A program made the translations under genes and the position numbers. A stretch of DNA of 64,000 nucleotides from Cellulomonas gilvus ATCC 13127. GTDB lineage: Bacteria > Actinomycetota > Actinomycetes > Actinomycetales > Cellulomonadaceae. Position 1 is the stretch's first letter; each line of letters begins with the position of its first letter. This document shows positions 1 to 64,000 of the stretch, in pieces. The notes beneath the pieces are model-generated. The model ran no database searches and was not told where the DNA came from. It saw only the letters and a program-made list of their open reading frames with translations. The stretch is from assembly GCF_000218545.1 (NCBI RefSeq), contig NC_015671.1, positions 124,001 through 188,000 of the forward strand, read 5' to 3'.

Positions 1-561
1 CTCATGTTCGGCGGGATCAGCGGCAACCACATCAACCCGGCGTTCACGGTCGGGCTCGCCGCCTGGGGCCTGTTCCCGTGGGCGGAGGTCGCGCCGTACG
101 TCGTCGCACAGCTGCTGGGCGCCATGGCGGGCCAGCTCGCGATCGTCGCGACGCACAAGCCGTACTACGACCAGACCGACGACCCCGACGACATCCTCGC
201 GACGTTCTCGACCGTCAACGCTGCCCGGTCCCGCCTCAACGGGTTCGCGAACGAGCTGCTCGGCTCGGTGGTGCTGTTCTCCTGCGCGCTCGCGATCGTG
301 CACTCACCGCTCACCGCGAACGAGCCCGGAACCGCGCACCTCGCGCTCGGGTTCCTGGTGTGGGGTCTGGTCGCCGGCCTCGGCGGACCCACCGGGCCCG
401 CGCTCAACCCCGCGCGTGACCTGGGACCGCGCCTGGTGCACGCGATGCTGCCGCTGCGCCACAAGGGCGGCTCGGACTGGGGCTACGCGTGGGTCCCGGT
501 CGCGGCGCCGCTGCTCGCGGGCCTGATCGGCGTCGGCGGCTGGAAGCTGCTCCTAGGCTGA
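1..561 (+). CDS. MIP-family aquaporin / glycerol facilitator, 5' end cut by window
   Basis: The reading frame enters from the left edge and ends at the TGA at 559-561, leaving 186 visible codons. Both half-helix signatures of the major intrinsic protein family are present: HINPAFTVG close to the visible start and ALNPARDLGPR near the C-terminus. The family folds into six membrane helices and passes water or small neutral solutes across the cytoplasmic membrane. A full protein is about 250 residues or more, so the first helix and roughly 70 residues lie outside. Substrate (water or glycerol) cannot be read from this part. No partner gene is visible. Confidence 0.88.
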   Translation, partial: LMFGGISGNHINPAFTVGLAAWGLFPWAEVAPYVVAQLLGAMAGQLAIVATHKPYYDQTDDPDDILATFSTVNAARSRLNGFANELLGSVVLFSCALAIVHSPLTANEPGTAHLALGFLVWGLVAGLGGPTGPALNPARDLGPRLVHAMLPLRHKGGSDWGYAWVPVAAPLLAGLIGVGGWKLLLG

Positions 562-582
562 GCGCCCGCGCGGCCAGGCGCG

Positions 583-1020
583 TCAGTCCTGCGGGACCAG
601 CACGAACACCGGGATCACACGGTCGGTCCGCTGCGTGTACGACTCGTAGTCGGGCCACGTCTCGAGCGCCCGCGCCCACCACTCGTCGCGCTCGGCACCC
701 GTCGCCTCGTGCGCCACGTAGTCCTTCTTCGTCGGGCCGTCCTGCAGCTCGACGTGGGGATGCGCGACGAGGTTGTGGTACCAGGCCGGGTGCTCGGGTG
801 CGCCGCCCTTGGACGCGACGACGGCGTACCGGCCCTCGTGCTCGACGCGCATGAGCGCGGTCTTGCGGAGCTTGCCCGAGCGCGCGCCCACGGTGGTCAG
901 GACGATGACGGGCCGCCCGTTGAGCAGCGTGGCCTCGAGGCCGCCCGACTCCTCGTACGTCTCGGCCTGCGTGCGGGCCCAGGCCGACGTGCTCGGTGCG
1001 TACTCCCCGGAAAGTGGCAT
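583..1020 (-). CDS. F420-type nitroreductase family (DUF385) protein
   Basis: The 145-residue product starts [10 protein letters not shown], a start typical of the small deazaflavin (F420)-dependent nitroreductase family, and carries family blocks such as [31 protein letters not shown] and HVELQDG. Characterised relatives are single-domain split-barrel proteins that bind F420 and reduce nitro compounds or quinones. I chose the ATG at 1020 because the conserved family start falls there; an ATG at 1053 would add eleven residues. It converges on the aquaporin gene with a 21-bp gap. Family assignment is strong; the true substrate is unknown. Confidence 0.82.
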
Positions 1021-1189
1021 GACCGCGTCAACGACCGGGGCCGCCTCGGGCATTCCCGTGGAGCGGTGAGGCACAATCGTCGGGACCCCGGCGCATCGAG
1101 CGCCGGTCGAGTACACGGACGAGGAGCACGCGGATGCACGGCACCGCAGGTTGCGGGGTGGCCACCATGGCCTGCTCAGGCGCACCCGC

Positions 1190-1253
1190 TGACCGCCGTG
1201 CCGACTGACCGTCGTATCTGCTGACCGCCGTACCTGCTGACTGCCGTACCCGC
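1190..1253. repeat. Four tandem 16-bp repeats in a 450-bp intergenic gap
   Basis: The core TGACCGCCGT, with one-base variants TGACCGTCGT and TGACTGCCGT, begins at 1190, 1206, 1222 and 1238, an exact 16-bp period. The repeats lie between the divergent nitroreductase gene (start 1020) and FBP gene (start 1471). I see no gene in 1021-1470. The period is not one helical turn, so nothing specific can be claimed about protein binding. Confidence 0.7.
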
Positions 1254-1470
1254 TCACCAGTCCGACGGCCCGGCGCGGCACCACCCGTCCCCGCCCTCGC
1301 CGAGCCCCGTGCTCGTGCCTCGTCACCTCCGGCGCGCCCGCGCGCCGCACGCCGCAGACCCGCCCGGGTCCACGGGCGACGGCCGTGTCCCACGACCCGA
1401 CGTGCCGCCGCGACGTGCCCCGACGAGCCGCGCCCGGCCGGCCCGGCACCCCACCCGGAAGCCCGGAGCC

Positions 1471-1995
1471 ATGGAACCCCTGACCGAGAAGCAGATCCGC
1501 GCGTCGTTCGTGAACGCGTCGCGCCGCGAGGCCGCGCAGGCCACCCTCCCCGACCTGACCGCGCTCGGCTGGTCCCGCCTCGACTACGTCGGCTGGCGTG
1601 ACCGACGCGCACCCCTGCTCGCCTACGCGGTGGTCCCGCTGGACGGCACGCCCACGGGCCTGCTGCTGCGCTCGACCGACGCCAAGCACCGCGTGCGGCG
1701 GCGTGCGGTGTGCGCGTGGTGCGAGGACGTCGTCGTGACCGAGGACGTGAGCCTGTACGTCGCGCGCCGCGCGGGAGCCGCCGGGCGGCGCGGGGACACG
1801 ATCGGGACGCTCATCTGCACCGACTTCATCTGCTCGCGCAACGTGCGCCGGCCACCCACCCGGACCGAGGCGGGCAGCGACCTGGAGCAGGTGCGCGACC
1901 AGATGATCGCCCGCCGCATCGAGGGCCTGCGGGAGCGGTCGGCGCGGTTCGTCGCCGAGGTGCTGCGCGACACGGGCGTGGCGCCGACCCCCTGA
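1471..1995 (+). CDS. FBP domain protein (elongation factor G-binding family)
   Basis: This 174-residue protein matches the actinobacterial FBP/FusB-like family. Its C-terminal treble-clef zinc site is visible as CAWC in the middle and a second pair in CTDFICSRN, followed by a helical tail ending [20 protein letters not shown]. FusB-type proteins bind EF-G and release it from stalled, fusidic-acid-bound ribosomes; most actinobacterial members are uncharacterised. I chose the ATG at 1471 because homology-like sequence ([13 protein letters not shown]) begins there. A non-canonical EF-G gene lies about 9 kb downstream at 10605-12662, but the two are not in one operon. Confidence 0.8.
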
Positions 1996-2022
1996 CGTGA
2001 CCCGGGCGGCCGCACGAGAGCG

Positions 2023-2799
2023 TCAGCGGCCGCCCGGCGCGTCGGCGGCGAGCGCCTGCGCGCGGAGCAGCACGGCGTCGAGCATCGCCGGGGTCAGCCG
2101 CCCGGTGAAGGTGTTCTGCGGGCTCACGTGGAAGCAGCCGAGCAGCGTGAGCGTGCGCTCGCCGCGGGCCACCCGCACCTCGGCCCCGTGCGCGAACCGG
2201 GGCGCCGGTCGCGGCACGTCCCAGCCCAGGTCACGCAGCGTCTCGAGCAGCGCGGCCCAGCCGAAGGCGCCGAGCACCACCGCGACCGTGGGGTCGACGA
2301 GCTCGATCTCACGCGCGAGGAACGGGGCGCAGGCGCGTCGCTCGTCGGGCGTGGGCTTGTTGGCGGGCGGTGCGCAGCGCACGGGGGCGGTCGCGCGGAT
2401 CCCCGTGAGCCGCAGCCCGTCGTCGGCGTGCACCGACGTCGGCTGGTTCGCCAGGCCCACGCGGTGCATCGCCGCGAACAGGAAGTCGCCCGAGCGGTCG
2501 CCGGTGAACATCCGGCCCGTGCGGTTCGCGCCGTGCGCCGCGGGAGCCAGCCCCACGACGAGGATGCGCGCGCGGGCGTCGCCGAACCCGGGCACCGGAC
2601 GCGCCCAGTACTCCTGGTCGCGGAACGACGCGCGACGCTCGCGGCCCACCTGCTCCCGCCACGCCACGAGCCGCGGGCAGGCGCGGCACGTCACCACGTC
2701 CGCATCGAGGAGCGCCAGTCCGGGCGACCGTGCCGCATCGGGGTCGCCGGGCGGCGCGGCCGGGGTCGTCGGCCCGGGAGGGGGCGCCGGGGTCGTCAC
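2023..2799 (-). CDS. Family 5 uracil-DNA glycosylase (UdgB type)
   Basis: The 258-residue protein has the two active-site blocks of family 5 uracil-DNA glycosylases: GLAPAAHGANRTGRMFTGD around residue 80 and CFHVSPQNTFTGR near the C-terminus. Cysteines C38 and C41 (TCRAC) plus a later pair around VRCAPP and RRACAP fit the 4Fe-4S cluster of this family. These enzymes excise uracil, hypoxanthine and ethenocytosine from DNA in base excision repair. The start is a GTG at 2799 that overlaps the stop of the YciO-like gene as GTGA, so translational coupling is likely. Confidence 0.9.
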   Translation of the reverse strand: MTTPAPPPGPTTPAAPPGDPDAARSPGLALLDADVVTCRACPRLVAWREQVGRERRASFRDQEYWARPVPGFGDARARILVVGLAPAAHGANRTGRMFTGDRSGDFLFAAMHRVGLANQPTSVHADDGLRLTGIRATAPVRCAPPANKPTPDERRACAPFLAREIELVDPTVAVVLGAFGWAALLETLRDLGWDVPRPAPRFAHGAEVRVARGERTLTLLGCFHVSPQNTFTGRLTPAMLDAVLLRAQALAADAPGGR

Positions 2800-3416
2800 T
2801 GGAACCGGTCGGGGTCCCCTGCGCCCTCACGGACCACCTCGGGGCTGCCCGACGTCCAGTCGACGACCGTGGTCGGTGTGGTCCCGCAGTCGCCCGCGTC
2901 CACCACGGCGTCCAGGTCGTGGTCCAGCTCCTCGCGGATCTGCCACCCCTCGGTCATGGGCCACTCGTGGCCCGGCATGAGCAGCGACGACGAGAGGATC
3001 GGCTCGCCCAGCTCACGCACGATCGCGGCGGCCACGGGGTGGTCCGGGATCCGCACGCCCACGGACCGCTTCTTGGCGTGGGCGAGGCGACGCGGCACCT
3101 CGGGCGTGGCCTGCAGGATGAACGTGTACGGCCCGGGGGTCGCGGACTTGATCGCGCGGAACGCCGCGTTGTCCAGGTGCACCAGCTGACCCAGCTGCGC
3201 GAAGTCCGCGCAGACCAGCGTGAAGTGGTGCCGGTCGTCCAGGTGCCGGAGCCGGCGGATGCGCTCCGCGCCGTCGTGCGAGCCCATCGTCGTGCCCAGC
3301 GCGTAGCAGGAGTCCGTGGGGTAGGCGATGACGCCGCCGCCGCGCAGGACCTCCACGGCCTGGGAGATGAGCCGGGGCTGCGGGTCGTGCGGGTGCACGT
3401 CCAGGTAGCGGGCCAT
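2796..3416 (-). CDS. Sua5/YciO/YrdC-family protein
   Basis: The 206-residue product is a single YrdC-like domain, with VIAYPTDSCYALG near the N-terminus, the KKRSVGVRIPDHP block and SSLLMPG. The family includes the threonylcarbamoyl-AMP synthase that starts t6A tRNA modification; this member looks like the YciO branch (LDVHPHDPQPRLI at the N-terminus), whose role is less certain. I chose the ATG at 3416 since the family start is MARYLDVHP; an upstream start would add nine unlike residues. Its stop overlaps the GTG of the glycosylase gene. Confidence 0.85.
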   Translation of the reverse strand: MARYLDVHPHDPQPRLISQAVEVLRGGGVIAYPTDSCYALGTTMGSHDGAERIRRLRHLDDRHHFTLVCADFAQLGQLVHLDNAAFRAIKSATPGPYTFILQATPEVPRRLAHAKKRSVGVRIPDHPVAAAIVRELGEPILSSSLLMPGHEWPMTEGWQIREELDHDLDAVVDAGDCGTTPTTVVDWTSGSPEVVREGAGDPDRFQ

Positions 3417-3577
3417 GCCGTCACCGTAGCGCCGGGTGCCCACGGCCGCGGTCGCAGCGCCCTGACCAGGACTTTCGGCCGTCAGGGCCCCCTGAGTCGC
3501 TCCCAGCGCACATTCAGGGTCCGTTCAGGGGGATAACCCCATCGTCAGGGCAGCCCTCCCCCGGGAGGATCGTCGAT

Positions 3578-4378
3578 GTGAACACGCCCGATCCTGCCAC
3601 CGTCATCGCCTCCGCCCGCGGCCTCGTCAAGACGTACGGCCGCGGTGACACCGCCGTGCACGCACTCGCGGGCATCGACGTCGACTTCGAGCGCGGCAAG
3701 CTGACCGCGACCATGGGCCCCTCCGGGTCCGGCAAGTCGACCCTCATGCACTGCATGGCCGGCCTCGACCGCCCGACCGACGGCACGGTCGTCGTCGACG
3801 GCGAGGCCGTGTCCGCGATGCCCGAGCGTCGCCTGACCAAGCTGCGCCGCGACCGCCTGGGCTTCGTCTTCCAGGCCTTCAACCTGGTGCCCACCCTCAC
3901 CGCGCTCGAGAACATCACCCTGCCGCTGGACATCGCCCGGCGGCCCGTGGACCGCGACCACCTCGACGCCGTCGTGCGGGCCGTCGGCCTGCAGGACCGC
4001 CTGAGCCACAAGCCCGGCGAGCTGTCCGGTGGTCAGCAGCAGCGCGTGGCCTGCGCGCGCGCCCTGGTCACCCGGCCCGCCGTCGTCTTCGCCGACGAGC
4101 CCACCGGCAACCTCGACTCGACGTCCGCGCGCGACGTGCTGGGCTTCCTGCGCCGCAGCGTCGACGAGCTCGGCCAGTCGGTCGTCATGGTCACGCACGA
4201 CCCCACCGCGGCCTCGTACGCCGACCGCGTGCTGTTCCTCGCCGACGGCCGGATCGTCGACGAGCTGCGCGAGCCCACGCCCGAGCGCGTGCTCGAGCGC
4301 CTGGGCGCCCTGACCCGCCGGGTCGAGGACGCCGCGCAGCAGACCGTCGCCGCCTCGGCCGGGCTCGAGGTGCGCTGA
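3578..4378 (+). CDS. MacB/LolD-type ABC transporter ATP-binding protein
   Basis: The 266-residue ATPase carries Walker A GPSGSGKST at residues 47-55, a Q-loop in FVFQAFNLVPTLTALENI, the signature LSGGQQQRVACARAL and Walker B VVFADEPTGNLDS followed by the switch histidine in VMVTHD. This is the MacB/LolD/FtsE-like class that works with FtsX-type permeases as a mechanotransmission exporter. It starts at a GTG at 3578 behind a GGGAGGA ribosome site and overlaps the permease start as ATGA at 4378. The cargo (peptide, antibiotic or lipoprotein) cannot be deduced. Confidence 0.93.
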   Translation: MNTPDPATVIASARGLVKTYGRGDTAVHALAGIDVDFERGKLTATMGPSGSGKSTLMHCMAGLDRPTDGTVVVDGEAVSAMPERRLTKLRRDRLGFVFQAFNLVPTLTALENITLPLDIARRPVDRDHLDAVVRAVGLQDRLSHKPGELSGGQQQRVACARALVTRPAVVFADEPTGNLDSTSARDVLGFLRRSVDELGQSVVMVTHDPTAASYADRVLFLADGRIVDELREPTPERVLERLGALTRRVEDAAQQTVAASAGLEVR

Positions 4379-6939
4379 TGCTGCGCGTCACCCTGCGCGG
4401 GGTGCGGGCCCATGCGGTCCGCTTCCTGCTCTCGATCCTGGCCGTGGCGCTCGGCGTCGCGTTCGTCGCGGGCACGTTCAGCCTGCGCACCATGATGTCC
4501 AGCACGTTCGACGGCATCGTCGAGGCGTCCGCGCCCGCCGACGCGTACGTCCGTGGCGCCACCGAGGTCGCGGGCGGCGACGACGTGGGTGAGACGCGCA
4601 ACCCCGTCCCGATCGGGCTCGCCGACGAGGTGTCGGCGCTCGACGGCGTGCGCCTCGCGCTGCCCGACGTGTCCGGCTCCGTGGTGCTCGTCGGGGCGGA
4701 CGGCACCGCCGTCCAGTCCACGCAGGCGCCGTCCTTCGGCATCGCGTACGACGAGCGCGACCCCAGCCTCACCCTGATCTCCGGGGACATGCCCACGGGC
4801 GACGACCAGGTCGCGCTCGAGGAGGCCACGCTCGAGTCGTCCGGACTCGCGATCGGGGACGAGACGCGCCTGGTGATCGGCGGCGACGTCCGGGACGTGA
4901 CCATCGTCGGCGAGGTCAACGCGGGCGGCCCCATGGCCGGCGCGACGATCGTGCTGCTCGACCCGGCAGCGGCCCAGGCCGTGTTCGCACCCGAGGGCAC
5001 GGTCGACTCCATCTCCGTGTACGGCGACGAGGGGGTCGAGGAGCAGGCGCTCGCCGACACGATCTCCGCCGCGCTGCCCACGCTCGAGGGCGGTGACGTG
5101 GCCTCGGCCGTGACGGGCACCGAGCTGCGGGGCGACCTGCAGTCCGACATCCACGAGATGCTCGGCTTCGTCACCACGTTCCTGCTGATCTTCGCCGTCA
5201 TCGCGCTGTTCGTCGGCGGCTACATCATCGCCAACACGTTCGCGATGTCCGTGCGTCAGCGGGTCCGGGAGTTCGCGCTGCTGCGCGCCATCGGCGCCTC
5301 ACCCGCGCAGGTGTTCGGCGTCGTCGTCGGGCAGGCCGCGGTGGTCGGCCTGGTGGGCGCCGCGCTCGGCGTGCTCGGCGGCCTCGGCCTCGTCTCGCTC
5401 CTGCGCGTGGTGCTCGCCGGCGTCGGCATGGATCTCGCGTCGGACATCCCGCTCGGCACGTCGACCGTCGTCGGCTGCCTGGTGCTCGGCACGCTCGTGT
5501 CCGCGATCGCGTCGGCGTTCCCGGCCCGCACGGCCGCGCTCGTCGCACCCGTGGAGGCCATGCGTGGGGAGATCTCTGTGCGCGAGCGGTCGCTGCGGCT
5601 GCGAGCCGTGCTCGGGGGCGCCGTGGTCGCCGCCGGTGCGGCCGGGGTCGTCGCGGCGGCCCTGCGGCCCGACGCGAAGATCGCCGAGTCGATGCTCGGC
5701 CTGGGCGCCGCGCTCGTGCTCATCGGCGTCCTGGTCGCCGCGCCCACGCTGGCGCGTGCGGCGATCCGCCTCATGGCCGCGCCGTTCGTCGCGCTGCTCA
5801 AGCCCATCGGCAAGCTCGCGCAGGGCAACGTGGTGCGCAACCCGCGCCGCACCGCCAACACCGCGGGTGCGCTGATGATCGGCATGGCGCTCGTCGGGGC
5901 CGTGTCCGTGATCGCCGCGACCGCGCAGGCCTCGCTCGCGAGCGTCGTCGAGAGCTCCACGAACGCCGACCTCATCCTGCGGTCCGCCACGTTCGTGATC
6001 CCGAAGGGCGCCGTCGACGAGGTCCGCGACCTGCCCGAGGTCGGCAAGGTCGTCGAGATCGCGTTCACCAACGCGGGCGTCTCGCCCGAGCCGGGGGTCG
6101 CGCCCACGCCGCAGGACTACGGCGGCGTCCTGTCGCTCGAGCAGGGCGTGCTCGGCAGCACGCTCCTGGTGGAGACCAGCGCGGGCGACACCGACGACCT
6201 GGCCGACGACACCGCGCTCCTGAACTCCGACTTCATCGGCGACGGGTGGTCGGTCGGGGACACCGTCAGCATCGTCACCGCGACGGGTTCGCGTGACCTG
6301 CGGGTGGCCGGCATCTTCGAGAGCCAGCTGCTCGGGTCCTCCGTGGTGGTCACGCCCCGCGTGCTCGACGAGCTCGCCCCCGGCGAGGCCCAGATGATCG
6401 ACACCGTCACGCTCGACGCCGCGCCCGGCGTGAGCCAGACCGACCTGCGCTCGGCGGTGACCGCGGCCGTGGCTCCGTTCGTGGTGGTCTCGGTCCAGGA
6501 CCGGGACCAGTTCGTGGACCAGATCGCCGCGCAGGTGGACCAGCTCCTGGTGATCCTCTACGCGCTGCTCGGGCTGTCGCTCGTGATCGCGGTCCTCGGG
6601 ATCGTCAACACCCTCGCACTGTCCGTGATCGAGCGGACCCGCGAGATCGGCCTGCTGCGGGCCGTCGGCCTGGGCCGGCTCCAGCTCGCCGGGACCATCA
6701 CGGTCGAGTCGGTGCTGACCGCGCTGTTCGGGACGCTCGTCGGGCTCGTCGTCGGTGTCGGGCTCGCCTCGGTGCTGCCGTCGATCTACGCCGACGAGGG
6801 CCTCGACAAGCTCGTGGTGCCCTGGGGTGGCCTGCTGACCATGGTGATCCTGGCCGTGGTGGTGGGCGTGCTCGCGGCGCTGTGGCCCGCGATCCGGGCG
6901 GCGCGCATGCGCGCGCTCGACGCGATCGCCAGCGAGTGA
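4378..6939 (+). CDS. Large FtsX-like ABC transporter permease
   Basis: The 853-residue protein has two FtsX domains, one ending near residue 400 and one at the C-terminus, each with three membrane helices and the REFALLRAIGASPAQVFG or REIGLLRAVGLGRLQLAG coupling motif that contacts the ATPase. A long extracytoplasmic domain follows helix 1, as in MacB-type exporters. The two halves suggest a full 8-to-10-helix permease in one chain. It is translationally coupled to the ATPase gene and forms a two-gene operon closed by hairpins at 6945 and 6998. Confidence 0.92.
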   Translation: MLRVTLRGVRAHAVRFLLSILAVALGVAFVAGTFSLRTMMSSTFDGIVEASAPADAYVRGATEVAGGDDVGETRNPVPIGLADEVSALDGVRLALPDVSGSVVLVGADGTAVQSTQAPSFGIAYDERDPSLTLISGDMPTGDDQVALEEATLESSGLAIGDETRLVIGGDVRDVTIVGEVNAGGPMAGATIVLLDPAAAQAVFAPEGTVDSISVYGDEGVEEQALADTISAALPTLEGGDVASAVTGTELRGDLQSDIHEMLGFVTTFLLIFAVIALFVGGYIIANTFAMSVRQRVREFALLRAIGASPAQVFGVVVGQAAVVGLVGAALGVLGGLGLVSLLRVVLAGVGMDLASDIPLGTSTVVGCLVLGTLVSAIASAFPARTAALVAPVEAMRGEISVRERSLRLRAVLGGAVVAAGAAGVVAAALRPDAKIAESMLGLGAALVLIGVLVAAPTLARAAIRLMAAPFVALLKPIGKLAQGNVVRNPRRTANTAGALMIGMALVGAVSVIAATAQASLASVVESSTNADLILRSATFVIPKGAVDEVRDLPEVGKVVEIAFTNAGVSPEPGVAPTPQDYGGVLSLEQGVLGSTLLVETSAGDTDDLADDTALLNSDFIGDGWSVGDTVSIVTATGSRDLRVAGIFESQLLGSSVVVTPRVLDELAPGEAQMIDTVTLDAAPGVSQTDLRSAVTAAVAPFVVVSVQDRDQFVDQIAAQVDQLLVILYALLGLSLVIAVLGIVNTLALSVIERTREIGLLRAVGLGRLQLAGTITVESVLTALFGTLVGLVVGVGLASVLPSIYADEGLDKLVVPWGGLLTMVILAVVVGVLAALWPAIRAARMRALDAIASE

Positions 6940-6944
6940 CCGCG

Positions 6945-6977
6945 GCGGTGGGTGGGTCCGACGAGCCCGCCCACCGC
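6945..6977 (+). terminator. Hairpin after ABC permease gene
   Basis: GCGGTGGG at 6945-6952 pairs with CCCACCGC at 6970-6977, with further G/C pairing inside. It starts 6 bp after the permease stop. No T-run follows, which is usual in high-GC actinobacteria. Confidence 0.5.
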
Positions 6978-6997
6978 GCACGGTCGCGCATGAGACG

Positions 6998-7039
6998 CGG
7001 TGGGGTGGTGGTGCCGGAGGGGGCGCCACCACCCCACCG
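6998..7039. terminator. Second strong hairpin, 14-bp perfect stem
   Basis: CGGTGGGGTGGTGG at 6998-7011 is the exact reverse complement of 7026-7039, with a 14-nt loop. Together with the hairpin at 6945 it makes a double stem-loop between two convergent genes, so it may act in both directions. Confidence 0.55.
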
Positions 7040-7113
7040 GGATGTCACCCCCGAGTGGCGCCGCACCGCGGCGCAGCCGATGGTTCTCAGCCTCAGCGGG
7101 GTTGCGGCGAACC

Positions 7114-7325
7114 GGGTCCGTCAGCCCACTTCGGTTGTCGACGCCGTGTCAGTCACTCCCCGGGATGGCGACGTGCCGGGTGTCGGCCCGCGGGACGTCG
7201 GTCCATCGGGGGCCGGCCAACGGGGTAGTCAGCGCACGGCGATTCCGGAACTGGGTCTGTCAGCCCAAGCGGGTCGCGGCCCGGTCCGGCGTCCCCGGAG
7301 GCTGGCGGATCGGGTCTGTCAGCCG
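7114..7325. repeat. Degenerate GGGTCYGTCAGCC repeats in intergenic gap
   Basis: Near-copies of GGGTCTGTCAGCC occur at about 7114, 7253 and 7312, with weaker relatives near 7146 and 7222. Spacing is irregular (about 31-76 bp). The last copy overlaps the end of the GH113 gene. No gene is seen from 7040 to 7318. Function is unknown; the copies may be old transcription-stop or repeat-element remnants. Confidence 0.45.
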
Positions 7326-8320
7326 CCCGCGCGGCCCGTCGCGGTCAGGTAGGCCTGCCGGATCACCGCCTCGGCGGGCTTGCCGAACGGGCAGTAGTCG
7401 TCGTTGGTCGCCGCGTCGGCCTCGTCGTACAGGTGCGCGGGCCAGTCCCACAGCACGAATCCCTGCACCCACTCCCGGCGCGCACAGGAAGCGAGCATCT
7501 CGCGGTACCAGTCCGCCTGCGCCTCGCCGTCGGGCTCGCCGGCCAGACCCCAGTCGTTCGGGAGCGCCGACGAGCCGGTCCTGCTGGGGCAGCCCGCCTC
7601 GAGGAAGACGAACGGCTTGCCGTGGGTCGCGACCACGGGCTCGATCCGGTCCAGCTGGTTCTCCCAGTCGCCCAGCGGGTAGTAGCCCGAGGACGAGATG
7701 ACATCGACCGCGTCCCACCACGTGACGCGGTCCTCCTGGTACTTGTCGCAGTTGTACGTGACCAGGCCGGGGTAGACCTCGCGCACCTGTGCGACCAGGG
7801 CGCGCCACTCGTCGGCCCGGCGGTCCGTCTGCACCATCTCGCACCCGACCGAGAACATCTCGCACCCCTCCTCGGCGGCGACCCGGGCGTAGTGGACGAC
7901 GAACTCGCCGTACGAGCGGAACCAGTCCGACCATTTCGGCTCGCAGGGCACGTCGTGGTCGAAGAAGTTGATGTGCGCACGCCACGTGCCGTCGGCGCAG
8001 TTCACCACGGGCTTCAGCAGCACGTGCTGGCCGAGCGCCCGCGCGGCCCGGATCGCGTGCCTGACCTCGTCCTCGGTGACGGTCGGCGCGTCCCGCCAGT
8101 GCACGTCCACGGACTGCGCCGTGTCCTGGTACGCCGCGAACGTCACGGCCGTCCAGGTCGTCGCGACCCGGTCCACCATGACCCGCATCGACTCGGCCGC
8201 GGCCTCGTCCGTCCACGTCCCGCGCACGCCGGTCCATCCCCAGGTCATCCCGGCGACGTACCCGCCGGGCAGCTCGCCGTCCCGCTCGCCATCCCGTGCC
8301 GCGCCCAGACCGTGCACCAT
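7319..8320 (-). CDS. GH113-family glycosidase (beta-mannanase-like), no secretion signal
   Basis: The 333-residue protein is a TIM-barrel glycosidase of family GH113. Two glutamates sit in the expected places: E161 in FSVGCEM (acid/base) and E241 in FVFLEAGCPS (nucleophile). They are 80 residues apart, the same spacing I recall for the Alicyclobacillus beta-mannanase (E151 and E231). Other family blocks are NCDKYQ and ISSSGYYPLGDWENQL. Known members cleave beta-1,4-mannan or manno-oligosaccharides. There is no signal peptide, so it probably acts on imported oligosaccharides in the cytoplasm. The start at 8320 is provisional; the fold could also begin at MTWGWTG. No sugar transporter is next to it. 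Confidence 0.78.
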   Translation of the reverse strand: MVHGLGAARDGERDGELPGGYVAGMTWGWTGVRGTWTDEAAAESMRVMVDRVATTWTAVTFAAYQDTAQSVDVHWRDAPTVTEDEVRHAIRAARALGQHVLLKPVVNCADGTWRAHINFFDHDVPCEPKWSDWFRSYGEFVVHYARVAAEEGCEMFSVGCEMVQTDRRADEWRALVAQVREVYPGLVTYNCDKYQEDRVTWWDAVDVISSSGYYPLGDWENQLDRIEPVVATHGKPFVFLEAGCPSRTGSSALPNDWGLAGEPDGEAQADWYREMLASCARREWVQGFVLWDWPAHLYDEADAATNDDYCPFGKPAEAVIRQAYLTATGRAGG

Positions 8321-8453
8321 GCCACCTACCCCAACCGTCCGCTGTCGCACCCTTGCGACCGGGGCAGCCTAACCCTTACTTCATCCTTTGAAGAAAGTTG
8401 CTGACCCGAGCCCGCGACGCCGCCGGGCGGGACACGGCGGGCCGTCCGCGACG

Positions 8454-10457
8454 TCAGTCGGGCGGGACGCCGCCAGGGGTGTTGTAGGGCGCGCCGCGGC
8501 GGTCGCGGAACACGTAGCGCACCGCGGGTGTGGTCGTAGCCGTGGGTGGAGGGGTCTGCCGTGTACGTGTCGGCATGAGGGGCGGCGGCCCGCCGGGCGG
8601 CGGTTGCCCTGTATCGCCCGTGGGCGGAGCCGCGCTCCGCGACGGCTCGGTGGATCTCTGCGGTGCTGCTGTGTTCGCGGTCGGGGTGGGCAGCATCGAG
8701 GCGCCGGCGCCGGTGTCGGCGTCGAGGTGCGGCGAGGCCGCGACCGGGTCCGGGACGGTCGCTGGTGGGAGGCGTTCGATGTCGAGGTCGAGGCGGTGGA
8801 CTTCGTGGTGGTGGAAGGTGCAGAGCAGGACGGCGTTGGTCAGGTCGGTGGTGCCGGTGTGGCGGTGCCACCAGGCGATGTGGTGGATCTGGCAGTGGCG
8901 TGCGGGTACGGAGCAGCCGTTCCAGGTGCAGTGGCGGTCGCGTGCGGTCACGGCCGTGCGCTGGGCAGGGGTGAACATGCGTCGGGTGCGTCCGACGTCC
9001 AGGGGCAGGCCGGCGGCGTTCATCACGGTGCGGGTCATGGCGCAGTCGCACAGGGCGGCGGCGAGCTCGGTCGCGGTGATGGTGGTCCCGTCGTCGGTCG
9101 CCGCGGGCGGGACGGCGTGACCGGGCGTCCTGCACGGGTGGGGTGAGGAGCGCTCGCCTGTGCCCGAGACCGCGGGACCGCCATCGGTGAGGTGGCGAGG
9201 GTCGCGCACGGGGTCGTTGTCGTCCGATGGCTGACCGGGGTTGGCCGGTATGGCGGGAGTGCTGGCGTCGCTCGAGGTGTCAGAGGCCCTGCGGGCGCCG
9301 GTGCGGCGGGCTTGTTGGGTGGTGCGCACGGCGTGCCAGGTCTCGGCTGGCACGAGCAAGGTGATGTGGGCGGCCGGGGCGGACGGGGTGCCATCGGGCA
9401 GGTCGACATCTGAGACCGGGTCTGGGTCGGCCGCGCCGGTGACAGCGGCGGCGCCGGGCCGCGGTGACGGCACTTCGAGGTCCTGCGCCTCGACGACCCG
9501 ACTGGGGCGGTGCCCTGCGGTCAGGGTGTGCTGGGCCAGGGCGGTCAGCGCGTCGGCGCGGGCCTGATCACCCGTGCGGTCCACGTCCGGCCGGTGCCCG
9601 GTGGCCTCCAGCGCGCGGGCCAGGACCTGCCCGGCGACCGGGTCCAACCGGCCCCGCAGGAACGTGCCGTCCGGGGCGTGCGACAACGTCAGGAACCGGG
9701 CACGGCGCGCGGCCTCCCGCCGGTCCTCGACCCCGTCCGGGTCGTCCTGTGCCGCCAGAGCCGCCAACGACCGGGAGAACTCCCGCGCATCGACACCCCG
9801 GGCCAGCTCGACGACCTTCTCCTGACCCGCCGCCGTGCCCCACGCCGCGCTCAGACCCGCGCCCGCGTCCTGCCACGCCCGCGCCAGCACCTGCACATGC
9901 CCGACCGGCACCACCCCGCCGGCGACCGCCTCACGCACCACCGGCAACGCCGCCAACGCCCCCGCCGCCGCGACCTGACCCGCCGCCTGCCACCGCGACG
10001 CACCCGTGGCCCGGGCCCGCACATCCACGAACCCCCGCTCACCACCAGCCACCGCTGCCGCCGCACGCTGCGAGGCGACCAGCACCGGGGCACGCACCGC
10101 CTCCACCACCCCCGGCAAGGCGTCCAACACCCGCAGCACCCGGGCTCGCACCCGCCCGTCCCAGCCCGCCGCACCATCAGCGACCGACACCAACCCCGCC
10201 AGACGCGCCGCAACCGCCTCCAGTTCCACCAGCACATCCGCACCCGACGCCAGCTCACTCCCCGGCCGCCCGCCGTCAGCCGGGGCCAGAGACCAGCGGC
10301 CAGCCCGCGCGTCCGCGCCGGCGCCGTCCTCGCGCGCGGGGCGAGCGGCGGACGGATCCGCAGGCACGCGCACCGCACCGTCGGTGCGCGGGCGGGACGC
10401 GACGAGCGTGGCGGTGGCCTGCGAGCCACCACCGTCCGCCCCTCGCGATTCGAACAT
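8454..10457 (-). CDS. DUF222 / 13E12-repeat HNH endonuclease-like protein
   Basis: The 667-residue protein has an N-terminal DUF222 region (VELEAVAARLAGLVSVADGAAGWDGRVRARVLRV onward) and a C-terminal HNH module: TARDRHCTWNGCSVPARHCQIHHIAWWHRHTG then LLCTFHHHEVH, with two zinc cysteines and the HH core. This is the 13E12 family that is repeated in mycobacterial and other actinobacterial genomes; its biological role is unsettled. The start ATG at 10457 (MFESRG, a usual family start) lies inside a LexA-like SOS box and 7 nt after a TAGAAT hexamer, so a leaderless, damage-induced transcript is likely. The C-terminal tail is proline- and threonine-rich. Confidence 0.85.
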   Translation of the reverse strand: MFESRGADGGGSQATATLVASRPRTDGAVRVPADPSAARPAREDGAGADARAGRWSLAPADGGRPGSELASGADVLVELEAVAARLAGLVSVADGAAGWDGRVRARVLRVLDALPGVVEAVRAPVLVASQRAAAAVAGGERGFVDVRARATGASRWQAAGQVAAAGALAALPVVREAVAGGVVPVGHVQVLARAWQDAGAGLSAAWGTAAGQEKVVELARGVDAREFSRSLAALAAQDDPDGVEDRREAARRARFLTLSHAPDGTFLRGRLDPVAGQVLARALEATGHRPDVDRTGDQARADALTALAQHTLTAGHRPSRVVEAQDLEVPSPRPGAAAVTGAADPDPVSDVDLPDGTPSAPAAHITLLVPAETWHAVRTTQQARRTGARRASDTSSDASTPAIPANPGQPSDDNDPVRDPRHLTDGGPAVSGTGERSSPHPCRTPGHAVPPAATDDGTTITATELAAALCDCAMTRTVMNAAGLPLDVGRTRRMFTPAQRTAVTARDRHCTWNGCSVPARHCQIHHIAWWHRHTGTTDLTNAVLLCTFHHHEVHRLDLDIERLPPATVPDPVAASPHLDADTGAGASMLPTPTANTAAPQRSTEPSRSAAPPTGDTGQPPPGGPPPLMPTRTRQTPPPTATTTPAVRYVFRDRRGAPYNTPGGVPPD

Positions 10458-10465
10458 GTGTACGA
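10450..10465 (-). promoter_or_regulatory. LexA-type SOS box overlapping the DUF222/HNH start codon
   Basis: Read on the minus strand the site is TCGTACACATGTTCGA, one mismatch from the actinobacterial SOS palindrome TCGAACACATGTTCGA. The ATG of the downstream gene is part of the box, and a TAGAAT -10 hexamer lies at 10470-10465. LexA bound here would cover the transcription start. Confidence 0.8.
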
Positions 10466-10604
10466 TTCTAGGGTGAATCGGACACGAGCGCCAGACCCCG
10501 GAAGCGACCGGTGGAAGGCCGAGGGCAGGCCGGACCGCGGTGCCGCGCGACGGCGTCACCGCGACCGGGACGGCCGAGGGCCGAGCCGTCAGCGGGCGCC
10601 GGGG

Positions 10605-12662
10605 TCAGGCCGTGACCAGGTGCTCGGGGCACACCTCGTAGGTCCCGGGCGAGACGGTCAGCTCGGCGCGCCCGCCGGTCAGCGACCGCAGGTCCATCAC
10701 GTACCGCGTGAGCTCGGACTGCGGCACGTACGCCTCGATCTCCACCAGCCCGTCGTCGCGCGCGGTGGTCGCGGTGATGCGCCCTCGCCGCCCGGACAGG
10801 TCGCCCATCACGTCACCCTGGCTCGCGGAGGGCACGACGACGCGCACGTGGTCGATGGGTTCGAGCACCACGGTCCCGGCGGCGGCCAGGGCGTCGCGCA
10901 GCCCGTTGGCAGCGGCGGTGCGGAACGCCATGTCGGAGGAGTCGACGGAGTGGGCCTTGCCGTCGTACACCTCGACGCGCAGGTCCACGACGGGGTAGCC
11001 GTGCGGTCCGCCGTGCGACATGCCCTCGACGACGCCCTTCTCGACGGCGCCGAGGTAGTTGCGCGGGATGGCGCCGCCGACGACGGAGTCGACGAACTCG
11101 AACCCGCCGCCGTGCGGCAGGGGCGCGACGCGCAGGTGGGCGACGGCGAACTGGCCGTGCCCGCCGGACTGCTTCTTGACCTTGCCCTCGGCCTCGACGG
11201 TGCGGCGGATGGTCTCGCGGTAGGCGACGGGCACGGGCGAGGTGGTGACGTTGACGCCGAACACGCGCGCGAGGCGTTCGAGCGCGACGGCGAGATGCGT
11301 CTCGCCGAGCCCGCGCAGGATGGTCCGGTCGGACGAACGGTCGACGACGAGCGTGGTGTCCTCGGCGGTCAGACGCGCGAGTGCGGCCGAGAGGCGGTCG
11401 TCGTCGGACTGGGTCACGGGCGACAGGACGAGCCCGTACACGGGCGGGCGCGGACGTGCGACGGGCGCCGACATCGCGGCGCCCGGTCCGGTCTTCTCTG
11501 CCAGCAGCGAGCCGCTGGGGGTGCCCGTCAGCTTCGCGACGGCCACCACCTGACCTGCGACGGCGCCGTCGACGGGCAGGTGCTCCTTGCCGCGCAGACG
11601 GAACAGGCCGGGCAGGCGCTCCTCGGTGCGGGTGGCGGTGTTGAGCAGGCGGTCGCCGGGGCGGATGGTCCCGGACAGCACACGCAGGAGCGTGACCTGC
11701 CCGACGAACGGGTCGGCGACGGTGCGGAACGCGTGGACCAGGACGGGGCCGGCCGGGTCGGCGGCGACCTCGACGGTGGTGGCGCCTGCGGTGACGCTCG
11801 CGGGCCGGTCGCCGGGCGCGGGGCCGAGCTCGCACACCAGGTCGGCGAGGCGGTCCACACCGACCTCGGTGATGCCGGAGACGACCAGCACGGGGAACGC
11901 CTCGAGGTCGCGCACCTCGTGCGCGAGCGTGCGCTCGAGGTCGGCCGCGGACGGCTCGTCGCCGGACAGGTACCGCTCGAGCGCCTCGTCGTCGTGCGAG
12001 ACGATCTCCTCGGTGACCTCGTCGTGCAGGCGGTGCTCCTCGGCGGCGACGTCGTCGGGGACCGCGCACGTGCTGTGCCGGCCGTCGGGCGTGTAGTCGA
12101 GGCCCTCCTCGCTGAGCACGTCCGCGACGCCGTGGAACGCGGACTCCTCGCCGAGCGGCAGCTCGAGCGGCACGAACCCGGTGCCGAACGCGGTGCGCAG
12201 GTCCTCGAGCACGTGGTGGAAGTCGGCGCGCGCCTTGTCCTCCTTGGTCACGACGACGAGGCGCGGGACACCCGCGGCGGCGGCGGCCCGCCAGGCGGCG
12301 TACGTCCCGGCCTGCACGCCGTCGACGGCGGAGACGACCACCACGGCCAGGTCGGCGACGGCCAGAGCGGCGTCGAGCGCGCCCGCGAAGTCGGGCGACC
12401 CGGGGGTGTCGAGCAGCGTCACGTCGTACGTCTCGCCGTCGGGCGCGCGCCAGCTCAGCGGGGCCACGCCCAGCGACAGCGAGATTCCGCGCGCGATCTC
12501 CTCGGGCTCGTGGTCGGTGACGGTCGAGCCGTCCTCGACGCGCCCGGGGCGCGGGATGGTGCCGGCGCGGTGCAGCAGCGCCTCGGCGAGGGTGGTCTTG
12601 CCCGCGCCTGCCGCGCCCACCAGGGCCACGGTGCGGATCCTGGGCGTCGTTGCCTGGTCCAT
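10605..12662 (-). CDS. Elongation factor G-like protein (EF-G2 type)
   Basis: The 685-residue GTPase has the five-domain layout of EF-G but belongs to the divergent actinobacterial EF-G2 group. The P-loop is GAAGAGKTT, G3 is DTPGSPDFAG and the usual NKxD is replaced by TKEDKA. Domain IV has the KKQSGGHGQFA and GGAIPRNYLGAVEKG blocks, and domain V ends the chain. Canonical EF-G translocates tRNA on the ribosome; EF-G2 of mycobacteria reportedly lacks normal translocation function, so this is probably an accessory factor. I chose the ATG at 12662, behind GGAGA; a GTG at 12680 is the alternative. Confidence 0.9.
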   Translation of the reverse strand: MDQATTPRIRTVALVGAAGAGKTTLAEALLHRAGTIPRPGRVEDGSTVTDHEPEEIARGISLSLGVAPLSWRAPDGETYDVTLLDTPGSPDFAGALDAALAVADLAVVVVSAVDGVQAGTYAAWRAAAAAGVPRLVVVTKEDKARADFHHVLEDLRTAFGTGFVPLELPLGEESAFHGVADVLSEEGLDYTPDGRHSTCAVPDDVAAEEHRLHDEVTEEIVSHDDEALERYLSGDEPSAADLERTLAHEVRDLEAFPVLVVSGITEVGVDRLADLVCELGPAPGDRPASVTAGATTVEVAADPAGPVLVHAFRTVADPFVGQVTLLRVLSGTIRPGDRLLNTATRTEERLPGLFRLRGKEHLPVDGAVAGQVVAVAKLTGTPSGSLLAEKTGPGAAMSAPVARPRPPVYGLVLSPVTQSDDDRLSAALARLTAEDTTLVVDRSSDRTILRGLGETHLAVALERLARVFGVNVTTSPVPVAYRETIRRTVEAEGKVKKQSGGHGQFAVAHLRVAPLPHGGGFEFVDSVVGGAIPRNYLGAVEKGVVEGMSHGGPHGYPVVDLRVEVYDGKAHSVDSSDMAFRTAAANGLRDALAAAGTVVLEPIDHVRVVVPSASQGDVMGDLSGRRGRITATTARDDGLVEIEAYVPQSELTRYVMDLRSLTGGRAELTVSPGTYEVCPEHLVTA

Positions 12663-12740
12663 GCTCGTCTCCCCGGCCACCGGTGCGGTGCGAGGGCGGA
12701 TCCCAGGAGGGCGTCGGCGACCTGTCGCCCACAGTAGCCA

Positions 12741-12789
12741 CGCACCCCCGGTGCCGTCAGGACGTCAGTCCCTGGGCGCCGGGGGTGCG
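12741..12789 (-). terminator. Terminator-like stem-loop after the FKBP gene
   Basis: CGCACCCCCGG at 12741-12751 pairs with 12779-12789 and the stem extends inward by four more pairs (one G-T). It lies between the FKBP stop at 12822 and the EF-G2 start at 12662, so the two genes are likely separate units. Confidence 0.5.
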
Positions 12790-12821
12790 GGTGGAGCGGA
12801 GTGCGCGCGGATGCGCGGACG

Positions 12822-13817
12822 TCAGGCGAACAGGATGTCCACGACGAACACGAGCGTCGAGTTCGGCGGGATCGCGCCCTGCTGCTGGTCCTTGTAGCCC
12901 TTCTCCGGCGGCACGACGAGCAGCACCTGGCTGCCGACCTTCTGCCCGACGAGGCCCTCGTTCCAGCCGTCGATGACCTGCGCCTGGCCGACGTTCGCGA
13001 CCGTGAACGGCGTGCGGCCCTCGCCCCAGCTGGAGTCGAACGCGGTGCCGTCCCACAGGACGCCGGAGTACTGGACCAGCACGTTGTCGCCGGCCTCGAC
13101 GGTCTTGCCCGTGCCCTCGATGAGCGGCTGGACCACGAGCTCGGTGGGCGCGTCGCCCTTGGCGGGCGTGATGGTGGGTGCGCCGTCCTCGCCGAGCTTG
13201 ACGGTCGGCAGGCCGTCCTTGGGCGCCACGGCCTTGCCCTCGGCGCGCAGCGGGATGACCCGCAGCGGCTCGACGACGTAGACGGTGGTGGTGTCCTGCG
13301 GCAGCGCCATGAGGATCTGCGCACCGAACTTCACGGTGGTCAGCAGGTCGTCCAGCACGGGGAGCGCCGAGCCGACGGTCCACGTGCCCGTGGCCTCGCC
13401 GTCGTGCGTGCTGCCCAGGATCTTGCCGTCGGAGCCGTCGACCGCGGTGAGGCCGAGCTCGATGAGGTCGCCGTCCGCGATCGCGTCGCCCGAGCCCTCG
13501 TCGACGACGCGGGCGACGTTGGCGGACACGGTGAACGGCTTCTCCGGCAGCGTGATGGTCGGCTGCGTGCCGGGCTTGCCCTCGACCTTGACGGACTCGA
13601 GAGCCGCGATGTCCTCGGCGGACGCGGTGGCGGCGGCGGTGGGCGCGGCGGACGGGTCTGCCGAGGGGTCGGCCGACGCGGACGTCGTCGCGTTGGGCTT
13701 CGACTCGGTGGACGAGTTGTCGTCACCGCATGCGGCGAGCGTCAGGGCGAGCGCCGCGGCGGCGACGGTCGCGGCGACGCGGTGCGCGCGGGTGCGACGG
13801 GTGGTGGTGGCGTGCAC
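12822..13817 (-). CDS. Lipoprotein with tandem FKBP-type peptidyl-prolyl isomerase domains
   Basis: The 331-residue protein has a basic N-terminus, a hydrophobic stretch and a lipobox LTLAAC with C30 as the lipidated residue, then an Ala/Ser/Thr-rich linker. Two FKBP-like domains follow: a degenerate one around residues 85-200 and a typical one near the C-terminus with VLVQYSGVLWDGTAFDSSW, VIDGWNEGLVGQKVGS and YKDQQQGAIPPNSTLVFVVDIL. It should help protein folding outside the membrane. I chose the GTG at 13817 because GGAG stands 7 nt before it and the signal peptide then has a normal length; an ATG at 13856 would add 13 residues. Confidence 0.87.
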   Translation of the reverse strand: MHATTTRRTRAHRVAATVAAAALALTLAACGDDNSSTESKPNATTSASADPSADPSAAPTAAATASAEDIAALESVKVEGKPGTQPTITLPEKPFTVSANVARVVDEGSGDAIADGDLIELGLTAVDGSDGKILGSTHDGEATGTWTVGSALPVLDDLLTTVKFGAQILMALPQDTTTVYVVEPLRVIPLRAEGKAVAPKDGLPTVKLGEDGAPTITPAKGDAPTELVVQPLIEGTGKTVEAGDNVLVQYSGVLWDGTAFDSSWGEGRTPFTVANVGQAQVIDGWNEGLVGQKVGSQVLLVVPPEKGYKDQQQGAIPPNSTLVFVVDILFA

Positions 13818-13947
13818 GGCAAGGCTCCGTGGGTTCGGTGGACGCGCCGCGTCCACGGCACCCGTGCACGGTACGCGACGGACCTGGCCGCCGTCCCGGC
13901 CCTCGACGATTCAGCGTGCGGCTCGGGTGGAGGTTCCGCGGAGGGGT

Positions 13948-14577
13948 TCAGGTGGACGTGCGCACGGGCGTCCCGACGAGTGCACGGGCGGGCATCCGCC
14001 GGTCGACGAGCACGATCAGCAGCCCCAGCAGGAAGAACCCGGTCCCATAGATGAGGACGTTGACGGCCAGGCCGCCCCACCCGTGCTCGTCGAGGTCGAT
14101 GAAGCCGTACGGGTAGCCGAGGTCCCAGACCGTGCCGCGGATCGTCGTGAACGTGACGTAGGCGAGCAGGTACGTGAGCCACCACCACGCGTACCGCCAG
14201 CGCGTGCGGCGGTGCGGGTCCAGCAGCAGGAAGTCCAGCACGGCGAGCACGGGGTTGAGCTGGTGCTCGATCTGCCCGGCGGTGAGCCCGACGGCGCGCA
14301 CGGGTGCGTCGGCGGCCTCGGGTGCGAGCACGAAGTACGCGACGAGCCCGGTGATCGCCAGGAACAGCGTGACGCCGCCCTTGAGCCACGCGGGCGGCTG
14401 GGGCTTGCGCAGCAGCGACGCGATGCCGCCCCAGACCATCACCACGGTCAGCAGCACGCCGGACTGGTTGGTGAAGTAGAGGAGGCCGTCCACCTCGCCC
14501 TGCAGCCAGATCTCCTTGGTCCCGGCGAGCGCGAGAGCCGCGACCGCGAATCGGAACACTGCGACGACGACGTTCAC
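13948..14577 (-). CDS. Pr6Pr / FAR-17a-like integral membrane protein
   Basis: The 209-residue protein has about six hydrophobic segments and the family features TNQSGVLLTVVMVWGG in helix 2, HQLNPVLAVLDFLLLD in the middle and DLGYPYGFIDLDEHGW before the last helix. The family is widespread in actinobacteria and distantly related to the eukaryotic AIG1/FAR-17a hydrolases, whose conserved Asn/Thr and His residues resemble the N and H seen here. No function is established for the bacterial members. It is divergent from the dehydrogenase gene. Confidence 0.72.
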   Translation of the reverse strand: MNVVVAVFRFAVAALALAGTKEIWLQGEVDGLLYFTNQSGVLLTVVMVWGGIASLLRKPQPPAWLKGGVTLFLAITGLVAYFVLAPEAADAPVRAVGLTAGQIEHQLNPVLAVLDFLLLDPHRRTRWRYAWWWLTYLLAYVTFTTIRGTVWDLGYPYGFIDLDEHGWGGLAVNVLIYGTGFFLLGLLIVLVDRRMPARALVGTPVRTST

Positions 14578-14720
14578 CGGGCCTCCCGCCGGACCTGCCG
14601 GCGCCTGTGCCGGACGCAGGACAGGCTGCCATCCGCGGCGATGCCTCGGCCACCGGGCGCGGCTGCGTAGTCTCGGGGAGGCCGCCGCCGGGCGGGCTTC
14701 TTCGACGACGAGGGGGACGG

Positions 14721-15806
14721 ATGGCTCCGCTGCGGTTCGGGATCGTCGGGAGCGGGTGGCGCGCGGAGTTCTTCGCGCGGATGGCCCGCCTGCTGCCGGA
14801 GCAGTTCACGTGCGTGGGTGTGGTGACGCGCACGGCCGAGCGCGGCGCGCAGGTCGAGGCCGCGTGGGGCGTGCCGACGGTGCGGACCGTCGCCGAGCTC
14901 GTCGGCGGCTTCCCGCAGAAGCCCGAGCTGGTGGTGGTGTCCGTGCCGTGGCCCGTGACGCCCGTGGTGACGCGGGAGCTGGTCGCGGCCGGTGTCCCCG
15001 TGCTGGCCGAGACCCCGCCCGCGCCGGATGCCGACGGGCTGTTCGCTCTCTGGGCGGACGTCGGCGCCTCGGGTCTGGTGCAGGTGGCGGAGCACAGCCC
15101 GTCGATGCCCGCGCACGCGGCCCGCCAGGCCGTGGTGGACGCGGGGCTGATCGGGCGGCCCACGCAGGTCCAGGTCTCCTCGACGCACCTGTACCACGCG
15201 GTGGGCCTGATCCGGCGGCTGCTCGGGGCCGGCCGGGGCGCGGCCACGGTGCGCTCGGTGCGGTTCGAGGCGCCCCTGCTCGACCCGCTCGCGCGCGACG
15301 GCTGGACGGGCGCCACCGAGCCCGCGGCCGCGGGCACGGTCCTGGCGACGCTCGACCTGGGCGAGGGCCGCAGCGCGCTGTACGACTTCACCGACAACCA
15401 GTGGCACAACCCGCTGCGCACCAACCGGATCGTCGTGCGGGGTTCGCTGGGCGAGATCGTCGGCGACGAGGTGACGCGCTACGCCGGTCCGCGCACCGTG
15501 CTGACGTCCCGCATCGAGCGCCGCACGTCGGGTCTCGAGCAGAACCTGGACGGGTTCGACCTCGAGCACCTGACGCACGAGGGGCACGTGCTGTTCCGCA
15601 ACCCGTTCGTCGGGGCGCGGCTGGCCGACGACGACATCGCGGTCGCGGGACTGCTCGCGGGGTGCGCGCGCTGGCTGCACGACGACGGCCCCGAGCCGTA
15701 CCCGCTCGCGGACGGCTGCCACGACCACCTGCTCGGGCTGGCGATCGAGGAGTCGGCCCGCACGGGCGAGGCCGTGCACGTGGCCGCACCGCCGTGGGCG
15801 GGCTGA
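14721..15806 (+). CDS. Gfo/Idh/MocA-family oxidoreductase
   Basis: The 361-residue protein starts with the Rossmann motif GIVGSGWRAEFFARMA and continues through VVVSVPWPVTPVV and the VLAETPPAPD segment, where an E-T-P replaces the usual EKP signature that carries the catalytic lysine. Family enzymes use NAD(P) to oxidise or reduce sugars and inositols. Loss of the EKP lysine means activity should not be assumed. The ATG at 14721 has a strong GAGGGGGA ribosome site. Next to secreted glycosidases a sugar substrate is likely, but no close context supports a specific one. Confidence 0.8.
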   Translation: MAPLRFGIVGSGWRAEFFARMARLLPEQFTCVGVVTRTAERGAQVEAAWGVPTVRTVAELVGGFPQKPELVVVSVPWPVTPVVTRELVAAGVPVLAETPPAPDADGLFALWADVGASGLVQVAEHSPSMPAHAARQAVVDAGLIGRPTQVQVSSTHLYHAVGLIRRLLGAGRGAATVRSVRFEAPLLDPLARDGWTGATEPAAAGTVLATLDLGEGRSALYDFTDNQWHNPLRTNRIVVRGSLGEIVGDEVTRYAGPRTVLTSRIERRTSGLEQNLDGFDLEHLTHEGHVLFRNPFVGARLADDDIAVAGLLAGCARWLHDDGPEPYPLADGCHDHLLGLAIEESARTGEAVHVAAPPWAG

Positions 15807-15891
15807 ACCCGTGACGCGGGCCGGCTGAACCACCGATTCGCCGTCCCGAACTCGACCGGATGCCCGGGATGTCCGGTTTCCGGCTGCCACC

Positions 15892-17016
15892 ATGGGCGGC
15901 GTGACCGGAACGACCGCGCCCTCGCGCGCCCAGACGCGCCGCTGGCGCCAGTACCTGGCCGACGAGCGCGCCGAGGCGGCCGTGTACCGCGACCTGGCGG
16001 CGCGTCGCACGGGTGAGGAGCAGGCGATCCTGCTGGCGCTCGCGGATGCGGAGCGCCGCCACGAGCAGCACTGGCTGACCCTGCTGGGCGACGACGTGGG
16101 CAAGCCGCTGCGCGGGGACTTCCGCACGCGCACGCTCGGCTGGCTCGCCCGCCGCTTCGGGTCGGTGTTCGTCCTGGCGCTCGCGCAGCGGGCCGAGGCA
16201 CGCTCGTCGTACGACGACGACGCGGACGCGACCGCGCAGATGGCCGCCGACGAACGGATCCACGAGGAGGTGGTGCGCGGCCTGGCGACCCGCGGCCGCA
16301 ACCGGATCTCCGGGACGTTCCGCGCGGCGGTGTTCGGCGCCAACGACGGCCTGGTCAGCAACCTCGCGCTGGTGCTCGGCATCGGTGCGAGCGGCGCGAG
16401 CAACGGCACCATCCTGCTGACCGGGCTCGCCGGGCTGCTGGCGGGCGCGCTGTCGATGGGGGCCGGCGAGTACGTCTCGGTCCGCTCGCAGCGTGAGCTG
16501 CTCGAGGCGTCACGCCCCGGCCCGCGGGCGCGCACCGCGCTCGCCCACCTGGACGTGGACGCCAACGAGCTCGCGCTGGTCTACCGCGCCCGCGGGATGG
16601 ATCCCGGTGAGGCCGACGAGCGCGCGCGGACCGTGCTGACGTCGCTCGAGCAGTTCGCCGGCTCCGCGCCGTTCCTGGTGGCGACGGACGACGAGGCCGC
16701 CGAGGTGCCCGTCGAGGAGGTCGACGAGCACGAGACCATCGGCACGGCCGTCGGCGCTGCCGTCGCCAGCTTCTGCTTCTTCGCGACGGGCGCCGCCGTG
16801 CCCGTGCTGCCCTACCTGCTGGGTGCGAGCGGCTGGACGGCCGTGGGCTGGTCGGCAGGGCTCGTCGGGCTCGCGCTGCTGGGGACTGGCGCGACCGTCG
16901 GCGTGCTGTCCGGTGCCTCGCCGGGCCGCCGTGCGCTGCGGCAGCTCGCGATCGGGTGGGGCGCCGCGATGGCGACGTACCTGCTGGGTCTCGCGTTCGG
17001 CACGGGTGTCGCGTGA
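15892..17016 (+). CDS. Rubrerythrin-like domain fused to VIT1/CCC1 iron transporter (MbfA-like)
   Basis: The 374-residue protein has an N-terminal ferritin-like domain (about residues 15-135) with metal-binding E and ExxH pairs in YLADERAEAAVYRDLA, LADAERRHEQHW and ERIHEE, then a VIT1/CCC1 domain with GANDGLVSNLALVLG and SMGAGEYVSVRSQREL and five membrane helices. MbfA-type fusions export iron and limit iron-dependent oxidative damage. The start is not certain: ATG at 15892 or GTG at 15901. An iron box and a siderophore-interacting protein follow directly. Confidence 0.85.
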   Translation: MGGVTGTTAPSRAQTRRWRQYLADERAEAAVYRDLAARRTGEEQAILLALADAERRHEQHWLTLLGDDVGKPLRGDFRTRTLGWLARRFGSVFVLALAQRAEARSSYDDDADATAQMAADERIHEEVVRGLATRGRNRISGTFRAAVFGANDGLVSNLALVLGIGASGASNGTILLTGLAGLLAGALSMGAGEYVSVRSQRELLEASRPGPRARTALAHLDVDANELALVYRARGMDPGEADERARTVLTSLEQFAGSAPFLVATDDEAAEVPVEEVDEHETIGTAVGAAVASFCFFATGAAVPVLPYLLGASGWTAVGWSAGLVGLALLGTGATVGVLSGASPGRRALRQLAIGWGAAMATYLLGLAFGTGVA

Positions 17017-17030
17017 CGGACGCCTCTTGA

Positions 17031-17049
17031 TGAGGTAAGCCTTGCCTGC
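17031..17049 (+). promoter_or_regulatory. DtxR/IdeR-like iron box upstream of the SIP gene
   Basis: TGAGGTAAGCCTTGCCTGC matches about 13 of 19 positions of the DtxR/IdeR consensus (TTAGGTTAGSCTAACCTAA). It sits just before a TACAGT hexamer at 17051-17056, which is 6 nt from the GTG at 17063, so iron-bound repressor would cover the promoter. Confidence 0.7.
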
Positions 17050-17062
17050 CTACAGTGCTCCG

Positions 17063-18052
17063 GTGACCGCGACCCAGACCGAGCCGCAGCCGTCCTCGAC
17101 CGCCACCAGCACCGAGCAGAGCCAGGCGCCCGCCGCGCAGCCGTTCCGCGCCTTCGCGGTCACGGTCGCCGCCATCCAGCGCGTGTGCCCGAGCGTGCTG
17201 CGCGTGACGTTCACGGGTGAGGACCTGGACCGGTTCGCCGACAACGGGTTCGACCAGCGCATCAAGTTCTTCCTGCCGCTCGAGTGCGGCTACGGCGAGC
17301 TGCTGGACCTCACCGCGAGCGGCGACTGGTACGGCCGTTGGCGGGAGCTGCCCGACGAGCGCCGGCACCCGATCCGCACCTACACCGCCCGCACCGTGCG
17401 CCCGCACGCCCGGGAGCTGGACGTGGACATCGTCCTGCACGGCGACCACGGGCCCGCGTCCCGGTGGGCGCTGCAGGCCCGCCCCGGCTCCGAGCTGGTC
17501 ATCCTGGGCCCGAACGCCGACGCCGTGGGCCCGCACGGCGGCGTCGACTTCGTCCCCCCGCTGCGCACCGACCAGTTCCTGCTGGCCGGCGACGAGACCG
17601 CGCTGCCCGCGATCGCCGCGATCCTCGAGCGCATGCCCGCCGACGCGTGCGGCGAGGCCCTCATCGAGATGCCGCACCCCGAGGACCGCATGGACCTGGG
17701 CGCACCCGCGGGCGTGACCGTCCACTGGCTCGGCCGCGACGGCGCCCCCCACGGCTCCCTCCTGGACCCGGCGGTGCGCGCTGCTGCGGCACGCGTCCTG
17801 CCCCGCGGTGACGGCGGCGAGCTCGTGGACGTTCCCTGGACCCACGCCTCCGACGACGACGTGTGGGAGGTGCCCGTGGACTACAGCACCTACAGCGCGC
17901 TGCGCGAGACCGCGCCCGTCTACGCCTGGCTCGCCGGGGAGTCCGGCGTGATCCGCGGGCTGCGGCGTCACCTGGTCACCGAGCTCGGCATCGACCGCAA
18001 GTCCGTCGCCTTCATGGGCTACTGGCGCCAGGGCCGCTCCGAAGCCAACTGA
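17063..18052 (+). CDS. Siderophore-interacting protein (FAD-dependent ferric reductase)
   Basis: The 329-residue protein has the SIP layout: an FAD-binding barrel with HPIRTYTARTVRP, then ASRWAL and an NAD(P)H domain with DQFLLAGDETALPAIAAILE and a C-terminal VIRGLRRHLVTELGIDRKSVAFMGYWRQG. Such proteins release iron from ferric siderophores by reduction in the cytoplasm. I chose the GTG at 17063, because a TTG at 17042 would lie within the iron box and a -10-like TACAGT stands 6 nt upstream. The last 300 bp of the gene recur at 40453-40751. Confidence 0.9.
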   Translation: MTATQTEPQPSSTATSTEQSQAPAAQPFRAFAVTVAAIQRVCPSVLRVTFTGEDLDRFADNGFDQRIKFFLPLECGYGELLDLTASGDWYGRWRELPDERRHPIRTYTARTVRPHARELDVDIVLHGDHGPASRWALQARPGSELVILGPNADAVGPHGGVDFVPPLRTDQFLLAGDETALPAIAAILERMPADACGEALIEMPHPEDRMDLGAPAGVTVHWLGRDGAPHGSLLDPAVRAAAARVLPRGDGGELVDVPWTHASDDDVWEVPVDYSTYSALRETAPVYAWLAGESGVIRGLRRHLVTELGIDRKSVAFMGYWRQGRSEAN

Positions 18053-18059
18053 ACCGTGT
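17761..18059 (+). repeat. Left copy of 299-bp direct repeat (SIP 3' end)
   Basis: This stretch matches 40453-40751 with about 12 mismatches (about 96% identity). It begins inside SIP codons (LDPAVRAAAARV) and ends 7 bp past the SIP stop. The two copies bracket the accessory region. Confidence 0.95.
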
Positions 18060-18226
18060 TGCTGACGCCCTGTGCGGATGCTCCAAATCGCACCTTGTGA
18101 CAACGCGTGACGAAGTGACCGCCCCACGCTCGGTGGTTGACAGGTGGATCGGCCGAGGTCTCGGTATGTGAGATGTCGCCGATCCGCGTGCCCGCGACGT
18201 CAGTGCGTCACGCGCGTTGGAAGCCG

Positions 18227-18251
18227 CGGGTCCTGCAGCGGCAGGATCCCG
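18227..18251 (-). terminator. Stem-loop downstream of the putative nuclease gene
   Basis: CGGGTCCTGC at 18227-18236 pairs with GCAGGATCCCG at 18241-18251 with one bulged base and a 4-nt loop. It lies 50 bp after the stop of the minus-strand gene. Confidence 0.45.
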
Positions 18252-18301
18252 AGCATGAGGCACGCCGAACCCGAACCATGGCGCGCCGCCGCCGCGGCCA
18301 G

Positions 18302-19618
18302 TCAGCTCAGGTCGCGGGCCAGCCGCTGGATCGGGTGCAGCCCGGCGCCGAACCTGGCGATGGCTTCACGGTTGGCAGCAAGTTCGCCGTACGGCAGGTA
18401 ACGCAGGTGAAGATCGGCAACCGGGCTGAAGGCCGGTCTCCTGAGCTGGGCGCGCACCTCGTGCTCGCGCTCGTCGGGTGCCACCAGGTACAGCCCTGTG
18501 ACCACGCGCCCGTCACCGGACAGTGCGAGGTCGAGCATGCGGACGATGCCCGAGTAGATGGACGTCGTGTGCTCGACCTCGAACGCCGCCACCACCGAGC
18601 CTTCGCCGTCGAGCCACAGCGCGTCGATGAGCCGGATAGCGTCGCCCGCCGGGCCGGCCACGAGGGCATCGGGCAGTGCTGCCAGACACCCGTCGGCCAG
18701 CCGGCCGCCGGCGTAGGGCCGGCTCCGGTCGTTGCTCGCGATCCACACGTCGAACCCCAACGCATGCCCGAGGTCACGCAGCCACCCCTGCACCTCGGTG
18801 TGGGTGGTGTCCTGCCGGGTCGCTGCGGTGAGCGCGGAGTCCTCGCTGAGTGAGCCGACGCGCTGCAGCTGCTCGCGCCACGCGGTCAGCGCTGCGGTGG
18901 CGTCCTGCCCGGGGAGCGGTGGGGCGGTGATGCGGCCAGCGCCGATGTCGAAGAGCAACCCAGCGACCGCCCCGAGGTCGTTGGACAAGAGGTCGCGCAG
19001 CTGCTCGTTGAGCTCGAGGATCCCCGCCCTCATGGCGAGGAAGTCGTCCCAACGTCCGAGCCGGACGCGCGCTCCGGTTAGCGCGTTGTAGCCGCGGACG
19101 ATCGCCGTGTTGAACGGTGGGACGATCGTGGGGTGCAGGAAGTACAGCAGGTTCGCCGCTGCGGGACCCAGGCCGCGGATTCCCCGGCCTGCGAAGGCAC
19201 CGATCGCGGCTAGGACCTGCGCCTCGGTGGTGCAGCATCGGCAGGTCTCGAGGAGGCGACCGAAGGCGAGCTGGTTGTCACGGTCCTCGTAGATGTCGGG
19301 GATGCGGAGCTTCGGCTTCCAGTGGAACGGATGATCGGCCCCCTTGAACAGCTGCCGCTGCTCCGCGATGCCGCGAACGACCGTCTCGAGTGACGACTCC
19401 TTGTAGGAGTTCCCGAACGTGCCCGCCTCGATGTCTGCGCTGACCCGCTCGATGCCGCGGCGGAGCGACCGGAAGTTCTTGACTCGCTCCGGCCACAGGA
19501 ACCAGGTCCGGTAGGTGCTGCCCGGATCCTCTCGCCACGCCGTGACGAGGTCCCGCGTCGCGGCCCAGTCGAGGGACAGTGTCGTAGCGGTCATGGCGGC
19601 GTCACTGGACCGGCTCAT
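18302..19618 (-). CDS. Putative HhH-domain plus PD-(D/E)XK nuclease-like protein
   Basis: I do not know a named family for this 438-residue protein. Its middle part has a helix-hairpin-helix-like block, [24 protein letters not shown], followed by [12 protein letters not shown], which resembles DNA glycosylase-type DNA-binding modules. The C-terminal part has [28 protein letters not shown], which looks like the D...ExE core of PD-(D/E)XK endonucleases seen in some restriction proteins. The ATG at 19618 stands 7 nt after a GATAAT hexamer, so the mRNA is probably leaderless. No methylase is nearby. It sits alone at the left end of the accessory region, which fits a defence or mobile function, but that is inference. 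Confidence 0.55.
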
Positions 19619-19704
19619 GCCGGCCATTATCCGAGTGCAGGCGATCCTCAGAAGGGGACCAACGAACTGAGTCGGCGGACGGCGGTCGGGCTCCGTGTTC
19701 CGCC

Positions 19705-19890
19705 TCATCTGCGCCCGAGGGCCGTGGCCAGCATCTCTTCGCGCGGCACGACCTTGATCCGCTCACGACTGTGCGGCTCGCCGAGCTGCTGCTCGTGCGC
19801 GTCGAGCAACTCCCGGCCGGACCAGTCGACGACTTCGACGCCGCGCTGCTCGAGGAAGTCCAGCACCGCCTGCGGGTCGCGCTCGGTCGT
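19705..19890 (-). pseudogene. 3' remnant of a ferredoxin--NADP reductase-like gene
   Basis: About 61 codons, ending at the stop at 19705, read TTERDPQAVLDFLEQRGV then [25 protein letters not shown]. This resembles the C-terminus of FprA/adrenodoxin-reductase-like NADPH-ferredoxin reductases of actinobacteria. Upstream of 19890 the frame becomes low-complexity and has no FAD or NADP motif, so the first nine tenths of the gene are missing. The match is from memory of the family C-terminus. Confidence 0.5.
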
Positions 19891-20597
19891 TCGGCACCGG
19901 ACGCTTGACCCCGACCCACTTCCGGACGAAGTCCGAAATGGCCCCGAACGGGCAGACGGCGACGAGGACACACCGTGACGGCATCTGTCCAGCGCGAGAG
20001 CCCGATGCCCGAGTTGAGAGCCCTGGGCCGTGTCGGCGACTTCGCGTCTTTCCAGCGTTCAGCCGAGACGGCGGCGCCCGGCACGTCGTGATGCTGGACA
20101 TAGACCTGCTGGCCAATGGTCAGGACGTGCCAGCTTCTTTCATCGCCTCGACAGCGCTCTTGTACTCCCAGTGCCACGGTTCGTAGTAGCCCGAACCGCC
20201 CTTGCGGGCCCACTCAGGGTTCTCCCACCCGAAGGTGGCGGCATTCGCCCACAGCCAGTCGCCACGTTCTCCCGCATAGGTTTCACTGCAGAAGTCGACG
20301 GCCAAGCCCCAACCGTGGTTCGACAGCCCTGCAGGAGCCGCGATTCCGCCCTTCTTTCTGCGGAGCGCAGCCTGTTCCTCGTACGAGCGGTACCCGGACG
20401 ACAGGCACATGGGCTCGCCGAACCGTGCGACATAGAGGGCGTTCAGGGAGAACAGCGACTCGGCCGCGTCAGCTCTGTCTCGGTACGGCCGCTGCCACAG
20501 GTCACACAGCTCAGAATCGGGCACCCGTCCGTTCGTGCGGGTCTGCCGCACGAGTAGGTGACACCCACGTGTGGTGCCGGGAGGCGCCGCTGGAAGG

Positions 20598-20909
20598 ATG
20601 TGCACCGTGCCCAGGCCCTATCCCAAGGAGTTCCGCGAGGACGTCGTGGCCGTGGCTCGCCGCGGGGACGCTCCGATCAAGCAGATCGCGGCGGACTTCG
20701 GCATCGCCGAGTCGTGTCTGCGGAACTGGCTGCGTGATGCCGACGTCGCGGACGGCAACCGCCCCGGGGTGACTCGGACCGAGTCGGCCGAGCTGCGAGA
20801 GGCGAACCGGCGTATCCGTCTGCTGGAGCAGGAGAACGAGGTCCTGCGCCGCGCGGCCGCGTATCTGTCCCAGGCGCATCTGCCGGGAAAAGGCTCTACC
20901 CGCTCGTGA
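20598..20909 (+). CDS. IS3-family transposase OrfA (helix-turn-helix part), copy 1
   Basis: The 103-residue protein starts MCTVPRPYPKEFREDVVAVARRGDAPIKQIAADFGI, an IS3-type HTH, followed by a leucine-zipper-like segment RIRLLEQENEVLRRAAAYL. It ends just past a GGGAAAAGG stretch at about 20888. A -1 slip there would fuse it to OrfB as LPGK-RLYPLVSEL, the usual way IS3 elements make the full transposase. The ATG at 20598 has a GAAGG site; an upstream ATG at 20571 is less likely. Confidence 0.9.
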   Translation: MCTVPRPYPKEFREDVVAVARRGDAPIKQIAADFGIAESCLRNWLRDADVADGNRPGVTRTESAELREANRRIRLLEQENEVLRRAAAYLSQAHLPGKGSTRS

Positions 20910-21766
20910 GTGAGCTCGCCGCCGACGGGGTGCCCGTCGCGGTGACGTGCCGGGTTCTTAAGCTCGCAAGGCAGCCCTACTACCGGTGGCTCGCTGAGCC
21001 CGTCGGCGCGCGGGAGGTCGCCCGGGCGCACCTCGCTAACGCGTTGTTCGACGCCCACCGTGACGACCCGGAGTTCGGGCACCGGCTCCTGGCCGACGAG
21101 GCCGCCCGCGCCGGACTGATCGCCTGCGACCGCACGGTCTGGCGGATCTGTCGGGACAACCAGTGGTGGTCGGTGTTCGGCAAGAAGCGCTCGAAGAACG
21201 GGAAGAAGGCCGCTCCGCCGGCCCATGAGGACCTCGTGCTGCGGGTGTTCACCGCCGATGCGCCGAACAGGTTGTGGCTCTGGGACATCACCGAGCACCC
21301 GACCGCCGAGGGCAAGGTCTACCTCTGCGCGATCAAGGACGTGTTCTCCAACCGGATCGTCGGATACTCGATCAGCGACCGCATGACGTCCCAGATCGCA
21401 GTAGACGCTCTGGTCAGCGCGGTGCAGCGGCGCGGGGATGTCGCCGGCTGCGTGGTCCACAGCGATCGTGGCAGCCAGTTCCGAAGCAGGAAGGTGGCCC
21501 GTGTCCTGGCCCGCCACGACCTCGCTGGGTCGATGGGGCAGGTCGCCTCCGCCGGGGACAACGCCGCTATGGAGAGCTTCTTCTCGCTGCTGCAGAAGAA
21601 CGTCCTGGACCGCCGCCGCTGGGCCACCCGTGACGAGCTGCGCCTGGCGATCATCACCTGGATCGAACGGACCTACCACCGCCGCAGACGCCAGGTCCGC
21701 CTCGGCCGCCTGACCCCCATCGAGTACGAGACGATCATGACCACTCAGGTCGCACTCGCCGCCTGA
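20906..21766 (+). CDS. IS3-family transposase OrfB (DDE catalytic part), copy 1
   Basis: The 286-residue integrase-like protein holds the DDE triad: D in LWLWDITEH, D in VVHSDRGSQF and E in NAAMESFFSLLQKNVLD, 35 residues after the second D. It lies in the -1 frame relative to OrfA and overlaps it by 4 nt, so it is probably expressed as an OrfAB fusion by frameshifting. All catalytic residues are present and the frame is open, so the element may be active. Confidence 0.93.
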   Translation: MSELAADGVPVAVTCRVLKLARQPYYRWLAEPVGAREVARAHLANALFDAHRDDPEFGHRLLADEAARAGLIACDRTVWRICRDNQWWSVFGKKRSKNGKKAAPPAHEDLVLRVFTADAPNRLWLWDITEHPTAEGKVYLCAIKDVFSNRIVGYSISDRMTSQIAVDALVSAVQRRGDVAGCVVHSDRGSQFRSRKVARVLARHDLAGSMGQVASAGDNAAMESFFSLLQKNVLDRRRWATRDELRLAIITWIERTYHRRRRQVRLGRLTPIEYETIMTTQVALAA

Positions 21767-22472
21767 GTTTCGCTGTCACCTACTCGTGCAGCAGACCCTG
21801 CCGGGGTTCGTGACGACTCCGTCGCAGTCGGGCGTGGCGTCTGCCTGGCTCTCTAGCCGACTTGCCGACCGCGACGCCTGTTCTTGTCGAACCACCCGTT
21901 CAGCGGCACCTGGCGCGACCAGTGATGGTGGAGGGGTCAGGTCAGTCGCCGTGGCAGTCAGCGCCTCGACGGTCGACGGGCCAGCGTCCGCCGTCGAAGC
22001 GGGTGTGGATGCGGGACTCCGGTCAACGAGCGCGAACGCGGTCGTCGCGAGGACCATCGCGATTAGCGTTGTGATCCGAACGGGCCACACACGGAGTCGG
22101 TAGCGGGCGCTGTTGCCCGAAGCATTCCGGCGGACTCGACGGCCAGTTTGTCGGCGCGGCGGAGATACCTCTGCGGCGTGACGTCCCATGTTCTCTCTCC
22201 GGTGAGCGCCCGCGGCGCGGTGGCGCGACCAAGTGGCGATGGCGGCTCGGTACCCGGTCAGTCCCTTCTGCTCGAGCCGCGCGTCAGCTCATGTCGTGCT
22301 TGACGGCGCGTGGGATCGATGCGCTGGTGAACACACCGCAGCCTCCGGACGCGGTGAGGAGTCCGGCGGCCTGCCGTCAGCCTGACGTAGCGACGATCAA
22401 CGTCTGACGCCGGAACAATGAAGGCTCGCTTGACTTCGGGCGCCTGGCGGCGGGGCTGCTCGGTACCGCGTC

Positions 22473-22880
22473 TCAGTGGTGCTGGTCATGGTCGGCGGGG
22501 GCGCTCGGCGTCACCTCGGACGGGACCCCGTCGCCGCTGATCATCGGGCCGATCACGGTCGTCGAGACGACGAAGGCTGCCGCGAAGGCGAGCAGCGCCA
22601 GCCCGGGCGCCCACCAGGTTCTCGAACGTCGGCGCAACCGAACGAGCATCGGAAGGGCAGCGATGAGCCCTACGAGTCCGAACAGTGCCTGCCCGCCGAC
22701 ACCGGCGACGAGGGCGGTGCCGACGAGCGGACCGATGTGGTGCAACACGTGCGGCGCGAGGCCGACGACCGTGCCTGTCGCCGCGGTAACGGCGGACCCG
22801 ACTGTCCTCAGCGGTCGGCGTCGCGCGGCCACGACGTGACCGCCGGCGACTGTGAGCTCGGGTGCATGCTGCACTGTCAT
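22473..22880 (-). CDS. Small membrane protein with His-rich tail, copper block
   Basis: The 135-residue protein starts at the ATG at 22880 (MTVQHAPELTVAGGHVV). It has three or four hydrophobic segments (GTVVGLAPHVLHHIGPLVGTALVAGVGG, ALFGLVGLIAALPMLV, WWAPGLALLAFAAAFVVSTTVIGPMI) and ends in ADHDQHH, a possible metal-binding tail. The HVLHH motif within a helix is also notable. I do not recognise a named family. It is the last gene of the minus-strand copper cluster. Confidence 0.6.
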   Translation of the reverse strand: MTVQHAPELTVAGGHVVAARRRPLRTVGSAVTAATGTVVGLAPHVLHHIGPLVGTALVAGVGGQALFGLVGLIAALPMLVRLRRRSRTWWAPGLALLAFAAAFVVSTTVIGPMISGDGVPSEVTPSAPADHDQHH

Positions 22881-22987
22881 GACGACATCGTGCGCGTTGG
22901 GCTGTTGCTGTCTGATCGAGGCCGGATGAAGATCCCGCGAAGCGGACGGCTGGGGCGCGTCGTGGTGGCGCTCGTCGACGCGCCCAG

Positions 22988-23551
22988 TTAGAGCAACAGG
23001 TCGACGAGGAACTGCTGGCGGACGCCGAGGGCGAAAGCGGCGAGGACGCCAAGCGCGCATGCGAACCGGGTCGTTCGACTGGAGACCACGAGATCGACGA
23101 CGAGCCAACGGTGGGCTGCGAACCCAAGCGTTGCGCGGAGTGCCATGGCCGCCACCCCGATGACGGCAAGCGGCCCCAGGGGGTTGTAGAACCACGCCTT
23201 CGACCACTGACCGGTCACCGTGAAGTAGGCCGCACGCGTTCCCCCGCACAGGGGATCCATGATTCCGAGACGGTGCAAGGGCCCGTGCAGATCCACTGGT
23301 GGAAGCCCCCAGAGCGCGAGCGCCCCTGCGGCCACTGCCCCCATGACTGCGAGCCATGTCAGGTGGGGGTACGGGTCTGTTCCAACCCACCTGAGGGGTG
23401 CTCGCCGCTGTCTTGTGCGCCGCGCGAGTGGCCGACGGTCCGGGTCATCGTTGCCGTCCGCCCGGCCCGACGTCCATCGTCGACGTCCCTGCCCGGCGCG
23501 CACCGGAACGCGCCGGGCAGGTGGACCGTCGTCTCCAGGCACCTGCGTCAT
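22988..23551 (-). CDS. DUF2752 membrane protein
   Basis: The 187-residue protein has three or four hydrophobic segments and the DUF2752 hallmark around MDPLCGGTRAAYFTVTGQWSKAWFYNPLGPLAVIG. Members are small membrane proteins of unknown function; the conserved Pro-Leu-Cys-Gly-Gly-Thr stretch may bind a ligand or metal. It lies 27 bp downstream of the ATPase gene on the same strand, so it is likely in the same operon. The N-terminal 50 residues are basic and low-complexity, and the true start could be a later codon. Confidence 0.75.
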   Translation of the reverse strand: MTQVPGDDGPPARRVPVRAGQGRRRWTSGRADGNDDPDRRPLARRTRQRRAPLRWVGTDPYPHLTWLAVMGAVAAGALALWGLPPVDLHGPLHRLGIMDPLCGGTRAAYFTVTGQWSKAWFYNPLGPLAVIGVAAMALRATLGFAAHRWLVVDLVVSSRTTRFACALGVLAAFALGVRQQFLVDLLL

Positions 23552-23578
23552 GTCGTCCTCGACGCGCGGCTCGCGCGG

Positions 23579-26374
23579 TCAGTGCGTGGTAGCTGGGTGC
23601 CCGTACCGGTGAGGGTCGGCGTCGAAGGCGGCGGCGCAGCCGGGGCTGCAGAAGTAGAACGTGACGCCGTCGTGCTCCCTCGTGGCAGCCGCACTGCTCG
23701 GGTCGACGCTCATGCCACAGACCGGGTCGATCGACGCCGAGGACGAGTGCTGGTGGTGCTGGTGGTGGGACATGGTGTTCTCCGCTTCTTCGTGGTCGTG
23801 TCCGAGCTCGACCACCGGTTCGGTGGTCCGTACGAGGGGAGCCACCGACGTCGTCGAGGCCGTGGGGGTGAAGCGACGCAGCCGGTTGGCGTTGGCGACC
23901 ACCGACAGCGACGACAGCGCCATCGCGAGGGCCGCGAGCATCGGGCTGAGCAACAGCCCGAACGCGGGGTACAGCACGCCGGCGGCGATCGGGATGCCGA
24001 TCGCGTTGTACCCGAACGCGAAGACGAGGTTCTGGCGGATGTTGCGCATCGTCGCCCGCGACAGGTCGATCGCGGTCACCAGGCCGCCGAGGTTCCCCGA
24101 GATCAAAGTGATGTCGGAGGACTCGATGGCGACGTCTGTGCCGGTGCCGATCGCCGAACCTACGTCTGCCTGTGCCAGGGCGGGTGCGTCGTTGATGCCG
24201 TCGCCGACCATTCCGACGACCCGGCCCTCGGCCTGCAGTCGTCTGACCTCGCGGGCCTTGTGCTCCGGCATCACTTCCGCGACAACTCTGGCGATTCCGA
24301 CCTGCCGGGCGATCGAGCGGGCAGTCTCGCGGTTGTCGCCGGTCATCATGACGACGTCGATGCCGCGGGCCGTCAGGTCTGCGACGGCGGCGGCAGATCC
24401 GTCCTTGAGCGTGTCAGCCACGCCGATCACGCCCGCGGCTCGGCCGTTGACGGCGACGAGCATCGGTGTCTTGCCGTCCGCGGCCAGCCGGTCCAGGTCC
24501 CCAGTGAGCTGCGCGGGGTCGGCACCGTGTTCCGTGAGCAGCCGCACGTTGCCGACCACGACCTGCGTTCCTTCGACGCGCGCCAGCACGCCCTGGCCGG
24601 TGACCGACTCGAACGCCGATGCGGTCGGCACCTGCAGGCCGCGTTCTGTCGCGCCGGTGACGATCGCGAGGGCGAGTGGGTGCTCCGAGTCGCGTTCGGC
24701 CGCGGCGACCAGCGTCAGCAGCTCGTCGGCGACGAACCCGGGAGCGGGCAGCACGTCGGTGAGGGCCGGCCGGCCCTGCGTGATCGTGCCGGTCTTGTCC
24801 AGCACGACGGTGTCGAGCCGATGTGCGGTCTCGAGCGCCTCCGCTGAGCGGATCAGGACGCCCGCGGTCGCGCCCTTCCCGGTTCCGACTGTGATCGACA
24901 GCGGGGTCGCCAGGCCCAAGGCGCACGGGCACGCGATGATCAGGACGGAAACTGCGGCCACCAGGGCATACACACCTGCGGGCGGCGGGCCGACGAGCCA
25001 CCAGACGACGAACGTCCATACCGCGATCGCGATCACGGCCGGCACGAAGTAGCTGGACACCTTGTCCGCGAGTCTCTGGATAGGCGCCTTGGAGCCCTGA
25101 GCCTCGCGGACGAGGGCGATGATCTGGGCGAGCATCGTGTCCGCGCCGACCTTGGTCGCGGCGTAGCGGAACGAGCCGGTCTGGTTGATCGTCGCGCCGA
25201 TGACCGTGTCGCCGAGCCGCTTGACGACGGGGATCGGCTCGCCGGTGACCATCGACTCGTCCACGAGGGACGCGCCCGCGATCACCTGTCCGTCGACCGG
25301 GAGCTTCTCGCCTGGTCGGATCACTACGGTGTCGCCGACGACGACCGTGTCCACATCGACGTCGACCTCAGTCCCGCCACGCACGACGCGAGCTGTTCGT
25401 GGCTGCAGGCCGATCAGGGCTCGGATCGCCTCACCGGTGCCGGCCTTGGCCTTCGTCTCGAGCAACCGTCCCAGGAGGATCAGGGTCAGGATGACGCCGA
25501 CGGCCTCGTAGTACACCTCGCGGTGGTCGGCGGGCAGCAGACCGGGTGCGACGGTGGCGACGAGACTGAACCCGAATGCGGCGAGCGTCCCGAGTGTGAT
25601 CAGCGAGTTCATCTCAGCGGTTCGGTGCGACAGCGCCAGCCAGCCGGTGCGATGGATCGGCCAGCCCGTGTAGACCATCACGGGTGTGATGAGCAGCAGC
25701 TGGAACCAGGGTTCCAGCAGCAGCGCCGGTACCCAGGTGGCGGCGAGCAGCGTCTCGGCCATCACTGCGACGAGCACCGGGAGTGTGAGGACGGCGCCGA
25801 CGATCACCCTGCGGCGCAGGTCGACGATCTCGGCGGAGCGTTCTGCGGCCTCCACGTCGGCTGCCGCGCCTGCGGCTTGTGTGGCGGGCGCCGCAGGTCT
25901 TGAGGCTCCAGGGCTCCTGTCGTTGCGGTGGGAGTCGTGGATCCGCGAGGACGTCGACGTACCGCCGTCGGCGTCCTGGTCGCCTGCGAGTGAGCCGCGT
26001 CCACGTGCAGACGGGACGACCTTGAGCGTGCCGTGCAGCATGTTCATCCCGCAGGCGAACCCGAACTCCCCGGCCTGCCGCGGGGTGAAGTCCACGGCTG
26101 TGGTCGCGTATGCCGGCAGGGTCTGGTTCACCTTGAAGTCGGGGAACACCACGCGCGAGGAGCAGTCGCCGGCCTCTTGGCGGTCGAAGAGCAGCCGCAC
26201 GGGCATGCCTTGTTCTACCTCGATGACGTTCGGGCTGTACCCGCCCTTGACTGCGACGGTGAGCACCTGCACGCCGTTCTCGACGCCGGCGCGAGCCGAT
26301 GCGCGAGGTCCGAAGAAGTACCAGCCCAGTGCCGCCGTCAGTGTGACCGCGACTGCTACGACCAAAGCGTCCAT
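23579..26374 (-). CDS. copA: Copper P1B-type ATPase with N-terminal cupredoxin and C-terminal YHS domains
   Basis: This 931-residue protein is a three-part fusion. Residues 1-22 form a membrane anchor, and about 35-120 a cupredoxin-like domain with possible copper ligands C71, C108, M110, M112 and H114 ([10 protein letters not shown]). From about 170 to 840 runs a complete P1B ATPase with TGEP, the CPC ion motif (C482, C484), the phosphorylated D526 in DKTGT, SEHPLA and [11 protein letters not shown] His/Ser linker ([10 protein letters not shown]) leads to a YHS domain with DPVCGM and FCSPGC. The usual CxxC HMA domain is absent. It should pump Cu(I) out of the cytoplasm. The ATG at 26374 has GGAGG before it. 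Confidence 0.93.
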
Positions 26375-26469
26375 GGCGCTCAGACCTCCCACTCCATCGT
26401 CTGCCGATAGCTGCCGTCGGGCGGTGCCGCAGTGGCCCGGTGATCCGCAGCCTCAGTTGGTCCAACCGG

Positions 26470-26486
26470 ATACCCCCTAGGGGTAT
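26470..26486. promoter_or_regulatory. CsoR-like operator upstream of copA
   Basis: ATACCCCCTAGGGGTAT is a 7-bp-arm inverted repeat of the ATACCCC/GGGGTAT type bound by CsoR copper repressors. It lies about 100 bp upstream of the copA start and downstream of the DUF2933-like gene. Confidence 0.75.
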
Positions 26487-26544
26487 TCCGACGACCGACG
26501 GGCGCCCCCGGGGATCGTGCCGGGCATCCGTCAGCCGGAAGGCG

Positions 26545-26847
26545 TCAGTCGATGCGTTCGTGGTTGTCGCGGGTCAACGGCGCGCTGGGCCCCGACGCGG
26601 CGACGGCGCCGTTCTCCTGCCCGTGGGGCTCCGTGTCGGGTTTCTGTGTCGGCACGTGAGTCTGGCCGTGCTGATGGCCGCCGCTCTGGGTGTTGCCGCC
26701 CATGGCCTTCATCATGAACAGCATGCCGACGGGGCAGGCCAAGGCCACCGCAAGGGGCAGCGCACGGCCGATGTCAACCTGGAAGATCACTAGTGCCGCG
26801 AGGACTGCGCCGCCGGCGATGAGCATGTGCTTGAGGTGGTGCTTCAT
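26545..26847 (-). CDS. DUF2933-like small membrane protein with His-rich tail
   Basis: The 100-residue protein begins MKHHLKHMLIAGGAVLAALVIF and has a second hydrophobic segment, ALACPVGMLFMMKAMGG, rich in Met and Cys. The tail has GGHQHGQTH and a final NHERID. Proteins of this kind (DUF2933 type) are common beside copper exporters and may bind copper at the membrane; no mechanism is known to me. The ATG at 26847 has an AAGGA site and overlaps the stop of the SHOCT-like gene as ATGA. Confidence 0.68.
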   Translation of the reverse strand: MKHHLKHMLIAGGAVLAALVIFQVDIGRALPLAVALACPVGMLFMMKAMGGNTQSGGHQHGQTHVPTQKPDTEPHGQENGAVAASGPSAPLTRDNHERID

Positions 26848-27086
26848 CGAAGTCCTTCCGTCCTGACCTGCGAGCGGTTCTCGAGCAGGTCGTGCAGCCG
26901 CTGATAGCTGTCCATGTCGATCTCTCCCGACGCGAGGCGGGCATCGAGGATCGTGAACGCATCGCGGTCTGGCTGCGCGGGAAACAGTCGGCACACCGTC
27001 CAGATCGCCAGTCCGACGACGGCGGCCCAGCCCGCGATCATCACGACCCAGCTCGCGCCGCTCATTGAGCTGCACCACAGACCCAT
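26844..27086 (-). CDS. Small membrane protein with SHOCT-like C-terminus
   Basis: The 80-residue protein has one membrane helix (WVVMIAGWAAVVGLAIWTVCRLF) and a C-terminal SHOCT-type segment, ILDARLASGEIDMDSYQRLHDLL. SHOCT segments occur in many short membrane proteins and are thought to mediate oligomerisation. The ATG at 27086 has a strong GAGGAGGT site. It is the first gene of the minus-strand copper operon and is divergent from the ABC genes across a CsoR-like operator. Confidence 0.78.
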   Translation of the reverse strand: MGLWCSSMSGASWVVMIAGWAAVVGLAIWTVCRLFPAQPDRDAFTILDARLASGEIDMDSYQRLHDLLENRSQVRTEGLR

Positions 27087-27350
27087 TGCACGACCTCCTC
27101 GCCTCGGGTTGGCGGCATCGGGCCGCCTGAAACCACGTTCGGTCACGCGAGTCAACTTCCGGGTCGCGAACGATGAAGCCTCTCTGAAGATCGGCAGCAT
27201 GCGACACGGACGACGAGTTGCGGAGCCCGTCGGGTGCGCGCGACCCCGCCGGTCCACCGGCCGTCGAGGTGCCGGCGACAAGAGAGGCAATCTCCATCGG
27301 ATCTTCATCGCGGCACGAACGACATCGGCACGTGCCGTCGATATCCTGGT

Positions 27351-27369
27351 GATACCCCCTGGGGGTATC
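27351..27369. promoter_or_regulatory. CsoR-like operator between divergent copper operons
   Basis: GATACCCCCTGGGGGTATC is a perfect inverted repeat with 9-bp arms and one central base. It lies 265 bp from the SHOCT-like gene start and 61 bp from the permease start at 27430, so it most directly controls the rightward ABC operon. Confidence 0.8.
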
Positions 27370-27429
27370 GGGCGGGATGTCCGGACGTTGCCCGGCGATG
27401 ACCGCCCTCGTCGACGGAGGGAGCCCGCG

Positions 27430-28646
27430 ATGTCCGTCCCGCTGACGGGTCCGGTTGCCCCCGCCCGCTTCCGGCGCGATCGAGCCGAGCGGGGCGCGCG
27501 CGCCCGGCCGACGTCCCGGGTGCGCACCCATGGCCGGAGAGGATCAGGTGTCCCGGTCGCCGGCCGGTTCCTCACGGCGCGTCCGGCGCGCACCGCGGCG
27601 GGGGCCGCGGGCATCGGTCTCGCCTTGAGCTGATGCTGCTGCTGGCCGGCCTCTGGGCGGGCGTCCAGCAGGCTGTGACCACCTACGAGGACCACCTCGC
27701 CGTCGACCTGGTCGTGCTGCCCACCGGCAGCCGCCACCTGTTCGCCGATCCAGGTCTGCTCCCGGCTACGACGGTCGACGCTGTCGCGCGGACACCCGGC
27801 GTCGCACAGACCGCACCCCTGCGCACCCTCTACGAAATCCTCGAGCTGCCGCATGGGAAGGCCGCCGTCGCGGCGGTCGCGTACGACCCCGCCAGCCGCC
27901 TCGGTGGTCCGTGGGACCTCGCTGGCGGCCGCAGCCCCGCGACGGGTGACGAGATCGCGGTCGACGCCGTCTGAGCCGCGCAGCACGACGTCGCGATCGG
28001 CGACCGGCTGCCGGTCCTCGGACACCCGATGCGTGTGGTCGGACTGACAGACGACACGGACTTGTTCATGACGCCACTGGTCTTCACCACCATGACCGGG
28101 ATGGATCAGATGCTGCGGGCCACCGGTACCACGGGCGCGGTGCTCGTGACCACAGCAGACCCCCAGGGTGTGGCAGCACGGCTCGAGGACGCCGGCTACA
28201 CCGTCCGCAGTCCGGCCCAGCTGCACGAGACGTCGCTGCGGCTCGCCACTGACATCTACGGGCCTCCCATGCGGCTCATGGTCGGGGTCGCCTTCGCGGC
28301 CGGCACCCTCGTCGTGGCGCTCGTGGCCTACACCCGGATCAACGAGCAGCAGCGCGACCTCGGAGTCCTCAAGGCGCTCGGAGCGACGCCGGGACGTCTG
28401 CGCAGGGTCGCCGTCGCGGAGACCATGGCACTGACAGCGTTGGGCACCTTGGCAGCGATCGTCCTGCTGGTCGTCGCCCGCGAGCTCCTTGCGTGGTGGC
28501 GGCCCTCGTTCCCGGTCCTGCTGACCACAGGCACGATCACGCGAACCGCATCGGCGGCCGTTGGGATGGCACTGCTTGCCGCGTGGCTGCCGGCTCGCCG
28601 TCTCGGCCGGCTCGACGCTGCATCCGCGTTCCGGAGCGGACGATGA
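27430..28646 (+). pseudogene. FtsX-like ABC permease, frameshifted and with an in-frame stop
   Basis: The frame opens at the ATG at 27430 behind GGAGGGA and encodes VAGRFLTARPARTAAGAAGIGLAL, then shifts frame at about 27628 to MLLLAGLWAGVQQAVTTYEDH. At 27972-27974 a TGA interrupts GDEIAVDAV, and the same frame resumes as AAQHDVAIGDRLPVLGHPMRVVG and runs to the end. The C-terminal half has three helices and the RDLGVLKALGATPGRLRRV coupling motif. The order is that of a MacB-like permease. Two separate lesions suggest decay, unless the sequence has errors. Its stop overlaps the next permease start. Confidence 0.8.
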
Positions 28647-29806
28647 CCACGGACACGGTGCGCCGACCCCGCGCCACGCATCAGGCCAACCCGACACGGG
28701 CCGTGCCGCTGGGACGTCGCTTCCTGTTTGCCGACCGGCGCCGTGCCGCATTGACCGTCCTCGGCGTTGCGGCCTCGCTGCTCCTGGTCCTCCTCCTCGA
28801 CGGCATCTTCGCCGGGGCTGTGGACCGGGTCACCTACTACATCCGGACCTCGCCGGCAGACGTCTTCGTCGCCCAGTCCGGGGTGCGCACGATGCACATG
28901 TCCGCATCCGCACTCCCGGCCGACACCCCCGACCGCGTCGCCGACGTGCCTGGTGTCGCCTGGGCCGCGCCGATCGCGTTCGCCTCCGGCACGATCGCCG
29001 GGCCACGAGGGCGAGAGCTCTCGTACCTGATCGGTTACGACACCGGCACCGGCCGGGGAGGACCCGCTCGCCTTGTCGACGGGCGGGCGCCGGGCGCCGG
29101 CGAAGCCGTCATGGACGAGCAGGCCTCGGATCGGCTCGGCGTCGGGGTCGGCGACCTGCTCACGGCCATGGGGGCGTCACTGCGCGTCGTCGGGCTCTCG
29201 ACCGGAGGAAGCAGCATCACGAACACCACCGTGTTCGTCGACCTCGCCGAGTTCCGCCGGATCCGCGGCGACCGTGTGTCCTACGTGCTCGCTGGCCTCG
29301 ACGCGGGCGTCGATGCGAGCGCCGGGGCACATCGGATCGGGGCCACAGTCGGCGGGGTGACGGTGCAGACCCGGCAGCAGTTCGCTGACTCGGAGGCGCG
29401 TGTCGTCCGGGACATGAGCGCCGACCTCCTGCGCCTGATGTCCACCATCGGGCTCGTCATCGCACTGGCCGTGATCGCGCTCGGTCTGATGAGCGCCACA
29501 CTGAACCGACTCCGCGACTTCGCCGTGCTCAAGGCTCTTGGCGGTCGCACGCCGCACCTTGCCGCTGTCGTGACATTCCAGGTCGTGCTGACAGTCGTCC
29601 TTGCCTCGGTCGTCGCCTCTGCGGCAGCGCTGGCGGTGGCATGGCTGGTACTGCTCGCGGAGCCGTCGGTCGAGATCTCGGTCACCGCTTCGGCGGTGAC
29701 ACAGACCACGGCTCGAGCGCTCGTGGTCGGCATGCTCGGTGGCCTGTGGCCGCTTCGCCGTATCGCCGTGCTCGACGCGGCGTCCGCATTCCGGAGGTCA
29801 CGATGA
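28643..29806 (+). CDS. FtsX-like ABC transporter permease, copper block
   Basis: The 387-residue protein has an N-terminal helix (ALTVLGVAASLLLVLLLDGIF), an extracytoplasmic domain of about 210 residues and three C-terminal helices with LRDFAVLKALGGRTPHLAAVV, the ATPase-contact motif of FtsX/MacB permeases. It overlaps both neighbours by ATGA. Since the first permease is broken, this one may form a homodimer with the ATPase, which the single-FtsX-domain layout allows. The cargo is unknown. Confidence 0.87.
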   Translation: MTTDTVRRPRATHQANPTRAVPLGRRFLFADRRRAALTVLGVAASLLLVLLLDGIFAGAVDRVTYYIRTSPADVFVAQSGVRTMHMSASALPADTPDRVADVPGVAWAAPIAFASGTIAGPRGRELSYLIGYDTGTGRGGPARLVDGRAPGAGEAVMDEQASDRLGVGVGDLLTAMGASLRVVGLSTGGSSITNTTVFVDLAEFRRIRGDRVSYVLAGLDAGVDASAGAHRIGATVGGVTVQTRQQFADSEARVVRDMSADLLRLMSTIGLVIALAVIALGLMSATLNRLRDFAVLKALGGRTPHLAAVVTFQVVLTVVLASVVASAAALAVAWLVLLAEPSVEISVTASAVTQTTARALVVGMLGGLWPLRRIAVLDAASAFRRSR

Positions 29807-30762
29807 GAAGAGCAGCAGGCACCTCGTCCACGACCGGCGCGCTCCCCGGCCCGCCTGCGCCGCCTGCCGGTGACTCGCATCCGCGTGCGTCCTCAGAGAC
29901 GCGGGTGCTCACGGTTCGAGGGCTGTCCATGACCTACGGCTCGGGCGTAGTCGCCGTCGACGCCGTCCGTGCGATCGACCTCGACGTGGAAGCCGGTGAG
30001 GTCCTGCTCGTGATGGGTCCGTCCGGGTCGGGGAAGACGACGCTGCTGCTGATGCTCGGCGCCCTGCTCCGACCGACGTCGGGCTCGATCGCCGTCACGA
30101 TCAGCGACGGCCACAGCGTGGACGTCGCAGCTGCACCCGAGAAGCAGCTCCCGGCGCTGCGGTCTCGCACCTTCGGGTTCGTCTTCCAGGACTACGCCCT
30201 CCTCGACGCGCTCACCGCGGCCGAGAACATCGCCGTCGCCGCCAACCTCGCCGGCACGACCGGGGCCAACGCCCACCGGTGCGCCCGCGAGCTGCTCGAC
30301 CGTGTCGGCCTGACGCACCGGTCGACCGCACGACCGAACCAGATGTCCGGCGGCGAGCAGCAGCGGGTCGCGGTGGCCCGCGCACTGGCCAACGACCCGC
30401 CCGTCCTGCTCGCCGACGAGCCGACCGCCAATCTCGACGCGTCCCGCGGCCGCGACCTGGCCCGCCTTCTTCGTAGGCTCGCAGACGAGGATCGCCGCGC
30501 CATCGTGATCGTGAGCCACGACGAACGACTCCGCGAGATCGCCGACCGCGTGCTCTGGTTGGAGGACGGCGAGTTCCGCCAGATCGCCGCGATGGTGATC
30601 GACCCGGTGTGCCGCATGCAGGTCGAGCCGACAGGCCCAGGTGCGACCTGGAGCGGCGACCAGTGGTCGTTCTGCTCCGACGCATGCCGGCGCGAGTTCC
30701 TCACCGAGCCCGAGCGTTTCATCCCTCGCGGATCACCCGGGGCAACGGATCGCGAGCGGTGA
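29803..30762 (+). CDS. ABC transporter ATP-binding protein with C-terminal YHS domain
   Basis: The 319-residue ATPase has Walker A GPSGSGKTT at residues 72-80, signature MSGGEQQRVAVARAL, Walker B VLLADEPTANLDA and a switch H in IVIVSHD. After the nucleotide-binding domain comes a YHS-like domain from residue 266: DPVC at 267-270, then WSFCSDACRREFLTEPERF. YHS domains have paired cysteines and are common in copper transporters; here the usual GM after the cysteine is RM. This fusion links the ABC system to metals more firmly than position alone. Confidence 0.88.
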   Translation: MRRAAGTSSTTGALPGPPAPPAGDSHPRASSETRVLTVRGLSMTYGSGVVAVDAVRAIDLDVEAGEVLLVMGPSGSGKTTLLLMLGALLRPTSGSIAVTISDGHSVDVAAAPEKQLPALRSRTFGFVFQDYALLDALTAAENIAVAANLAGTTGANAHRCARELLDRVGLTHRSTARPNQMSGGEQQRVAVARALANDPPVLLADEPTANLDASRGRDLARLLRRLADEDRRAIVIVSHDERLREIADRVLWLEDGEFRQIAAMVIDPVCRMQVEPTGPGATWSGDQWSFCSDACRREFLTEPERFIPRGSPGATDRER

Positions 30763-30784
30763 AGCTTCGCGGTGAAGTTTGGTC

Positions 30785-31888
30785 TCAGACGGCAAGGTCG
30801 ACGACGAACGACGCGCCACGGCCCGGGCCGGCGCTGAGGGCCGATATCGAGCCGTCGTGCGCCTCCACGAGGGCCTTGGCGATCGCCAGGCCGATCCCCG
30901 AGCCGCCGTGCCCGCGGTCGCGGGCCGCGTCCGCCCGGTAGAAGCGCTCGAACACGTGCGGCAAGTGCTCGGCGGCGATGCCCTCGCCCGTGTCGGTCAC
31001 GGTGAACCGCACGCCGACGTCGGTGCGTTGCGCCGCGAGGGAGACAGTCCCGCCCGGCGGGGTGTGGCGGATCGCATTGTCGAGCAGGTTGCCCAGCACC
31101 TGCCCGAGCCGGTCGACGTCGACCCAAAGCTCGGGGAGGTCCGGCTCCGGCATCGCGACGAGTTCAAGACCGGCGTCGTCGGCGCGCGTGCGCGCCGCGG
31201 CGACCGCGCGTTCGACCAGTGCGTCGGGTGTGATCTCGCGCGGCTCCAGGCGGAGCGCACCGCTCTCGGCCTGGGTGACCGCCGCCAGGTCCGTGGACAA
31301 CCTGGTCAGCCGGGCGGCTTGTGCGTGCAGCACCTCGACGGTCCGCGGGCCCAGCTCTTCGACGCCATCCTCGATGGCGTCGATGTACGCGGCGATGGTG
31401 GCCACCGGCGTGCGCAGCTCGTGCGCCACGTCAGACATCAAACGGCGGCGCAACGCTTCGTCGCGCTCGAGCCGGCCGGCCATGGCGTTGAACGCGTCGG
31501 CTAGGTCGTCGAACTCGACCCCGACGTGCGGTTGCTCGAGGCGGATGTCGAACCGGCCGGCGGCGACCTGTCCGGCGGCAGCGGACAGGCTGCCCAAGGA
31601 CGCGCCGATGCGTCGTGCGAGCACCACGGAGGCGAAGAGCGCGGTGAGCAGCGAAACGGTCAGCGCGACCGCGACGGTGACCGTGCTGGCCGCGGCGAAC
31701 GCCTTCTCGGCGTGCTCGATCGCGTCGCCTGGCGAGTTCGCGGCCGCTTCCATGTGGTGGTGGAAGAGGCCGGGGCCGACCGCGCCGGCCACGAGCCAGG
31801 CCGCCGCCGCAGCCGAGATGAGCACGAGTGCCATCGCGACCATGAGCCGCGCGGCGATGCCACCCCGCGCGGGGCCCTTCTCGCTCAC
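30785..31888 (-). CDS. Sensor histidine kinase of OmpR-type system, metal-related
   Basis: The 367-residue kinase has helices at about 11-40 and 68-92 around a short outer loop containing LFHHHME, a possible metal site. A HAMP domain (about 90-142), an H-box with H156 in SDVAHELRTP, and an ATPase domain with NLLDNAIRHTPPGG, DTGEGI and GGSGIGLAI follow. It should phosphorylate the regulator encoded just upstream; its GTG start at 31888 overlaps that gene's stop. Copper or another thiophilic metal is a reasonable signal given the loop and neighbours, but this is inference. Confidence 0.9.
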   Translation of the reverse strand: MSEKGPARGGIAARLMVAMALVLISAAAAAWLVAGAVGPGLFHHHMEAAANSPGDAIEHAEKAFAAASTVTVAVALTVSLLTALFASVVLARRIGASLGSLSAAAGQVAAGRFDIRLEQPHVGVEFDDLADAFNAMAGRLERDEALRRRLMSDVAHELRTPVATIAAYIDAIEDGVEELGPRTVEVLHAQAARLTRLSTDLAAVTQAESGALRLEPREITPDALVERAVAAARTRADDAGLELVAMPEPDLPELWVDVDRLGQVLGNLLDNAIRHTPPGGTVSLAAQRTDVGVRFTVTDTGEGIAAEHLPHVFERFYRADAARDRGHGGSGIGLAIAKALVEAHDGSISALSAGPGRGASFVVDLAV

Positions 31889-32604
31889 TCGCCGGACCCC
31901 ATGCGGTACCCGACACCGCGCACGGTGCGCACGAACCGTTGCTGGCTCGCCGTGTCACCGAGCTTGCGACGAACGTGCAGAAGGTGGACGTCCACCAGGT
32001 GCTCATCGCCCACATACCCGTCGCCCCACACCGCCGTGATGAGCGCCCGGCGGCTGAACACCCGCTGCGGGGCGGCGGCCAACGCGGACAGCAGGTCGAA
32101 CTCGGTGCGGGTCAACGGGACCGGCTCGCCGTCGAGGCGCACCTCGCGAGCGTCAGGGCTGATGCTCAACGCCCCCACAGTCATCACGGTGGCTGGAGCG
32201 GCGGCTGCCTCGGTATGCAGGCCTCGAGGCCGTCGCAGCAGCGCTGCGATGCGCGCGACAAGCTCGCGGGGCCGGAACGGCTTGGTCACGTAGTCGTCGG
32301 CACCGACCGACAGCCCGATCAATGTGTCGACCTCGTCGGCGCGCGCGGTCAGCATGACCACGTACGCGTCGGAGAACGTGCGCACCTGCCGGCACACCTC
32401 GACCCCGTCCAGACCCGGCAGCCCGAGGTCGAGAACGATCACGTGGGGGTCGCGTTCCTGCGCCAGGCGCACGCCGGTGGGTCCGTCGAACGCGAGGTCG
32501 ACCTCGAATCCCTCACGCTCCAGGTAACCCGCGACGAGGCGTGCCAGCGCCTCCTCGTCGTCGACGACAAGGGCGCGCCGTTGCGGCGTGGTGACGGTGT
32601 TCAT
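31885..32604 (-). CDS. OmpR/PhoB-type response regulator
   Basis: The 239-residue protein has a receiver domain (about 10-125) with acidic D15-D16, the phospho-acceptor D59 in VIVLDLGLPG and K in DDYVTKPFRP, then a winged-helix DNA-binding domain ending RKLGDTASQQRFVRTVRGVGYRMG. It pairs with the kinase downstream. I chose the ATG at 32604 (MNTVTTPQRRALVVDD); an ATG at 32670 would add 22 unlike residues. It is divergent from the thioredoxin-like operon and may control it. Confidence 0.92.
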   Translation of the reverse strand: MNTVTTPQRRALVVDDEEALARLVAGYLEREGFEVDLAFDGPTGVRLAQERDPHVIVLDLGLPGLDGVEVCRQVRTFSDAYVVMLTARADEVDTLIGLSVGADDYVTKPFRPRELVARIAALLRRPRGLHTEAAAAPATVMTVGALSISPDAREVRLDGEPVPLTRTEFDLLSALAAAPQRVFSRRALITAVWGDGYVGDEHLVDVHLLHVRRKLGDTASQQRFVRTVRGVGYRMGSGE

Positions 32605-32786
32605 GGCGCCAGTGTCTCCGCACACGGCCCGTCCGGACAGCGCGATCGCGCAGGCCGCACCGGTCTTCATCGTTTCTTGAGCGAACCGATACCGGCAGCC
32701 CAGGGGACCGTGCCGAAGATCGTGATGTCAGTTCGGCGCGGGCACGTCCGTGCGCACGCGCCGCAGAAGATGTTCGGAGGTCCCTC

Positions 32787-33101
32787 GTGCAAGCAACATC
32801 CTCGGGCACGGTCGTCATCACCGTCGTGCCCACTCCAGCGTGCCACTTCTGTGAGGACGCCGAGCAGGCACTGACGGCCCTGGCGGACACGTTCGACTTC
32901 GAGCTGGACCTGGTGCCCTTCGACAGCGCCCACGGGGCGCGTCTCATCGCCGAGCATCGCCCGGCACTCAACCCGCTCGTCCTGGTCGACGGCGCCTTCT
33001 TCAGCGCCGGACGGCTCCCACGCAAGAAGCTCATCAAGCTCCTGACCACGCGAGGCGCAGGTCGGTTCGCGGCCACGGAGGCGGGGGCTCGACGTGGGTA
33101 G
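32787..33101 (+). CDS. Thioredoxin/glutaredoxin-fold protein with CHFC motif
   Basis: The 104-residue protein has one glutaredoxin-like domain. The active site is PACHFCEDA, and the cis-Pro loop appears as LNPLVLVDGAFF. It should handle disulfides or deliver a metal in the cytoplasm. The GTG at 32787 follows GGAGG. Its end overlaps the CcdA-like gene by 8 nt, and it opens an operon that runs on to 35769. Confidence 0.82.
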   Translation: MQATSSGTVVITVVPTPACHFCEDAEQALTALADTFDFELDLVPFDSAHGARLIAEHRPALNPLVLVDGAFFSAGRLPRKKLIKLLTTRGAGRFAATEAGARRG

Positions 33102-34113
33102 CGAACTGCTGACCACCGGGAGCGTCATCGCGGCGTTCCTCGCCGGCGGCGTCGCCCTGTTCGCGCCGTGCTGCATCGTCTTCCTCGCCCCGAGCTACCT
33201 TGCGGCAGCGGTGAAGAGCCGACGCTGGCGGCTGCTGCCGTTGACGTTCGTCTTCGCTGCGGGCCTTGCACTGGTCATGCTTCCGCTGACCCTGGGGGCC
33301 AGCGTCCTCGCCGGAGCGATCGCGAAGTACCACCAGCCGCTGTACATCGCGGGTGGGCTGCTGATGATCGCGCTGGGCGTGTTTGCACTCTCGGGACGGA
33401 TGTGGTCGCTGCCCTCGTTCGTGCGCGCCCCGGACACCGCCCGCGCGGACACTGGGAGCTTCTTCGCGCTCGGGGTGTTCTCCGGCATCGCCTCCGCCTG
33501 TTGCGCGCCCGTTCTCGTCGGCGTGATGACCCTGTCGGCCCTGTCGGCCAACCCCGCAGGTGGGTTCGTCCTCGGTGTCGCCTATGTGTTCGGGATGGTG
33601 TTCCCGCTGTTCGTCATGGCCCTGCTGTGGGACAAGGCGCGGCTCAACGAGCGCCAGTTCCTGCGCGCACGACCGGTGCGGCTCCGCGTCGCCGGGCGCG
33701 TGATCGCCACGAACACCGTCAATCTGGTCGTAGCCGTGGGCTTCTTCGCCATGGGCATCGCGATCATCGGCCTGGCGAACCAGTCGGACATGTCCCGAGG
33801 CACCGCAGCACAGTCCTGGGCCTCCGAGCGCCTGACCGACGCCTTCCTTCGCATCCAGGACTGGGCGGCCCCCGTGCCGGAGGTCGTCCAGGCGCTGCTG
33901 CTCTTCCTCGTCGTCGGCGGGCTGGTCGCGGCCACCCTGACCGGACGGCGCCGCGGGGTCGTCGCCGTTCCCCCTGACGTCGACGACCCCGCACCGCGCC
34001 CCGACGCTCGACTCGCAGAAGCTCAACCCGAAGCCGTCGAGGGGCACCCGTCCCACACCGACGCCGACGCCACCCCGTCGTGCCACCAGCACCCGGCAGC
34101 AAGGACCCACTGA
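33094..34113 (+). CDS. CcdA/DsbD-like membrane thiol-disulfide transporter
   Basis: The 339-residue protein has about six to seven membrane helices, with the pair of cysteine-containing motifs expected for the CcdA family: FAPCCIVFLAPSYLA in the first and ASACCAPVLVGVM in the fourth. CcdA-type proteins move reducing power from cytoplasmic thioredoxin to extracytoplasmic partners. The double CC at each site is unusual. The C-terminal tail is Asp/Pro/His-rich (SCHQHPAARTH). It overlaps both neighbours and likely feeds the TlpA-like protein. Confidence 0.85.
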   Translation: MGSELLTTGSVIAAFLAGGVALFAPCCIVFLAPSYLAAAVKSRRWRLLPLTFVFAAGLALVMLPLTLGASVLAGAIAKYHQPLYIAGGLLMIALGVFALSGRMWSLPSFVRAPDTARADTGSFFALGVFSGIASACCAPVLVGVMTLSALSANPAGGFVLGVAYVFGMVFPLFVMALLWDKARLNERQFLRARPVRLRVAGRVIATNTVNLVVAVGFFAMGIAIIGLANQSDMSRGTAAQSWASERLTDAFLRIQDWAAPVPEVVQALLLFLVVGGLVAATLTGRRRGVVAVPPDVDDPAPRPDARLAEAQPEAVEGHPSHTDADATPSCHQHPAARTH

Positions 34114-34739
34114 TGACCTCCGGATCGGCCACACAGCGCGCCAAGGAACGCCAGGAAGCGCTCGAGAGCGTCCGTGCGGACCAACACGCACAGCAGCAGC
34201 GCCGCCGCCTCCTGATTGGGGGCGCGTGGGGCGCGGTCGCCCTACTCGTCGTCGGACTGATCGCCGCGGCCCTGTGGTCCGCGCGACCGCAGACGTCCGA
34301 CGCCACGCGAGTCGCCCCCGACTTCACGCTGTCCGACTCCGAGGGCGGATCCGTGACCCTGTCCGACCTGCGCGGCGCGCCCGTCCTGCTCTACTTCAAC
34401 GAGGGCGCCGGCTGCGACGCCTGCATCCAGCAGCAGACCCAGATCGAGGCCGAGCCCGGCTTCGAGCAGGCCGGCATCACCGTCCTGCCGATCGTGATGA
34501 ACACCGCCGAGCAGATCAACGCCGACCGCGAACGCCTCGGCGCCACGACCCCGTTCCTGCTCGACGACGGCACCGTCTCCGAGGAGTACGGCACCCTCGG
34601 TACGGGCATGCACGAAGGCCTTCCCGGCCACGGCTTCGTGCTCATCGACGCCGACGGCAACCAGGTCTGGCAGGGCGACTACCCCTCCATGTGGATCGAA
34701 CCCTCCGAGCTGCTCGACATCGTGAAGAACGAGCTCTGA
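34113..34739 (+). CDS. Membrane-anchored TlpA/peroxiredoxin-like thiol protein
   Basis: The 208-residue protein has a short cytoplasmic N-terminus, one helix (LLIGGAWGAVALLVVGLIAAALW) and an AhpC/TSA-Redoxin domain outside the membrane. The domain has APDFTLSDSEGGSVTLSDLRG and an active site GCDACIQQQTQ. It should be the external acceptor of electrons from the CcdA-like protein. The start at 34113 overlaps the CcdA-like stop (TGATG), so they are coupled. Confidence 0.85.
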   Translation: MTSGSATQRAKERQEALESVRADQHAQQQRRRLLIGGAWGAVALLVVGLIAAALWSARPQTSDATRVAPDFTLSDSEGGSVTLSDLRGAPVLLYFNEGAGCDACIQQQTQIEAEPGFEQAGITVLPIVMNTAEQINADRERLGATTPFLLDDGTVSEEYGTLGTGMHEGLPGHGFVLIDADGNQVWQGDYPSMWIEPSELLDIVKNEL

Positions 34740-34761
34740 CACCCCCGAAGGAGCACCAACC

Positions 34762-34932
34762 ATGTCTGACACCTGCTGCCGAAGCACCGGCATCGCCGAC
34801 CCTGCGCCGGAGACCGAGCACCACTGCGCCTGCAACCGGGACGTGGCGGACAGCGGCCACGGCGAGTCACGCCACCTGACCCTCGCCGCACCAGCGGGCG
34901 CCGACCCTGACGACGGACCCATCAGCGCCTGA
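34762..34932 (+). CDS. Small Cys/His-rich protein (56 aa)
   Basis: This short gene lies between the TlpA-like and Lgt-like genes and has a good ribosome site (AAGGAG, 8 nt before ATG). The product begins MSDTCCRSTG and contains HHCACN, with five clustered cysteine and histidine ligands in the first half and no hydrophobic segment. The composition suggests a cytoplasmic metal-binding peptide of the operon. I do not recognise a family. The reading frame is supported by its tight fit between the stop at 34739 and the next ribosome site. Confidence 0.65.
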   Translation: MSDTCCRSTGIADPAPETEHHCACNRDVADSGHGESRHLTLAAPAGADPDDGPISA

Positions 34933-34968
34933 CCCCACGCGGGCAGGACGCCGGAAGGGAAGACTTCC

Positions 34969-35769
34969 ATGCAACCCGTGCTGTTCTCAGTCTTCGGCTT
35001 CGACGTGCAGTCCTACGGCGTCAGCAAGGCAGCGGCCGCACTGCTCGCCGCCTACCTGCTCGGCCGCGCGTTCCAGCGTCACGGCCTGAGGAAGGAGGAC
35101 GCCCACTCCCTCGTCATGTGGGCGACGATCTGGGGCTTCGTCGCAGCCAAGGTGTACTTCCTGCTCGAACACGCCGATCAGTTCACCTGGCACCACCTCG
35201 GGGGCTCAGGGTTCACCTGGTACGGCGGGCTGATCGGCGGCGTCGTCACGTTCCTCGTGATGATCCGGCGCCGCCGGCTCCCGGCCCAGCTCGTCGTCGG
35301 CGCCGCAGCGATCCCGCTCACGCTGGCGTACGGCGTCGGCCGCCTCGGCTGCTGGCTGTCGGGTGACGGCACCTACGGCAAGCCCACCGACCTGCCCTGG
35401 GGGCAGTCGTTCCCTGACGGGATGGTCGCCACTGACGTATCGGTGCACCCCACGCCGCTCTACGAGGCGCTCGCCGCTGTACTCATCGCAGCCGCGCTGT
35501 GGGCGTTGCAGCGACGGGCATGGCGGCCGCTCCAGGTGTTCGGTGCCTACCTGATCCTTTCGGGGCTGTCGCGGTTCCTTGTGGAGTACCTCCGGATCAA
35601 CGAGCCTGCGCTGCTCGGCCTCACCCAACCGCAGCTGTGGGCCATCGCCAGTGTGGCTGCCGGCGGGGTGCTCCTCTGGCGCGACGGTGTGCGTGCCCGG
35701 CGCACCGAACAACTCCGGGCGAGCTCCGACGAGAGTCGGGTCTCGGCTCACACCTTCATCAAAGCTTGA
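34969..35769 (+). CDS. Lgt-family protein (prolipoprotein diacylglyceryl transferase-like)
   Basis: The 266-residue protein has about seven membrane helices. Lgt features are visible: SYGV near the N-terminus, the HxGGxxxxGG-like stretch HHLGGSGFTWYGGLIGG, the conserved arginine in YGVGRLGCWLSGDG and HPTPLYEAL. True Lgt attaches diacylglycerol to the lipobox cysteine of lipoproteins. As part of a thiol/metal operon this is probably an accessory paralogue, not the housekeeping enzyme; a DUF305 lipoprotein follows at once and could be a client. Confidence 0.8.
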   Translation: MQPVLFSVFGFDVQSYGVSKAAAALLAAYLLGRAFQRHGLRKEDAHSLVMWATIWGFVAAKVYFLLEHADQFTWHHLGGSGFTWYGGLIGGVVTFLVMIRRRRLPAQLVVGAAAIPLTLAYGVGRLGCWLSGDGTYGKPTDLPWGQSFPDGMVATDVSVHPTPLYEALAAVLIAAALWALQRRAWRPLQVFGAYLILSGLSRFLVEYLRINEPALLGLTQPQLWAIASVAAGGVLLWRDGVRARRTEQLRASSDESRVSAHTFIKA

Positions 35770-35871
35770 TCGTTTCGCAGCCGTTTTCCGCATTTGGGAG
35801 CAGCAGCGTAGGACCAAGGTCCCAAGGTGATTGAGCCTGCGACCACCCGACTGACCATTGAGGAGAACCAA

Positions 35872-36474
35872 GTGCGCCGACGAGTCACCGTCGCCATCAT
35901 CGCTTCGACAACCGCCGCGGGACTGCTTCTGGCCGGCTGCTCGAGTACCGCCACACCAGCAGACCCAGCCGCCACGGCTTCCGAGACGGTCGCAGCGCCG
36001 TTCAACGACTCCGACGTCACGTTCGCCCAGATGATGGTCGTCCACCACGAGGGCGCCATCGAGATGGCCGACCTCGCCGTCGAACGAGGCACGAACCCCG
36101 AGGTCCAGGCGCTCGGCAAGGCGATCTCGGCAGCGCAGGGACCCGAGATCGAGCAGATGACGAGCTGGCTCGAGAGCTGGGGTGAGCCGACGGCCGACGA
36201 CATGATGGACATGGACGGCATGGACCATGGGGGCATGGACATGGACGGGATGGATCAGGCCGGCGCGATGGCGGACCTCGACTCGCTGTCCGGCACCGAG
36301 TTCGACCGCCGCTTCCTCGAGCTGATGACCGCACACCACCAGGGCGCAATCGAGATGTCCGAGCAGGAGCTGGCCGACGGCGAGAACGCCGACGCGCTCG
36401 CGCTCGCCCGTCGGATCATCGATGCCCAGAACGCCGAGATCGTGGAGATGACGAACATGCTCGGCGGGCTCTGA
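35872..36474 (+). CDS. DUF305 lipoprotein with Met/Asp/His-rich linker
   Basis: The 200-residue protein has a lipobox LLLAGC with C23 as the anchor. It contains two DUF305 halves, FAQMMVVHHEGAIEMADLA and LELMTAHHQGAIEMSEQEL, each with an HHxGAIEM ferritin-like helix motif. Between them lies a stretch of Met, Asp and Gly (DDMMDMDGMDHGGMDMDGMD) that suits copper binding. It should sit on the outer face of the membrane and bind or buffer Cu. The GTG at 35872 follows GAGGAG. A strong terminator follows the gene. Confidence 0.88.
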   Translation: MRRRVTVAIIASTTAAGLLLAGCSSTATPADPAATASETVAAPFNDSDVTFAQMMVVHHEGAIEMADLAVERGTNPEVQALGKAISAAQGPEIEQMTSWLESWGEPTADDMMDMDGMDHGGMDMDGMDQAGAMADLDSLSGTEFDRRFLELMTAHHQGAIEMSEQELADGENADALALARRIIDAQNAEIVEMTNMLGGL

Positions 36475-36490
36475 TCTTCCTCCCGGGCGG

Positions 36491-36519
36491 GCGCCGGACC
36501 CTCAACGAGGGTCCGGCGC
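36491..36519 (+). terminator. Terminator after the DUF305 gene
   Basis: GCGCCGGACCCTC at 36491-36503 pairs perfectly with 36507-36519 around a 3-nt loop, a 13-bp stem starting 17 bp after the stop. It is the clearest intrinsic terminator in the copper block. Confidence 0.8.
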
Positions 36520-36635
36520 TTCGCCGCGAAGCTACCCTCATCGGACCTTCATGATTCCTGAGCCGAGACTCAATGAACTCTCGGGACAGTGGTCGCGCGC
36601 GCTGGAGAGCCCGGCGCCTTGATCGGAGGTACGTC

Positions 36636-37310
36636 GTGGTCGCCACCGCTCCTGAGGTCTCACGCGGCACGGAAGGTCCCGGAACGCCCAGCGGCCGAGC
36701 GGGCCTCAGGCTCGCCGCCGTCATCGCCGTCAGCGTGGCGATCGGGATCGTCGCACTCCTGCTGCCTGCCTGGCCGGCCGGCGAGGACATGGGGTCGACG
36801 CACTACATGGGCCTGCTCGCCGCGAACCAGCCGTGGAACCTGCTGATCTTCATGGCGATCCCGGTCATCTGCGCCGAGACGGTCGCGGTCACCGAGCTCG
36901 TCATCCTGTTCAGCCCGCAGCGTGCCGGCCGGACCGTGAGGGCGTTGAACCGCTACGTCGGCCTGTTCGCCGGGTTCTACTTCCTCGGGATCTTCGTCTA
37001 CCTGCTCGACAACGCGGTCGTCCCGCTCACCCAGTCCGGGGGCTGGCGTGGCCCGGCCGACGTTATCGCCGTCGGGTTCTACCTGCTTGGTGTCGTGCCG
37101 CTCTACGGGATGAGCCTTCTCGAGACGCGCGTGCTGGGCGCCGGGTGGGACGAGCAGCACCGCCTGAAGATCCACGCCACCTTCGTGGGCATCTTCCTCG
37201 TGGTCGCTCACATCGCGATGATCGCGGGCATGCTCGACCCGACCGTCGCCGGCTGGGACCCCACCCACGAGATGGACGACGGGTCGCAGATGGAGGGCAT
37301 GACCCACTGA
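36636..37310 (+). CDS. Multi-helix membrane protein with Met/His tail, copper block
   Basis: The 224-residue protein has about five membrane helices and the features THYMGLLAANQPWNLLIFMAIPVICAETVAVTELVILF and DEQHRLKIHATFVGIFLVVAHIAMIAGML. The tail MDDGSQMEGMTH is Met- and His-rich. Similar proteins are found near copper-resistance genes in actinobacteria (DUF6803-like, from memory). Function is unknown. I chose the GTG at 36636, behind GGAGGT; an upstream ATG at 36573 would add a basic, low-complexity stretch. Confidence 0.65.
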   Translation: MVATAPEVSRGTEGPGTPSGRAGLRLAAVIAVSVAIGIVALLLPAWPAGEDMGSTHYMGLLAANQPWNLLIFMAIPVICAETVAVTELVILFSPQRAGRTVRALNRYVGLFAGFYFLGIFVYLLDNAVVPLTQSGGWRGPADVIAVGFYLLGVVPLYGMSLLETRVLGAGWDEQHRLKIHATFVGIFLVVAHIAMIAGMLDPTVAGWDPTHEMDDGSQMEGMTH

Positions 37311-37380
37311 TCGCCGCGACATGATCCGGCATCGCCTGTCGCTCCCCAGCTCGTCGGGGTGGGGACCTCCGAAACCGTGC

Positions 37381-37411
37381 CCAGTCTATACCCCCCAGGG
37401 GTATAGACTGG
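37381..37411. promoter_or_regulatory. CsoR-like operator with 14-bp perfect arms
   Basis: CCAGTCTATACCCC at 37381-37394 is the exact reverse complement of 37398-37411, with a 3-nt centre. The core TATACCCC/GGGGTATA is the CsoR type. It lies 37 bp before the ferredoxin-like start and is the longest of the three operators. Confidence 0.82.
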
Positions 37412-37448
37412 GCACGGTTGTCTCACCGTGAACCTGTATCGGAGTTCC

Positions 37449-37898
37449 ATGGCCCTGCCTGCGTCGTGCCACGACCAGTCCCTCGGAGCGACCCGGTCGC
37501 CCGGGGAGCGTGGTCGTCCTGCGTCACGCCGGGTTCCCGGTCTGACCGTGTGCGGGACCTGCGCGGGCGAGTCGCTCGGTGGTCCCGACGACGGCGCGCG
37601 CGACGAGCAGATGCGCGTGCTGCGTGACCTCGCCGGCGAGCTCGGCGTCGCGCTGACCGTCGTCGATTGCCTTGACGCGTGCGAGCGCGGCGACGTTGTC
37701 GTCGTGCGGCCGTCGGCGGCGGGCCGAGCGATCGGCGCGGCGCCGGTCTGGCTTCAGCGGATGGCGGGGCCCAGCGCGATGGGGGAGCTCCGTGACTGGC
37801 TCGCCGCCGGCGGTCCTGGAGTGGCTGCCGAACCCTCTGGGCTTGAGCGGCACCGCCTCGTCGACCCCGACGCGCGGGTCTGCTGCACGGATAGGTGA
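37449..37898 (+). CDS. (2Fe-2S) ferredoxin-like (DUF1636-type) protein, 3' end replaced by IS
   Basis: The 149-residue product has a thioredoxin-like ferredoxin fold signature: VCGTCAGESLG near residue 36 and TVVDCLDACERGDVVVVRP about 45 residues later, giving four cysteines in the order expected for a 2Fe-2S site. Its last residues, RVCCTDR, and its stop codon lie within the left inverted repeat of the second IS3 element, so the native C-terminus is lost. The iron-sulfur site is N-terminal to this, so the product may still fold. The start at 37449 follows GGAG; a CsoR-like operator precedes it. Confidence 0.65.
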   Translation: MALPASCHDQSLGATRSPGERGRPASRRVPGLTVCGTCAGESLGGPDDGARDEQMRVLRDLAGELGVALTVVDCLDACERGDVVVVRPSAAGRAIGAAPVWLQRMAGPSAMGELRDWLAAGGPGVAAEPSGLERHRLVDPDARVCCTDR

Positions 37899-37907
37899 CA
37901 GTTCGTC

Positions 37908-38783
37908 TCAGGCGGCGAGTGCGACCTGAGTGGTCATGATGGTCTCGAACTCGACTGGTGTCATCCGACCGAGGCGGGCTTGCCTGCGGCGGCGGTGGTA
38001 GGTCCGTTCGATCCAGGTGATGATCGCCAGGCGCAGATCCTCGCGGGTGGCCCAGCGGCGCCGGTCCAGGACGTTCTTCTGCAGCAGGGAGAAGAAGCTC
38101 TCCATGGCGGCGTTGTCCCCGGCCGAGGCGACCTGGCCCATGGACCCGAGCAGGCCGTGACGGTGCAGCTCGCGCAACACCTTCCTGCTTCGAAACTGGC
38201 TGCCTCGGTCCGGATGGACCACGCACCCGGCCACGTCACCGCGGCGTTGCACGGCGCTGAACAGGGCGTTTACCGCGATCCGGGACGTCATTCGGTCGCT
38301 GATCGAGTACCCGACGATGCGGTTGGAGTGCACGTCCTTGATCGCGCACAGGTACAGCTTGCCCTCGCCCGTGGGGTGTTCGGTGATGTCCCAGAGCCAC
38401 AACCGGTTCGGGCCATCCGCGCGGAAGATCCGCAGCACGCGGTCGTCGTGCGCTGGCGGGCCGGCCTTCTTGCCGTTCTTGGCGCGCTTCTTGCCGAACA
38501 CCGACCACCACCGGTTGTCCCGGCAGATCCGCCACACGGTGCGGTCGCAGGCGACCTGCCCGGCGCGGGCCGCCTCGTCGGCCAGCAGCCGGTGCCCGAA
38601 CTCCGGGCCGTCGCGGTGGGCGTCGAACAGGACGTTGGCCAGATACGCCTCCTCGAGGTCGTGCCTGGTCACGGGTGCAGCGAGCCAGCGGTAGTAGGGC
38701 TGTCTGGCGAGCTTCAGGACCCGGCACGTCACCGCGACGGGGACCCCGTCGGCGGCGAGCTCACTCACGAGCGGGTAGGTCAT
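37908..38783 (-). CDS. IS3-family transposase OrfB, copy 2
   Basis: The 291-residue protein starts MTYPLVSELAADGVPVAV and has the full DDE set: D in LWLWDITEH, D in VVHPDRGSQF and E in NAAMESFFSLLQ. Compared with copy 1 it differs for example in VTRHDLEEAYLANVLF. Its ATG at 38783 overlaps the OrfA TGA as ATGA at a GGGAAAATGA stretch, so it could be made by coupling as well as by a -1 slip. Confidence 0.92.
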   Translation of the reverse strand: MTYPLVSELAADGVPVAVTCRVLKLARQPYYRWLAAPVTRHDLEEAYLANVLFDAHRDGPEFGHRLLADEAARAGQVACDRTVWRICRDNRWWSVFGKKRAKNGKKAGPPAHDDRVLRIFRADGPNRLWLWDITEHPTGEGKLYLCAIKDVHSNRIVGYSISDRMTSRIAVNALFSAVQRRGDVAGCVVHPDRGSQFRSRKVLRELHRHGLLGSMGQVASAGDNAAMESFFSLLQKNVLDRRRWATREDLRLAIITWIERTYHRRRRQARLGRMTPVEFETIMTTQVALAA

Positions 38784-39076
38784 TTTCCCGGCAGATGCGC
38801 CTGAGCGAAGTACGCAGCGGCTCGGCGAAGGACCTCGTTCTCCTGCTCCAGGAGCCGCACACGCTTCTTGGCCTCGCGCAGCTCGGCCGATTCCGAGGCC
38901 GTCACGCCGGGCCGGTCGCCGTCCTCGACGTCGGCGGCATGCATCCAGTTGCGCAGGCACGAGTCGCTGATGCCGAAGTCCTTGGCGATCTGAGACACAG
39001 GGGCATCACCGCGACGGGCGATGGCCACGACGTCGTCGCGGAACTCCTTGGGGTGGGGTCTGGGCACGGTGCACAT
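38780..39076 (-). CDS. IS3-family transposase OrfA, copy 2
   Basis: The 98-residue protein starts MCTVPRPHPKEFRDDVVAIARRGDAPVSQIAKDFGI and has the zipper-like RVRLLEQENEVLRRAAAYF. It ends AQAHLPGK right at the run of four A residues used for frameshifting. It aligns along its length with OrfA of copy 1 with clear substitutions. Confidence 0.9.
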   Translation of the reverse strand: MCTVPRPHPKEFRDDVVAIARRGDAPVSQIAKDFGISDSCLRNWMHAADVEDGDRPGVTASESAELREAKKRVRLLEQENEVLRRAAAYFAQAHLPGK

Positions 39077-39135
39077 CCTTCCAGCGGTGCCCCAGGCGCC
39101 ACAGGTCAGGTGTCACCTATCCGTGCAGCAGACCC

Positions 39136-39600
39136 GAGCGTACGAAATCTCATCTCCGCAGACCCTCGGCACCGTGTGACGGGGGAGGCCTCCCGTGCGT
39201 ACCGTCGTCGCGGTACTGGCCGATGCCTCAGAGCGAACCCGGTCACGAACCCCTGAACAGGCCGCTCGCCCCACGGGGTCGTTTTCCGGGCCTGGAGCCA
39301 GGACTGACGCGGCTCAGCCAGGAAAGTGCTCGGCGCAGCTCAGCTTGCTCGTCGCGCGCCGGTAGCGTCCCGACCATGCTCTCCGCACGACGTCATGGTG
39401 GCCACGACGAAGAGGGCGACCGGCCACGCGACACAGGAATGCCAAGCAGGCGTGAACCCGCGTGGTGGTCCGCGTGGCGACGAAGGGCGGGTACGAGGAA
39501 TGCTGCTGACCCCGGCCGTGCAGGGCTCCCGGCAGCTGATCCGAAACGGGCCGACGAGCTACGAGACGGATCTTCCCCGAGTGCCGTCGACGTCAAGCGC
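39136..39600. other. Gap of 465 bp without a supported gene
   Basis: Open frames exist here, but the translated sequence is low-complexity and unlike a folded protein. The region lies between the second IS3 copy and an orphan gene and is probably scar DNA. The stretch near 39256 (CCCTGAACAGG) recurs near 42261 before the second lipoprotein copy. Confidence 0.4.
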
Positions 39601-39978
39601 GTGCTCGGGGTCCTCTCGCCGCCGCCATCGGCTTACACCGAGAGCGCCATCTTTCTCCACCCTGGCGGGGGCGCCGAGCTGCGGACCATCTACGAGCGGA
39701 GCGGCTCGATGTATTCGGGTGGTCTTCGGTTCGATGGCGTGCGCGCGTACAGGTTTCGTGCCGAGGGCCACTGCACTGCTTGGCATAGTGAAGACGCGTA
39801 CAACACCCTCGTCGAGGTTGAGCATTCGGCTTGGATCGCTGAGCTCCTGGCCGCCCAGGCGAGCGAGTGGCGGGGTCGATGGAAGATTCGACACTTCCTG
39901 ATCTACGTCGATGACTCAGGTGCCTTCGAGGTCGCTGCTGAGGGTTATGAGTGGCTTCCGGAGGAAGGTGCGTCGTGA
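39601..39978 (+). CDS. Orphan protein, possibly immunity-like
   Basis: I do not recognise this gene. The frame is open from well upstream, but the protein-like part begins near 39586-39601 and encodes about 125 residues with YTESAIFLHPGG, DGVRAYRFRAEGHC, WIAELLAAQASEWRG and HFLIYVDDSGAFEVAAEGYEWL. The alternating hydrophobic pattern and length resemble small immunity proteins of polymorphic toxin systems, and barstar- and DUF6896-like genes lie nearby. The GTG start at 39601 is a guess; the gene may be a 3' fragment. Confidence 0.4.
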   Translation: MLGVLSPPPSAYTESAIFLHPGGGAELRTIYERSGSMYSGGLRFDGVRAYRFRAEGHCTAWHSEDAYNTLVEVEHSAWIAELLAAQASEWRGRWKIRHFLIYVDDSGAFEVAAEGYEWLPEEGAS

Positions 39979-40143
39979 CCTTTGCCGGGGTGCGGTCCAG
40001 GCGTGGGGCATCCGGGGAGTAGCGTGCCCGCCACGGCTCGCGAACTGCGGTCGGCGACCGGGGGGTTTCGGGAGTGTGGTCGCACCTGTTCGGGGGCGTG
40101 TCGATCCGTGCCATGTCGCGGTCCGTCCTGGCGGAAGGTCCGG

Positions 40144-40503
40144 GTGGAGTCGACGCCCACGGTCTCCTCGCCGACAGGTCGCAGGGCTCGGGGTCTGGCG
40201 TTGCTCCTGATGTGCGCTGTCGTCGCGGGTGCGTGCGCGGGTCCTGAGCGGGACGTCCGGGAGGGACTGCCGGCGGAGTGGCGGGACAGCGTCAGACCTG
40301 CGGAGCCGATGGCGCTCCGACTCGAGCGCGATGGGACCGCCTGGCTCGAGAACGTCCCGCTGTGGGACGGGTCGGGCAGCTGTGAGGGCGCCGGCCCCGT
40401 GCGCTACACCGGGACCGCGACCTGGACGTGGGAGCGCGGGTTCCTCCTCGACCCTGGACCCCGCGGTGCGCGCTGCTGCGGCACGCGTCCTGCCCCGCGG
40501 TGA
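40144..40503 (+). pseudogene. Lipoprotein gene fused out of frame to the SIP tail
   Basis: The first 103 codons encode a lipoprotein N-terminus (LALLLMCAVVAGAC as signal and lipobox) followed by PERDVREGLPAEWRDSV and TGTATWTWERGFLLD. At 40453 the sequence switches to the SIP tail in another frame and stops at 40503. The second copy at 42242-42783 shows what is missing: about 55 C-terminal residues. The GTG at 40144 is the likely start. The family is unknown to me. Confidence 0.75.
40177..40440 (+). repeat. Left copy of lipoprotein-gene duplication
   Basis: This segment matches 42341-42603 (offset 2164 bp). The first 85 bp or so, over the signal peptide, are identical; later parts carry scattered differences and a 1-bp deletion in the right copy near 42535. 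Confidence 0.8.
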
Positions 40504-40744
40504 CGGCGGCGAGCTCGTGGACGTCCCCTGGACCCACGCCTCCGACGACGACGTGTGGGAGGTGCCCGTGGACTACAGCACCTACAGCGCGCTGCGGGAC
40601 AACGCACCCGTCTACGCGTGGCTCGCGGGTGAGTCCGGCGTGATCCGCGGGCTGCGGCGCCACCTGGTCACCGAGCTCGGCATCGACCGCAAGTCCGTCG
40701 CCTTCATGGGCTACTGGCGTCAGGGCCGCTCCGAAGCCAACTGA
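40453..40744 (+). pseudogene. 3' fragment of a siderophore-interacting protein gene
   Basis: In one frame this encodes LDPAVRAAAARVLPRGD through MGYWRQGRSEAN and a stop, the last 97 codons of a SIP gene. It has no start, no FAD-binding part and no fitting upstream frame. It differs from the intact gene at 17063-18052 mainly at RDNAPVY instead of RETAPVY and at silent sites. Confidence 0.93.
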
Positions 40745-40751
40745 CCCGTGT
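40453..40751 (+). repeat. Right copy of 299-bp direct repeat (SIP 3' end)
   Basis: Partner of 17761-18059, same orientation, offset 22,692 bp, about 12 mismatches. Homology starts and stops sharply at both ends. The 308 bp that follow (40752-41059) hold no gene I can support. Confidence 0.95.
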
Positions 40752-41059
40752 GACGGGGTGCCGACGGGCAGCGGTCTCTAGAGGTTCGGCGTCACTCTGG
40801 AGGTTCTGGAGATCGCGACCCGTCCGGTGCCGAACTCTGGAAGTGGTGCCGACGGCTAGGTGCTCTGCCCGGGCGGTATCAGCACGTGGCTACCCACGCT
40901 CGTGCGGCTGCTGGGTACAGCGTGGTCGGGCCTCCCTCGGCCGTCAGGTCCTGAAGGGCTCCTCGCTGCGCAGCCAGCCCACGCTGTGCTGAGGGACGGC
41001 GCCCGGGGGTGCGGGGTGGCACGACCGCGGCGGAGCATCGCGCGACTACCGTGCCACCC

Positions 41060-41641
41060 GTGAGCGAACCAGGCGCGGACGACTTCAGTGTCTCTGTCGA
41101 CCTCGCTGATGGCGCGGTTGCACGGGGTCTGATGGACCCAAGGCCGATGCTCGAGATCCACGGAACAGCTCCGATCGTCCTACTTCGTGGCAATCGTGAG
41201 AGTGCAGCTGAAGCGGCGTGGGGGTGGGGGGAAGCAGGCCTGACGACACGGCTCGTTCGCGGTCGGAAGATGCGGAACGTGAGCACGCTCTTTGACGAGG
41301 TCTCCGCCGCACTGCAGTTCCCCTACTACTTCGGCGAGAACTGGGGCGCGTTCGACGAGTGCCTGGCCGATATGGACTGGCTGCCGTTGCAGGTGGGCGT
41401 CGTGATCGTTGTTGTCGATGCAGTCGAGGTGCTGTCCGACGACCTCGCGGCTCAACTGGCCACTCTGGTGCGGGTGATCACACGTGCCTCGGAGACCTAC
41501 GCGGAACCGATCGACTCAGGTGAGTGGTGGGACCGCCCGCCGCTGCCCTTTCACGTGGTCCTGCAGGTCCGGGAGGACGAAGAGGCGCTGTTGCGCAGAC
41601 GCTGGGGCGCGTCGGGCGCGGCGCTCTCCGTGCTCGGCTGA
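41060..41641 (+). CDS. Barstar-family protein
   Basis: The 193-residue protein contains a barstar-like domain: LRGNRESAAEAAW as the N-terminal part and FDEVSAALQFPYYFGENWGAFDECLADMDWLP as the core motif, which in barstar carries the acidic residues that plug the barnase active site. Such genes encode immunity to secreted or contact-delivered RNases, though orphan barstars are common. The GTG at 41060 stands 7 nt after a TACCGT hexamer, so the mRNA may be leaderless. The first 45 residues and the C-terminal 40 are extra to the core domain. Confidence 0.82.
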   Translation: MSEPGADDFSVSVDLADGAVARGLMDPRPMLEIHGTAPIVLLRGNRESAAEAAWGWGEAGLTTRLVRGRKMRNVSTLFDEVSAALQFPYYFGENWGAFDECLADMDWLPLQVGVVIVVVDAVEVLSDDLAAQLATLVRVITRASETYAEPIDSGEWWDRPPLPFHVVLQVREDEEALLRRRWGASGAALSVLG

Positions 41642-41655
41642 GGGCGGCCTCGCGC

Positions 41656-41868
41656 GTTGGGAAGGGCGAAGTGATCGAAGACGTCGAGCGGAACGGTCAG
41701 TGCATCGCGGTGAACGGACACCACCGGCTCGCGGCGGCCAGGAGAGCTGGTCGTGAAGTGCGTTACGAGGTGGAACCGCGGTCCAGCCTCGTCGGCCGCG
41801 GCAGTGGGGTTCGGTCGATGAGCACCCTCCGCGACGCTGCCTCGGTCGGACCGGACCGCATCCGATGA
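41656..41868 (+). pseudogene. ParB-like C-terminal fragment, possible toxin tip remnant
   Basis: The frame encodes GKGEVIEDVERNGQ then CIAVNGHHRLAAARRAGREVRYEVEP, ending VGPDRIR and a TGA that overlaps the next ATG. NGHHRLAAA is the core of ParB/Srx-like nuclease or ATPase folds, also used as a C-terminal toxin module in polymorphic toxins. There is no start codon or N-terminal part, so this is a fragment. The tight overlap with a small gene fits a toxin-tip/immunity order. Confidence 0.5.
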
Positions 41869-42266
41869 CGCCTGAGCTGATCGTGTCCGCCTTCGTGCGG
41901 GAGCTCCGTGCGTGTACGCAGGCACTGCGCGTGCAGTTCGTGGGGGCCTGGCGGGCTGAGGTCGTGGAGCCTCTGATGCTTCGACCAGCCGGGGGCGGCC
42001 CCGGGCAGCGCTCGGGTCGTCTCGATGGTGTGGGTGACTTCCAGGTACACGGGCTGGGCTGCCGCGTTGAGCTCGATTCTGGAGCGATTGTCGATTTCGA
42101 CTGGGACGAAGACATGCGGGAGGTGTTCGACGGCTGGCGACTTCAGAACTTCGCCGAGTCGCTCGGTGACTCCGGCGTCGCCGCGAGTGCCCTGGTCGAC
42201 GCGGCGCGTCGCGACCCGTGCCTCCGTGAGACCACGAGCGGATGGTTCACGTGCACAAGTCCCTGA
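41865..42266 (+). CDS. DUF6896-like protein, possible immunity protein
   Basis: The 133-residue protein has FVRELRACTQALRVQFVG at the start, a central GDFQVHGLGCRVELDSGAIVDFDWDED and FDGWRLQNFAESLG. The HGxGC and VDFDW pattern fits the DUF6896 family, which I know only as a family of unknown function seen beside toxin genes. The ATG at 41865 overlaps the stop of the ParB-like fragment as ATGA. The gene looks intact. Confidence 0.6.
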   Translation: MTPELIVSAFVRELRACTQALRVQFVGAWRAEVVEPLMLRPAGGGPGQRSGRLDGVGDFQVHGLGCRVELDSGAIVDFDWDEDMREVFDGWRLQNFAESLGDSGVAASALVDAARRDPCLRETTSGWFTCTSP

Positions 42267-42783
42267 ACAGGTCATTCGCACTCAACCCGGCGAAGCGGCC
42301 GTCCCCAAAGGGGTCGACGTCCGCGGCCTGGTCGCCGAGAGGTCGCAGGGCTCGGGGTCTGGCGTTGCTCCTGATGTGCGCTGTCGTCGCGGGTGCGTGC
42401 GCGGGTCCTGAGCGGGACGTCCGGAGCGGACTGCCGGCGGAGTGGCGGGACAGCGTCAGACCCGCCGAGCCGATGTCGCTTCGGCTGGAGCGCGACGGAA
42501 GCGCGTGGCTCGAGGACGTCCCGCTGTGGGACGGGCAGGCACCTGCGAGGGTGCCCGACCCGTGCCTTACACGGGGACCGCGACCTGGACGTGGGAGCGC
42601 GGGTTCGTCCTCGACGTCCCCGACGGACGGAGCGCCGTCGTGCTGCCGAGGGCGAGTTTCGGCGAGCTGCTCTGGAACGAGGTCGGCGTGATGATCTGCG
42701 GCCGTGAGTCGTCGCCCGACCGGGTCCACTTCCTGCTCGGCGGGGGGCCGGACGGAGAGCTGGAGGACCCGCTCGACCCATAG
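42242..42783 (+). pseudogene. Second copy of the unknown lipoprotein gene, frameshifted
   Basis: The first part encodes the same lipoprotein signal (LALLLMCAVVAGAC) and PERDVRSGLPAEWRDSV up to VPLWDG at about 42535. Compared with the copy at 40144, one base is then missing, and the frame continues as GTCEGARPVPYTGTATWTWERGFVLDV to a stop at 42783. The rejoined protein would be about 180 residues. Its C-terminus ends GGGPDGELEDPLDP. No function can be named. Confidence 0.78.
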
Positions 42784-42922
42784 CCGCCGGGTGGGCCTTC
42801 GCCGATCACGCGGAGATGGCGCTTCCGTCGAACGGGTGATCTGTGGGCCCGGGTGGTGCGCGCACGACGAGTCGGGCGCAGGCTGACGTCCTGGTGGAGC
42901 ACACGACGAGGTGGGCAGACAC

Positions 42923-43129
42923 ATGGCAGAGCTGGAGCGGTCCGAGGACGTCCTGCTGACACCGGGTGAGGTCGCGGCCTTGTTCCGGGTGGACCCGAAG
43001 ACGGTCGCGCGGTGGGCCGGCGCCGGGCGGCTGACGCCGATACGCACGCCGGGCGGGCACCGGCGCTACCGCGAGGCCGAGGTGCTCTCGCTGCGCGTCG
43101 GGAGGCGCATCTACCACCGCAAGGCTTGA
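42923..43129 (+). CDS. bldC: BldC-family MerR-like transcription factor
   Basis: The 68-residue product has a single winged-HTH, LLTPGEVAALFRVDPKTVARWAGAGRLTPIRTPGGHRRYREAEV, the BldC signature, and the same length as Streptomyces BldC. BldC binds as head-to-tail oligomers to direct repeats and controls development in Streptomyces; in other actinobacteria the role is less clear. I chose the ATG at 42923, giving the family start MAELERSEDVLLTPGEV. It stands alone upstream of the ANTAR gene. Confidence 0.9.
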   Translation: MAELERSEDVLLTPGEVAALFRVDPKTVARWAGAGRLTPIRTPGGHRRYREAEVLSLRVGRRIYHRKA

Positions 43130-43227
43130 GCTGGTCGGCCCGCCCGCGGTTGCCGGGGGAAACCCGCAGTCCTACGGTCGGAGAAGGTCTGGCAGACGGC
43201 CGCACCACGACGCCGTGGGGGGCGCAC

Positions 43228-43896
43228 ATGCGAGAGCAGGCACCGGCACCGCCGCTGGGCGGGCGGTTCGTCGTGGACCTCACCACCGACTCGTGGTGGT
43301 GGAGCGACGGGCTGTACCGGCTGCTCGGGTACCAGGCGGACGGTGTGACGCCGGGTGCCGACCGGTTGCTCGCGCACACGGACCGGGCCGCGCGGGCGTG
43401 GTGGGCGGACGCGTTCGCCCGGTGGCGCGGGGGTGAGGTGGCGGTGCTGGGCACCGTCGCGATGCAGGACCGCCAGGGCAGGTCGTTCGAGGCGGTGGTG
43501 GCGGGCGGGGTGCAGGACGCGCCGGTGGGTGCCACGGGCGTCGTCGTCGACGGCTGGGTGCTGCGGACGCCGGACCTGGGTGCGGATGCGCTGGTGGTGG
43601 AGGAGCGCATCGCCGCGGAGGTGCGGACGCGGGAGACCATCGACGAGGCGAAGGGCATCGTCGCGGCCGCGCTCGGAACCGACCCCGGGACCGGGTTCGA
43701 CCTGCTGCGGGAGGCGGCGACGCGCCGCGCCGTGCCGGTGCGGGTGCTCGCGCAGCACATCGTGCGCAAGGCGCCGTCGGTGGAGGTCGCGTCGCTCGAG
43801 GAGTGGCTGCGGGACCTGATGGAGATGGCCGCGCGGGGTGACGCGGGTCAGCGCCACCCCGACGCGGCCGACGAACCGGCGGCCAGCCCTCAGTAG
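43228..43896 (+). CDS. PAS-like plus ANTAR RNA-binding antiterminator protein
   Basis: The 222-residue protein has an N-terminal PAS-like fold ([34 protein letters not shown]) and a C-terminal ANTAR three-helix domain ([48 protein letters not shown]). ANTAR proteins bind dual-hairpin RNA and prevent transcription termination. The signal for the PAS part is unknown. I saw no obvious dual hexaloop hairpin target close by. Its stop overlaps the convergent chemoreceptor gene by 7 nt. Confidence 0.85.
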
Positions 43897-45488
43897 GTGA
43901 ACGTGGCGACCTGCTCGCGCAGCTCGCGGGAGAGGCCCGCGAGCTCGGCCACCTGGCCGGAGACCGAGCCGATCGCCTGCGTGCTGGAGGACGCGGCCGA
44001 CGCCACGCCCGTGATGTTGTGCGCGATCTCCCCCGAGCCGGTGGCGGCCTCGGCCACGCTGCGCGACATCTCGTTGGTGGTGGCGGTCTGCTCCTCCACG
44101 GCGGAGGCGATGGTCAGCTGGTAGTCGTTGATCGAGGCGATGATCGAGCCGATCTCGCCGATCGCGGCCACCGCCCCGGTGGTGTCGTGCTGGATGGCCT
44201 CGACGCGGCGCGCGATGTCCTCGGTCGCCTTGGCGGTCTCGTTGGCGAGCTCCTTGACCTCACCGGCGACGACCGCGAAGCCCTTGCCGGCCTCACCGGC
44301 GCGTGCGGCCTCGATCGTCGCGTTGAGGGCCAGCAGGTTGGTCTGCTCGGCGATCGTCGTGATGAGCTTGACGACGTTGCCGATCTCGGCCGAGGACGTG
44401 CCCAGGCGCGAGACCGTGTCGTTCGCGGCCGCGGCCACGCCCGTCGCGGTCGAGGCGACCTTGGCGGCCTCGGTCGCGTTCTGCGCGATCTCCCGGATCG
44501 AGGCACCCATCTGCTCGGCACCGGCCGCGACGGCCTGCACGTTGCGGGACACCTGCTCCGCGGCGGCCGCGACCACACCGGCCTGGGTGGACGTCTCCTC
44601 CGAGCCGGCGGCCACCTGGGTCGATGCTGCGGAGAGCTCCTCGGAGCTCGCGGCCACGGCCGCGGCGGTGCGGACCACACCGGCGAGCGTCGCGCCGACT
44701 GCCTCTTGCGCGGTGGTCAGCGACGCGGCCATCTGGCCCAGCTCGTCGGACGAGCGGACCTCGGCGCGCACCGTGAGGTCGCCGCGTGCGAGCGCGTCGA
44801 CGGCCACCTGGAGGGAGACGACCGCGCGGCGCAGCGTCGCGGTCAGCCAGAGCCCGAGCGCGACCAGCACCGCGATCCCGACGGCGAGGGTCACGGCGAT
44901 CTGCACGAGCGCGGCCGCGGCGGCGTCGTCCGCGTCCGCGGCGAGCGCCGTGAGGTCGCCCGCGACGTGCTCCTCGACCGCGCCGAGGTCGTCGAGCATC
45001 TCCGCTCCCACGTCGGCCAGGCCGTCGCGGGCCGCCTGGAACGCCTCGCGGTCACCGGTGCGGGCGACGGCCACCAGCTTCTGCTCGACGCCCGCCCGGT
45101 AGGTGTCGAGCGACTGCTCGAAGCCCGCGAAGTCGTCAGGGAGCACCGCGCCGCTCTGCGCGTAGGCCTCGTCGAACGTGTCGATCGCGTCGTCCAGCGC
45201 GGCGCTCGCGTCGGAGTACGCGCTGATCTTCGGGTCCACGTCGCCCCCGACGAAGATGCCGATCACCGACACCGAGTTCCGCACCGTCCACAGCGCGTCC
45301 TTGAGCGCCTGGAGCGAGGCCGAGACGGACGTCTGCGTGCGGGCCATCTCGGCCGTCGTCGAGCGCAGGCCCGTGGTCGAGGTGAGCGCGAGAAGGCCGA
45401 TGCCGAGCGCGACGACGACAGCTGCGCCGACGATGCCCAGCACCTTGGTGCGGACGGAGATCCGGATGGGGGGTTTGGCCTGGGACAT
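43890..45488 (-). CDS. Methyl-accepting chemotaxis protein
   Basis: The 532-residue receptor has helix 1 ([22 protein letters not shown]), an outer four-helix-bundle-like domain of about 150 residues, helix 2 ([23 protein letters not shown]), a HAMP domain and a long coiled-coil signalling domain with the hairpin tip [35 protein letters not shown]. It should control CheA and flagella. The ligand is unknown. No che genes lie in the window. I chose the ATG at 45488 with GGAG upstream; a start at 45542 would add 18 residues. Confidence 0.92.
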
Positions 45489-45715
45489 GGTCGACTCCGC
45501 GGACGAAGGGGCGCGGCTGGGGCTGCCGCTCATCGACCCCATCGGCAGCGCGGCGCCGGTGTGATGCCGGACACAGTGTGAGGTGGATCACGAAACCGCA
45601 GGTCAGAGCGCTGATTCGGGTGCGCGCGCACCGGTCGTCGGGACCTTGGCCCCTGGCGGACCACGGTGTGCGGACGCTTACGGTCGAGGAGACGACCCGC
45701 GGATCCGGAGCGACG

Positions 45716-46192
45716 ATGACCAGCATCAAGGACGCAGCCGAGACGTTCCTCGACAGCCGCCGCATCGCGGTGACGGGGGTGTCCCGCACACCGGCCAGCC
45801 ACGGGGGCAACGTGGTCTACCGCCGCCTGCGTGAGCTGGGCTACCAGGTCTTCGCGGTCAACCCGAACGCCGACGAGGTCGAGGGCGACCGCGCGTACGC
45901 GGACCTGGCGGCGATCCCCGGAGGCGTCGACGCGGTCGTCGTCGCGACCCGGCCCGAGCACGCGGTGGGCGCGGTGCGCCAGGCCGTCGACCTGGGCGTG
46001 ACGCAGGTGTGGATGCACCGCTCGGTGGACGGCGGCTCGGTGGACCCCGAGGCGACCCGGCTGGGCCGCGAGCACGGGCTCACGGTGATCGACGGCGGCT
46101 GCCCCCTGATGTACGGCCCCGACGCCGACCGCGGGCACCGGGTGATGTGCCGGCTCATGACCTTGACGCGGCGGATCCCCCGCCAGGTGTAG
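45716..46192 (+). CDS. CoA-binding (Rossmann) domain protein, YccU-like
   Basis: The 158-residue protein is a single CoA_binding domain with RRIAVTGVSRTPASHGGNVVYRRLRELGYQVFAVNPNADEVEG and TQVWMHRSVDGGSVDPEATRLGREHGLTVIDGGCPLMYG. Members bind CoA or a nucleotide; the physiological role is unknown. The ATG at 45716 has GGAG 6 nt upstream. The GMC oxidoreductase gene follows after 72 bp on the same strand. Confidence 0.85.
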   Translation: MTSIKDAAETFLDSRRIAVTGVSRTPASHGGNVVYRRLRELGYQVFAVNPNADEVEGDRAYADLAAIPGGVDAVVVATRPEHAVGAVRQAVDLGVTQVWMHRSVDGGSVDPEATRLGREHGLTVIDGGCPLMYGPDADRGHRVMCRLMTLTRRIPRQV

Positions 46193-46264
46193 CCGACGCG
46201 CGCCGCCCTATGATCGCGTCGCCGGCCGATCGGCCGGGCACGGCGACGACGCCGGAGGTGCTGC

Positions 46265-47983
46265 GTGGCGCGAGCGGACGACGCGCGGCCGCACGTGGTG
46301 GTGGTCGGTTCCGGGTTCGGCGGCTCGGTGGCCGCGCTGCGCCTGTCCGAGAAGGGCTACCGCGTCACGGTCCTGGAGGCCGGACGGCGGTTCACGCCCG
46401 AGACCCTGCCGCGCACGTCGTGGGACGTGCGGCGGTTCCTGTGGGCACCCCGGCTGGGCTGCCGCGGCATCCAGCGCATCCACGTGCTGCCGGACGTCGT
46501 GGTCCTCGCGGGTGCGGGGGTCGGGGGCGGCTCGCTGGTCTACGCCAACACGCTCTACGAGCCGACGTCGGACGCGTTCTGGGGCGACCCGCAGTGGGCC
46601 GGCATCACCGACTGGCGCGACGAGCTCGCGCCGTACTTCGACCAGGCACGCCGGATGCTGGGCGTGGTCACCAACCCGACGACCACGCCCGCGGACCGCG
46701 TGGTGCTCGCCGCGGCCCGGGACCTGGGGGTGGCGGACACGTTCGTCCCCGCGCCCGTCGGCGTGGTGTTCGGGCCCCCGGGCGAGCCCGTGCCCGACCC
46801 GTTCTTCGGCGGTGCCGGCCCGGAGCGCCGGGGCTGCCTGGAGTGCGGCGAGTGCATGACGGGGTGCCGGCACGGGGCCAAGAACACGCTCGAGACCAAC
46901 TACCTGTGGCTCGCCGAACGGCTGGGTGCGCGCATCGTGCCCGACACCACCGTGACCTCGGTGCGGCCCGTCGGCGCCGGCTGGGAGGTGCGCACCGTCC
47001 CGACGGGACGGCGGGGACCGGTCACGACGACGCGCGCGGACCAGGTGGTGCTCGCGGCCGGGACGTGGGGCACGCAGTCGCTGCTGCACCGGCTCAAGGC
47101 GGACGGGACGCTCCCGGGGCTCTCGGACCGGCTGGGCGTCTCGACGCGCACCAACTCCGAGGCGCTGGGCGGCGCCGTCCGCCGCGTGCGCGGGCACCGG
47201 CGCACGCCACCGGTGAACACGGGTGTGGCCATCACGTCCTCGGTGTGGCTCGACGAGCACACCCACCTGGAGCCCGTGCGGTACGGGCGCGGGTCCAACC
47301 TCATGGGCCTGCTGGGCACCGTGCTGACGGACGGCGGCGGCCGCGTACCGCGGCCCGTGCGCTGGCTCGGCCAGGTGCTGCGCCACCCGGTGCGCGTGGT
47401 GACGGTGCTGACCGGGCTGGGCTCGTGGTCCGAGCGGACCGTGATCGGGCTGGTCATGCAGACCGGCGACGCGTCCCTGACGCTCGCGCCGCGCCGGACC
47501 TGGCGGGGCGGGTGGCGCCTGACCTCGACGCGCGGCGCGGGTGAGCGCCCGCCGACGTGGATCCCGCAGGCGAACGCCGCGTTCCGCCGCATGGCCGTCC
47601 ACCTGGGCGGCGCGCCCATGAGCAGCCTCGGGGAGGTGGTCGACGTGCCGATGACCGCGCACTTCATGGGTGGCTGCGCGATCGGGGCGAGTGCGGAGCA
47701 GGGGGTGGTGGACGCCTACCACCGCGTGTTCGGGCACCCGGGCCTGCACGTCCTCGACGGCTCGACCATCTCCGCGAACCTGGGCGTGAACCCGTCGCTG
47801 ACCATCACCGCGCAGGCCGAACGGGCGTGCGCGATGTGGCCCCGCGCCGGCGAGCCCGACCCGCGCCCGCCCGTCGGTGAGCCCTACCGGTGCGTCCCGG
47901 CCGTCGCGCCGCTCCACCCGGCGGTCCCGGCCCACGCACCCGCGGCACTGCGTCTCACGGTGGTCCGACGCCCCACGGCCTGA
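46265..47983 (+). CDS. GMC-type FAD oxidoreductase (cholesterol oxidase-like)
   Basis: The 572-residue enzyme has an N-terminal FAD motif VVVVGSGFGGSVAALRLSEKGYRVTVLEAG, the GAGVGGGSLVYANTLYEP block, a CxxCxxC(x)xC-like cluster CLECGECMTGCRHGAKNTLETNYL, and a C-terminal HFMGGCAIG and DGSTISANLGVNPSLTITAQAERA. This fits the GMC family branch with cholesterol oxidase. The cysteine cluster is common in this bacterial branch. The substrate is a sterol or other alcohol; no steroid genes are nearby. The GTG at 46265 follows GGAGG. There is no signal peptide. Confidence 0.85.
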   Translation: MARADDARPHVVVVGSGFGGSVAALRLSEKGYRVTVLEAGRRFTPETLPRTSWDVRRFLWAPRLGCRGIQRIHVLPDVVVLAGAGVGGGSLVYANTLYEPTSDAFWGDPQWAGITDWRDELAPYFDQARRMLGVVTNPTTTPADRVVLAAARDLGVADTFVPAPVGVVFGPPGEPVPDPFFGGAGPERRGCLECGECMTGCRHGAKNTLETNYLWLAERLGARIVPDTTVTSVRPVGAGWEVRTVPTGRRGPVTTTRADQVVLAAGTWGTQSLLHRLKADGTLPGLSDRLGVSTRTNSEALGGAVRRVRGHRRTPPVNTGVAITSSVWLDEHTHLEPVRYGRGSNLMGLLGTVLTDGGGRVPRPVRWLGQVLRHPVRVVTVLTGLGSWSERTVIGLVMQTGDASLTLAPRRTWRGGWRLTSTRGAGERPPTWIPQANAAFRRMAVHLGGAPMSSLGEVVDVPMTAHFMGGCAIGASAEQGVVDAYHRVFGHPGLHVLDGSTISANLGVNPSLTITAQAERACAMWPRAGEPDPRPPVGEPYRCVPAVAPLHPAVPAHAPAALRLTVVRRPTA

Positions 47984-47987
47984 CGGC

Positions 47988-48938
47988 TCACTCCACGCCG
48001 TGGTGGAACAGCGCGCTCACCGACTCTCCCGAGTGGATGCGTCGCACCGCCTCGGCGAACGCGGGCGCCACCCCCAGGACGGTCACGCGGTCGTCGTCGG
48101 CCAGGTCGTCGTGCGGGACCGTGTCGGTGCAGACGACGCCGTCCACGCGGCCGGACGCCATGATCCGGTCCAGCGCGCCGTTGGACAGGATGCCGTGCGT
48201 GCACGCGACCTGGATGCGGCGGGCGCCGGCGCGGTCCAGCAGGTCGACGATCGCGATGATCGTGGACCCGTTGGCGATCTCGTCGTCCAGGACGATCACG
48301 TCGCGGCCCGCGACGTCGCCGATCACGGTCGAGATCGAGACCGCGTCACCGTCGAGCCGCTCCTTGGACCCCGCCGCCACAGGCGTGCCGAGCATCCGCG
48401 CGAACGCGGTCGCGGTCTTGGCGTTGCCCAGGTCCGGCGAGACCACCGTGGTGCGGGACAGGTCCTGCAGCGAGAAGTGCGTCGCGAGCTCGTGCAGCGC
48501 GTGCAGCTGGTCGGTGGGCACCCGGAAGAACGCGTGGACCTGAGGCGCGTGCAGCGACATGGTCAGCACGCGGTCCACGCCGGCCGTGGTGAGCAGGTCC
48601 GCCACCAGCCGGCCGCCGATCGAGATGCGCGGCGCGTCCTTCTTGTCCGAGCGCGCGTACGCGAAGTGCGGCATGACCGCGGTGATGCGCTTGGCCGAGG
48701 CGCCGCGCGCCGCGTCCACCATGAGCAGGAGCTCCATGAGGTTCTCCTGCACGGGCGCGACGATCGGCTGCACCAGGAACACGTCGCGCTCGCGGCAGTT
48801 GGCCAGGAGCTGCACCTGCAGGCAGTCGTTGGCGAACCGCTGCAGCCGCGAGGGGCTCAGCGGCACGCGCAGGTGCTCGCACATCCCCGCCGCGAAGCTC
48901 CGTCCGGCCTGCCCTGCGAACACGCGGATCTTCGCCAC
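47988..48938 (-). CDS. prs: Ribose-phosphate diphosphokinase (PRPP synthetase)
   Basis: The 316-residue enzyme has the phosphoribosyltransferase-like double fold of Prs: RDVFLVQPIVAPVQENLMELLLMVDAARGASAKRITAVMPHFAYARSDKKDAPRISIGGRLVADLL with the catalytic and metal sites, and a PRPP loop DDEIANGSTI that differs from the usual VDDMVDTGGT. It makes PRPP from ribose 5-phosphate and ATP for nucleotide, His and Trp synthesis. The altered PRPP loop suggests a divergent paralogue. The start is a GTG at 48938. It is convergent with the GMC gene. Confidence 0.86.
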   Translation of the reverse strand: MAKIRVFAGQAGRSFAAGMCEHLRVPLSPSRLQRFANDCLQVQLLANCRERDVFLVQPIVAPVQENLMELLLMVDAARGASAKRITAVMPHFAYARSDKKDAPRISIGGRLVADLLTTAGVDRVLTMSLHAPQVHAFFRVPTDQLHALHELATHFSLQDLSRTTVVSPDLGNAKTATAFARMLGTPVAAGSKERLDGDAVSISTVIGDVAGRDVIVLDDEIANGSTIIAIVDLLDRAGARRIQVACTHGILSNGALDRIMASGRVDGVVCTDTVPHDDLADDDRVTVLGVAPAFAEAVRRIHSGESVSALFHHGVE

Positions 48939-48987
48939 GCGCCGATGCTACCCAGGCCGGCCGCTCGGGACTGGCGCTGCGCGCGCG

Positions 48988-49293
48988 TCAGGGTGCGGGG
49001 GTGTCGGGTTCGACGACGAGCGTGCGGGGCACGGGCGGCGGCGGCGTCGCCGGGGTGCCGGACATCGCGGCCTTGGCCGCGTCGACGGCCTTGTCCTTGA
49101 GGCTCACGGCCTGGTCCTTGGCGAACTGCTTGGCCTGGTCCTCGACGTCGTGCACGTAGGACTGCACGCGCGGGTCCTGCCACACCTGGCCGGCCTTGCC
49201 GCGGGCCTTGGCGACGAGCTCGCGCCCGTGCCGCGTGCCGAGCAGGTACCCCACGCCGGTGCCGACGACGAATGCCGTGATGCGACCGCTCAC
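48988..49293 (-). CDS. YtxH-like small membrane-associated protein
   Basis: The 101-residue protein starts VSGRITAFVVGTGVGYLLGTRHGRELVAKARGKAGQVWQDP, a short hydrophobic segment with a glycine motif, followed by a long amphipathic helix (DQAKQFAKDQAVSLKDKAVDAAKAAM) and a Pro-rich tail. YtxH-type proteins are general-stress proteins of unknown mechanism. I chose the GTG at 49293 behind GGAGG. Confidence 0.72.
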   Translation of the reverse strand: MSGRITAFVVGTGVGYLLGTRHGRELVAKARGKAGQVWQDPRVQSYVHDVEDQAKQFAKDQAVSLKDKAVDAAKAAMSGTPATPPPPVPRTLVVEPDTPAP

Positions 49294-49654
49294 GGTCACC
49301 ACCTCCCTGGACGACGGAAGTTCCGACCCTAACCAGGCCACGCCGAGCCCGCCTGCGCAGCCACGGGACGGCGTCCTCGCCCTCCGATCCCGGCTCGGAT
49401 GCCGCCGACGGTTCCCAAGACGCGGTGTGAGCGTTAACATCACGCGAGTCGCCCCGGTCACCCGCGGCGGCGGGCGCCGGGCCACCGGCGTCCGGACGTG
49501 CGACGGGGCACGGACCGCGAACGGCGCAGCGGAGCGTCGTCGCGGACGCGGCACCGGACGCGCACCACGCCTTGTCCGTGACACGGCCGCACCCCGGCCC
49601 ACGGACGTCGGGGTCGCTCGACCTCACCCGGCTCGGCTCCGGCCGCGCCGCCCC

Positions 49655-49748
49655 GGCGCTGCCACGCCGAGGACCCGGACCCGCACCGAGCAGCGGCGCT
49701 GCCACGTCGCTCCGCGAGGCCGACGCGCACCACCCCGGCGCTGCCACG
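49655..49748 (+). repeat. Three direct repeats GGCGCTGCCACG upstream of the GH127 gene
   Basis: Exact copies begin at 49655, 49695 and 49737, at 40 and 42 bp spacing, close to four turns of the helix, and the last ends 47 bp before the GH127 start. The 500-bp gap 49294-49794 holds no gene I can support. Phased direct repeats suggest an activator or repressor site, but no known motif is recognised. Confidence 0.6.
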
Positions 49749-49794
49749 CCGGCCCCGGCCGACGGCCGGGCACCACACCTTGGAGAGGCTGCAC

Positions 49795-52700
49795 ATGCCC
49801 CACGAGACCCGCCGACGCCGGTTGCGCCGGCTCGTCGCCGCCGGCGTCATCGGTCCGTTCCTCGCCGTCGGGAGCCTGGTCCCCGCGCACGCGGAGACGA
49901 CGCTGAGCGACCCCGTGCTCGACCTGTCCTTCGAGGGCACGGTCGCCGACGCCAGCGCGCTGGCCCACCCCACCGCCCTGACCGGGCACAACGGCTCGAG
50001 CACGCTGAGCTACCAGTACACCCCGGGCGTGGCCGAGGGCACGCAGGCGCTGCAGCTGCAGGGCAGCACGTACCTGGACCTGGGGACCAGCACCGCGCTC
50101 CAGCCGCAGGACCTCACGCTCTCGTTCTGGATCAAGCCCAACGGCGCGTGGTCCGGCGAGCAGGTGATCACGTGGAACAAGAGCACCTGGAACAGCGACG
50201 GCTGGTACGTCGCGTCCGAGTCGAACACCTCCCCGCTGGCGATCTCGATCGGCCCGGCCACGAGCGGCAACAACCAGCCGTACATGGTCACGGTCGCCTC
50301 GACCGACCGGGCGGCGTTCATGCCCCCGGGCGAGTGGACGCACCTCGTCGTGACGTACGACCACACCTCCAAGGGCGTCGCGGTGTACCGCAACGGCATC
50401 GCCGTCCCGACGAGCGTGCGGTACCCGTTCGGCGGCGCGAACGGGGCCACCGGCGTGCTGGGCTCGAGCCCCGCGCTGCCCAAGACGATCGGCTTCAACG
50501 GCCCCACGTACAAGGGCTCGTACCTGCTGGCCGCGCTCGACGAGTACCGCGTCTACGACGACGTGGCCTCGCTCGAGGACGTCGTCGGGCTGTACGAGCA
50601 GTCGGGCCGCACGATCGACCGCCAGGCGGTCGCGCAGCAGGACGCCGACGCGCTGTCCGTCCCGGAGCAGGTCACGCTCGGCGTAGTCCTGCCCACAACC
50701 GGCTCGCAGGGCTCGCAGGTGAGCTGGGAGTCGTCGGACCCCGACGTCATCAGCACCACGGGTGTGGTGCACCGTCCGGGCGCCGACGAGGAGGACGCGA
50801 CGGTCACGCTCACCGCGACCGTCCGCTACCTGGGCGGACCCGCGGTGACGCGGACGTTCACGGTGACGGTCCCGGCGGACCTCACGGAGCACGCGCTGCA
50901 GGACAGCGGCCTGGAGGACCTGTACCTGACCGACGCCTACCTGACGAACGCCGCGGCCAAGGAGCACGAGTACCTGCTGAGCCTCAGCTCGGAGAAGTTC
51001 CTGTACGAGTGGTACCGGAACGTGGGCCTGACGCCCACGACGACCTCGGGCTACGGCGGCTGGGAGCGCAGCGACGTCACCAACTTCCGCGGGCACGCGT
51101 TCGGCCACTACATGTCGGCGTTGTCGCAGTCCTACAGCGCCACGGCCGACGCGACGACGAAGGCCGCCCTGCTCGAGCAGGTCGAGGACGCGGTCGCGGG
51201 CCTGACGCTGGTGCAGGACACCTACGCCGCCGCGCACCCCGCGAGCGCCGGGTACGTCTCGGCGTTCCCGGAGAGCGCGCTCGACGCGGTGGACGGCACG
51301 GGCACGACCACGGACAAGGTCCTGGTGCCCTGGTACAACCTGCACAAGGTCCTCGCGGGGCTGCTGGACATCCACGACTACGTGGGCGGCGCCACGGGGG
51401 CGCAGGCGCTCGACATCGCGTCCCAGTTCGGTGAGTACACGTACCAGCGGATCTCGCGCCTCACGGACCGCACCCGCATGCTGCGCACGGAGTACGGCGG
51501 CATGAACGACGCGCTCTACCGCCTGTACGACCTGACCGACGACCCGCACGTCAAGACCGCCGCGGAGGCGTTCGACGAGACCGCGCTGTTCACGCAGCTC
51601 GCCGCCGGGCAGGACGTGCTCAACGGCAAGCACGCGAACACGACGATCCCCAAGCTCATCGGCGCGCTCAAGCGGTACACGGTCTTCACGTCCGACGCCG
51701 ACCGGCTGGCGAGCCTCACGGAGGCGGAGCGCGCGCAGCTGCCGACGTACCTGGCCGCGGCCGAGGAGTTCTGGCAGATCACGGTGGACCACCACACGTA
51801 CGCCACGGGCTCCAACAGCCAGTCGGAGCACTTCCACGACCCGGACTCGTTGCACGAGTTCGCCACGCAGCAGGGGGAGACGGGCAACGCCCAGACCTCC
51901 GAGACGTGCAACGAGTACAACATGCTCAAGCTGTCCCGCGAGCTGTTCAAGCTCACCAAGGACGTCAAGTACGCGCACTACTACGAGAACACGTTCATCA
52001 ACACGGTCCTGGCGTCGCAGAACCCCGACACCGGCATGACGACGTACTTCCAGCCGATGGCCGCGGGCTACGACCGCATCTACTCGATGCCCTACACCGA
52101 GTTCTGGTGCTGCACGGGCACGGGCATGGAGTCGTTCTCGAAGCTGGGCGACTCGATGTACTTCACGGACCGGCGCTCGGTGTACGTGACGATGTTCTTC
52201 TCGTCGCGGTTCGACTACGCCGAGCAGAACCTGCGGCTGACGCAGGAGGCGGACCTGCCGTCCGACGACACCGTGACGTTCCGCGTCGCGGCGATCGACG
52301 GCGACCAGGTGGCCGACGGGACCACGCTGCGCCTGCGCGTGCCGCAGTGGATCGACGGCGCCGCGACCCTGACCGTCAACGGCGAGGCGGTGACGCCGCA
52401 GGTGGTGCGCGGCTTCGTCGTGCTGGAGGGCGTGGCGGCGGGTGACGTGATCACCTACCGGATGCCCATGAAGGTCCAGGCGCACGCGGCACCCGACAAC
52501 CCGACGTGGGCCGCGTTCTCCTACGGCCCCGTGGTGCTCTCGACCGGGCTCGGCACCGCGAACCTGGGCGCGTCGCAGACGGTCGGCGTGGGGGTCCGGG
52601 TCGCGCGCGTGGACCCGGCCGCGCAGAAGTCGGTGACGGTCGCCGAGGGCACGCCCGAGCAGTGGCTCGCGGACGTCGAGGACAACCTGGTGCGCATCGC

Positions 52701-54528
52701 CGACGGCGCCGACGGCCAGGTGCGGTTCGCGCTGCGGAACACCACCGACGGCGCGGACCTGGTCTTCACGCCGCACTACCAGCGGCACGACGAGCGCTAC
52801 GGCCTCTACCTGTACGTCGAGTCCGTGGACGGGCCCGAGGCGCAGGCGCGGATCCTCGCGGCCAAGCAGGAGCTGCGCGACGACGAGATCGCCGTCGACG
52901 GGATCGACAACTTCGACGGCAACAACTTCGAGGCCGAGAAGGGGCTGCGCACAGGCGGCACCGGCACGTCGCAGGTGGGCGTCTGGAACGGCCGGCAGTA
53001 CCGCGACGCCACCGCGGGCGGCTGGTTCAGCTACGACCTGGCGTTCGACCCCGCAGCCCCCACGGGCTACCTCCGGGTGCGCTACTACGGCGGCGACGTG
53101 GGCCGGTCGTTCGACGTGTACGTCAACGACGTCAAGCTCAAGACGGTCGCGGTCTCGAACGCCCAGGGCGGCACGTCGTTCTACCTGGACGACACGCTCC
53201 TACCGGCCTCGGCGCTCGCGATCGACGGCAGCACCCGGTACAAGAAGGACGTCAACGGGAACGTCGTGCTCGACGCGGACGGGCACAAGATCCCCGTCGT
53301 CACGGTGCGCTTCCAGTCGACCGGCGGCCTCGTCGGCGGCGTGTTCGGCGCGTACGTGCTGCGCTCGACGGCGTACGACACCGACCCGGAGCTGTCCGCG
53401 CTGTCGTTCGACGTCGGCACGCTGGACCCGGCGTTCACCCCGGGCCGCTCGTCCTACGTGCTCACGGTCCCGCCGGCAACGACGAGCGTGCGCATGAGCG
53501 CGGCGCCGCACGTGCCCTCGGGCCTGGTGCACGTGGACGGCGTGCTGATCGACGACACGGTGGCGCGCACGGTGCCGCTCGCGGCGTCGGGGACCACGAC
53601 GGTCTCGATCATGGCGCGCGCGCAGGACCACACCACCGCGGCGCCGTACACGGTCCAGGTGGTGCGCCGCGCGCTCGGCACCGACGCGTCGCTCAGGTCT
53701 CTCACGGTGGACGGCACCGCGGTGCCGGGCTTCGACCCGGCCGTGCACGACTACGCGCTGACGACCGCCACGGGGACCGCGGTGGTCGCGGCGGTCGCGG
53801 CCGATCCCGCCGCGACCGTGGTCGTCGGTCCGCAGGGCACGGACGGTGCGTACGCCGTCGCGGTCACCGCGGAGGACGGCACGACCACCGCGACCTACCG
53901 CGTGGTGGTGACCAGGACGCCCGCGCCCGAGCGGTCCGCGTCCACGACGACGGCCACCGTGCCGCGTCAGGTCCGGTACGGCGCCGCGCACACCGTGAAG
54001 GTCCGGGTGGTCGCGCGGGACGGCAGCGCGGTCGCGGGCAAGGCGACCGTCACGGTGCGCAAGGCGGGCAAGACCGTCCAGGTGCGGACGGTCACGGTGA
54101 AGGCGGGCGTCGCCGCGGTCACGCTGAGCCGGCTGCCCGTGGGGCAGTACTCGGTGCAGGCCACGTTCGCGGGCAGCACGACGGTCCTGCCCTCGAGCGG
54201 GGTCGCGGTCACGCAGGTGGTCCGGACCCCGTCCAGCGTCACCGCACGCCTCGGGACCGCGACGATCAAGGCGCGGACGGGTCGGACCTCGGTGGCCGTC
54301 ACGGTCCGCACCGCGACCGGTGTGCCCGCCACGGGCAAGGCCACGGTGCAGCTGGTCCGCGCGGGCGTCGTGGTCCGGACGACCACGGTGACCCTGAGCG
54401 CCGGCAAGGCCGTGGTCCCGGTGCGGGACCTGACCAGGACCGGCACGTACACCGTCAAGGTCACCTATCGCGGGACGGCGAACGTCGCCGCGTCGGTGGC
54501 CAAGGCGCTCACCCTGCGGGTCACCTGA
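49795..54528 (+). CDS. Secreted GH127 beta-L-arabinofuranosidase with LamG, Ig-like and cadherin-like modules
   Basis: The 1577-residue enzyme has a signal peptide ending at AHA, a LamG domain (about 45-270), an Ig-like domain (about 280-360) and a GH127 catalytic domain (about 365-950). The zinc/thiolate site is clear: E703-x-C705 in SETCNEYN and C772-C773 in FWCCTGTG, the same layout as E338, C340, C417 and C418 of HypBA1. After it come a DUF6805-like module, two cadherin-like beta-sandwich repeats and two Ig-like repeats ending in TVKVTYRGTANVA. It should release beta-linked arabinofuranose outside the cell. The ATG at 49795 follows GGAGAGG. Confidence 0.9.
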   Translation: MPHETRRRRLRRLVAAGVIGPFLAVGSLVPAHAETTLSDPVLDLSFEGTVADASALAHPTALTGHNGSSTLSYQYTPGVAEGTQALQLQGSTYLDLGTSTALQPQDLTLSFWIKPNGAWSGEQVITWNKSTWNSDGWYVASESNTSPLAISIGPATSGNNQPYMVTVASTDRAAFMPPGEWTHLVVTYDHTSKGVAVYRNGIAVPTSVRYPFGGANGATGVLGSSPALPKTIGFNGPTYKGSYLLAALDEYRVYDDVASLEDVVGLYEQSGRTIDRQAVAQQDADALSVPEQVTLGVVLPTTGSQGSQVSWESSDPDVISTTGVVHRPGADEEDATVTLTATVRYLGGPAVTRTFTVTVPADLTEHALQDSGLEDLYLTDAYLTNAAAKEHEYLLSLSSEKFLYEWYRNVGLTPTTTSGYGGWERSDVTNFRGHAFGHYMSALSQSYSATADATTKAALLEQVEDAVAGLTLVQDTYAAAHPASAGYVSAFPESALDAVDGTGTTTDKVLVPWYNLHKVLAGLLDIHDYVGGATGAQALDIASQFGEYTYQRISRLTDRTRMLRTEYGGMNDALYRLYDLTDDPHVKTAAEAFDETALFTQLAAGQDVLNGKHANTTIPKLIGALKRYTVFTSDADRLASLTEAERAQLPTYLAAAEEFWQITVDHHTYATGSNSQSEHFHDPDSLHEFATQQGETGNAQTSETCNEYNMLKLSRELFKLTKDVKYAHYYENTFINTVLASQNPDTGMTTYFQPMAAGYDRIYSMPYTEFWCCTGTGMESFSKLGDSMYFTDRRSVYVTMFFSSRFDYAEQNLRLTQEADLPSDDTVTFRVAAIDGDQVADGTTLRLRVPQWIDGAATLTVNGEAVTPQVVRGFVVLEGVAAGDVITYRMPMKVQAHAAPDNPTWAAFSYGPVVLSTGLGTANLGASQTVGVGVRVARVDPAAQKSVTVAEGTPEQWLADVEDNLVRIADGADGQVRFALRNTTDGADLVFTPHYQRHDERYGLYLYVESVDGPEAQARILAAKQELRDDEIAVDGIDNFDGNNFEAEKGLRTGGTGTSQVGVWNGRQYRDATAGGWFSYDLAFDPAAPTGYLRVRYYGGDVGRSFDVYVNDVKLKTVAVSNAQGGTSFYLDDTLLPASALAIDGSTRYKKDVNGNVVLDADGHKIPVVTVRFQSTGGLVGGVFGAYVLRSTAYDTDPELSALSFDVGTLDPAFTPGRSSYVLTVPPATTSVRMSAAPHVPSGLVHVDGVLIDDTVARTVPLAASGTTTVSIMARAQDHTTAAPYTVQVVRRALGTDASLRSLTVDGTAVPGFDPAVHDYALTTATGTAVVAAVAADPAATVVVGPQGTDGAYAVAVTAEDGTTTATYRVVVTRTPAPERSASTTTATVPRQVRYGAAHTVKVRVVARDGSAVAGKATVTVRKAGKTVQVRTVTVKAGVAAVTLSRLPVGQYSVQATFAGSTTVLPSSGVAVTQVVRTPSSVTARLGTATIKARTGRTSVAVTVRTATGVPATGKATVQLVRAGVVVRTTTVTLSAGKAVVPVRDLTRTGTYTVKVTYRGTANVAASVAKALTLRVT

Positions 54529-54540
54529 CCTGACCCGCAC

Positions 54541-54577
54541 GGCCGGCCCGGTGGGACGACGAACCACCGGGCCGGCC
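54541..54577 (+). terminator. Strong terminator after the GH127 gene
   Basis: GGCCGGCCCGGTGG at 54541-54554 pairs perfectly with 54564-54577 around a 9-nt loop. It starts 12 bp after the stop, so the GH43 gene probably has its own promoter or is expressed by read-through. Confidence 0.75.
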
Positions 54578-54668
54578 CCCGGCCCCCGCCCGCACACCGG
54601 TGGGCGGGGACCGCCGGATGGTGACGTCACCACCCGGCCGGACGCACGACGAAGGAGACGGACGACCG

Positions 54669-57600
54669 ATGCGCACAGGACCAACCCGGCTGACCGGCAC
54701 CGCGGTGCTCGCGGCCCTCACGGTGGCGGGCCTGGCCGGCCCGGCCGCCGCGGACCCGCCACCCACCGACGCGCTCGCCGCGCACTACGACTTCGCGGAC
54801 CTGAGCTCGCCGACGGTGCACGACGTGAGCGGCCAGGGCCGCGACGCGACCGTCGTCGGGACCGTGGCCGCGGGTGAGCGCGGGCTGCTGCTGGGACCCG
54901 CCGCCTACGTCACGCTCCCGCCCCTGCTCGCGGAGGCGAGCAGCGCGAGCGTCTCGGTGGAGGTGCGCGCGGACGCCGCGGCGTTCCAGACCGCGAACTT
55001 CGTCTGGACGTTCGGCGGCCCGGGGGTCAGCGCGTCCGGCGGCGGCACCGGCTACTTCTTCGCCGCGGTGCACAGCAAGCAGGCGCGCACCGAGATCACG
55101 CCCACCAACTGGCAGGGCGAGCAGGAGGCGCGCGCGGCGGCGGGCACGTTCGCCGCGGACACGTGGACGAACCTCACCTCGGTGCTGGACGCGGATGCGG
55201 ACACCCTCACGCTCTACGTCGACGGCGTGCAGGCCGCGCAGGCCACGGGCGTGACGGTGACGCCGTCGCAGTTCGGCAGCCAGGCGGTCAACTACCTGGG
55301 CAGGTCCGCCTACTCCGCGGACGCCAACTTCACGGGTGAGGTGGCCGACCTGCGCGTCTACACCGACGCGCTGACCCCCGCCGAGGTGGACGCGATCGCC
55401 GACGAGCAGGCCACCGATGCGCTCGCCGCGCTGCGCACGCGCGTCGAGTCGGCGCTCGCGGTCACCGACGGCGAGGGCCGGGCGCTGCGCAGCGTGAGGC
55501 TCCCCGCGGGCGTCACCTGGACGTCCTCCGACCCCGCGGTGATCGGCACCACGGGGACGGTCGTCCGGCCCGCCGCGGGCCTGCCCGACGCGCGCGTCAC
55601 GCTGCAGGTGAGCTACGCGACGCGCGGCCTGACCGGCTCCGCGACGTACGTCGTCACGGTCCCCGCGCAGCGCGAGGACCGCCTGGTGGCGCACTACCCG
55701 CTCGACGAGACCGCCGGCACGGCCGTGGCCGACGCGAGCGGCAACGGCGCGGGTGCGACCGTCGTCGGGAACGCCGTCTGGAACGGCGGGTACGGGCTGC
55801 GGCTGGACGGCAGCACGTACGTGGACCTGCCGGACAACCTGCTGGCGGGCGCGCGCAGCGCCACGTTCTCGATCGAGACGAGCGCGGACCCGGTCTCGCT
55901 CGCGCGCAACAACTTCCTGTGGACGCTCGGCGGCACGGGCACCGAGGGCTACTGGTTCGCGTCCACCGGCAACGGTCACGCGCGCACCGAGATCACCGCG
56001 ACCACGTACACGGCCGAGCAGACCGCGCAGGACCCGGCCCCGTTCCCCGCGGACACGTGGACCAACGTCACCGCGACGATCGACGGGTCGACGAGCCCCG
56101 CGACCATCGCGCTGTACGTGGACGGCGAGCAGGTCGCCACCACCACGAACGCCGCGGTGGTCACGCCCGCCGAGCTGGCGACGCAGACGCTCAACGCGAT
56201 CGGACGCTCCGCCTACAGCGCCGACTCGCGCTACGTGGGCACGGTCGCGCAGGCGCGCGTGTACGCCACCGCGCTGAGCGCCGAGCAGGTCCGGGACGTG
56301 GTCCTCGAGGACGCCGCGACGGTCGCGGGCGCGTTCGCGCTGGACGTGGCGGCCGTCGACGGCACCCGGGTCACCGACGCGCTGCCGGGTGCGCCCGGCG
56401 TCACGTGGACCGCCGACGTCGCGGGCGTGGTCGCGCCCGACGGCACGATCACGCGGCCGCAGGCCGACCAGGACGCGCTGGTGCGCGTCGTGGCGACCGC
56501 GACCTACACCGACCGCACGGGCACCATGCGCACGCTGCCGCCCGTGACGTTCGACGTCCCGACGACGCCGCCCAACGACGGCCCCGCGCTCGTCGACGCC
56601 GACGGCGGGCACTTCTACGCCGACCCGAACGTCACGGTGTTCGGCGACACGTACTACGTGTACGCGACCACGGACGGCACACCCGGCTGGGGTGGCAACA
56701 CGTTCTACGCGTGGAGCTCGAAGGACCTGGTCACGTGGACCCGGGCCGAGGAGCCCTTCCTCACGCTCGACGGCGCGAACGGCAACGTGCCGTGGGCGAC
56801 CGGCAACGCGTGGGCACCCACGATCATCGAGCGGGACGGGCGCTACTGGTTCTACTTCTCCGGCCACAACCCCGCGGACAACGCGAAGAACATCGGCGTC
56901 GCGGTCGCGGACAGCCCGCAGGGCCCGTTCACGGCGCTGCCCGACTCGATGCTCAAGGGCTCCACGGGCAACGGCCAGGAGATCGACCCGGCCGCGTTCC
57001 GTGACCCGCAGACGGGCACGCACTACCTGCTGTGGGGCAACGGCACGCCGTACTACGCCGAGCTCGACGACTCCATGACGTCGCTGCGCACCGCACCGAA
57101 GGTGATCAGCGGGCTGACGAACTTCCGCGAGGGGCTGTTCCTCAACTACCGCCAGGGCACGTACCACCTGACGTACTCGATCGACGACACCGGCAGCGAG
57201 AACTACCGGGTCGGCTACGCGACCGCGACGTCGATGAACGGCCCGTGGACCTACCGTGGCGAGATCCTGACCAAGGCCCCGTCGATCGACGTCTACGCCA
57301 CGGGCCACTCGTCGATCCTCAACGTGCCCGGCACGGACGACTGGTACATCGTCTACCACCGGTTCGCGCAGAGCGTCCCCGCGGCGCAGCGCACGGGCTA
57401 CTACCGCGAGACGAAGATCGACCGCCTCACGGTCGGCGCCGACGGGCTGTTCCAGACCGTCGTCCCGACGCTGCGGGACGTCGCGCCCGAGACGGTCATG
57501 ACGCCCACGCTCACCGGGACCGCGCGCGTCGGTCAGCCGCTGACTGCGGCCGCCACGGGCGTCGCCGACGAGTGGACCGCGACCGGCTACCGCTGGTTCG

Positions 57601-58361
57601 TCGACGGCACGGCCGTGGCCGGCCAGACCGGCGCGACGTTCGTGCCGCGTGCGGCCGACGCGGGGCTGACGGTCACCGCCGAGGTCACCGCGACCGACGC
57701 GGCCGGGCACGTCGCGGTGCGCACCACCGCACCGAGCGCCGCGGTGCTCGCTCCGCTGCCCGTGGCCACGACGACCACCGCGACCGTCGCGCGCTCGGTG
57801 CGCTACGGCGCGCCGCACACCGTCAAGGTCGCGGTCACCGCGCGGGACGGCGCGACCGTCGGGGGCACGGCCACCGTCACGGTGAGGCGGTCCGGCACCG
57901 TGGTGCTGGTGCGCACGGTGACCCTCACGCGCGGTGCCGCGAGCGTGCCGCTCGGCCGCCTGGGCGTCGGCGTGTACTCCGTGCAGGTGCGCTACGGCGG
58001 GTCCGTGACGCTGCTCGCGTCCACGGGCATCGCGACGACGACGGTGGTCGCGACCCCCTCCTCGGTCACCACGACGCTCAGCCGCAGCACCATCGGGCAG
58101 CGCACCGGGGTGCTCACCGCGAACGTCGTCGCGCGGACCGCGACGGGCGTGCCCGCAACGGGCAAGGCGACCGTGCAGGTGGTGCGAGCGGGCAAGGTGG
58201 TCCGCTCCACCACCGTGACGCTCAGCGGCGGCAAGGCCGCGGTGCGGATCGGGAAGCTGACCGCGACCGGCACGTACACGGTCAAGGTCACCTACCGCGG
58301 CACCACGAACATCGCGCGGTCCGTGGCCAAGGCGGTCACGTTCCGGGTGGTCGCACGCTGA
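54669..58361 (+). CDS. Secreted GH43 arabinan-directed glycosidase with two LamG domains
   Basis: The 1230-residue protein has a signal peptide ending at AAA, LamG domains at about 40-235 and 340-540, each followed by an Ig-like segment, and a GH43 five-blade propeller at about 640-935. The catalytic residues are D652 (HFYADPNV), D773 (QEIDPAAF) and E821 (NFREGLFL). An Ig-like domain and two repeats related to those of GH127 close the chain. GH43 enzymes cut alpha-arabinofuranoside or beta-xyloside bonds; with GH127 next door arabinan or arabinogalactan is a likely target. The ATG at 54669 follows AAGGAG. Confidence 0.88.
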   Translation: MRTGPTRLTGTAVLAALTVAGLAGPAAADPPPTDALAAHYDFADLSSPTVHDVSGQGRDATVVGTVAAGERGLLLGPAAYVTLPPLLAEASSASVSVEVRADAAAFQTANFVWTFGGPGVSASGGGTGYFFAAVHSKQARTEITPTNWQGEQEARAAAGTFAADTWTNLTSVLDADADTLTLYVDGVQAAQATGVTVTPSQFGSQAVNYLGRSAYSADANFTGEVADLRVYTDALTPAEVDAIADEQATDALAALRTRVESALAVTDGEGRALRSVRLPAGVTWTSSDPAVIGTTGTVVRPAAGLPDARVTLQVSYATRGLTGSATYVVTVPAQREDRLVAHYPLDETAGTAVADASGNGAGATVVGNAVWNGGYGLRLDGSTYVDLPDNLLAGARSATFSIETSADPVSLARNNFLWTLGGTGTEGYWFASTGNGHARTEITATTYTAEQTAQDPAPFPADTWTNVTATIDGSTSPATIALYVDGEQVATTTNAAVVTPAELATQTLNAIGRSAYSADSRYVGTVAQARVYATALSAEQVRDVVLEDAATVAGAFALDVAAVDGTRVTDALPGAPGVTWTADVAGVVAPDGTITRPQADQDALVRVVATATYTDRTGTMRTLPPVTFDVPTTPPNDGPALVDADGGHFYADPNVTVFGDTYYVYATTDGTPGWGGNTFYAWSSKDLVTWTRAEEPFLTLDGANGNVPWATGNAWAPTIIERDGRYWFYFSGHNPADNAKNIGVAVADSPQGPFTALPDSMLKGSTGNGQEIDPAAFRDPQTGTHYLLWGNGTPYYAELDDSMTSLRTAPKVISGLTNFREGLFLNYRQGTYHLTYSIDDTGSENYRVGYATATSMNGPWTYRGEILTKAPSIDVYATGHSSILNVPGTDDWYIVYHRFAQSVPAAQRTGYYRETKIDRLTVGADGLFQTVVPTLRDVAPETVMTPTLTGTARVGQPLTAAATGVADEWTATGYRWFVDGTAVAGQTGATFVPRAADAGLTVTAEVTATDAAGHVAVRTTAPSAAVLAPLPVATTTTATVARSVRYGAPHTVKVAVTARDGATVGGTATVTVRRSGTVVLVRTVTLTRGAASVPLGRLGVGVYSVQVRYGGSVTLLASTGIATTTVVATPSSVTTTLSRSTIGQRTGVLTANVVARTATGVPATGKATVQVVRAGKVVRSTTVTLSGGKAAVRIGKLTATGTYTVKVTYRGTTNIARSVAKAVTFRVVAR

Positions 58362-58366
58362 ACCGA

Positions 58367-58400
58367 CCGCGGGGCCCGGCGGAGTCGTCGGGCCCCGCGG
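58367..58400 (+). terminator. Terminator after the GH43 gene
   Basis: CCGCGGGGCCCG at 58367-58378 pairs perfectly with 58389-58400 around a 10-nt loop, 5 bp after the stop. Confidence 0.75.
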
Positions 58401-58432
58401 CGTGGGTCGCGGCCGCCACCTAGACTGCCGCG

Positions 58433-59725
58433 GTGCGGTCCCTCGTCGTCGACACGACGCCCCTGCGGATCAGCCCCGACTTCCGTCGCCTCTGGTGGGG
58501 CCTGTCGATCGCCAACCTGGGGACGCAGCTCACCGTGGTGGCCGTCGGGCTCCAGGTCTACGGCATCACCGGGTCGACGCTGTCGGTCGGGGTGCTCGGC
58601 ATGTGCGCGTTCGTGCCGCTCGTGGTGTTCGGGCTGTACGGCGGTGCGGTCGTCGACCACTACGACCGACGCACGGTCGCACTCGTCGCGAGCGTCGTCT
58701 CGTGGGTCGCCATCCTGGTGCTCGCGGTGCAGGGGTGGGCCGGCAACGAGCACGTCGGGCTGCTGTACGCGCTGACGGCGGTCCAGTCGGGTGCGAACGC
58801 GGTGAACTCGCCCGCACGCTCCGCGATCATCCCGCGCCTGCTCGCCCCGAAGCTCATGCCGGCCGCCAACGCGCTGCAGGCGATCGGCTTCCAGACCGCC
58901 CTCACGGTCGGCCCGCTGGCCGGCGCCGGGCTCGCCTCGATCGACTACGGCCTGGCGTACACCGTGGACGCGGTGCTGTTCACGTTCGCGCTGGGTGCGG
59001 TGCTCCGCCTGCCGCCCGTCCTGCCCGAGCCCTCGGACTCGCGCCGGGCGCGCGTGGGCCTGGCCTCCGTGGTCGACGGCCTGCGCTACCTGGCGACGCA
59101 GCCGGACGTGCGCATGACCTTCGCTGTGGACCTGTGCGCCATGATCCTGGCGATGCCGCGCGTCGTGTTCCCCGCGGTCGGCATCTGGTACCTCGGTGGT
59201 GGCGAGACCACCACCGGCATCCTCACCGCGGCGCTCGCGGTCGGCGCCGTCTCGTCGGGACTGCTGTCCGGCGGGCTCGCGCGCGTGCGCTGGCAGGGCC
59301 GGACCATCACGTGGGCGATCACCGGGTGGGCGGCGTCCGTGGTCGCGTTCGGCCTGGTGCTGGTCGCGGTCGGCCGGGACCGGCCCGAGCACGCGCTGTG
59401 GGGTGCGATCGCGGTCGCGTGCCTCACGCTCGTCGCGGCGGGCGCGTCCGACGAGGTCAGCGCCATCTTCCGGCAGACCATCCTGCAGACCGCGACGCCC
59501 GACGACATGCGCGGCCGGCTGCAGGGCGTGTTCATCGTGGTGGTCGCGGGCGGACCGCGCCTGGGCGACATGTTCATCGGCTCGGTCTCGGGCGCGGTGG
59601 GCGAGGGGTGGGCCGTGGTGATCGGCGGCGTGCTGTGCGCCGCGGCGCTGTGGACCCTGGTCCGCACGCAACGCTCGTTCTGGCGCTACGACGCGCACCG
59701 CTTGACCCCAGGAGCACGCACATGA
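58433..59725 (+). CDS. MFS transporter (MFS_3 / EntS-like)
   Basis: The 430-residue protein has about 12 membrane helices and starts RISPDFRRLWWGLSIANLGTQLTVVAVGLQVYGITGSTLSVGVLGM, typical of the MFS_3 group with EntS-like exporters. The loop motif GGAVVDHYDRRTVAL matches the MFS motif A. The substrate is unknown; siderophores, macrolides and other small molecules are known in the group. The GTG at 58433 stands 6 nt after TAGACT, so the mRNA is probably leaderless. It overlaps the next gene as ATGA. Confidence 0.87.
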   Translation: MRSLVVDTTPLRISPDFRRLWWGLSIANLGTQLTVVAVGLQVYGITGSTLSVGVLGMCAFVPLVVFGLYGGAVVDHYDRRTVALVASVVSWVAILVLAVQGWAGNEHVGLLYALTAVQSGANAVNSPARSAIIPRLLAPKLMPAANALQAIGFQTALTVGPLAGAGLASIDYGLAYTVDAVLFTFALGAVLRLPPVLPEPSDSRRARVGLASVVDGLRYLATQPDVRMTFAVDLCAMILAMPRVVFPAVGIWYLGGGETTTGILTAALAVGAVSSGLLSGGLARVRWQGRTITWAITGWAASVVAFGLVLVAVGRDRPEHALWGAIAVACLTLVAAGASDEVSAIFRQTILQTATPDDMRGRLQGVFIVVVAGGPRLGDMFIGSVSGAVGEGWAVVIGGVLCAAALWTLVRTQRSFWRYDAHRLTPGART

Positions 59726-60036
59726 CCCTGCTCGGCCGCCCGGAGCTCACGCAGGTCCCCGAGGGAGCGGTCGCGGACGTCACCCCCGACGTCTTCGTGA
59801 CGTTCCTGGCGGGAGACCCCGCGCTCGACACCCTGAGCGCGGAGTCGACGTACCTGTTCCGCGAGGCGCGCGACGTCCCCGCGGTGGTCGCGTGGGCGCA
59901 GGCCCACGTGCCGGAGCACCTGCTGCTCGCGGAGGTCGCGGTCCGGCCGGCCGGGACGTCCCGGCGTGCCCGGATCTGGTGCTCGATGCCGGACACGCCG
60001 TGGGCGCGTGAGGTCGGCGCGGACTACACGTACTGA
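59722..60036 (+). CDS. Hypothetical 104-residue protein coupled to MFS gene
   Basis: I do not recognise the family. The protein starts MTLLGRPELTQVPEGAVADVTPDVFVTFLAGDP and has YLFREARDVPAVVAWAQAHVPEHLLLAEVAVRPAG in the middle; it looks cytoplasmic, with mixed alpha/beta character and no metal motif. The start overlaps the MFS stop as ATGA and has AGGAG upstream, so it is a true gene in a two-gene operon. Confidence 0.7.
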   Translation: MTLLGRPELTQVPEGAVADVTPDVFVTFLAGDPALDTLSAESTYLFREARDVPAVVAWAQAHVPEHLLLAEVAVRPAGTSRRARIWCSMPDTPWAREVGADYTY

Positions 60037-60046
60037 CCGCGGGACC

Positions 60047-60733
60047 CTACTGACCGCCGACGCGGACCAGCCCCGACTCGTACGCGGTCACGACGAGCTG
60101 CGTGCGGGTGGTGCAGCCGAGCTTGCGCAGCAGCGCGTGCACGTGCGCCTTGACGGTCGCCTCGCCCACGCCCAGCTCGGCCGCGACGTCGGTGTTCGAG
60201 CCGCCCCGCGCGACCGCGACGAGCACCTCCCGCTCACGTTGGGTGAGCGTGCCGATCGCCTCCGCGGCACGCCCCGCCGCGGCCGCACGCGGTGCGGTGC
60301 CCGCGCGCCACTGGCCCACCACCACGCCCGTGACCTTGGGGTCCAGCACCGACTCGCCGCGGTGCACGCGGTGCACGGTGTCGACGAGCGTCGCGGGCTC
60401 GGCGTCCTTCAGCAGGAACGCGTGCGCACCCGCGTGCAGCGCACCGGTGACGTACTCCTCGTCGTCGAACGTGGTGAGCACGACGATGCGCACGGCCGCC
60501 AGGTCCGGGTCCGCGCGGATCCGGCGCGCGGCCTCGACCCCGTCGGTCCCGGGCATCCGGACGTCCAGCAGCACCACGTCGGGCCGGACCTCGCGCACGA
60601 CGTCGACCGCCGCCTGCCCGTCGCCCGCCTCACCGACCACCTCCACGTCGGGCTCGTGGTCGAGGATCATGCGCAGCCCCAGGCGGATCGTCGGCTGGTC
60701 GTCGACCACCACCACGCGCACCGCACCCGTCAT
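60047..60733 (-). CDS. NarL/LuxR-type response regulator
   Basis: The 228-residue protein has a receiver domain with D11-D12, phospho-acceptor D57 in VVLLDVRMPG and K in FLLKDAEP, and a LuxR-type HTH, LTQREREVLVAVARGGSNTDVAAELGVGEATVKAHVHALLRKLG. It is encoded directly after, and overlapping (ATGA), the kinase gene. Target genes may lie near the palindromes at 62092 and 62128. Confidence 0.93.
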   Translation of the reverse strand: MTGAVRVVVVDDQPTIRLGLRMILDHEPDVEVVGEAGDGQAAVDVVREVRPDVVLLDVRMPGTDGVEAARRIRADPDLAAVRIVVLTTFDDEEYVTGALHAGAHAFLLKDAEPATLVDTVHRVHRGESVLDPKVTGVVVGQWRAGTAPRAAAAGRAAEAIGTLTQREREVLVAVARGGSNTDVAAELGVGEATVKAHVHALLRKLGCTTRTQLVVTAYESGLVRVGGQ

Positions 60734-62037
60734 CGCATCGCCCCGTCCCGTCCGTTCGTCGGCACCATCAGCAGCACGCGCCAGCCGCCGTCCGGTGCGG
60801 GGCCGACCGCGAGGGTCCCGCCCGCCGCGGCCGCGCGCTCGCGCATGTGCACCAGGCCGTTGCCGCCGCGCGAGGCCTCCGCGCGGGGCGGGCCGGGGTC
60901 CCGGACGTCCAGCACCAACGTCCCTCCGGCGACCGACAGCGTGAGCACCGCCTCGGTCGCGGCCGAGTGCACCAGCACGTTGGTGAGCGCCTCCTGGGCC
61001 ACGCGCACCACCGCGAGTCCGACCGCCGGCGGGCACGCGGGCAGGGGCGCGGGGAGCTCGGCCGTCACGACGACGCCTGCCGCGCGCACGCGCTCGACCA
61101 CCGCGGGCAGGGACTCGAGCCCCGCGGTGGGGGCGAGCGGCGCGGACTCGTCGTCCGCAGCACGCAGCACGCGCACCACCGACCGCATCGCGTCGAGCGC
61201 CTCGCGGCCCGCCGGTGCGATCCACCGCACGGCCTCGCGCGGCGCCTGCGGGTCGCGGTCCGCGACCCGGTCCGCGGCCTGCGCGCGCACGACGATCGCC
61301 GAGACGTGGTGCGCGACCACGTCGTGCAGCTCCCGCGCGATCCGTGTGCGCTCGTCACGCACCGCCGCCCGCGCGCGGACCTCCTGCAGCGCCAGCAGCT
61401 CGGCGTTGCGCTGCTCGAGCGACGCGCTCGTCAGCGCGAGCCGCCGCATGATGCTCCCGATCACGGCCGCGGCGACGACGAGCGCGGTCAGCTGGACGGC
61501 GCTCGACCGGTCGATCGCGGGGAACCACTCGCCGCCCGTGACCCCGCGCGTCGCACCCGCGAGCCCGGCCGAGAGCACCAGCTCGGCGCCCACCGACGCG
61601 ACGACCGCGGGCACCACGCGCAGCCCGCCGCTGCGCGTCACGCCGAACGCCGCGACCAGCAGCGGCAGGATGTGCGACGGCGACGACATGCCCCAGCCGT
61701 CGGTCACGACGAACGAGTACGTCACGGGGTAGCCGACCGCGACCACCCAGAACGACGCGCGCGGCGCGGCCCGCCACGTGGCCAGCGTGATCGTGAGCCA
61801 CAGGCCCGCCCACCAGTAGCCCTCGATGCTCAACGGCATCCAGTTGGCCGAACGCATCGCGACCAGCAGCCCGAGCGACCACAGCGTGCCCACGGCGAGC
61901 CCGATGGGTACGTCCGTGCGGGCCGCCGTCCGCCACGCCCCGCGCGGGCCTGTGCCTGCCTTCGGTGTGAGCACCGCCTCGCGGGCCCGGCGGTCCGCCA
62001 CGGGCGGCGGCGGGACCGGCGGGAGGGTGGCGGGCAC
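60730..62037 (-). CDS. NarL-partner sensor histidine kinase (HisKA_3)
   Basis: The kinase has five or six membrane helices in the first 190 residues (such as IGLAVGTLWSLGLLVAMRS and ASFWVVAVGYPVTYSFVV), then a dimerisation/phospho domain with ERTRIARELHDVVAHHVSAIVVRAQA and an ATPase domain with VRVAQEALTNVLVHS and GGNGLVHMRERAAAAGG. This is the DesK/LiaS-like class that senses membrane state or antibiotics. The start is uncertain. A GTG at 62037 is preceded by TACGGT; a GTG at 62091 would abut the palindrome at 62092. Confidence 0.87.
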   Translation of the reverse strand: MPATLPPVPPPPVADRRAREAVLTPKAGTGPRGAWRTAARTDVPIGLAVGTLWSLGLLVAMRSANWMPLSIEGYWWAGLWLTITLATWRAAPRASFWVVAVGYPVTYSFVVTDGWGMSSPSHILPLLVAAFGVTRSGGLRVVPAVVASVGAELVLSAGLAGATRGVTGGEWFPAIDRSSAVQLTALVVAAAVIGSIMRRLALTSASLEQRNAELLALQEVRARAAVRDERTRIARELHDVVAHHVSAIVVRAQAADRVADRDPQAPREAVRWIAPAGREALDAMRSVVRVLRAADDESAPLAPTAGLESLPAVVERVRAAGVVVTAELPAPLPACPPAVGLAVVRVAQEALTNVLVHSAATEAVLTLSVAGGTLVLDVRDPGPPRAEASRGGNGLVHMRERAAAAGGTLAVGPAPDGGWRVLLMVPTNGRDGAMR

Positions 62038-62091
62038 GGCACCGACCGTACGCGCGCGCGGGCGCCCCGCCGAGCGTCGTCGGCCGGACAC

Positions 62092-62117
62092 GCGTCTCCA
62101 CCCTGGGGTGGAGACGC
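62092..62117. promoter_or_regulatory. 26-bp palindrome between the kinase and M15 peptidase genes
   Basis: GCGTCTCCACCC at 62092-62103 is the exact reverse complement of 62106-62117 with a 2-nt centre. The position, in the divergent promoter region of a two-component operon, fits an operator for the NarL-type regulator or an autoregulatory site. Confidence 0.7.
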
Positions 62118-62127
62118 ACGGTCCTCC

Positions 62128-62144
62128 CCCTGCCCAGGGCAGGG
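62128..62144. promoter_or_regulatory. Second palindrome, CCCTGCCC type
   Basis: CCCTGCCCAGGGCAGGG is a perfect inverted repeat with 8-bp arms and one central base, 10 bp from the first palindrome. It is not the same motif, so a second regulator or a hairpin is possible. Confidence 0.55.
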
Positions 62145-62236
62145 TGCGGGTCGGTCCTCTGGCGGAGACCCCCGCAGGTCACGTCCCGCCCACGGTCCGA
62201 CGCGGCCGGACCCTGCGTCACGGGAACGTCGTCCTC

Positions 62237-62923
62237 GTGACCCGACCGACCCGCACCGCACCCGGAACCCGCACCGCCGCCCGCACCGCCGCCCGCACCG
62301 CGCACAGCTCCGCCGGCGGCGCCGCGGTGCCCGGAGGCGTGCTGGCGGCCTCGCAGGCCCACGAGCGGGCGAGGCAGCGCCGGCGCAGGTGGCGGGTCGG
62401 GTGGGGCGTGCTCGTCGCGCTCGTGCTCGCGGTGGGGGTGAACCAGGCCGCACGCGTGGCCGCCGATGCCGTCGGACCGCAGGGGGGTTCGACGGCGGGC
62501 GACCGCACGCACGGCGACGGCACGTCCGGCGGCGAGCATGCCGCGACCGGGCTCGACCCCGAGCTCGAGCGGCGGTTCGCCGCGGCGCAGGACGCCGCCG
62601 CGGCCGACGGCGTCACGCTCGTGCTCAACTCCGGCTGGCGCTCGGCCGACGAGCAGCGCCGCATCGTGCGGGACGCCGTCGACAAGTACGGCAGCGAGCG
62701 CGAGGCGCACCGCTGGGTCCTGCCCGCCCGGCACTCCGCGCACGTGCAGGGCCTCGCGGTCGACGTCGGCCCGCCCGAGGGCGCGCAGTGGCTCAGCGAG
62801 CACGGCGAGGCCCTGGGGCTGTGCCGCACGTACGAGAACGAGCCGTGGCACTTCGAGCCGCTGCCGGCCGGCGCCGACACGTGCCCCCCGATTCACCCCG
62901 ACTCGTCGTGGGGCTGGTCGTAG
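62237..62923 (+). CDS. M15-family D-Ala-D-Ala carboxypeptidase-like membrane protein
   Basis: The 228-residue protein has a basic N-terminal segment, one membrane helix (VGWGVLVALVLAVGVNQAA) and an M15 domain outside the membrane with LNSGWRSADEQRRIVRDAV, ARHSAHVQGLAVDVGP and NEPWHFEP, which supply the zinc His-Asp-His and catalytic Glu. It should trim cell-wall peptides. The GTG at 62237 is the likely start, since upstream sequence in frame is low-complexity. It is divergent from the two-component system, which suggests envelope stress control. Confidence 0.85.
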   Translation: MTRPTRTAPGTRTAARTAARTAHSSAGGAAVPGGVLAASQAHERARQRRRRWRVGWGVLVALVLAVGVNQAARVAADAVGPQGGSTAGDRTHGDGTSGGEHAATGLDPELERRFAAAQDAAAADGVTLVLNSGWRSADEQRRIVRDAVDKYGSEREAHRWVLPARHSAHVQGLAVDVGPPEGAQWLSEHGEALGLCRTYENEPWHFEPLPAGADTCPPIHPDSSWGWS

Positions 62924-62992
62924 CACCCGGCTGGCGGAGCGCTGCGGGTGAACTTCCCGTGAGCCGCCGACGGCGGCTCTAGCATGCCCCGC

Positions 62993-64000
62993 ATGGACGA
63001 GATCGTTCTGCGCAAGGGGGCCAACTGCGAGGTCCCGTCCGAGGTGGAGAGCCTGCAGGTCGTGGTGGCGTGGGACGAGCCGGACGGCGAGGTCGACGTG
63101 GATGCCGCGGCGCTGCTGCTCGCGGGCGACCGTCGAGTCCGCTCGGACGCCGAGTTCGTCTTCTTCAACCAGCCCGCGTCACCCGACGGCTCGGTCCGCC
63201 TGGTCGGACGTTCGAGCACCGAGTCGGGCTCGCACGAGCTGGTCCGGATCGACCTCGTCAGGATCGACCCGGAGGTGGACTGCGTCGCGGTCACGGCGAG
63301 CCTCGGAGACGGGGACTTCGGTTCGCTCGCGGGCCTGCGCCTGCGGATCCTCGACGCCGGGGGTGAGCCGCTCGCGAGGTACGACATCGACGACGCCGAC
63401 GCGGAGACGGCGTTCGTCTTCTGCGAGGTCTATCGACGCGGCCCCGGCTGGAAGGTGCGCGCTGTCGGGCAGGGGTGGGACTCCGGCCTCGCGGGCCTGG
63501 CGTCCGACTTCGGCGTCACCGTGGACGACGGCGTCGACAGCGACGTGCCACCCGTCGACGACGCACCGCTCGGCGAGGAGGCCGACGGCGCCGTCGTCCA
63601 GGTCGATGCCGCCGAGGCCGAGCCGTCGCTCGTCGAACCCGTGGACGGCGTACCGGACGAGAGCCTCGATCCGGACGGCGTCGCGCAGGTGATCGAGTTC
63701 CCGGCGACGCCGACCGGGCGCGTGCGCCCGACGCGCCCGCGTCCGGGCGTGCGGACCAGCAAGCGCGCCGCCGTCGTCGTCAGGCCACCGCGGCTCAAGC
63801 TCGCGGGCGCCGAGACCTGGCAGCCGTCGCGTCTGTTCTCCATCTCCGGTGTCGGCACCGCCGAGGAGCAGGAGAAGCGTGCGACCTCCGCACTCCTCGC
63901 CACGGTCATGGCAGTTCCCGCCTTCGGGCGCGCACTCAGCGCGCGGTTCGGGGCGCCAGCGGGACCTGTCGAGACGTTCCTCGAGGTGCCCTTCGGTCTG
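62993..64000 (+). CDS. TerD-family protein with C-terminal nuclease-like region, cut by window end
   Basis: The frame is open from the ATG at 62993 to the end of the window (336 codons). Residues 1-170 form a TerD-like calcium-binding beta-sandwich, with VLRKGANCEVP, DAEFVFFNQPASPDG, IDLVRIDPEVDCVAVTASL and FCEVYRRGPGWKVRAVGQGW. An acidic linker follows, then AETWQPSRLFSISGVGTAEEQEKRATSALLATVMAVPAFGRAL. In the homologues I recall, that last segment leads into a PD-(D/E)XK-like nuclease domain, which would lie outside the window. The start fits a TAGCAT hexamer 7 nt upstream. Confidence 0.82.
   Translation, partial: MDEIVLRKGANCEVPSEVESLQVVVAWDEPDGEVDVDAAALLLAGDRRVRSDAEFVFFNQPASPDGSVRLVGRSSTESGSHELVRIDLVRIDPEVDCVAVTASLGDGDFGSLAGLRLRILDAGGEPLARYDIDDADAETAFVFCEVYRRGPGWKVRAVGQGWDSGLAGLASDFGVTVDDGVDSDVPPVDDAPLGEEADGAVVQVDAAEAEPSLVEPVDGVPDESLDPDGVAQVIEFPATPTGRVRPTRPRPGVRTSKRAAVVVRPPRLKLAGAETWQPSRLFSISGVGTAEEQEKRATSALLATVMAVPAFGRALSARFGAPAGPVETFLEVPFGL

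Follow-up and report, generated by a model that had tools for sequence, protein, structure and literature searches.

Many bacterial variable regions have no integrase, and the route by which their DNA entered is mostly inferred statistically. A locus that preserves a join together with the gene tails of both alleles opens one event to reconstruction. Behind the gene for a siderophore-interacting protein (SIP) of Cellulomonas gilvus, such a locus raises the question of how 22.7 kb of DNA, copper-resistance genes included, came to lie between the intact gene and a second copy of its 3' end. We analysed a 64-kb window around it (G000:C1:124001-188000). With slightly better than even confidence, we attribute the arrangement to an allele of a sister lineage that would have been end-joined and would have entered by homologous recombination in SIP.

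Two repeat pairs and the junction at 40452/40453

The intact SIP gene (17063..18052, + strand) encodes FAD_binding_9 and SIP domains (Pfam, E = 3e-38 and 1e-34). Self-comparison of the window revealed that its 3' end at 17761-18059 (tail A, + strand) is repeated directly at 40453-40751 (tail B, + strand) over 299 bp, gapless and with 12 mismatches (96% identity, E = 1e-137). The SIP stop codon ends at 18052, so the repeat consists of the last 292 bp of the gene and 7 bp beyond it. This pair, with its orientation and about 12 mismatches, had been reported in the original prediction and was recovered by the self-search. A second direct repeat, absent from that prediction, involves a lipoprotein-like gene at 40146-40452 and 42310-42615 (~90% identity) and touches tail B exactly. 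Its first copy, lipo A (40144..40452, + strand), recognised by sequence comparison, is an open frame truncated by tail B and had no match in Pfam or PADLOC. The second copy, lipo B (42308..42783, + strand), was identified by its likeness to lipo A, from which it is set apart by a 1-nt frameshift and by the absence of a start codon at the equivalent place. The order of the region is tail A, X (22 kb) and lipo A, then tail B, Y (1.6 kb) and lipo B. Lipo A passes straight into SIP sequence at 40452/40453, and inspection of the actual bases found 0 shared bases at the join. This single abrupt join accounts for both the SIP tail pair and the lipo pair.

Of the 11 coding differences between tails A and B, 10 are third-position changes (P = 1.3e-4 under random placement). 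Because of this bias, both tails seem to have diverged within working genes, as two alleles and not as an ageing pseudogene, and the earlier suggestion that their divergence points to a source in a related genome is upheld. Tail B reads open to its own stop codon, with no stop or frameshift acquired, and the codon bases of its two changed residues also occur in 10 and 14 of 19 other Cellulomonas SIPs. On the tail B branch alone, polarised by eye, five of ~6 changes are at third positions (P = 0.018). Third-position divergence was alike in the two repeat pairs (10/97 for SIP vs 16/103 for lipo, Fisher P = 0.30), whereas overall divergence was not (11/292 vs 33/308, P = 0.0015); the lipo differences are distributed 8/9/16 over the codon positions, a weak third-position bias. 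Tails A and B have near-equal identities to 19 relatives, which therefore do not tell which tail is native.

A tandem duplication within the genome that spanned the SIP tail to lipo, after which the insertion sequences (IS) and copper block described below replaced one interior, would produce the same repeated order and abrupt join and would need no outside donor. We consider this unlikely. The two interiors, 18060-40145 and 40752-42309, had no mutual similarity in a blastn self-search (E 1e-8), and tail B would be a drifting pseudogene under this scenario, whereas the differences between the tails are concentrated at third positions and its frame is undamaged.

The variable region behind SIP and its displaced tails

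In Cellulomonas, the DNA that follows SIP forms a variable hot spot, with conserved flanks and variable content across the species, not strains, that were compared. Our yardstick was a right-hand flank gene (48988..49302, - strand) found near SIP in relatives; its distance from SIP was 3.2-42.6 kb in the 13 relatives that had both genes in the stretch fetched. A block of ~925 bp behind SIP is common to eight genomes and begins 0.02-4.5 kb past the stop codon. The accessory DNA had been predicted to end at 40751, but in relatives the right-hand genes first met near SIP are a GMC gene at 46265 (four relatives) and gene 48988 (13 relatives), and the boundaries of the copper region are corrected here. 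Oliveira et al. 2017 (PMC5635113) describe gene-turnover hot spots that recombination at flanking core genes maintains, and report an integrase in 45% of hot spots. The C. gilvus locus resembles such hot spots in its conserved flanks, highly variable content and lack of a detected integrase; it differs in retaining part of the flanking gene as a second copy, and in that our comparison is between species.

The intergenic sequence immediately downstream of SIP (18060..18158) is 87% identical over 99 bp to C. persica DNA that also lies behind SIP, which places copy A in a lineage-typical context; among 81 Cellulomonas genomes, matches were limited to this genome and C. persica. The alignment of these 99 bp with the DNA downstream of SIP in strain HZM had a faint likeness that failed the search threshold. 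From 40752 on, no convincing match was found in the SIP-downstream stretches of the relatives compared, so these stretches do not support residency of that DNA. A relative with the copper block and one SIP tail, which the original prediction had named as evidence against itself, was found in part: at this spot, C. gelida carries genes of the copper block together with a single SIP tail, but at 69-81% identity and with no P-type ATPase on that contig. Among the matches listed for the 81 genomes (G000 included), those from other genomes reached at most ~83% identity to the SIP 3' half. The genomes compared yielded neither an empty site nor a donor strain or circle.

As originally claimed, the window has no recognisable integrase: no Phage_integrase or Resolvase family match was detected in the 64 kb, and none among the 30 ORFs of the window that were run against Pfam, although a recombinase gene may have been lost or may belong to a family outside these models. 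The window also has no tRNA as an attachment gene. In the eight relatives searched, no Phage_integrase or Resolvase match lay between SIP and the right flank, and the nearest was ~60 kb from SIP, in G032. A Ku gene was present in all five genomes searched, this genome among them.

To find other displaced tails, we compared the SIP of each of 43 loci with its own downstream DNA (eight loci had <9.9 kb downstream, and L171 and L178 are labelled as other genera). A clear relic was found at one locus, that of C. uda (L141), where a decayed SIP tail, 91% like the species' own SIP, lies 424 bp downstream of the gene and is followed 67 bp further on by DNA common to G032. Two short weak matches at L142 (57 bp at 77% and 44 bp at 84%) were taken as chance. 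The 5' end of the C. uda relic is equivalent to 17624 and thus lies, within the gene, 137 bp upstream of the C. gilvus start at 17761; the two cases have two starts, and no shared insertion point was seen. When the 81 genomes of the genus were searched with the SIP 3' half, at least 67 had a long match to SIP (E up to 2.8e-60), and a second match close by was present in two, G000 and G099, among the matches listed. Relics may be missed here, because the search evaluates few candidates in each genome and ranks its list by E-value. A self-repeat test on the stretches of seven relatives returned short local repeats only (70-139 bp), none recognised as SIP.

Integration with gene-tail replacement, as in the e14/icd type, leaves an intact gene and a displaced tail in direct orientation. 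C. gilvus has this layout, and the original prediction had proposed an element with a replacement tail; the extra DNA behind an intact SIP and the second tail beyond it stand, but a discrete integrating element is not supported. A site-specific element at the SIP 3' end whose integrase was later lost would fit the intact gene on the left and the second tail on the right, and a displaced tail also occurs in C. uda. We regard such an element as improbable because, unlike in the e14/icd type, no integrase was found either in the window or, in the relatives searched, between SIP and the flank, and the C. uda offset shows no fixed position in the two cases. A long identical core is also missing at the start of the repeat, where the first mismatch comes at the tenth base, although a 9-bp or internal att core is still compatible with the 12 mismatches. 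Finally, such an element would leave the truncated lipo gene at the join unexplained.

Proposed entry through recombination in SIP

The reading that we prefer, entry of an end-joined sister-lineage allele through SIP, would require that the same spot in the sister lineage held SIP, the copper block and lipo. The incoming piece would have begun within the SIP gene of the donor and ended within the donor's lipo gene, and the two ends of the piece would have been joined, lipo end to SIP tail; the lipo A and SIP tail B sides of the join would then stem from one incoming molecule. Integration of the joined piece through a single homologous crossover in the 3' end of SIP would yield one intact, possibly hybrid, SIP, the incoming 22.7 kb and the lipo/SIP join, and beyond the join would lie the SIP tail of the resident allele, followed by that allele's own genes (barstar and lipo B). 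The same order could be reached if homologous exchange took place on one side only and the other end was joined illegitimately. We infer the donor, the circle, the crossover and the identity of the newcomer unit. Two signatures of a single crossover are present, namely a direct partial duplication of the anchor gene bounding the insert and an illegitimate join of lipo A into SIP.

The proposed process is of a known kind and appears to recur in C. uda. In the E. coli lacZ experiments reported in PMC3240628, linear DNA that had homology at one end mostly closed up on itself and entered by single crossover, and the gene-end duplications in sequenced clones were 109-950 bp. In C. gilvus, a partial gene-end duplication likewise bounds the insert, and its 299 bp are within this range; unlike the laboratory plasmid used there, the insert is 22.7 kb, the copies have diverged and the event is a reconstruction. 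For the orphan immunity arrays of Vibrio cholerae, PMC5361080 proposes homology-facilitated illegitimate recombination (HFIR), with one homologous anchor and one illegitimate end, and immunity-type genes accumulate downstream, both as here; the anchor there is an effector gene, whereas here it is the SIP gene. HFIR is also described as generally deleting recipient DNA, in contrast to the duplication in C. gilvus.

In favour of this incoming-allele origin we count the two repeat pairs in tandem order with one common junction, the unlike interiors, the third-position bias and the matching third-position divergence of the pairs, together with the hot spot, the lack of integrase and resolvase matches in the window and between SIP and the flank in eight relatives, the C. 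uda relic, Ku and the E. coli precedent. Against it we count the lack of an empty site, donor or circle among genomes of which the nearest are at ~83%, the lineage-typical downstream sequence at copy A and not tail B, the unequal overall divergence of the pairs with the weak lipo bias, a tail B-branch constraint read from ~6 changes, and a comparable relic at 1 of 43 loci. A more tentative and rather doubtful extension is that the SIP 3' end may be a recurrent integrase-free landing pad in Cellulomonas, with old tails pushed rightwards. If so, each arrival would enter by SIP homology while an intact SIP stays in front, and the displaced tails of C. gilvus and C. uda would record one arrival after another, like fossils. 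A systematic search for such scars seems feasible in view of the C. uda relic.

Contents of the 22.7-kb stretch and its right side

The predicted contents, two IS3 elements, a putative nuclease and a copper block, were all found. The copper block (23579..37310), delimited by profile searches (Pfam, NCBIfam) and relatives, encodes a Cu P-type ATPase with cupredoxin and YHS domains (23579-26272, -), DUF2933 (26545-26847, -), FtsX/MacB permeases with an ABC ATPase (28035-30762, +), a sensor kinase and response regulator (30785-32604, -), a CcdA/DsbD-like protein slightly under the Pfam cut-off (33094-34113, +), AhpC/TSA (34353-34739, +), LGT (34969-35769, +), DUF305/CopM (36031-36474, +) and DUF6803 (36735-37310, +). 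To its right, ORF 39223-39978 has a conserved part (39533..39978, + strand) with a homologue in relative genome G020 directly 3' of the gene for a 1720-aa RHS-repeat protein. RHS-repeat ORFs are also near its homologues at relative loci L232 and L234, and none was detected in the two ORFs scanned near the homologue at L235. The ORF is a candidate orphan immunity-type gene. Beyond tail B, a barstar-family protein (41009..41641, + strand; Pfam E = 2.5e-20) has homologues elsewhere in relative genomes G032, G024 and G001. The stretch from 39.2 to 42.8 kb looks like a mosaic of immunity-type orphan genes.

If the pieces had come together through several unrelated insertion and deletion events, with separate histories for the lipo and SIP repeats, this would suit both the mosaic look and the unequal overall divergence of the pairs. 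We find this distinctly improbable, since one junction covers both pairs and, judged by third-position divergence, the two could be of one age.

IS3-type element A (20539..21798, + strand) has terminal inverted repeats of 24/25 and a 3-bp duplication at its flanks, and was typed by its likeness to element B and to plasmid genes that carry the annotation IS3 family transposase. Element B (37876..39135, - strand), recognised by Pfam, has inverted repeats of 25/25 and no target duplication. These two related, inverted elements bracket the copper block as in a composite transposon that carried it in, with the SIP-tail repeat incidental, but we rejected this as highly improbable because the similarity between the elements is only 84%, the duplication on both sides of element A has no counterpart at B, the outer flanks mismatch, and tail B would be unexplained.

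Although 130 plasmid records match parts of the segment, none spans 80% of 18060-40452; the first listed covers 18%, and a plasmid origin of the whole was rejected. The putative nuclease is a type II restriction-endonuclease-like protein (18302..19627, - strand; PADLOC REase_II, E = 4e-11). It had no match in Pfam or NCBIfam, and no methyltransferase domain was detected among the adjoining ORFs scanned. At the amino acid level, it matches a protein of Rhodococcus plasmid pRWAY03 at 73%.

Repeat pairs and the new join

The C. gilvus genome is a single contig of 3,526,441 bases (the published ATCC 13127 size is also given as 3,526,441 bases, PMC3544764) of which the window is 124001-188000, and its nearest relatives found were Cellulomonas. 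The direct repeat of the siderophore-interacting protein (SIP) gene (17063-18052, +) in the original prediction was confirmed with exact coordinates: tail A (17761-18059) and tail B (40453-40751) are 299 bp long with 12 mismatches (96%). The observation is extended by a second pair, 40146-40452 and 42310-42615 (~90%), whose left copy stops where tail B starts. This left copy is the front part of a gene with no Pfam match, called lipoprotein-like for its leader-like start. The frame of lipo A (40144-40452, +) is open as far as the join and cut off there, and lipo B (42308-42783, +) has a 1-nt frameshift relative to lipo A and lacks a start codon at the equivalent place; neither copy therefore looks intact. 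A homologue was found in one relative's genome, G032 (44-47% aa), close to where this variable region ends on its right side. Since the lipo repeat abuts tail B, the order is tandem, SIP tail A - X - lipo A followed by SIP tail B - Y - lipo B. It contains one new join, at 40452/40453, where no base is shared. The interior X (22 kb) holds a restriction-enzyme-like gene, two IS3-type elements and a copper block, and Y (1.6 kb) holds a barstar-family gene.

Ten of the 11 coding differences between tails A and B are at third codon positions and one is at a second position (at least 10/11 at third positions under random placement, P = 1.3e-4); the twelfth difference lies after the stop. The tails differ at two residues, where B's bases were seen in 10/19 and 14/19 other Cellulomonas SIPs in an alignment. 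Polarisation by eye, with some assignments ambiguous, placed ~5 changes on A and ~6 on B; of those on B, five fall at third positions (P = 0.018). On this evidence, tail B seems to have passed most of its separate history within a functional SIP gene. At third positions, the lipo pair (16/103) and the SIP tails (10/97) have diverged to compatible extents (P = 0.30). Overall divergence is higher in the lipo pair (33/308 vs 11/292, P = 0.0015), as would be expected if lipo is less constrained than SIP.

Gene turnover behind SIP

Behind SIP lies a gene-turnover hot spot. Gene order left of SIP closely matches C. persica; rightward, SIP and gene 48988 (48988-49302, -) are 30.9 kb apart in C. gilvus. 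In 13 relatives with a homologue of this gene (41-64% aa) inside the fetched stretch behind SIP, the spacing was 3.2 kb (Leaf395), 4.0 kb (C. terrae), 5.5 kb (G018), 6.4 kb (G023), 7.1 kb (G021 and Root485), 7.3 kb (G029), 7.7 kb (G024), 8.2 kb (Root930), 11.9 kb (G005), 22.0 kb (G032), 31.1 kb (C. persica) and 42.6 kb (C. gelida). A ~925-bp block behind SIP is common to eight genomes, starting 0.02-4.5 kb past the SIP stop, and the GMC oxidoreductase gene (46265) is also near SIP in G011, G006, G020 and, inverted, C. biazotea. Position 40751 is only a proposed right edge of the accessory region, and the right-flank genes of the hot spot (46265, 48988) lie beyond it. The 99 bp directly 3' of tail A match the SIP-downstream region of C. 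persica (87%), with matches in 2/81 genus genomes (this one and C. persica); downstream of tail B, no match of that kind to the relatives' SIP-downstream stretches compared was found. In C. gilvus and G024, gene 47988-48938 is found on the downstream side of SIP, but in C. persica and C. gelida it lies upstream of the VIT gene, a shift that points to local reshuffling around SIP.

Route of entry

The best fit is that a segment of this hot spot from a sister lineage entered via homology in SIP, together with one illegitimate join. The donor would have carried a sister lineage's version of this hot spot; in the simplest form, the ends of the incoming segment would have been joined illegitimately into a circle, which a single crossover within SIP would have taken in. 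On this reading the copper-bearing unit would be the later arrival. In E. coli, 56/60 clones are reported to have given a PCR product that marks duplication of a gene end, and the 14 sequenced clones to have duplicated ends of 109-950 bp, which the authors credit to closing up and a single crossover (PMC3240628). A Ku gene was found in 5/5 genomes searched, and Ku could be a candidate for the end joining. The main rival is a tandem duplication whose interior was later replaced; X and Y showed no similarity in a self-search.

The original interpretation is supported in part: extra DNA lies behind an intact SIP with a second, diverged tail beyond it, and no integrase was found. A discrete element integrating at the SIP 3' end is not supported. 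Across nine genomes, searches for Phage_integrase and Resolvase gave no match inside the window and, in the eight relatives, no match from SIP to the right flank; the nearest match was ~60 kb from SIP, in G032. Among 30 window ORFs searched with Pfam (25 within 18.3-43.9 kb), the only recombinase matches were the transposase domains of IS3-type element B (37876-39135, -); the two ORFs of element A (20539-21798, +), additional to these 30, are assigned by likeness.

C. uda carries a SIP fragment, oriented like SIP itself, at 424-607 bp past the SIP stop (L141 / L231), the one clear case among 43 loci in the own-SIP relic test. It comprises 159 bp, 91% identical to its own SIP, and then the final 26 bp, in which the stop is lost; DNA common to C. 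uda and G032 starts 67 bp past it. The relic is independent of the event in C. gilvus and has a different 5' end from the C. gilvus tail, which disfavours a fixed attachment site. The internal deletion of the relic starts within ~20-30 bp of the point in SIP at which tail B begins, a closeness that may be coincidence. The process is of a known kind; the scar is unusually legible, with C. uda as one independent parallel.

Contents of the units

Parts of the copper block (23579-37310) are present in many relatives, largely distant from SIP. C. gelida has a single SIP tail and, ~12-17 kb behind SIP, block genes in the C. gilvus order at 69-81% identity (kinase, regulator, CcdA-like, AhpC, DUF305 and DUF6803). 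Relatives with the block and a single tail had been named as counterevidence, and C. gelida provides this in part, through its partial block. This shows that the copper block moves independently and is not tied to the SIP-tail repeat. The IS3-type pair as a composite transposon was ruled out by its flanks.

The copper P-type ATPase (23579-26272) carries, within one reading frame, a cupredoxin-like domain at its N terminus and a YHS domain at its C terminus, and an ABC-transporter ATPase (29929-30762) also bears a C-terminal YHS domain. In tblastn, the restriction-endonuclease-like gene (18302-19627) has relatives on 178 plasmid records, 65 of them from Enterococcus; its relative on Rhodococcus plasmid pRWAY03 lies close to genes for copper handling (CopC, CopY-type regulator). 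The neighbouring ORFs scanned in C. gilvus yielded no methyltransferase.

The 39.2-42.8 kb stretch resembles a series of orphan immunity-type genes, because in G020 the homologue of ORF 39223 is directly 3' of an RHS-repeat protein of 1720 aa and in G032 the barstar homologue has an RHS-repeat ORF and transposase genes nearby; beside the G024 homologue, the two adjacent ORFs scanned had no RHS match. Elsewhere in the window, 53944-54512 and 57771-58339 form a 73% direct repeat at the ends of two neighbouring large ORFs.
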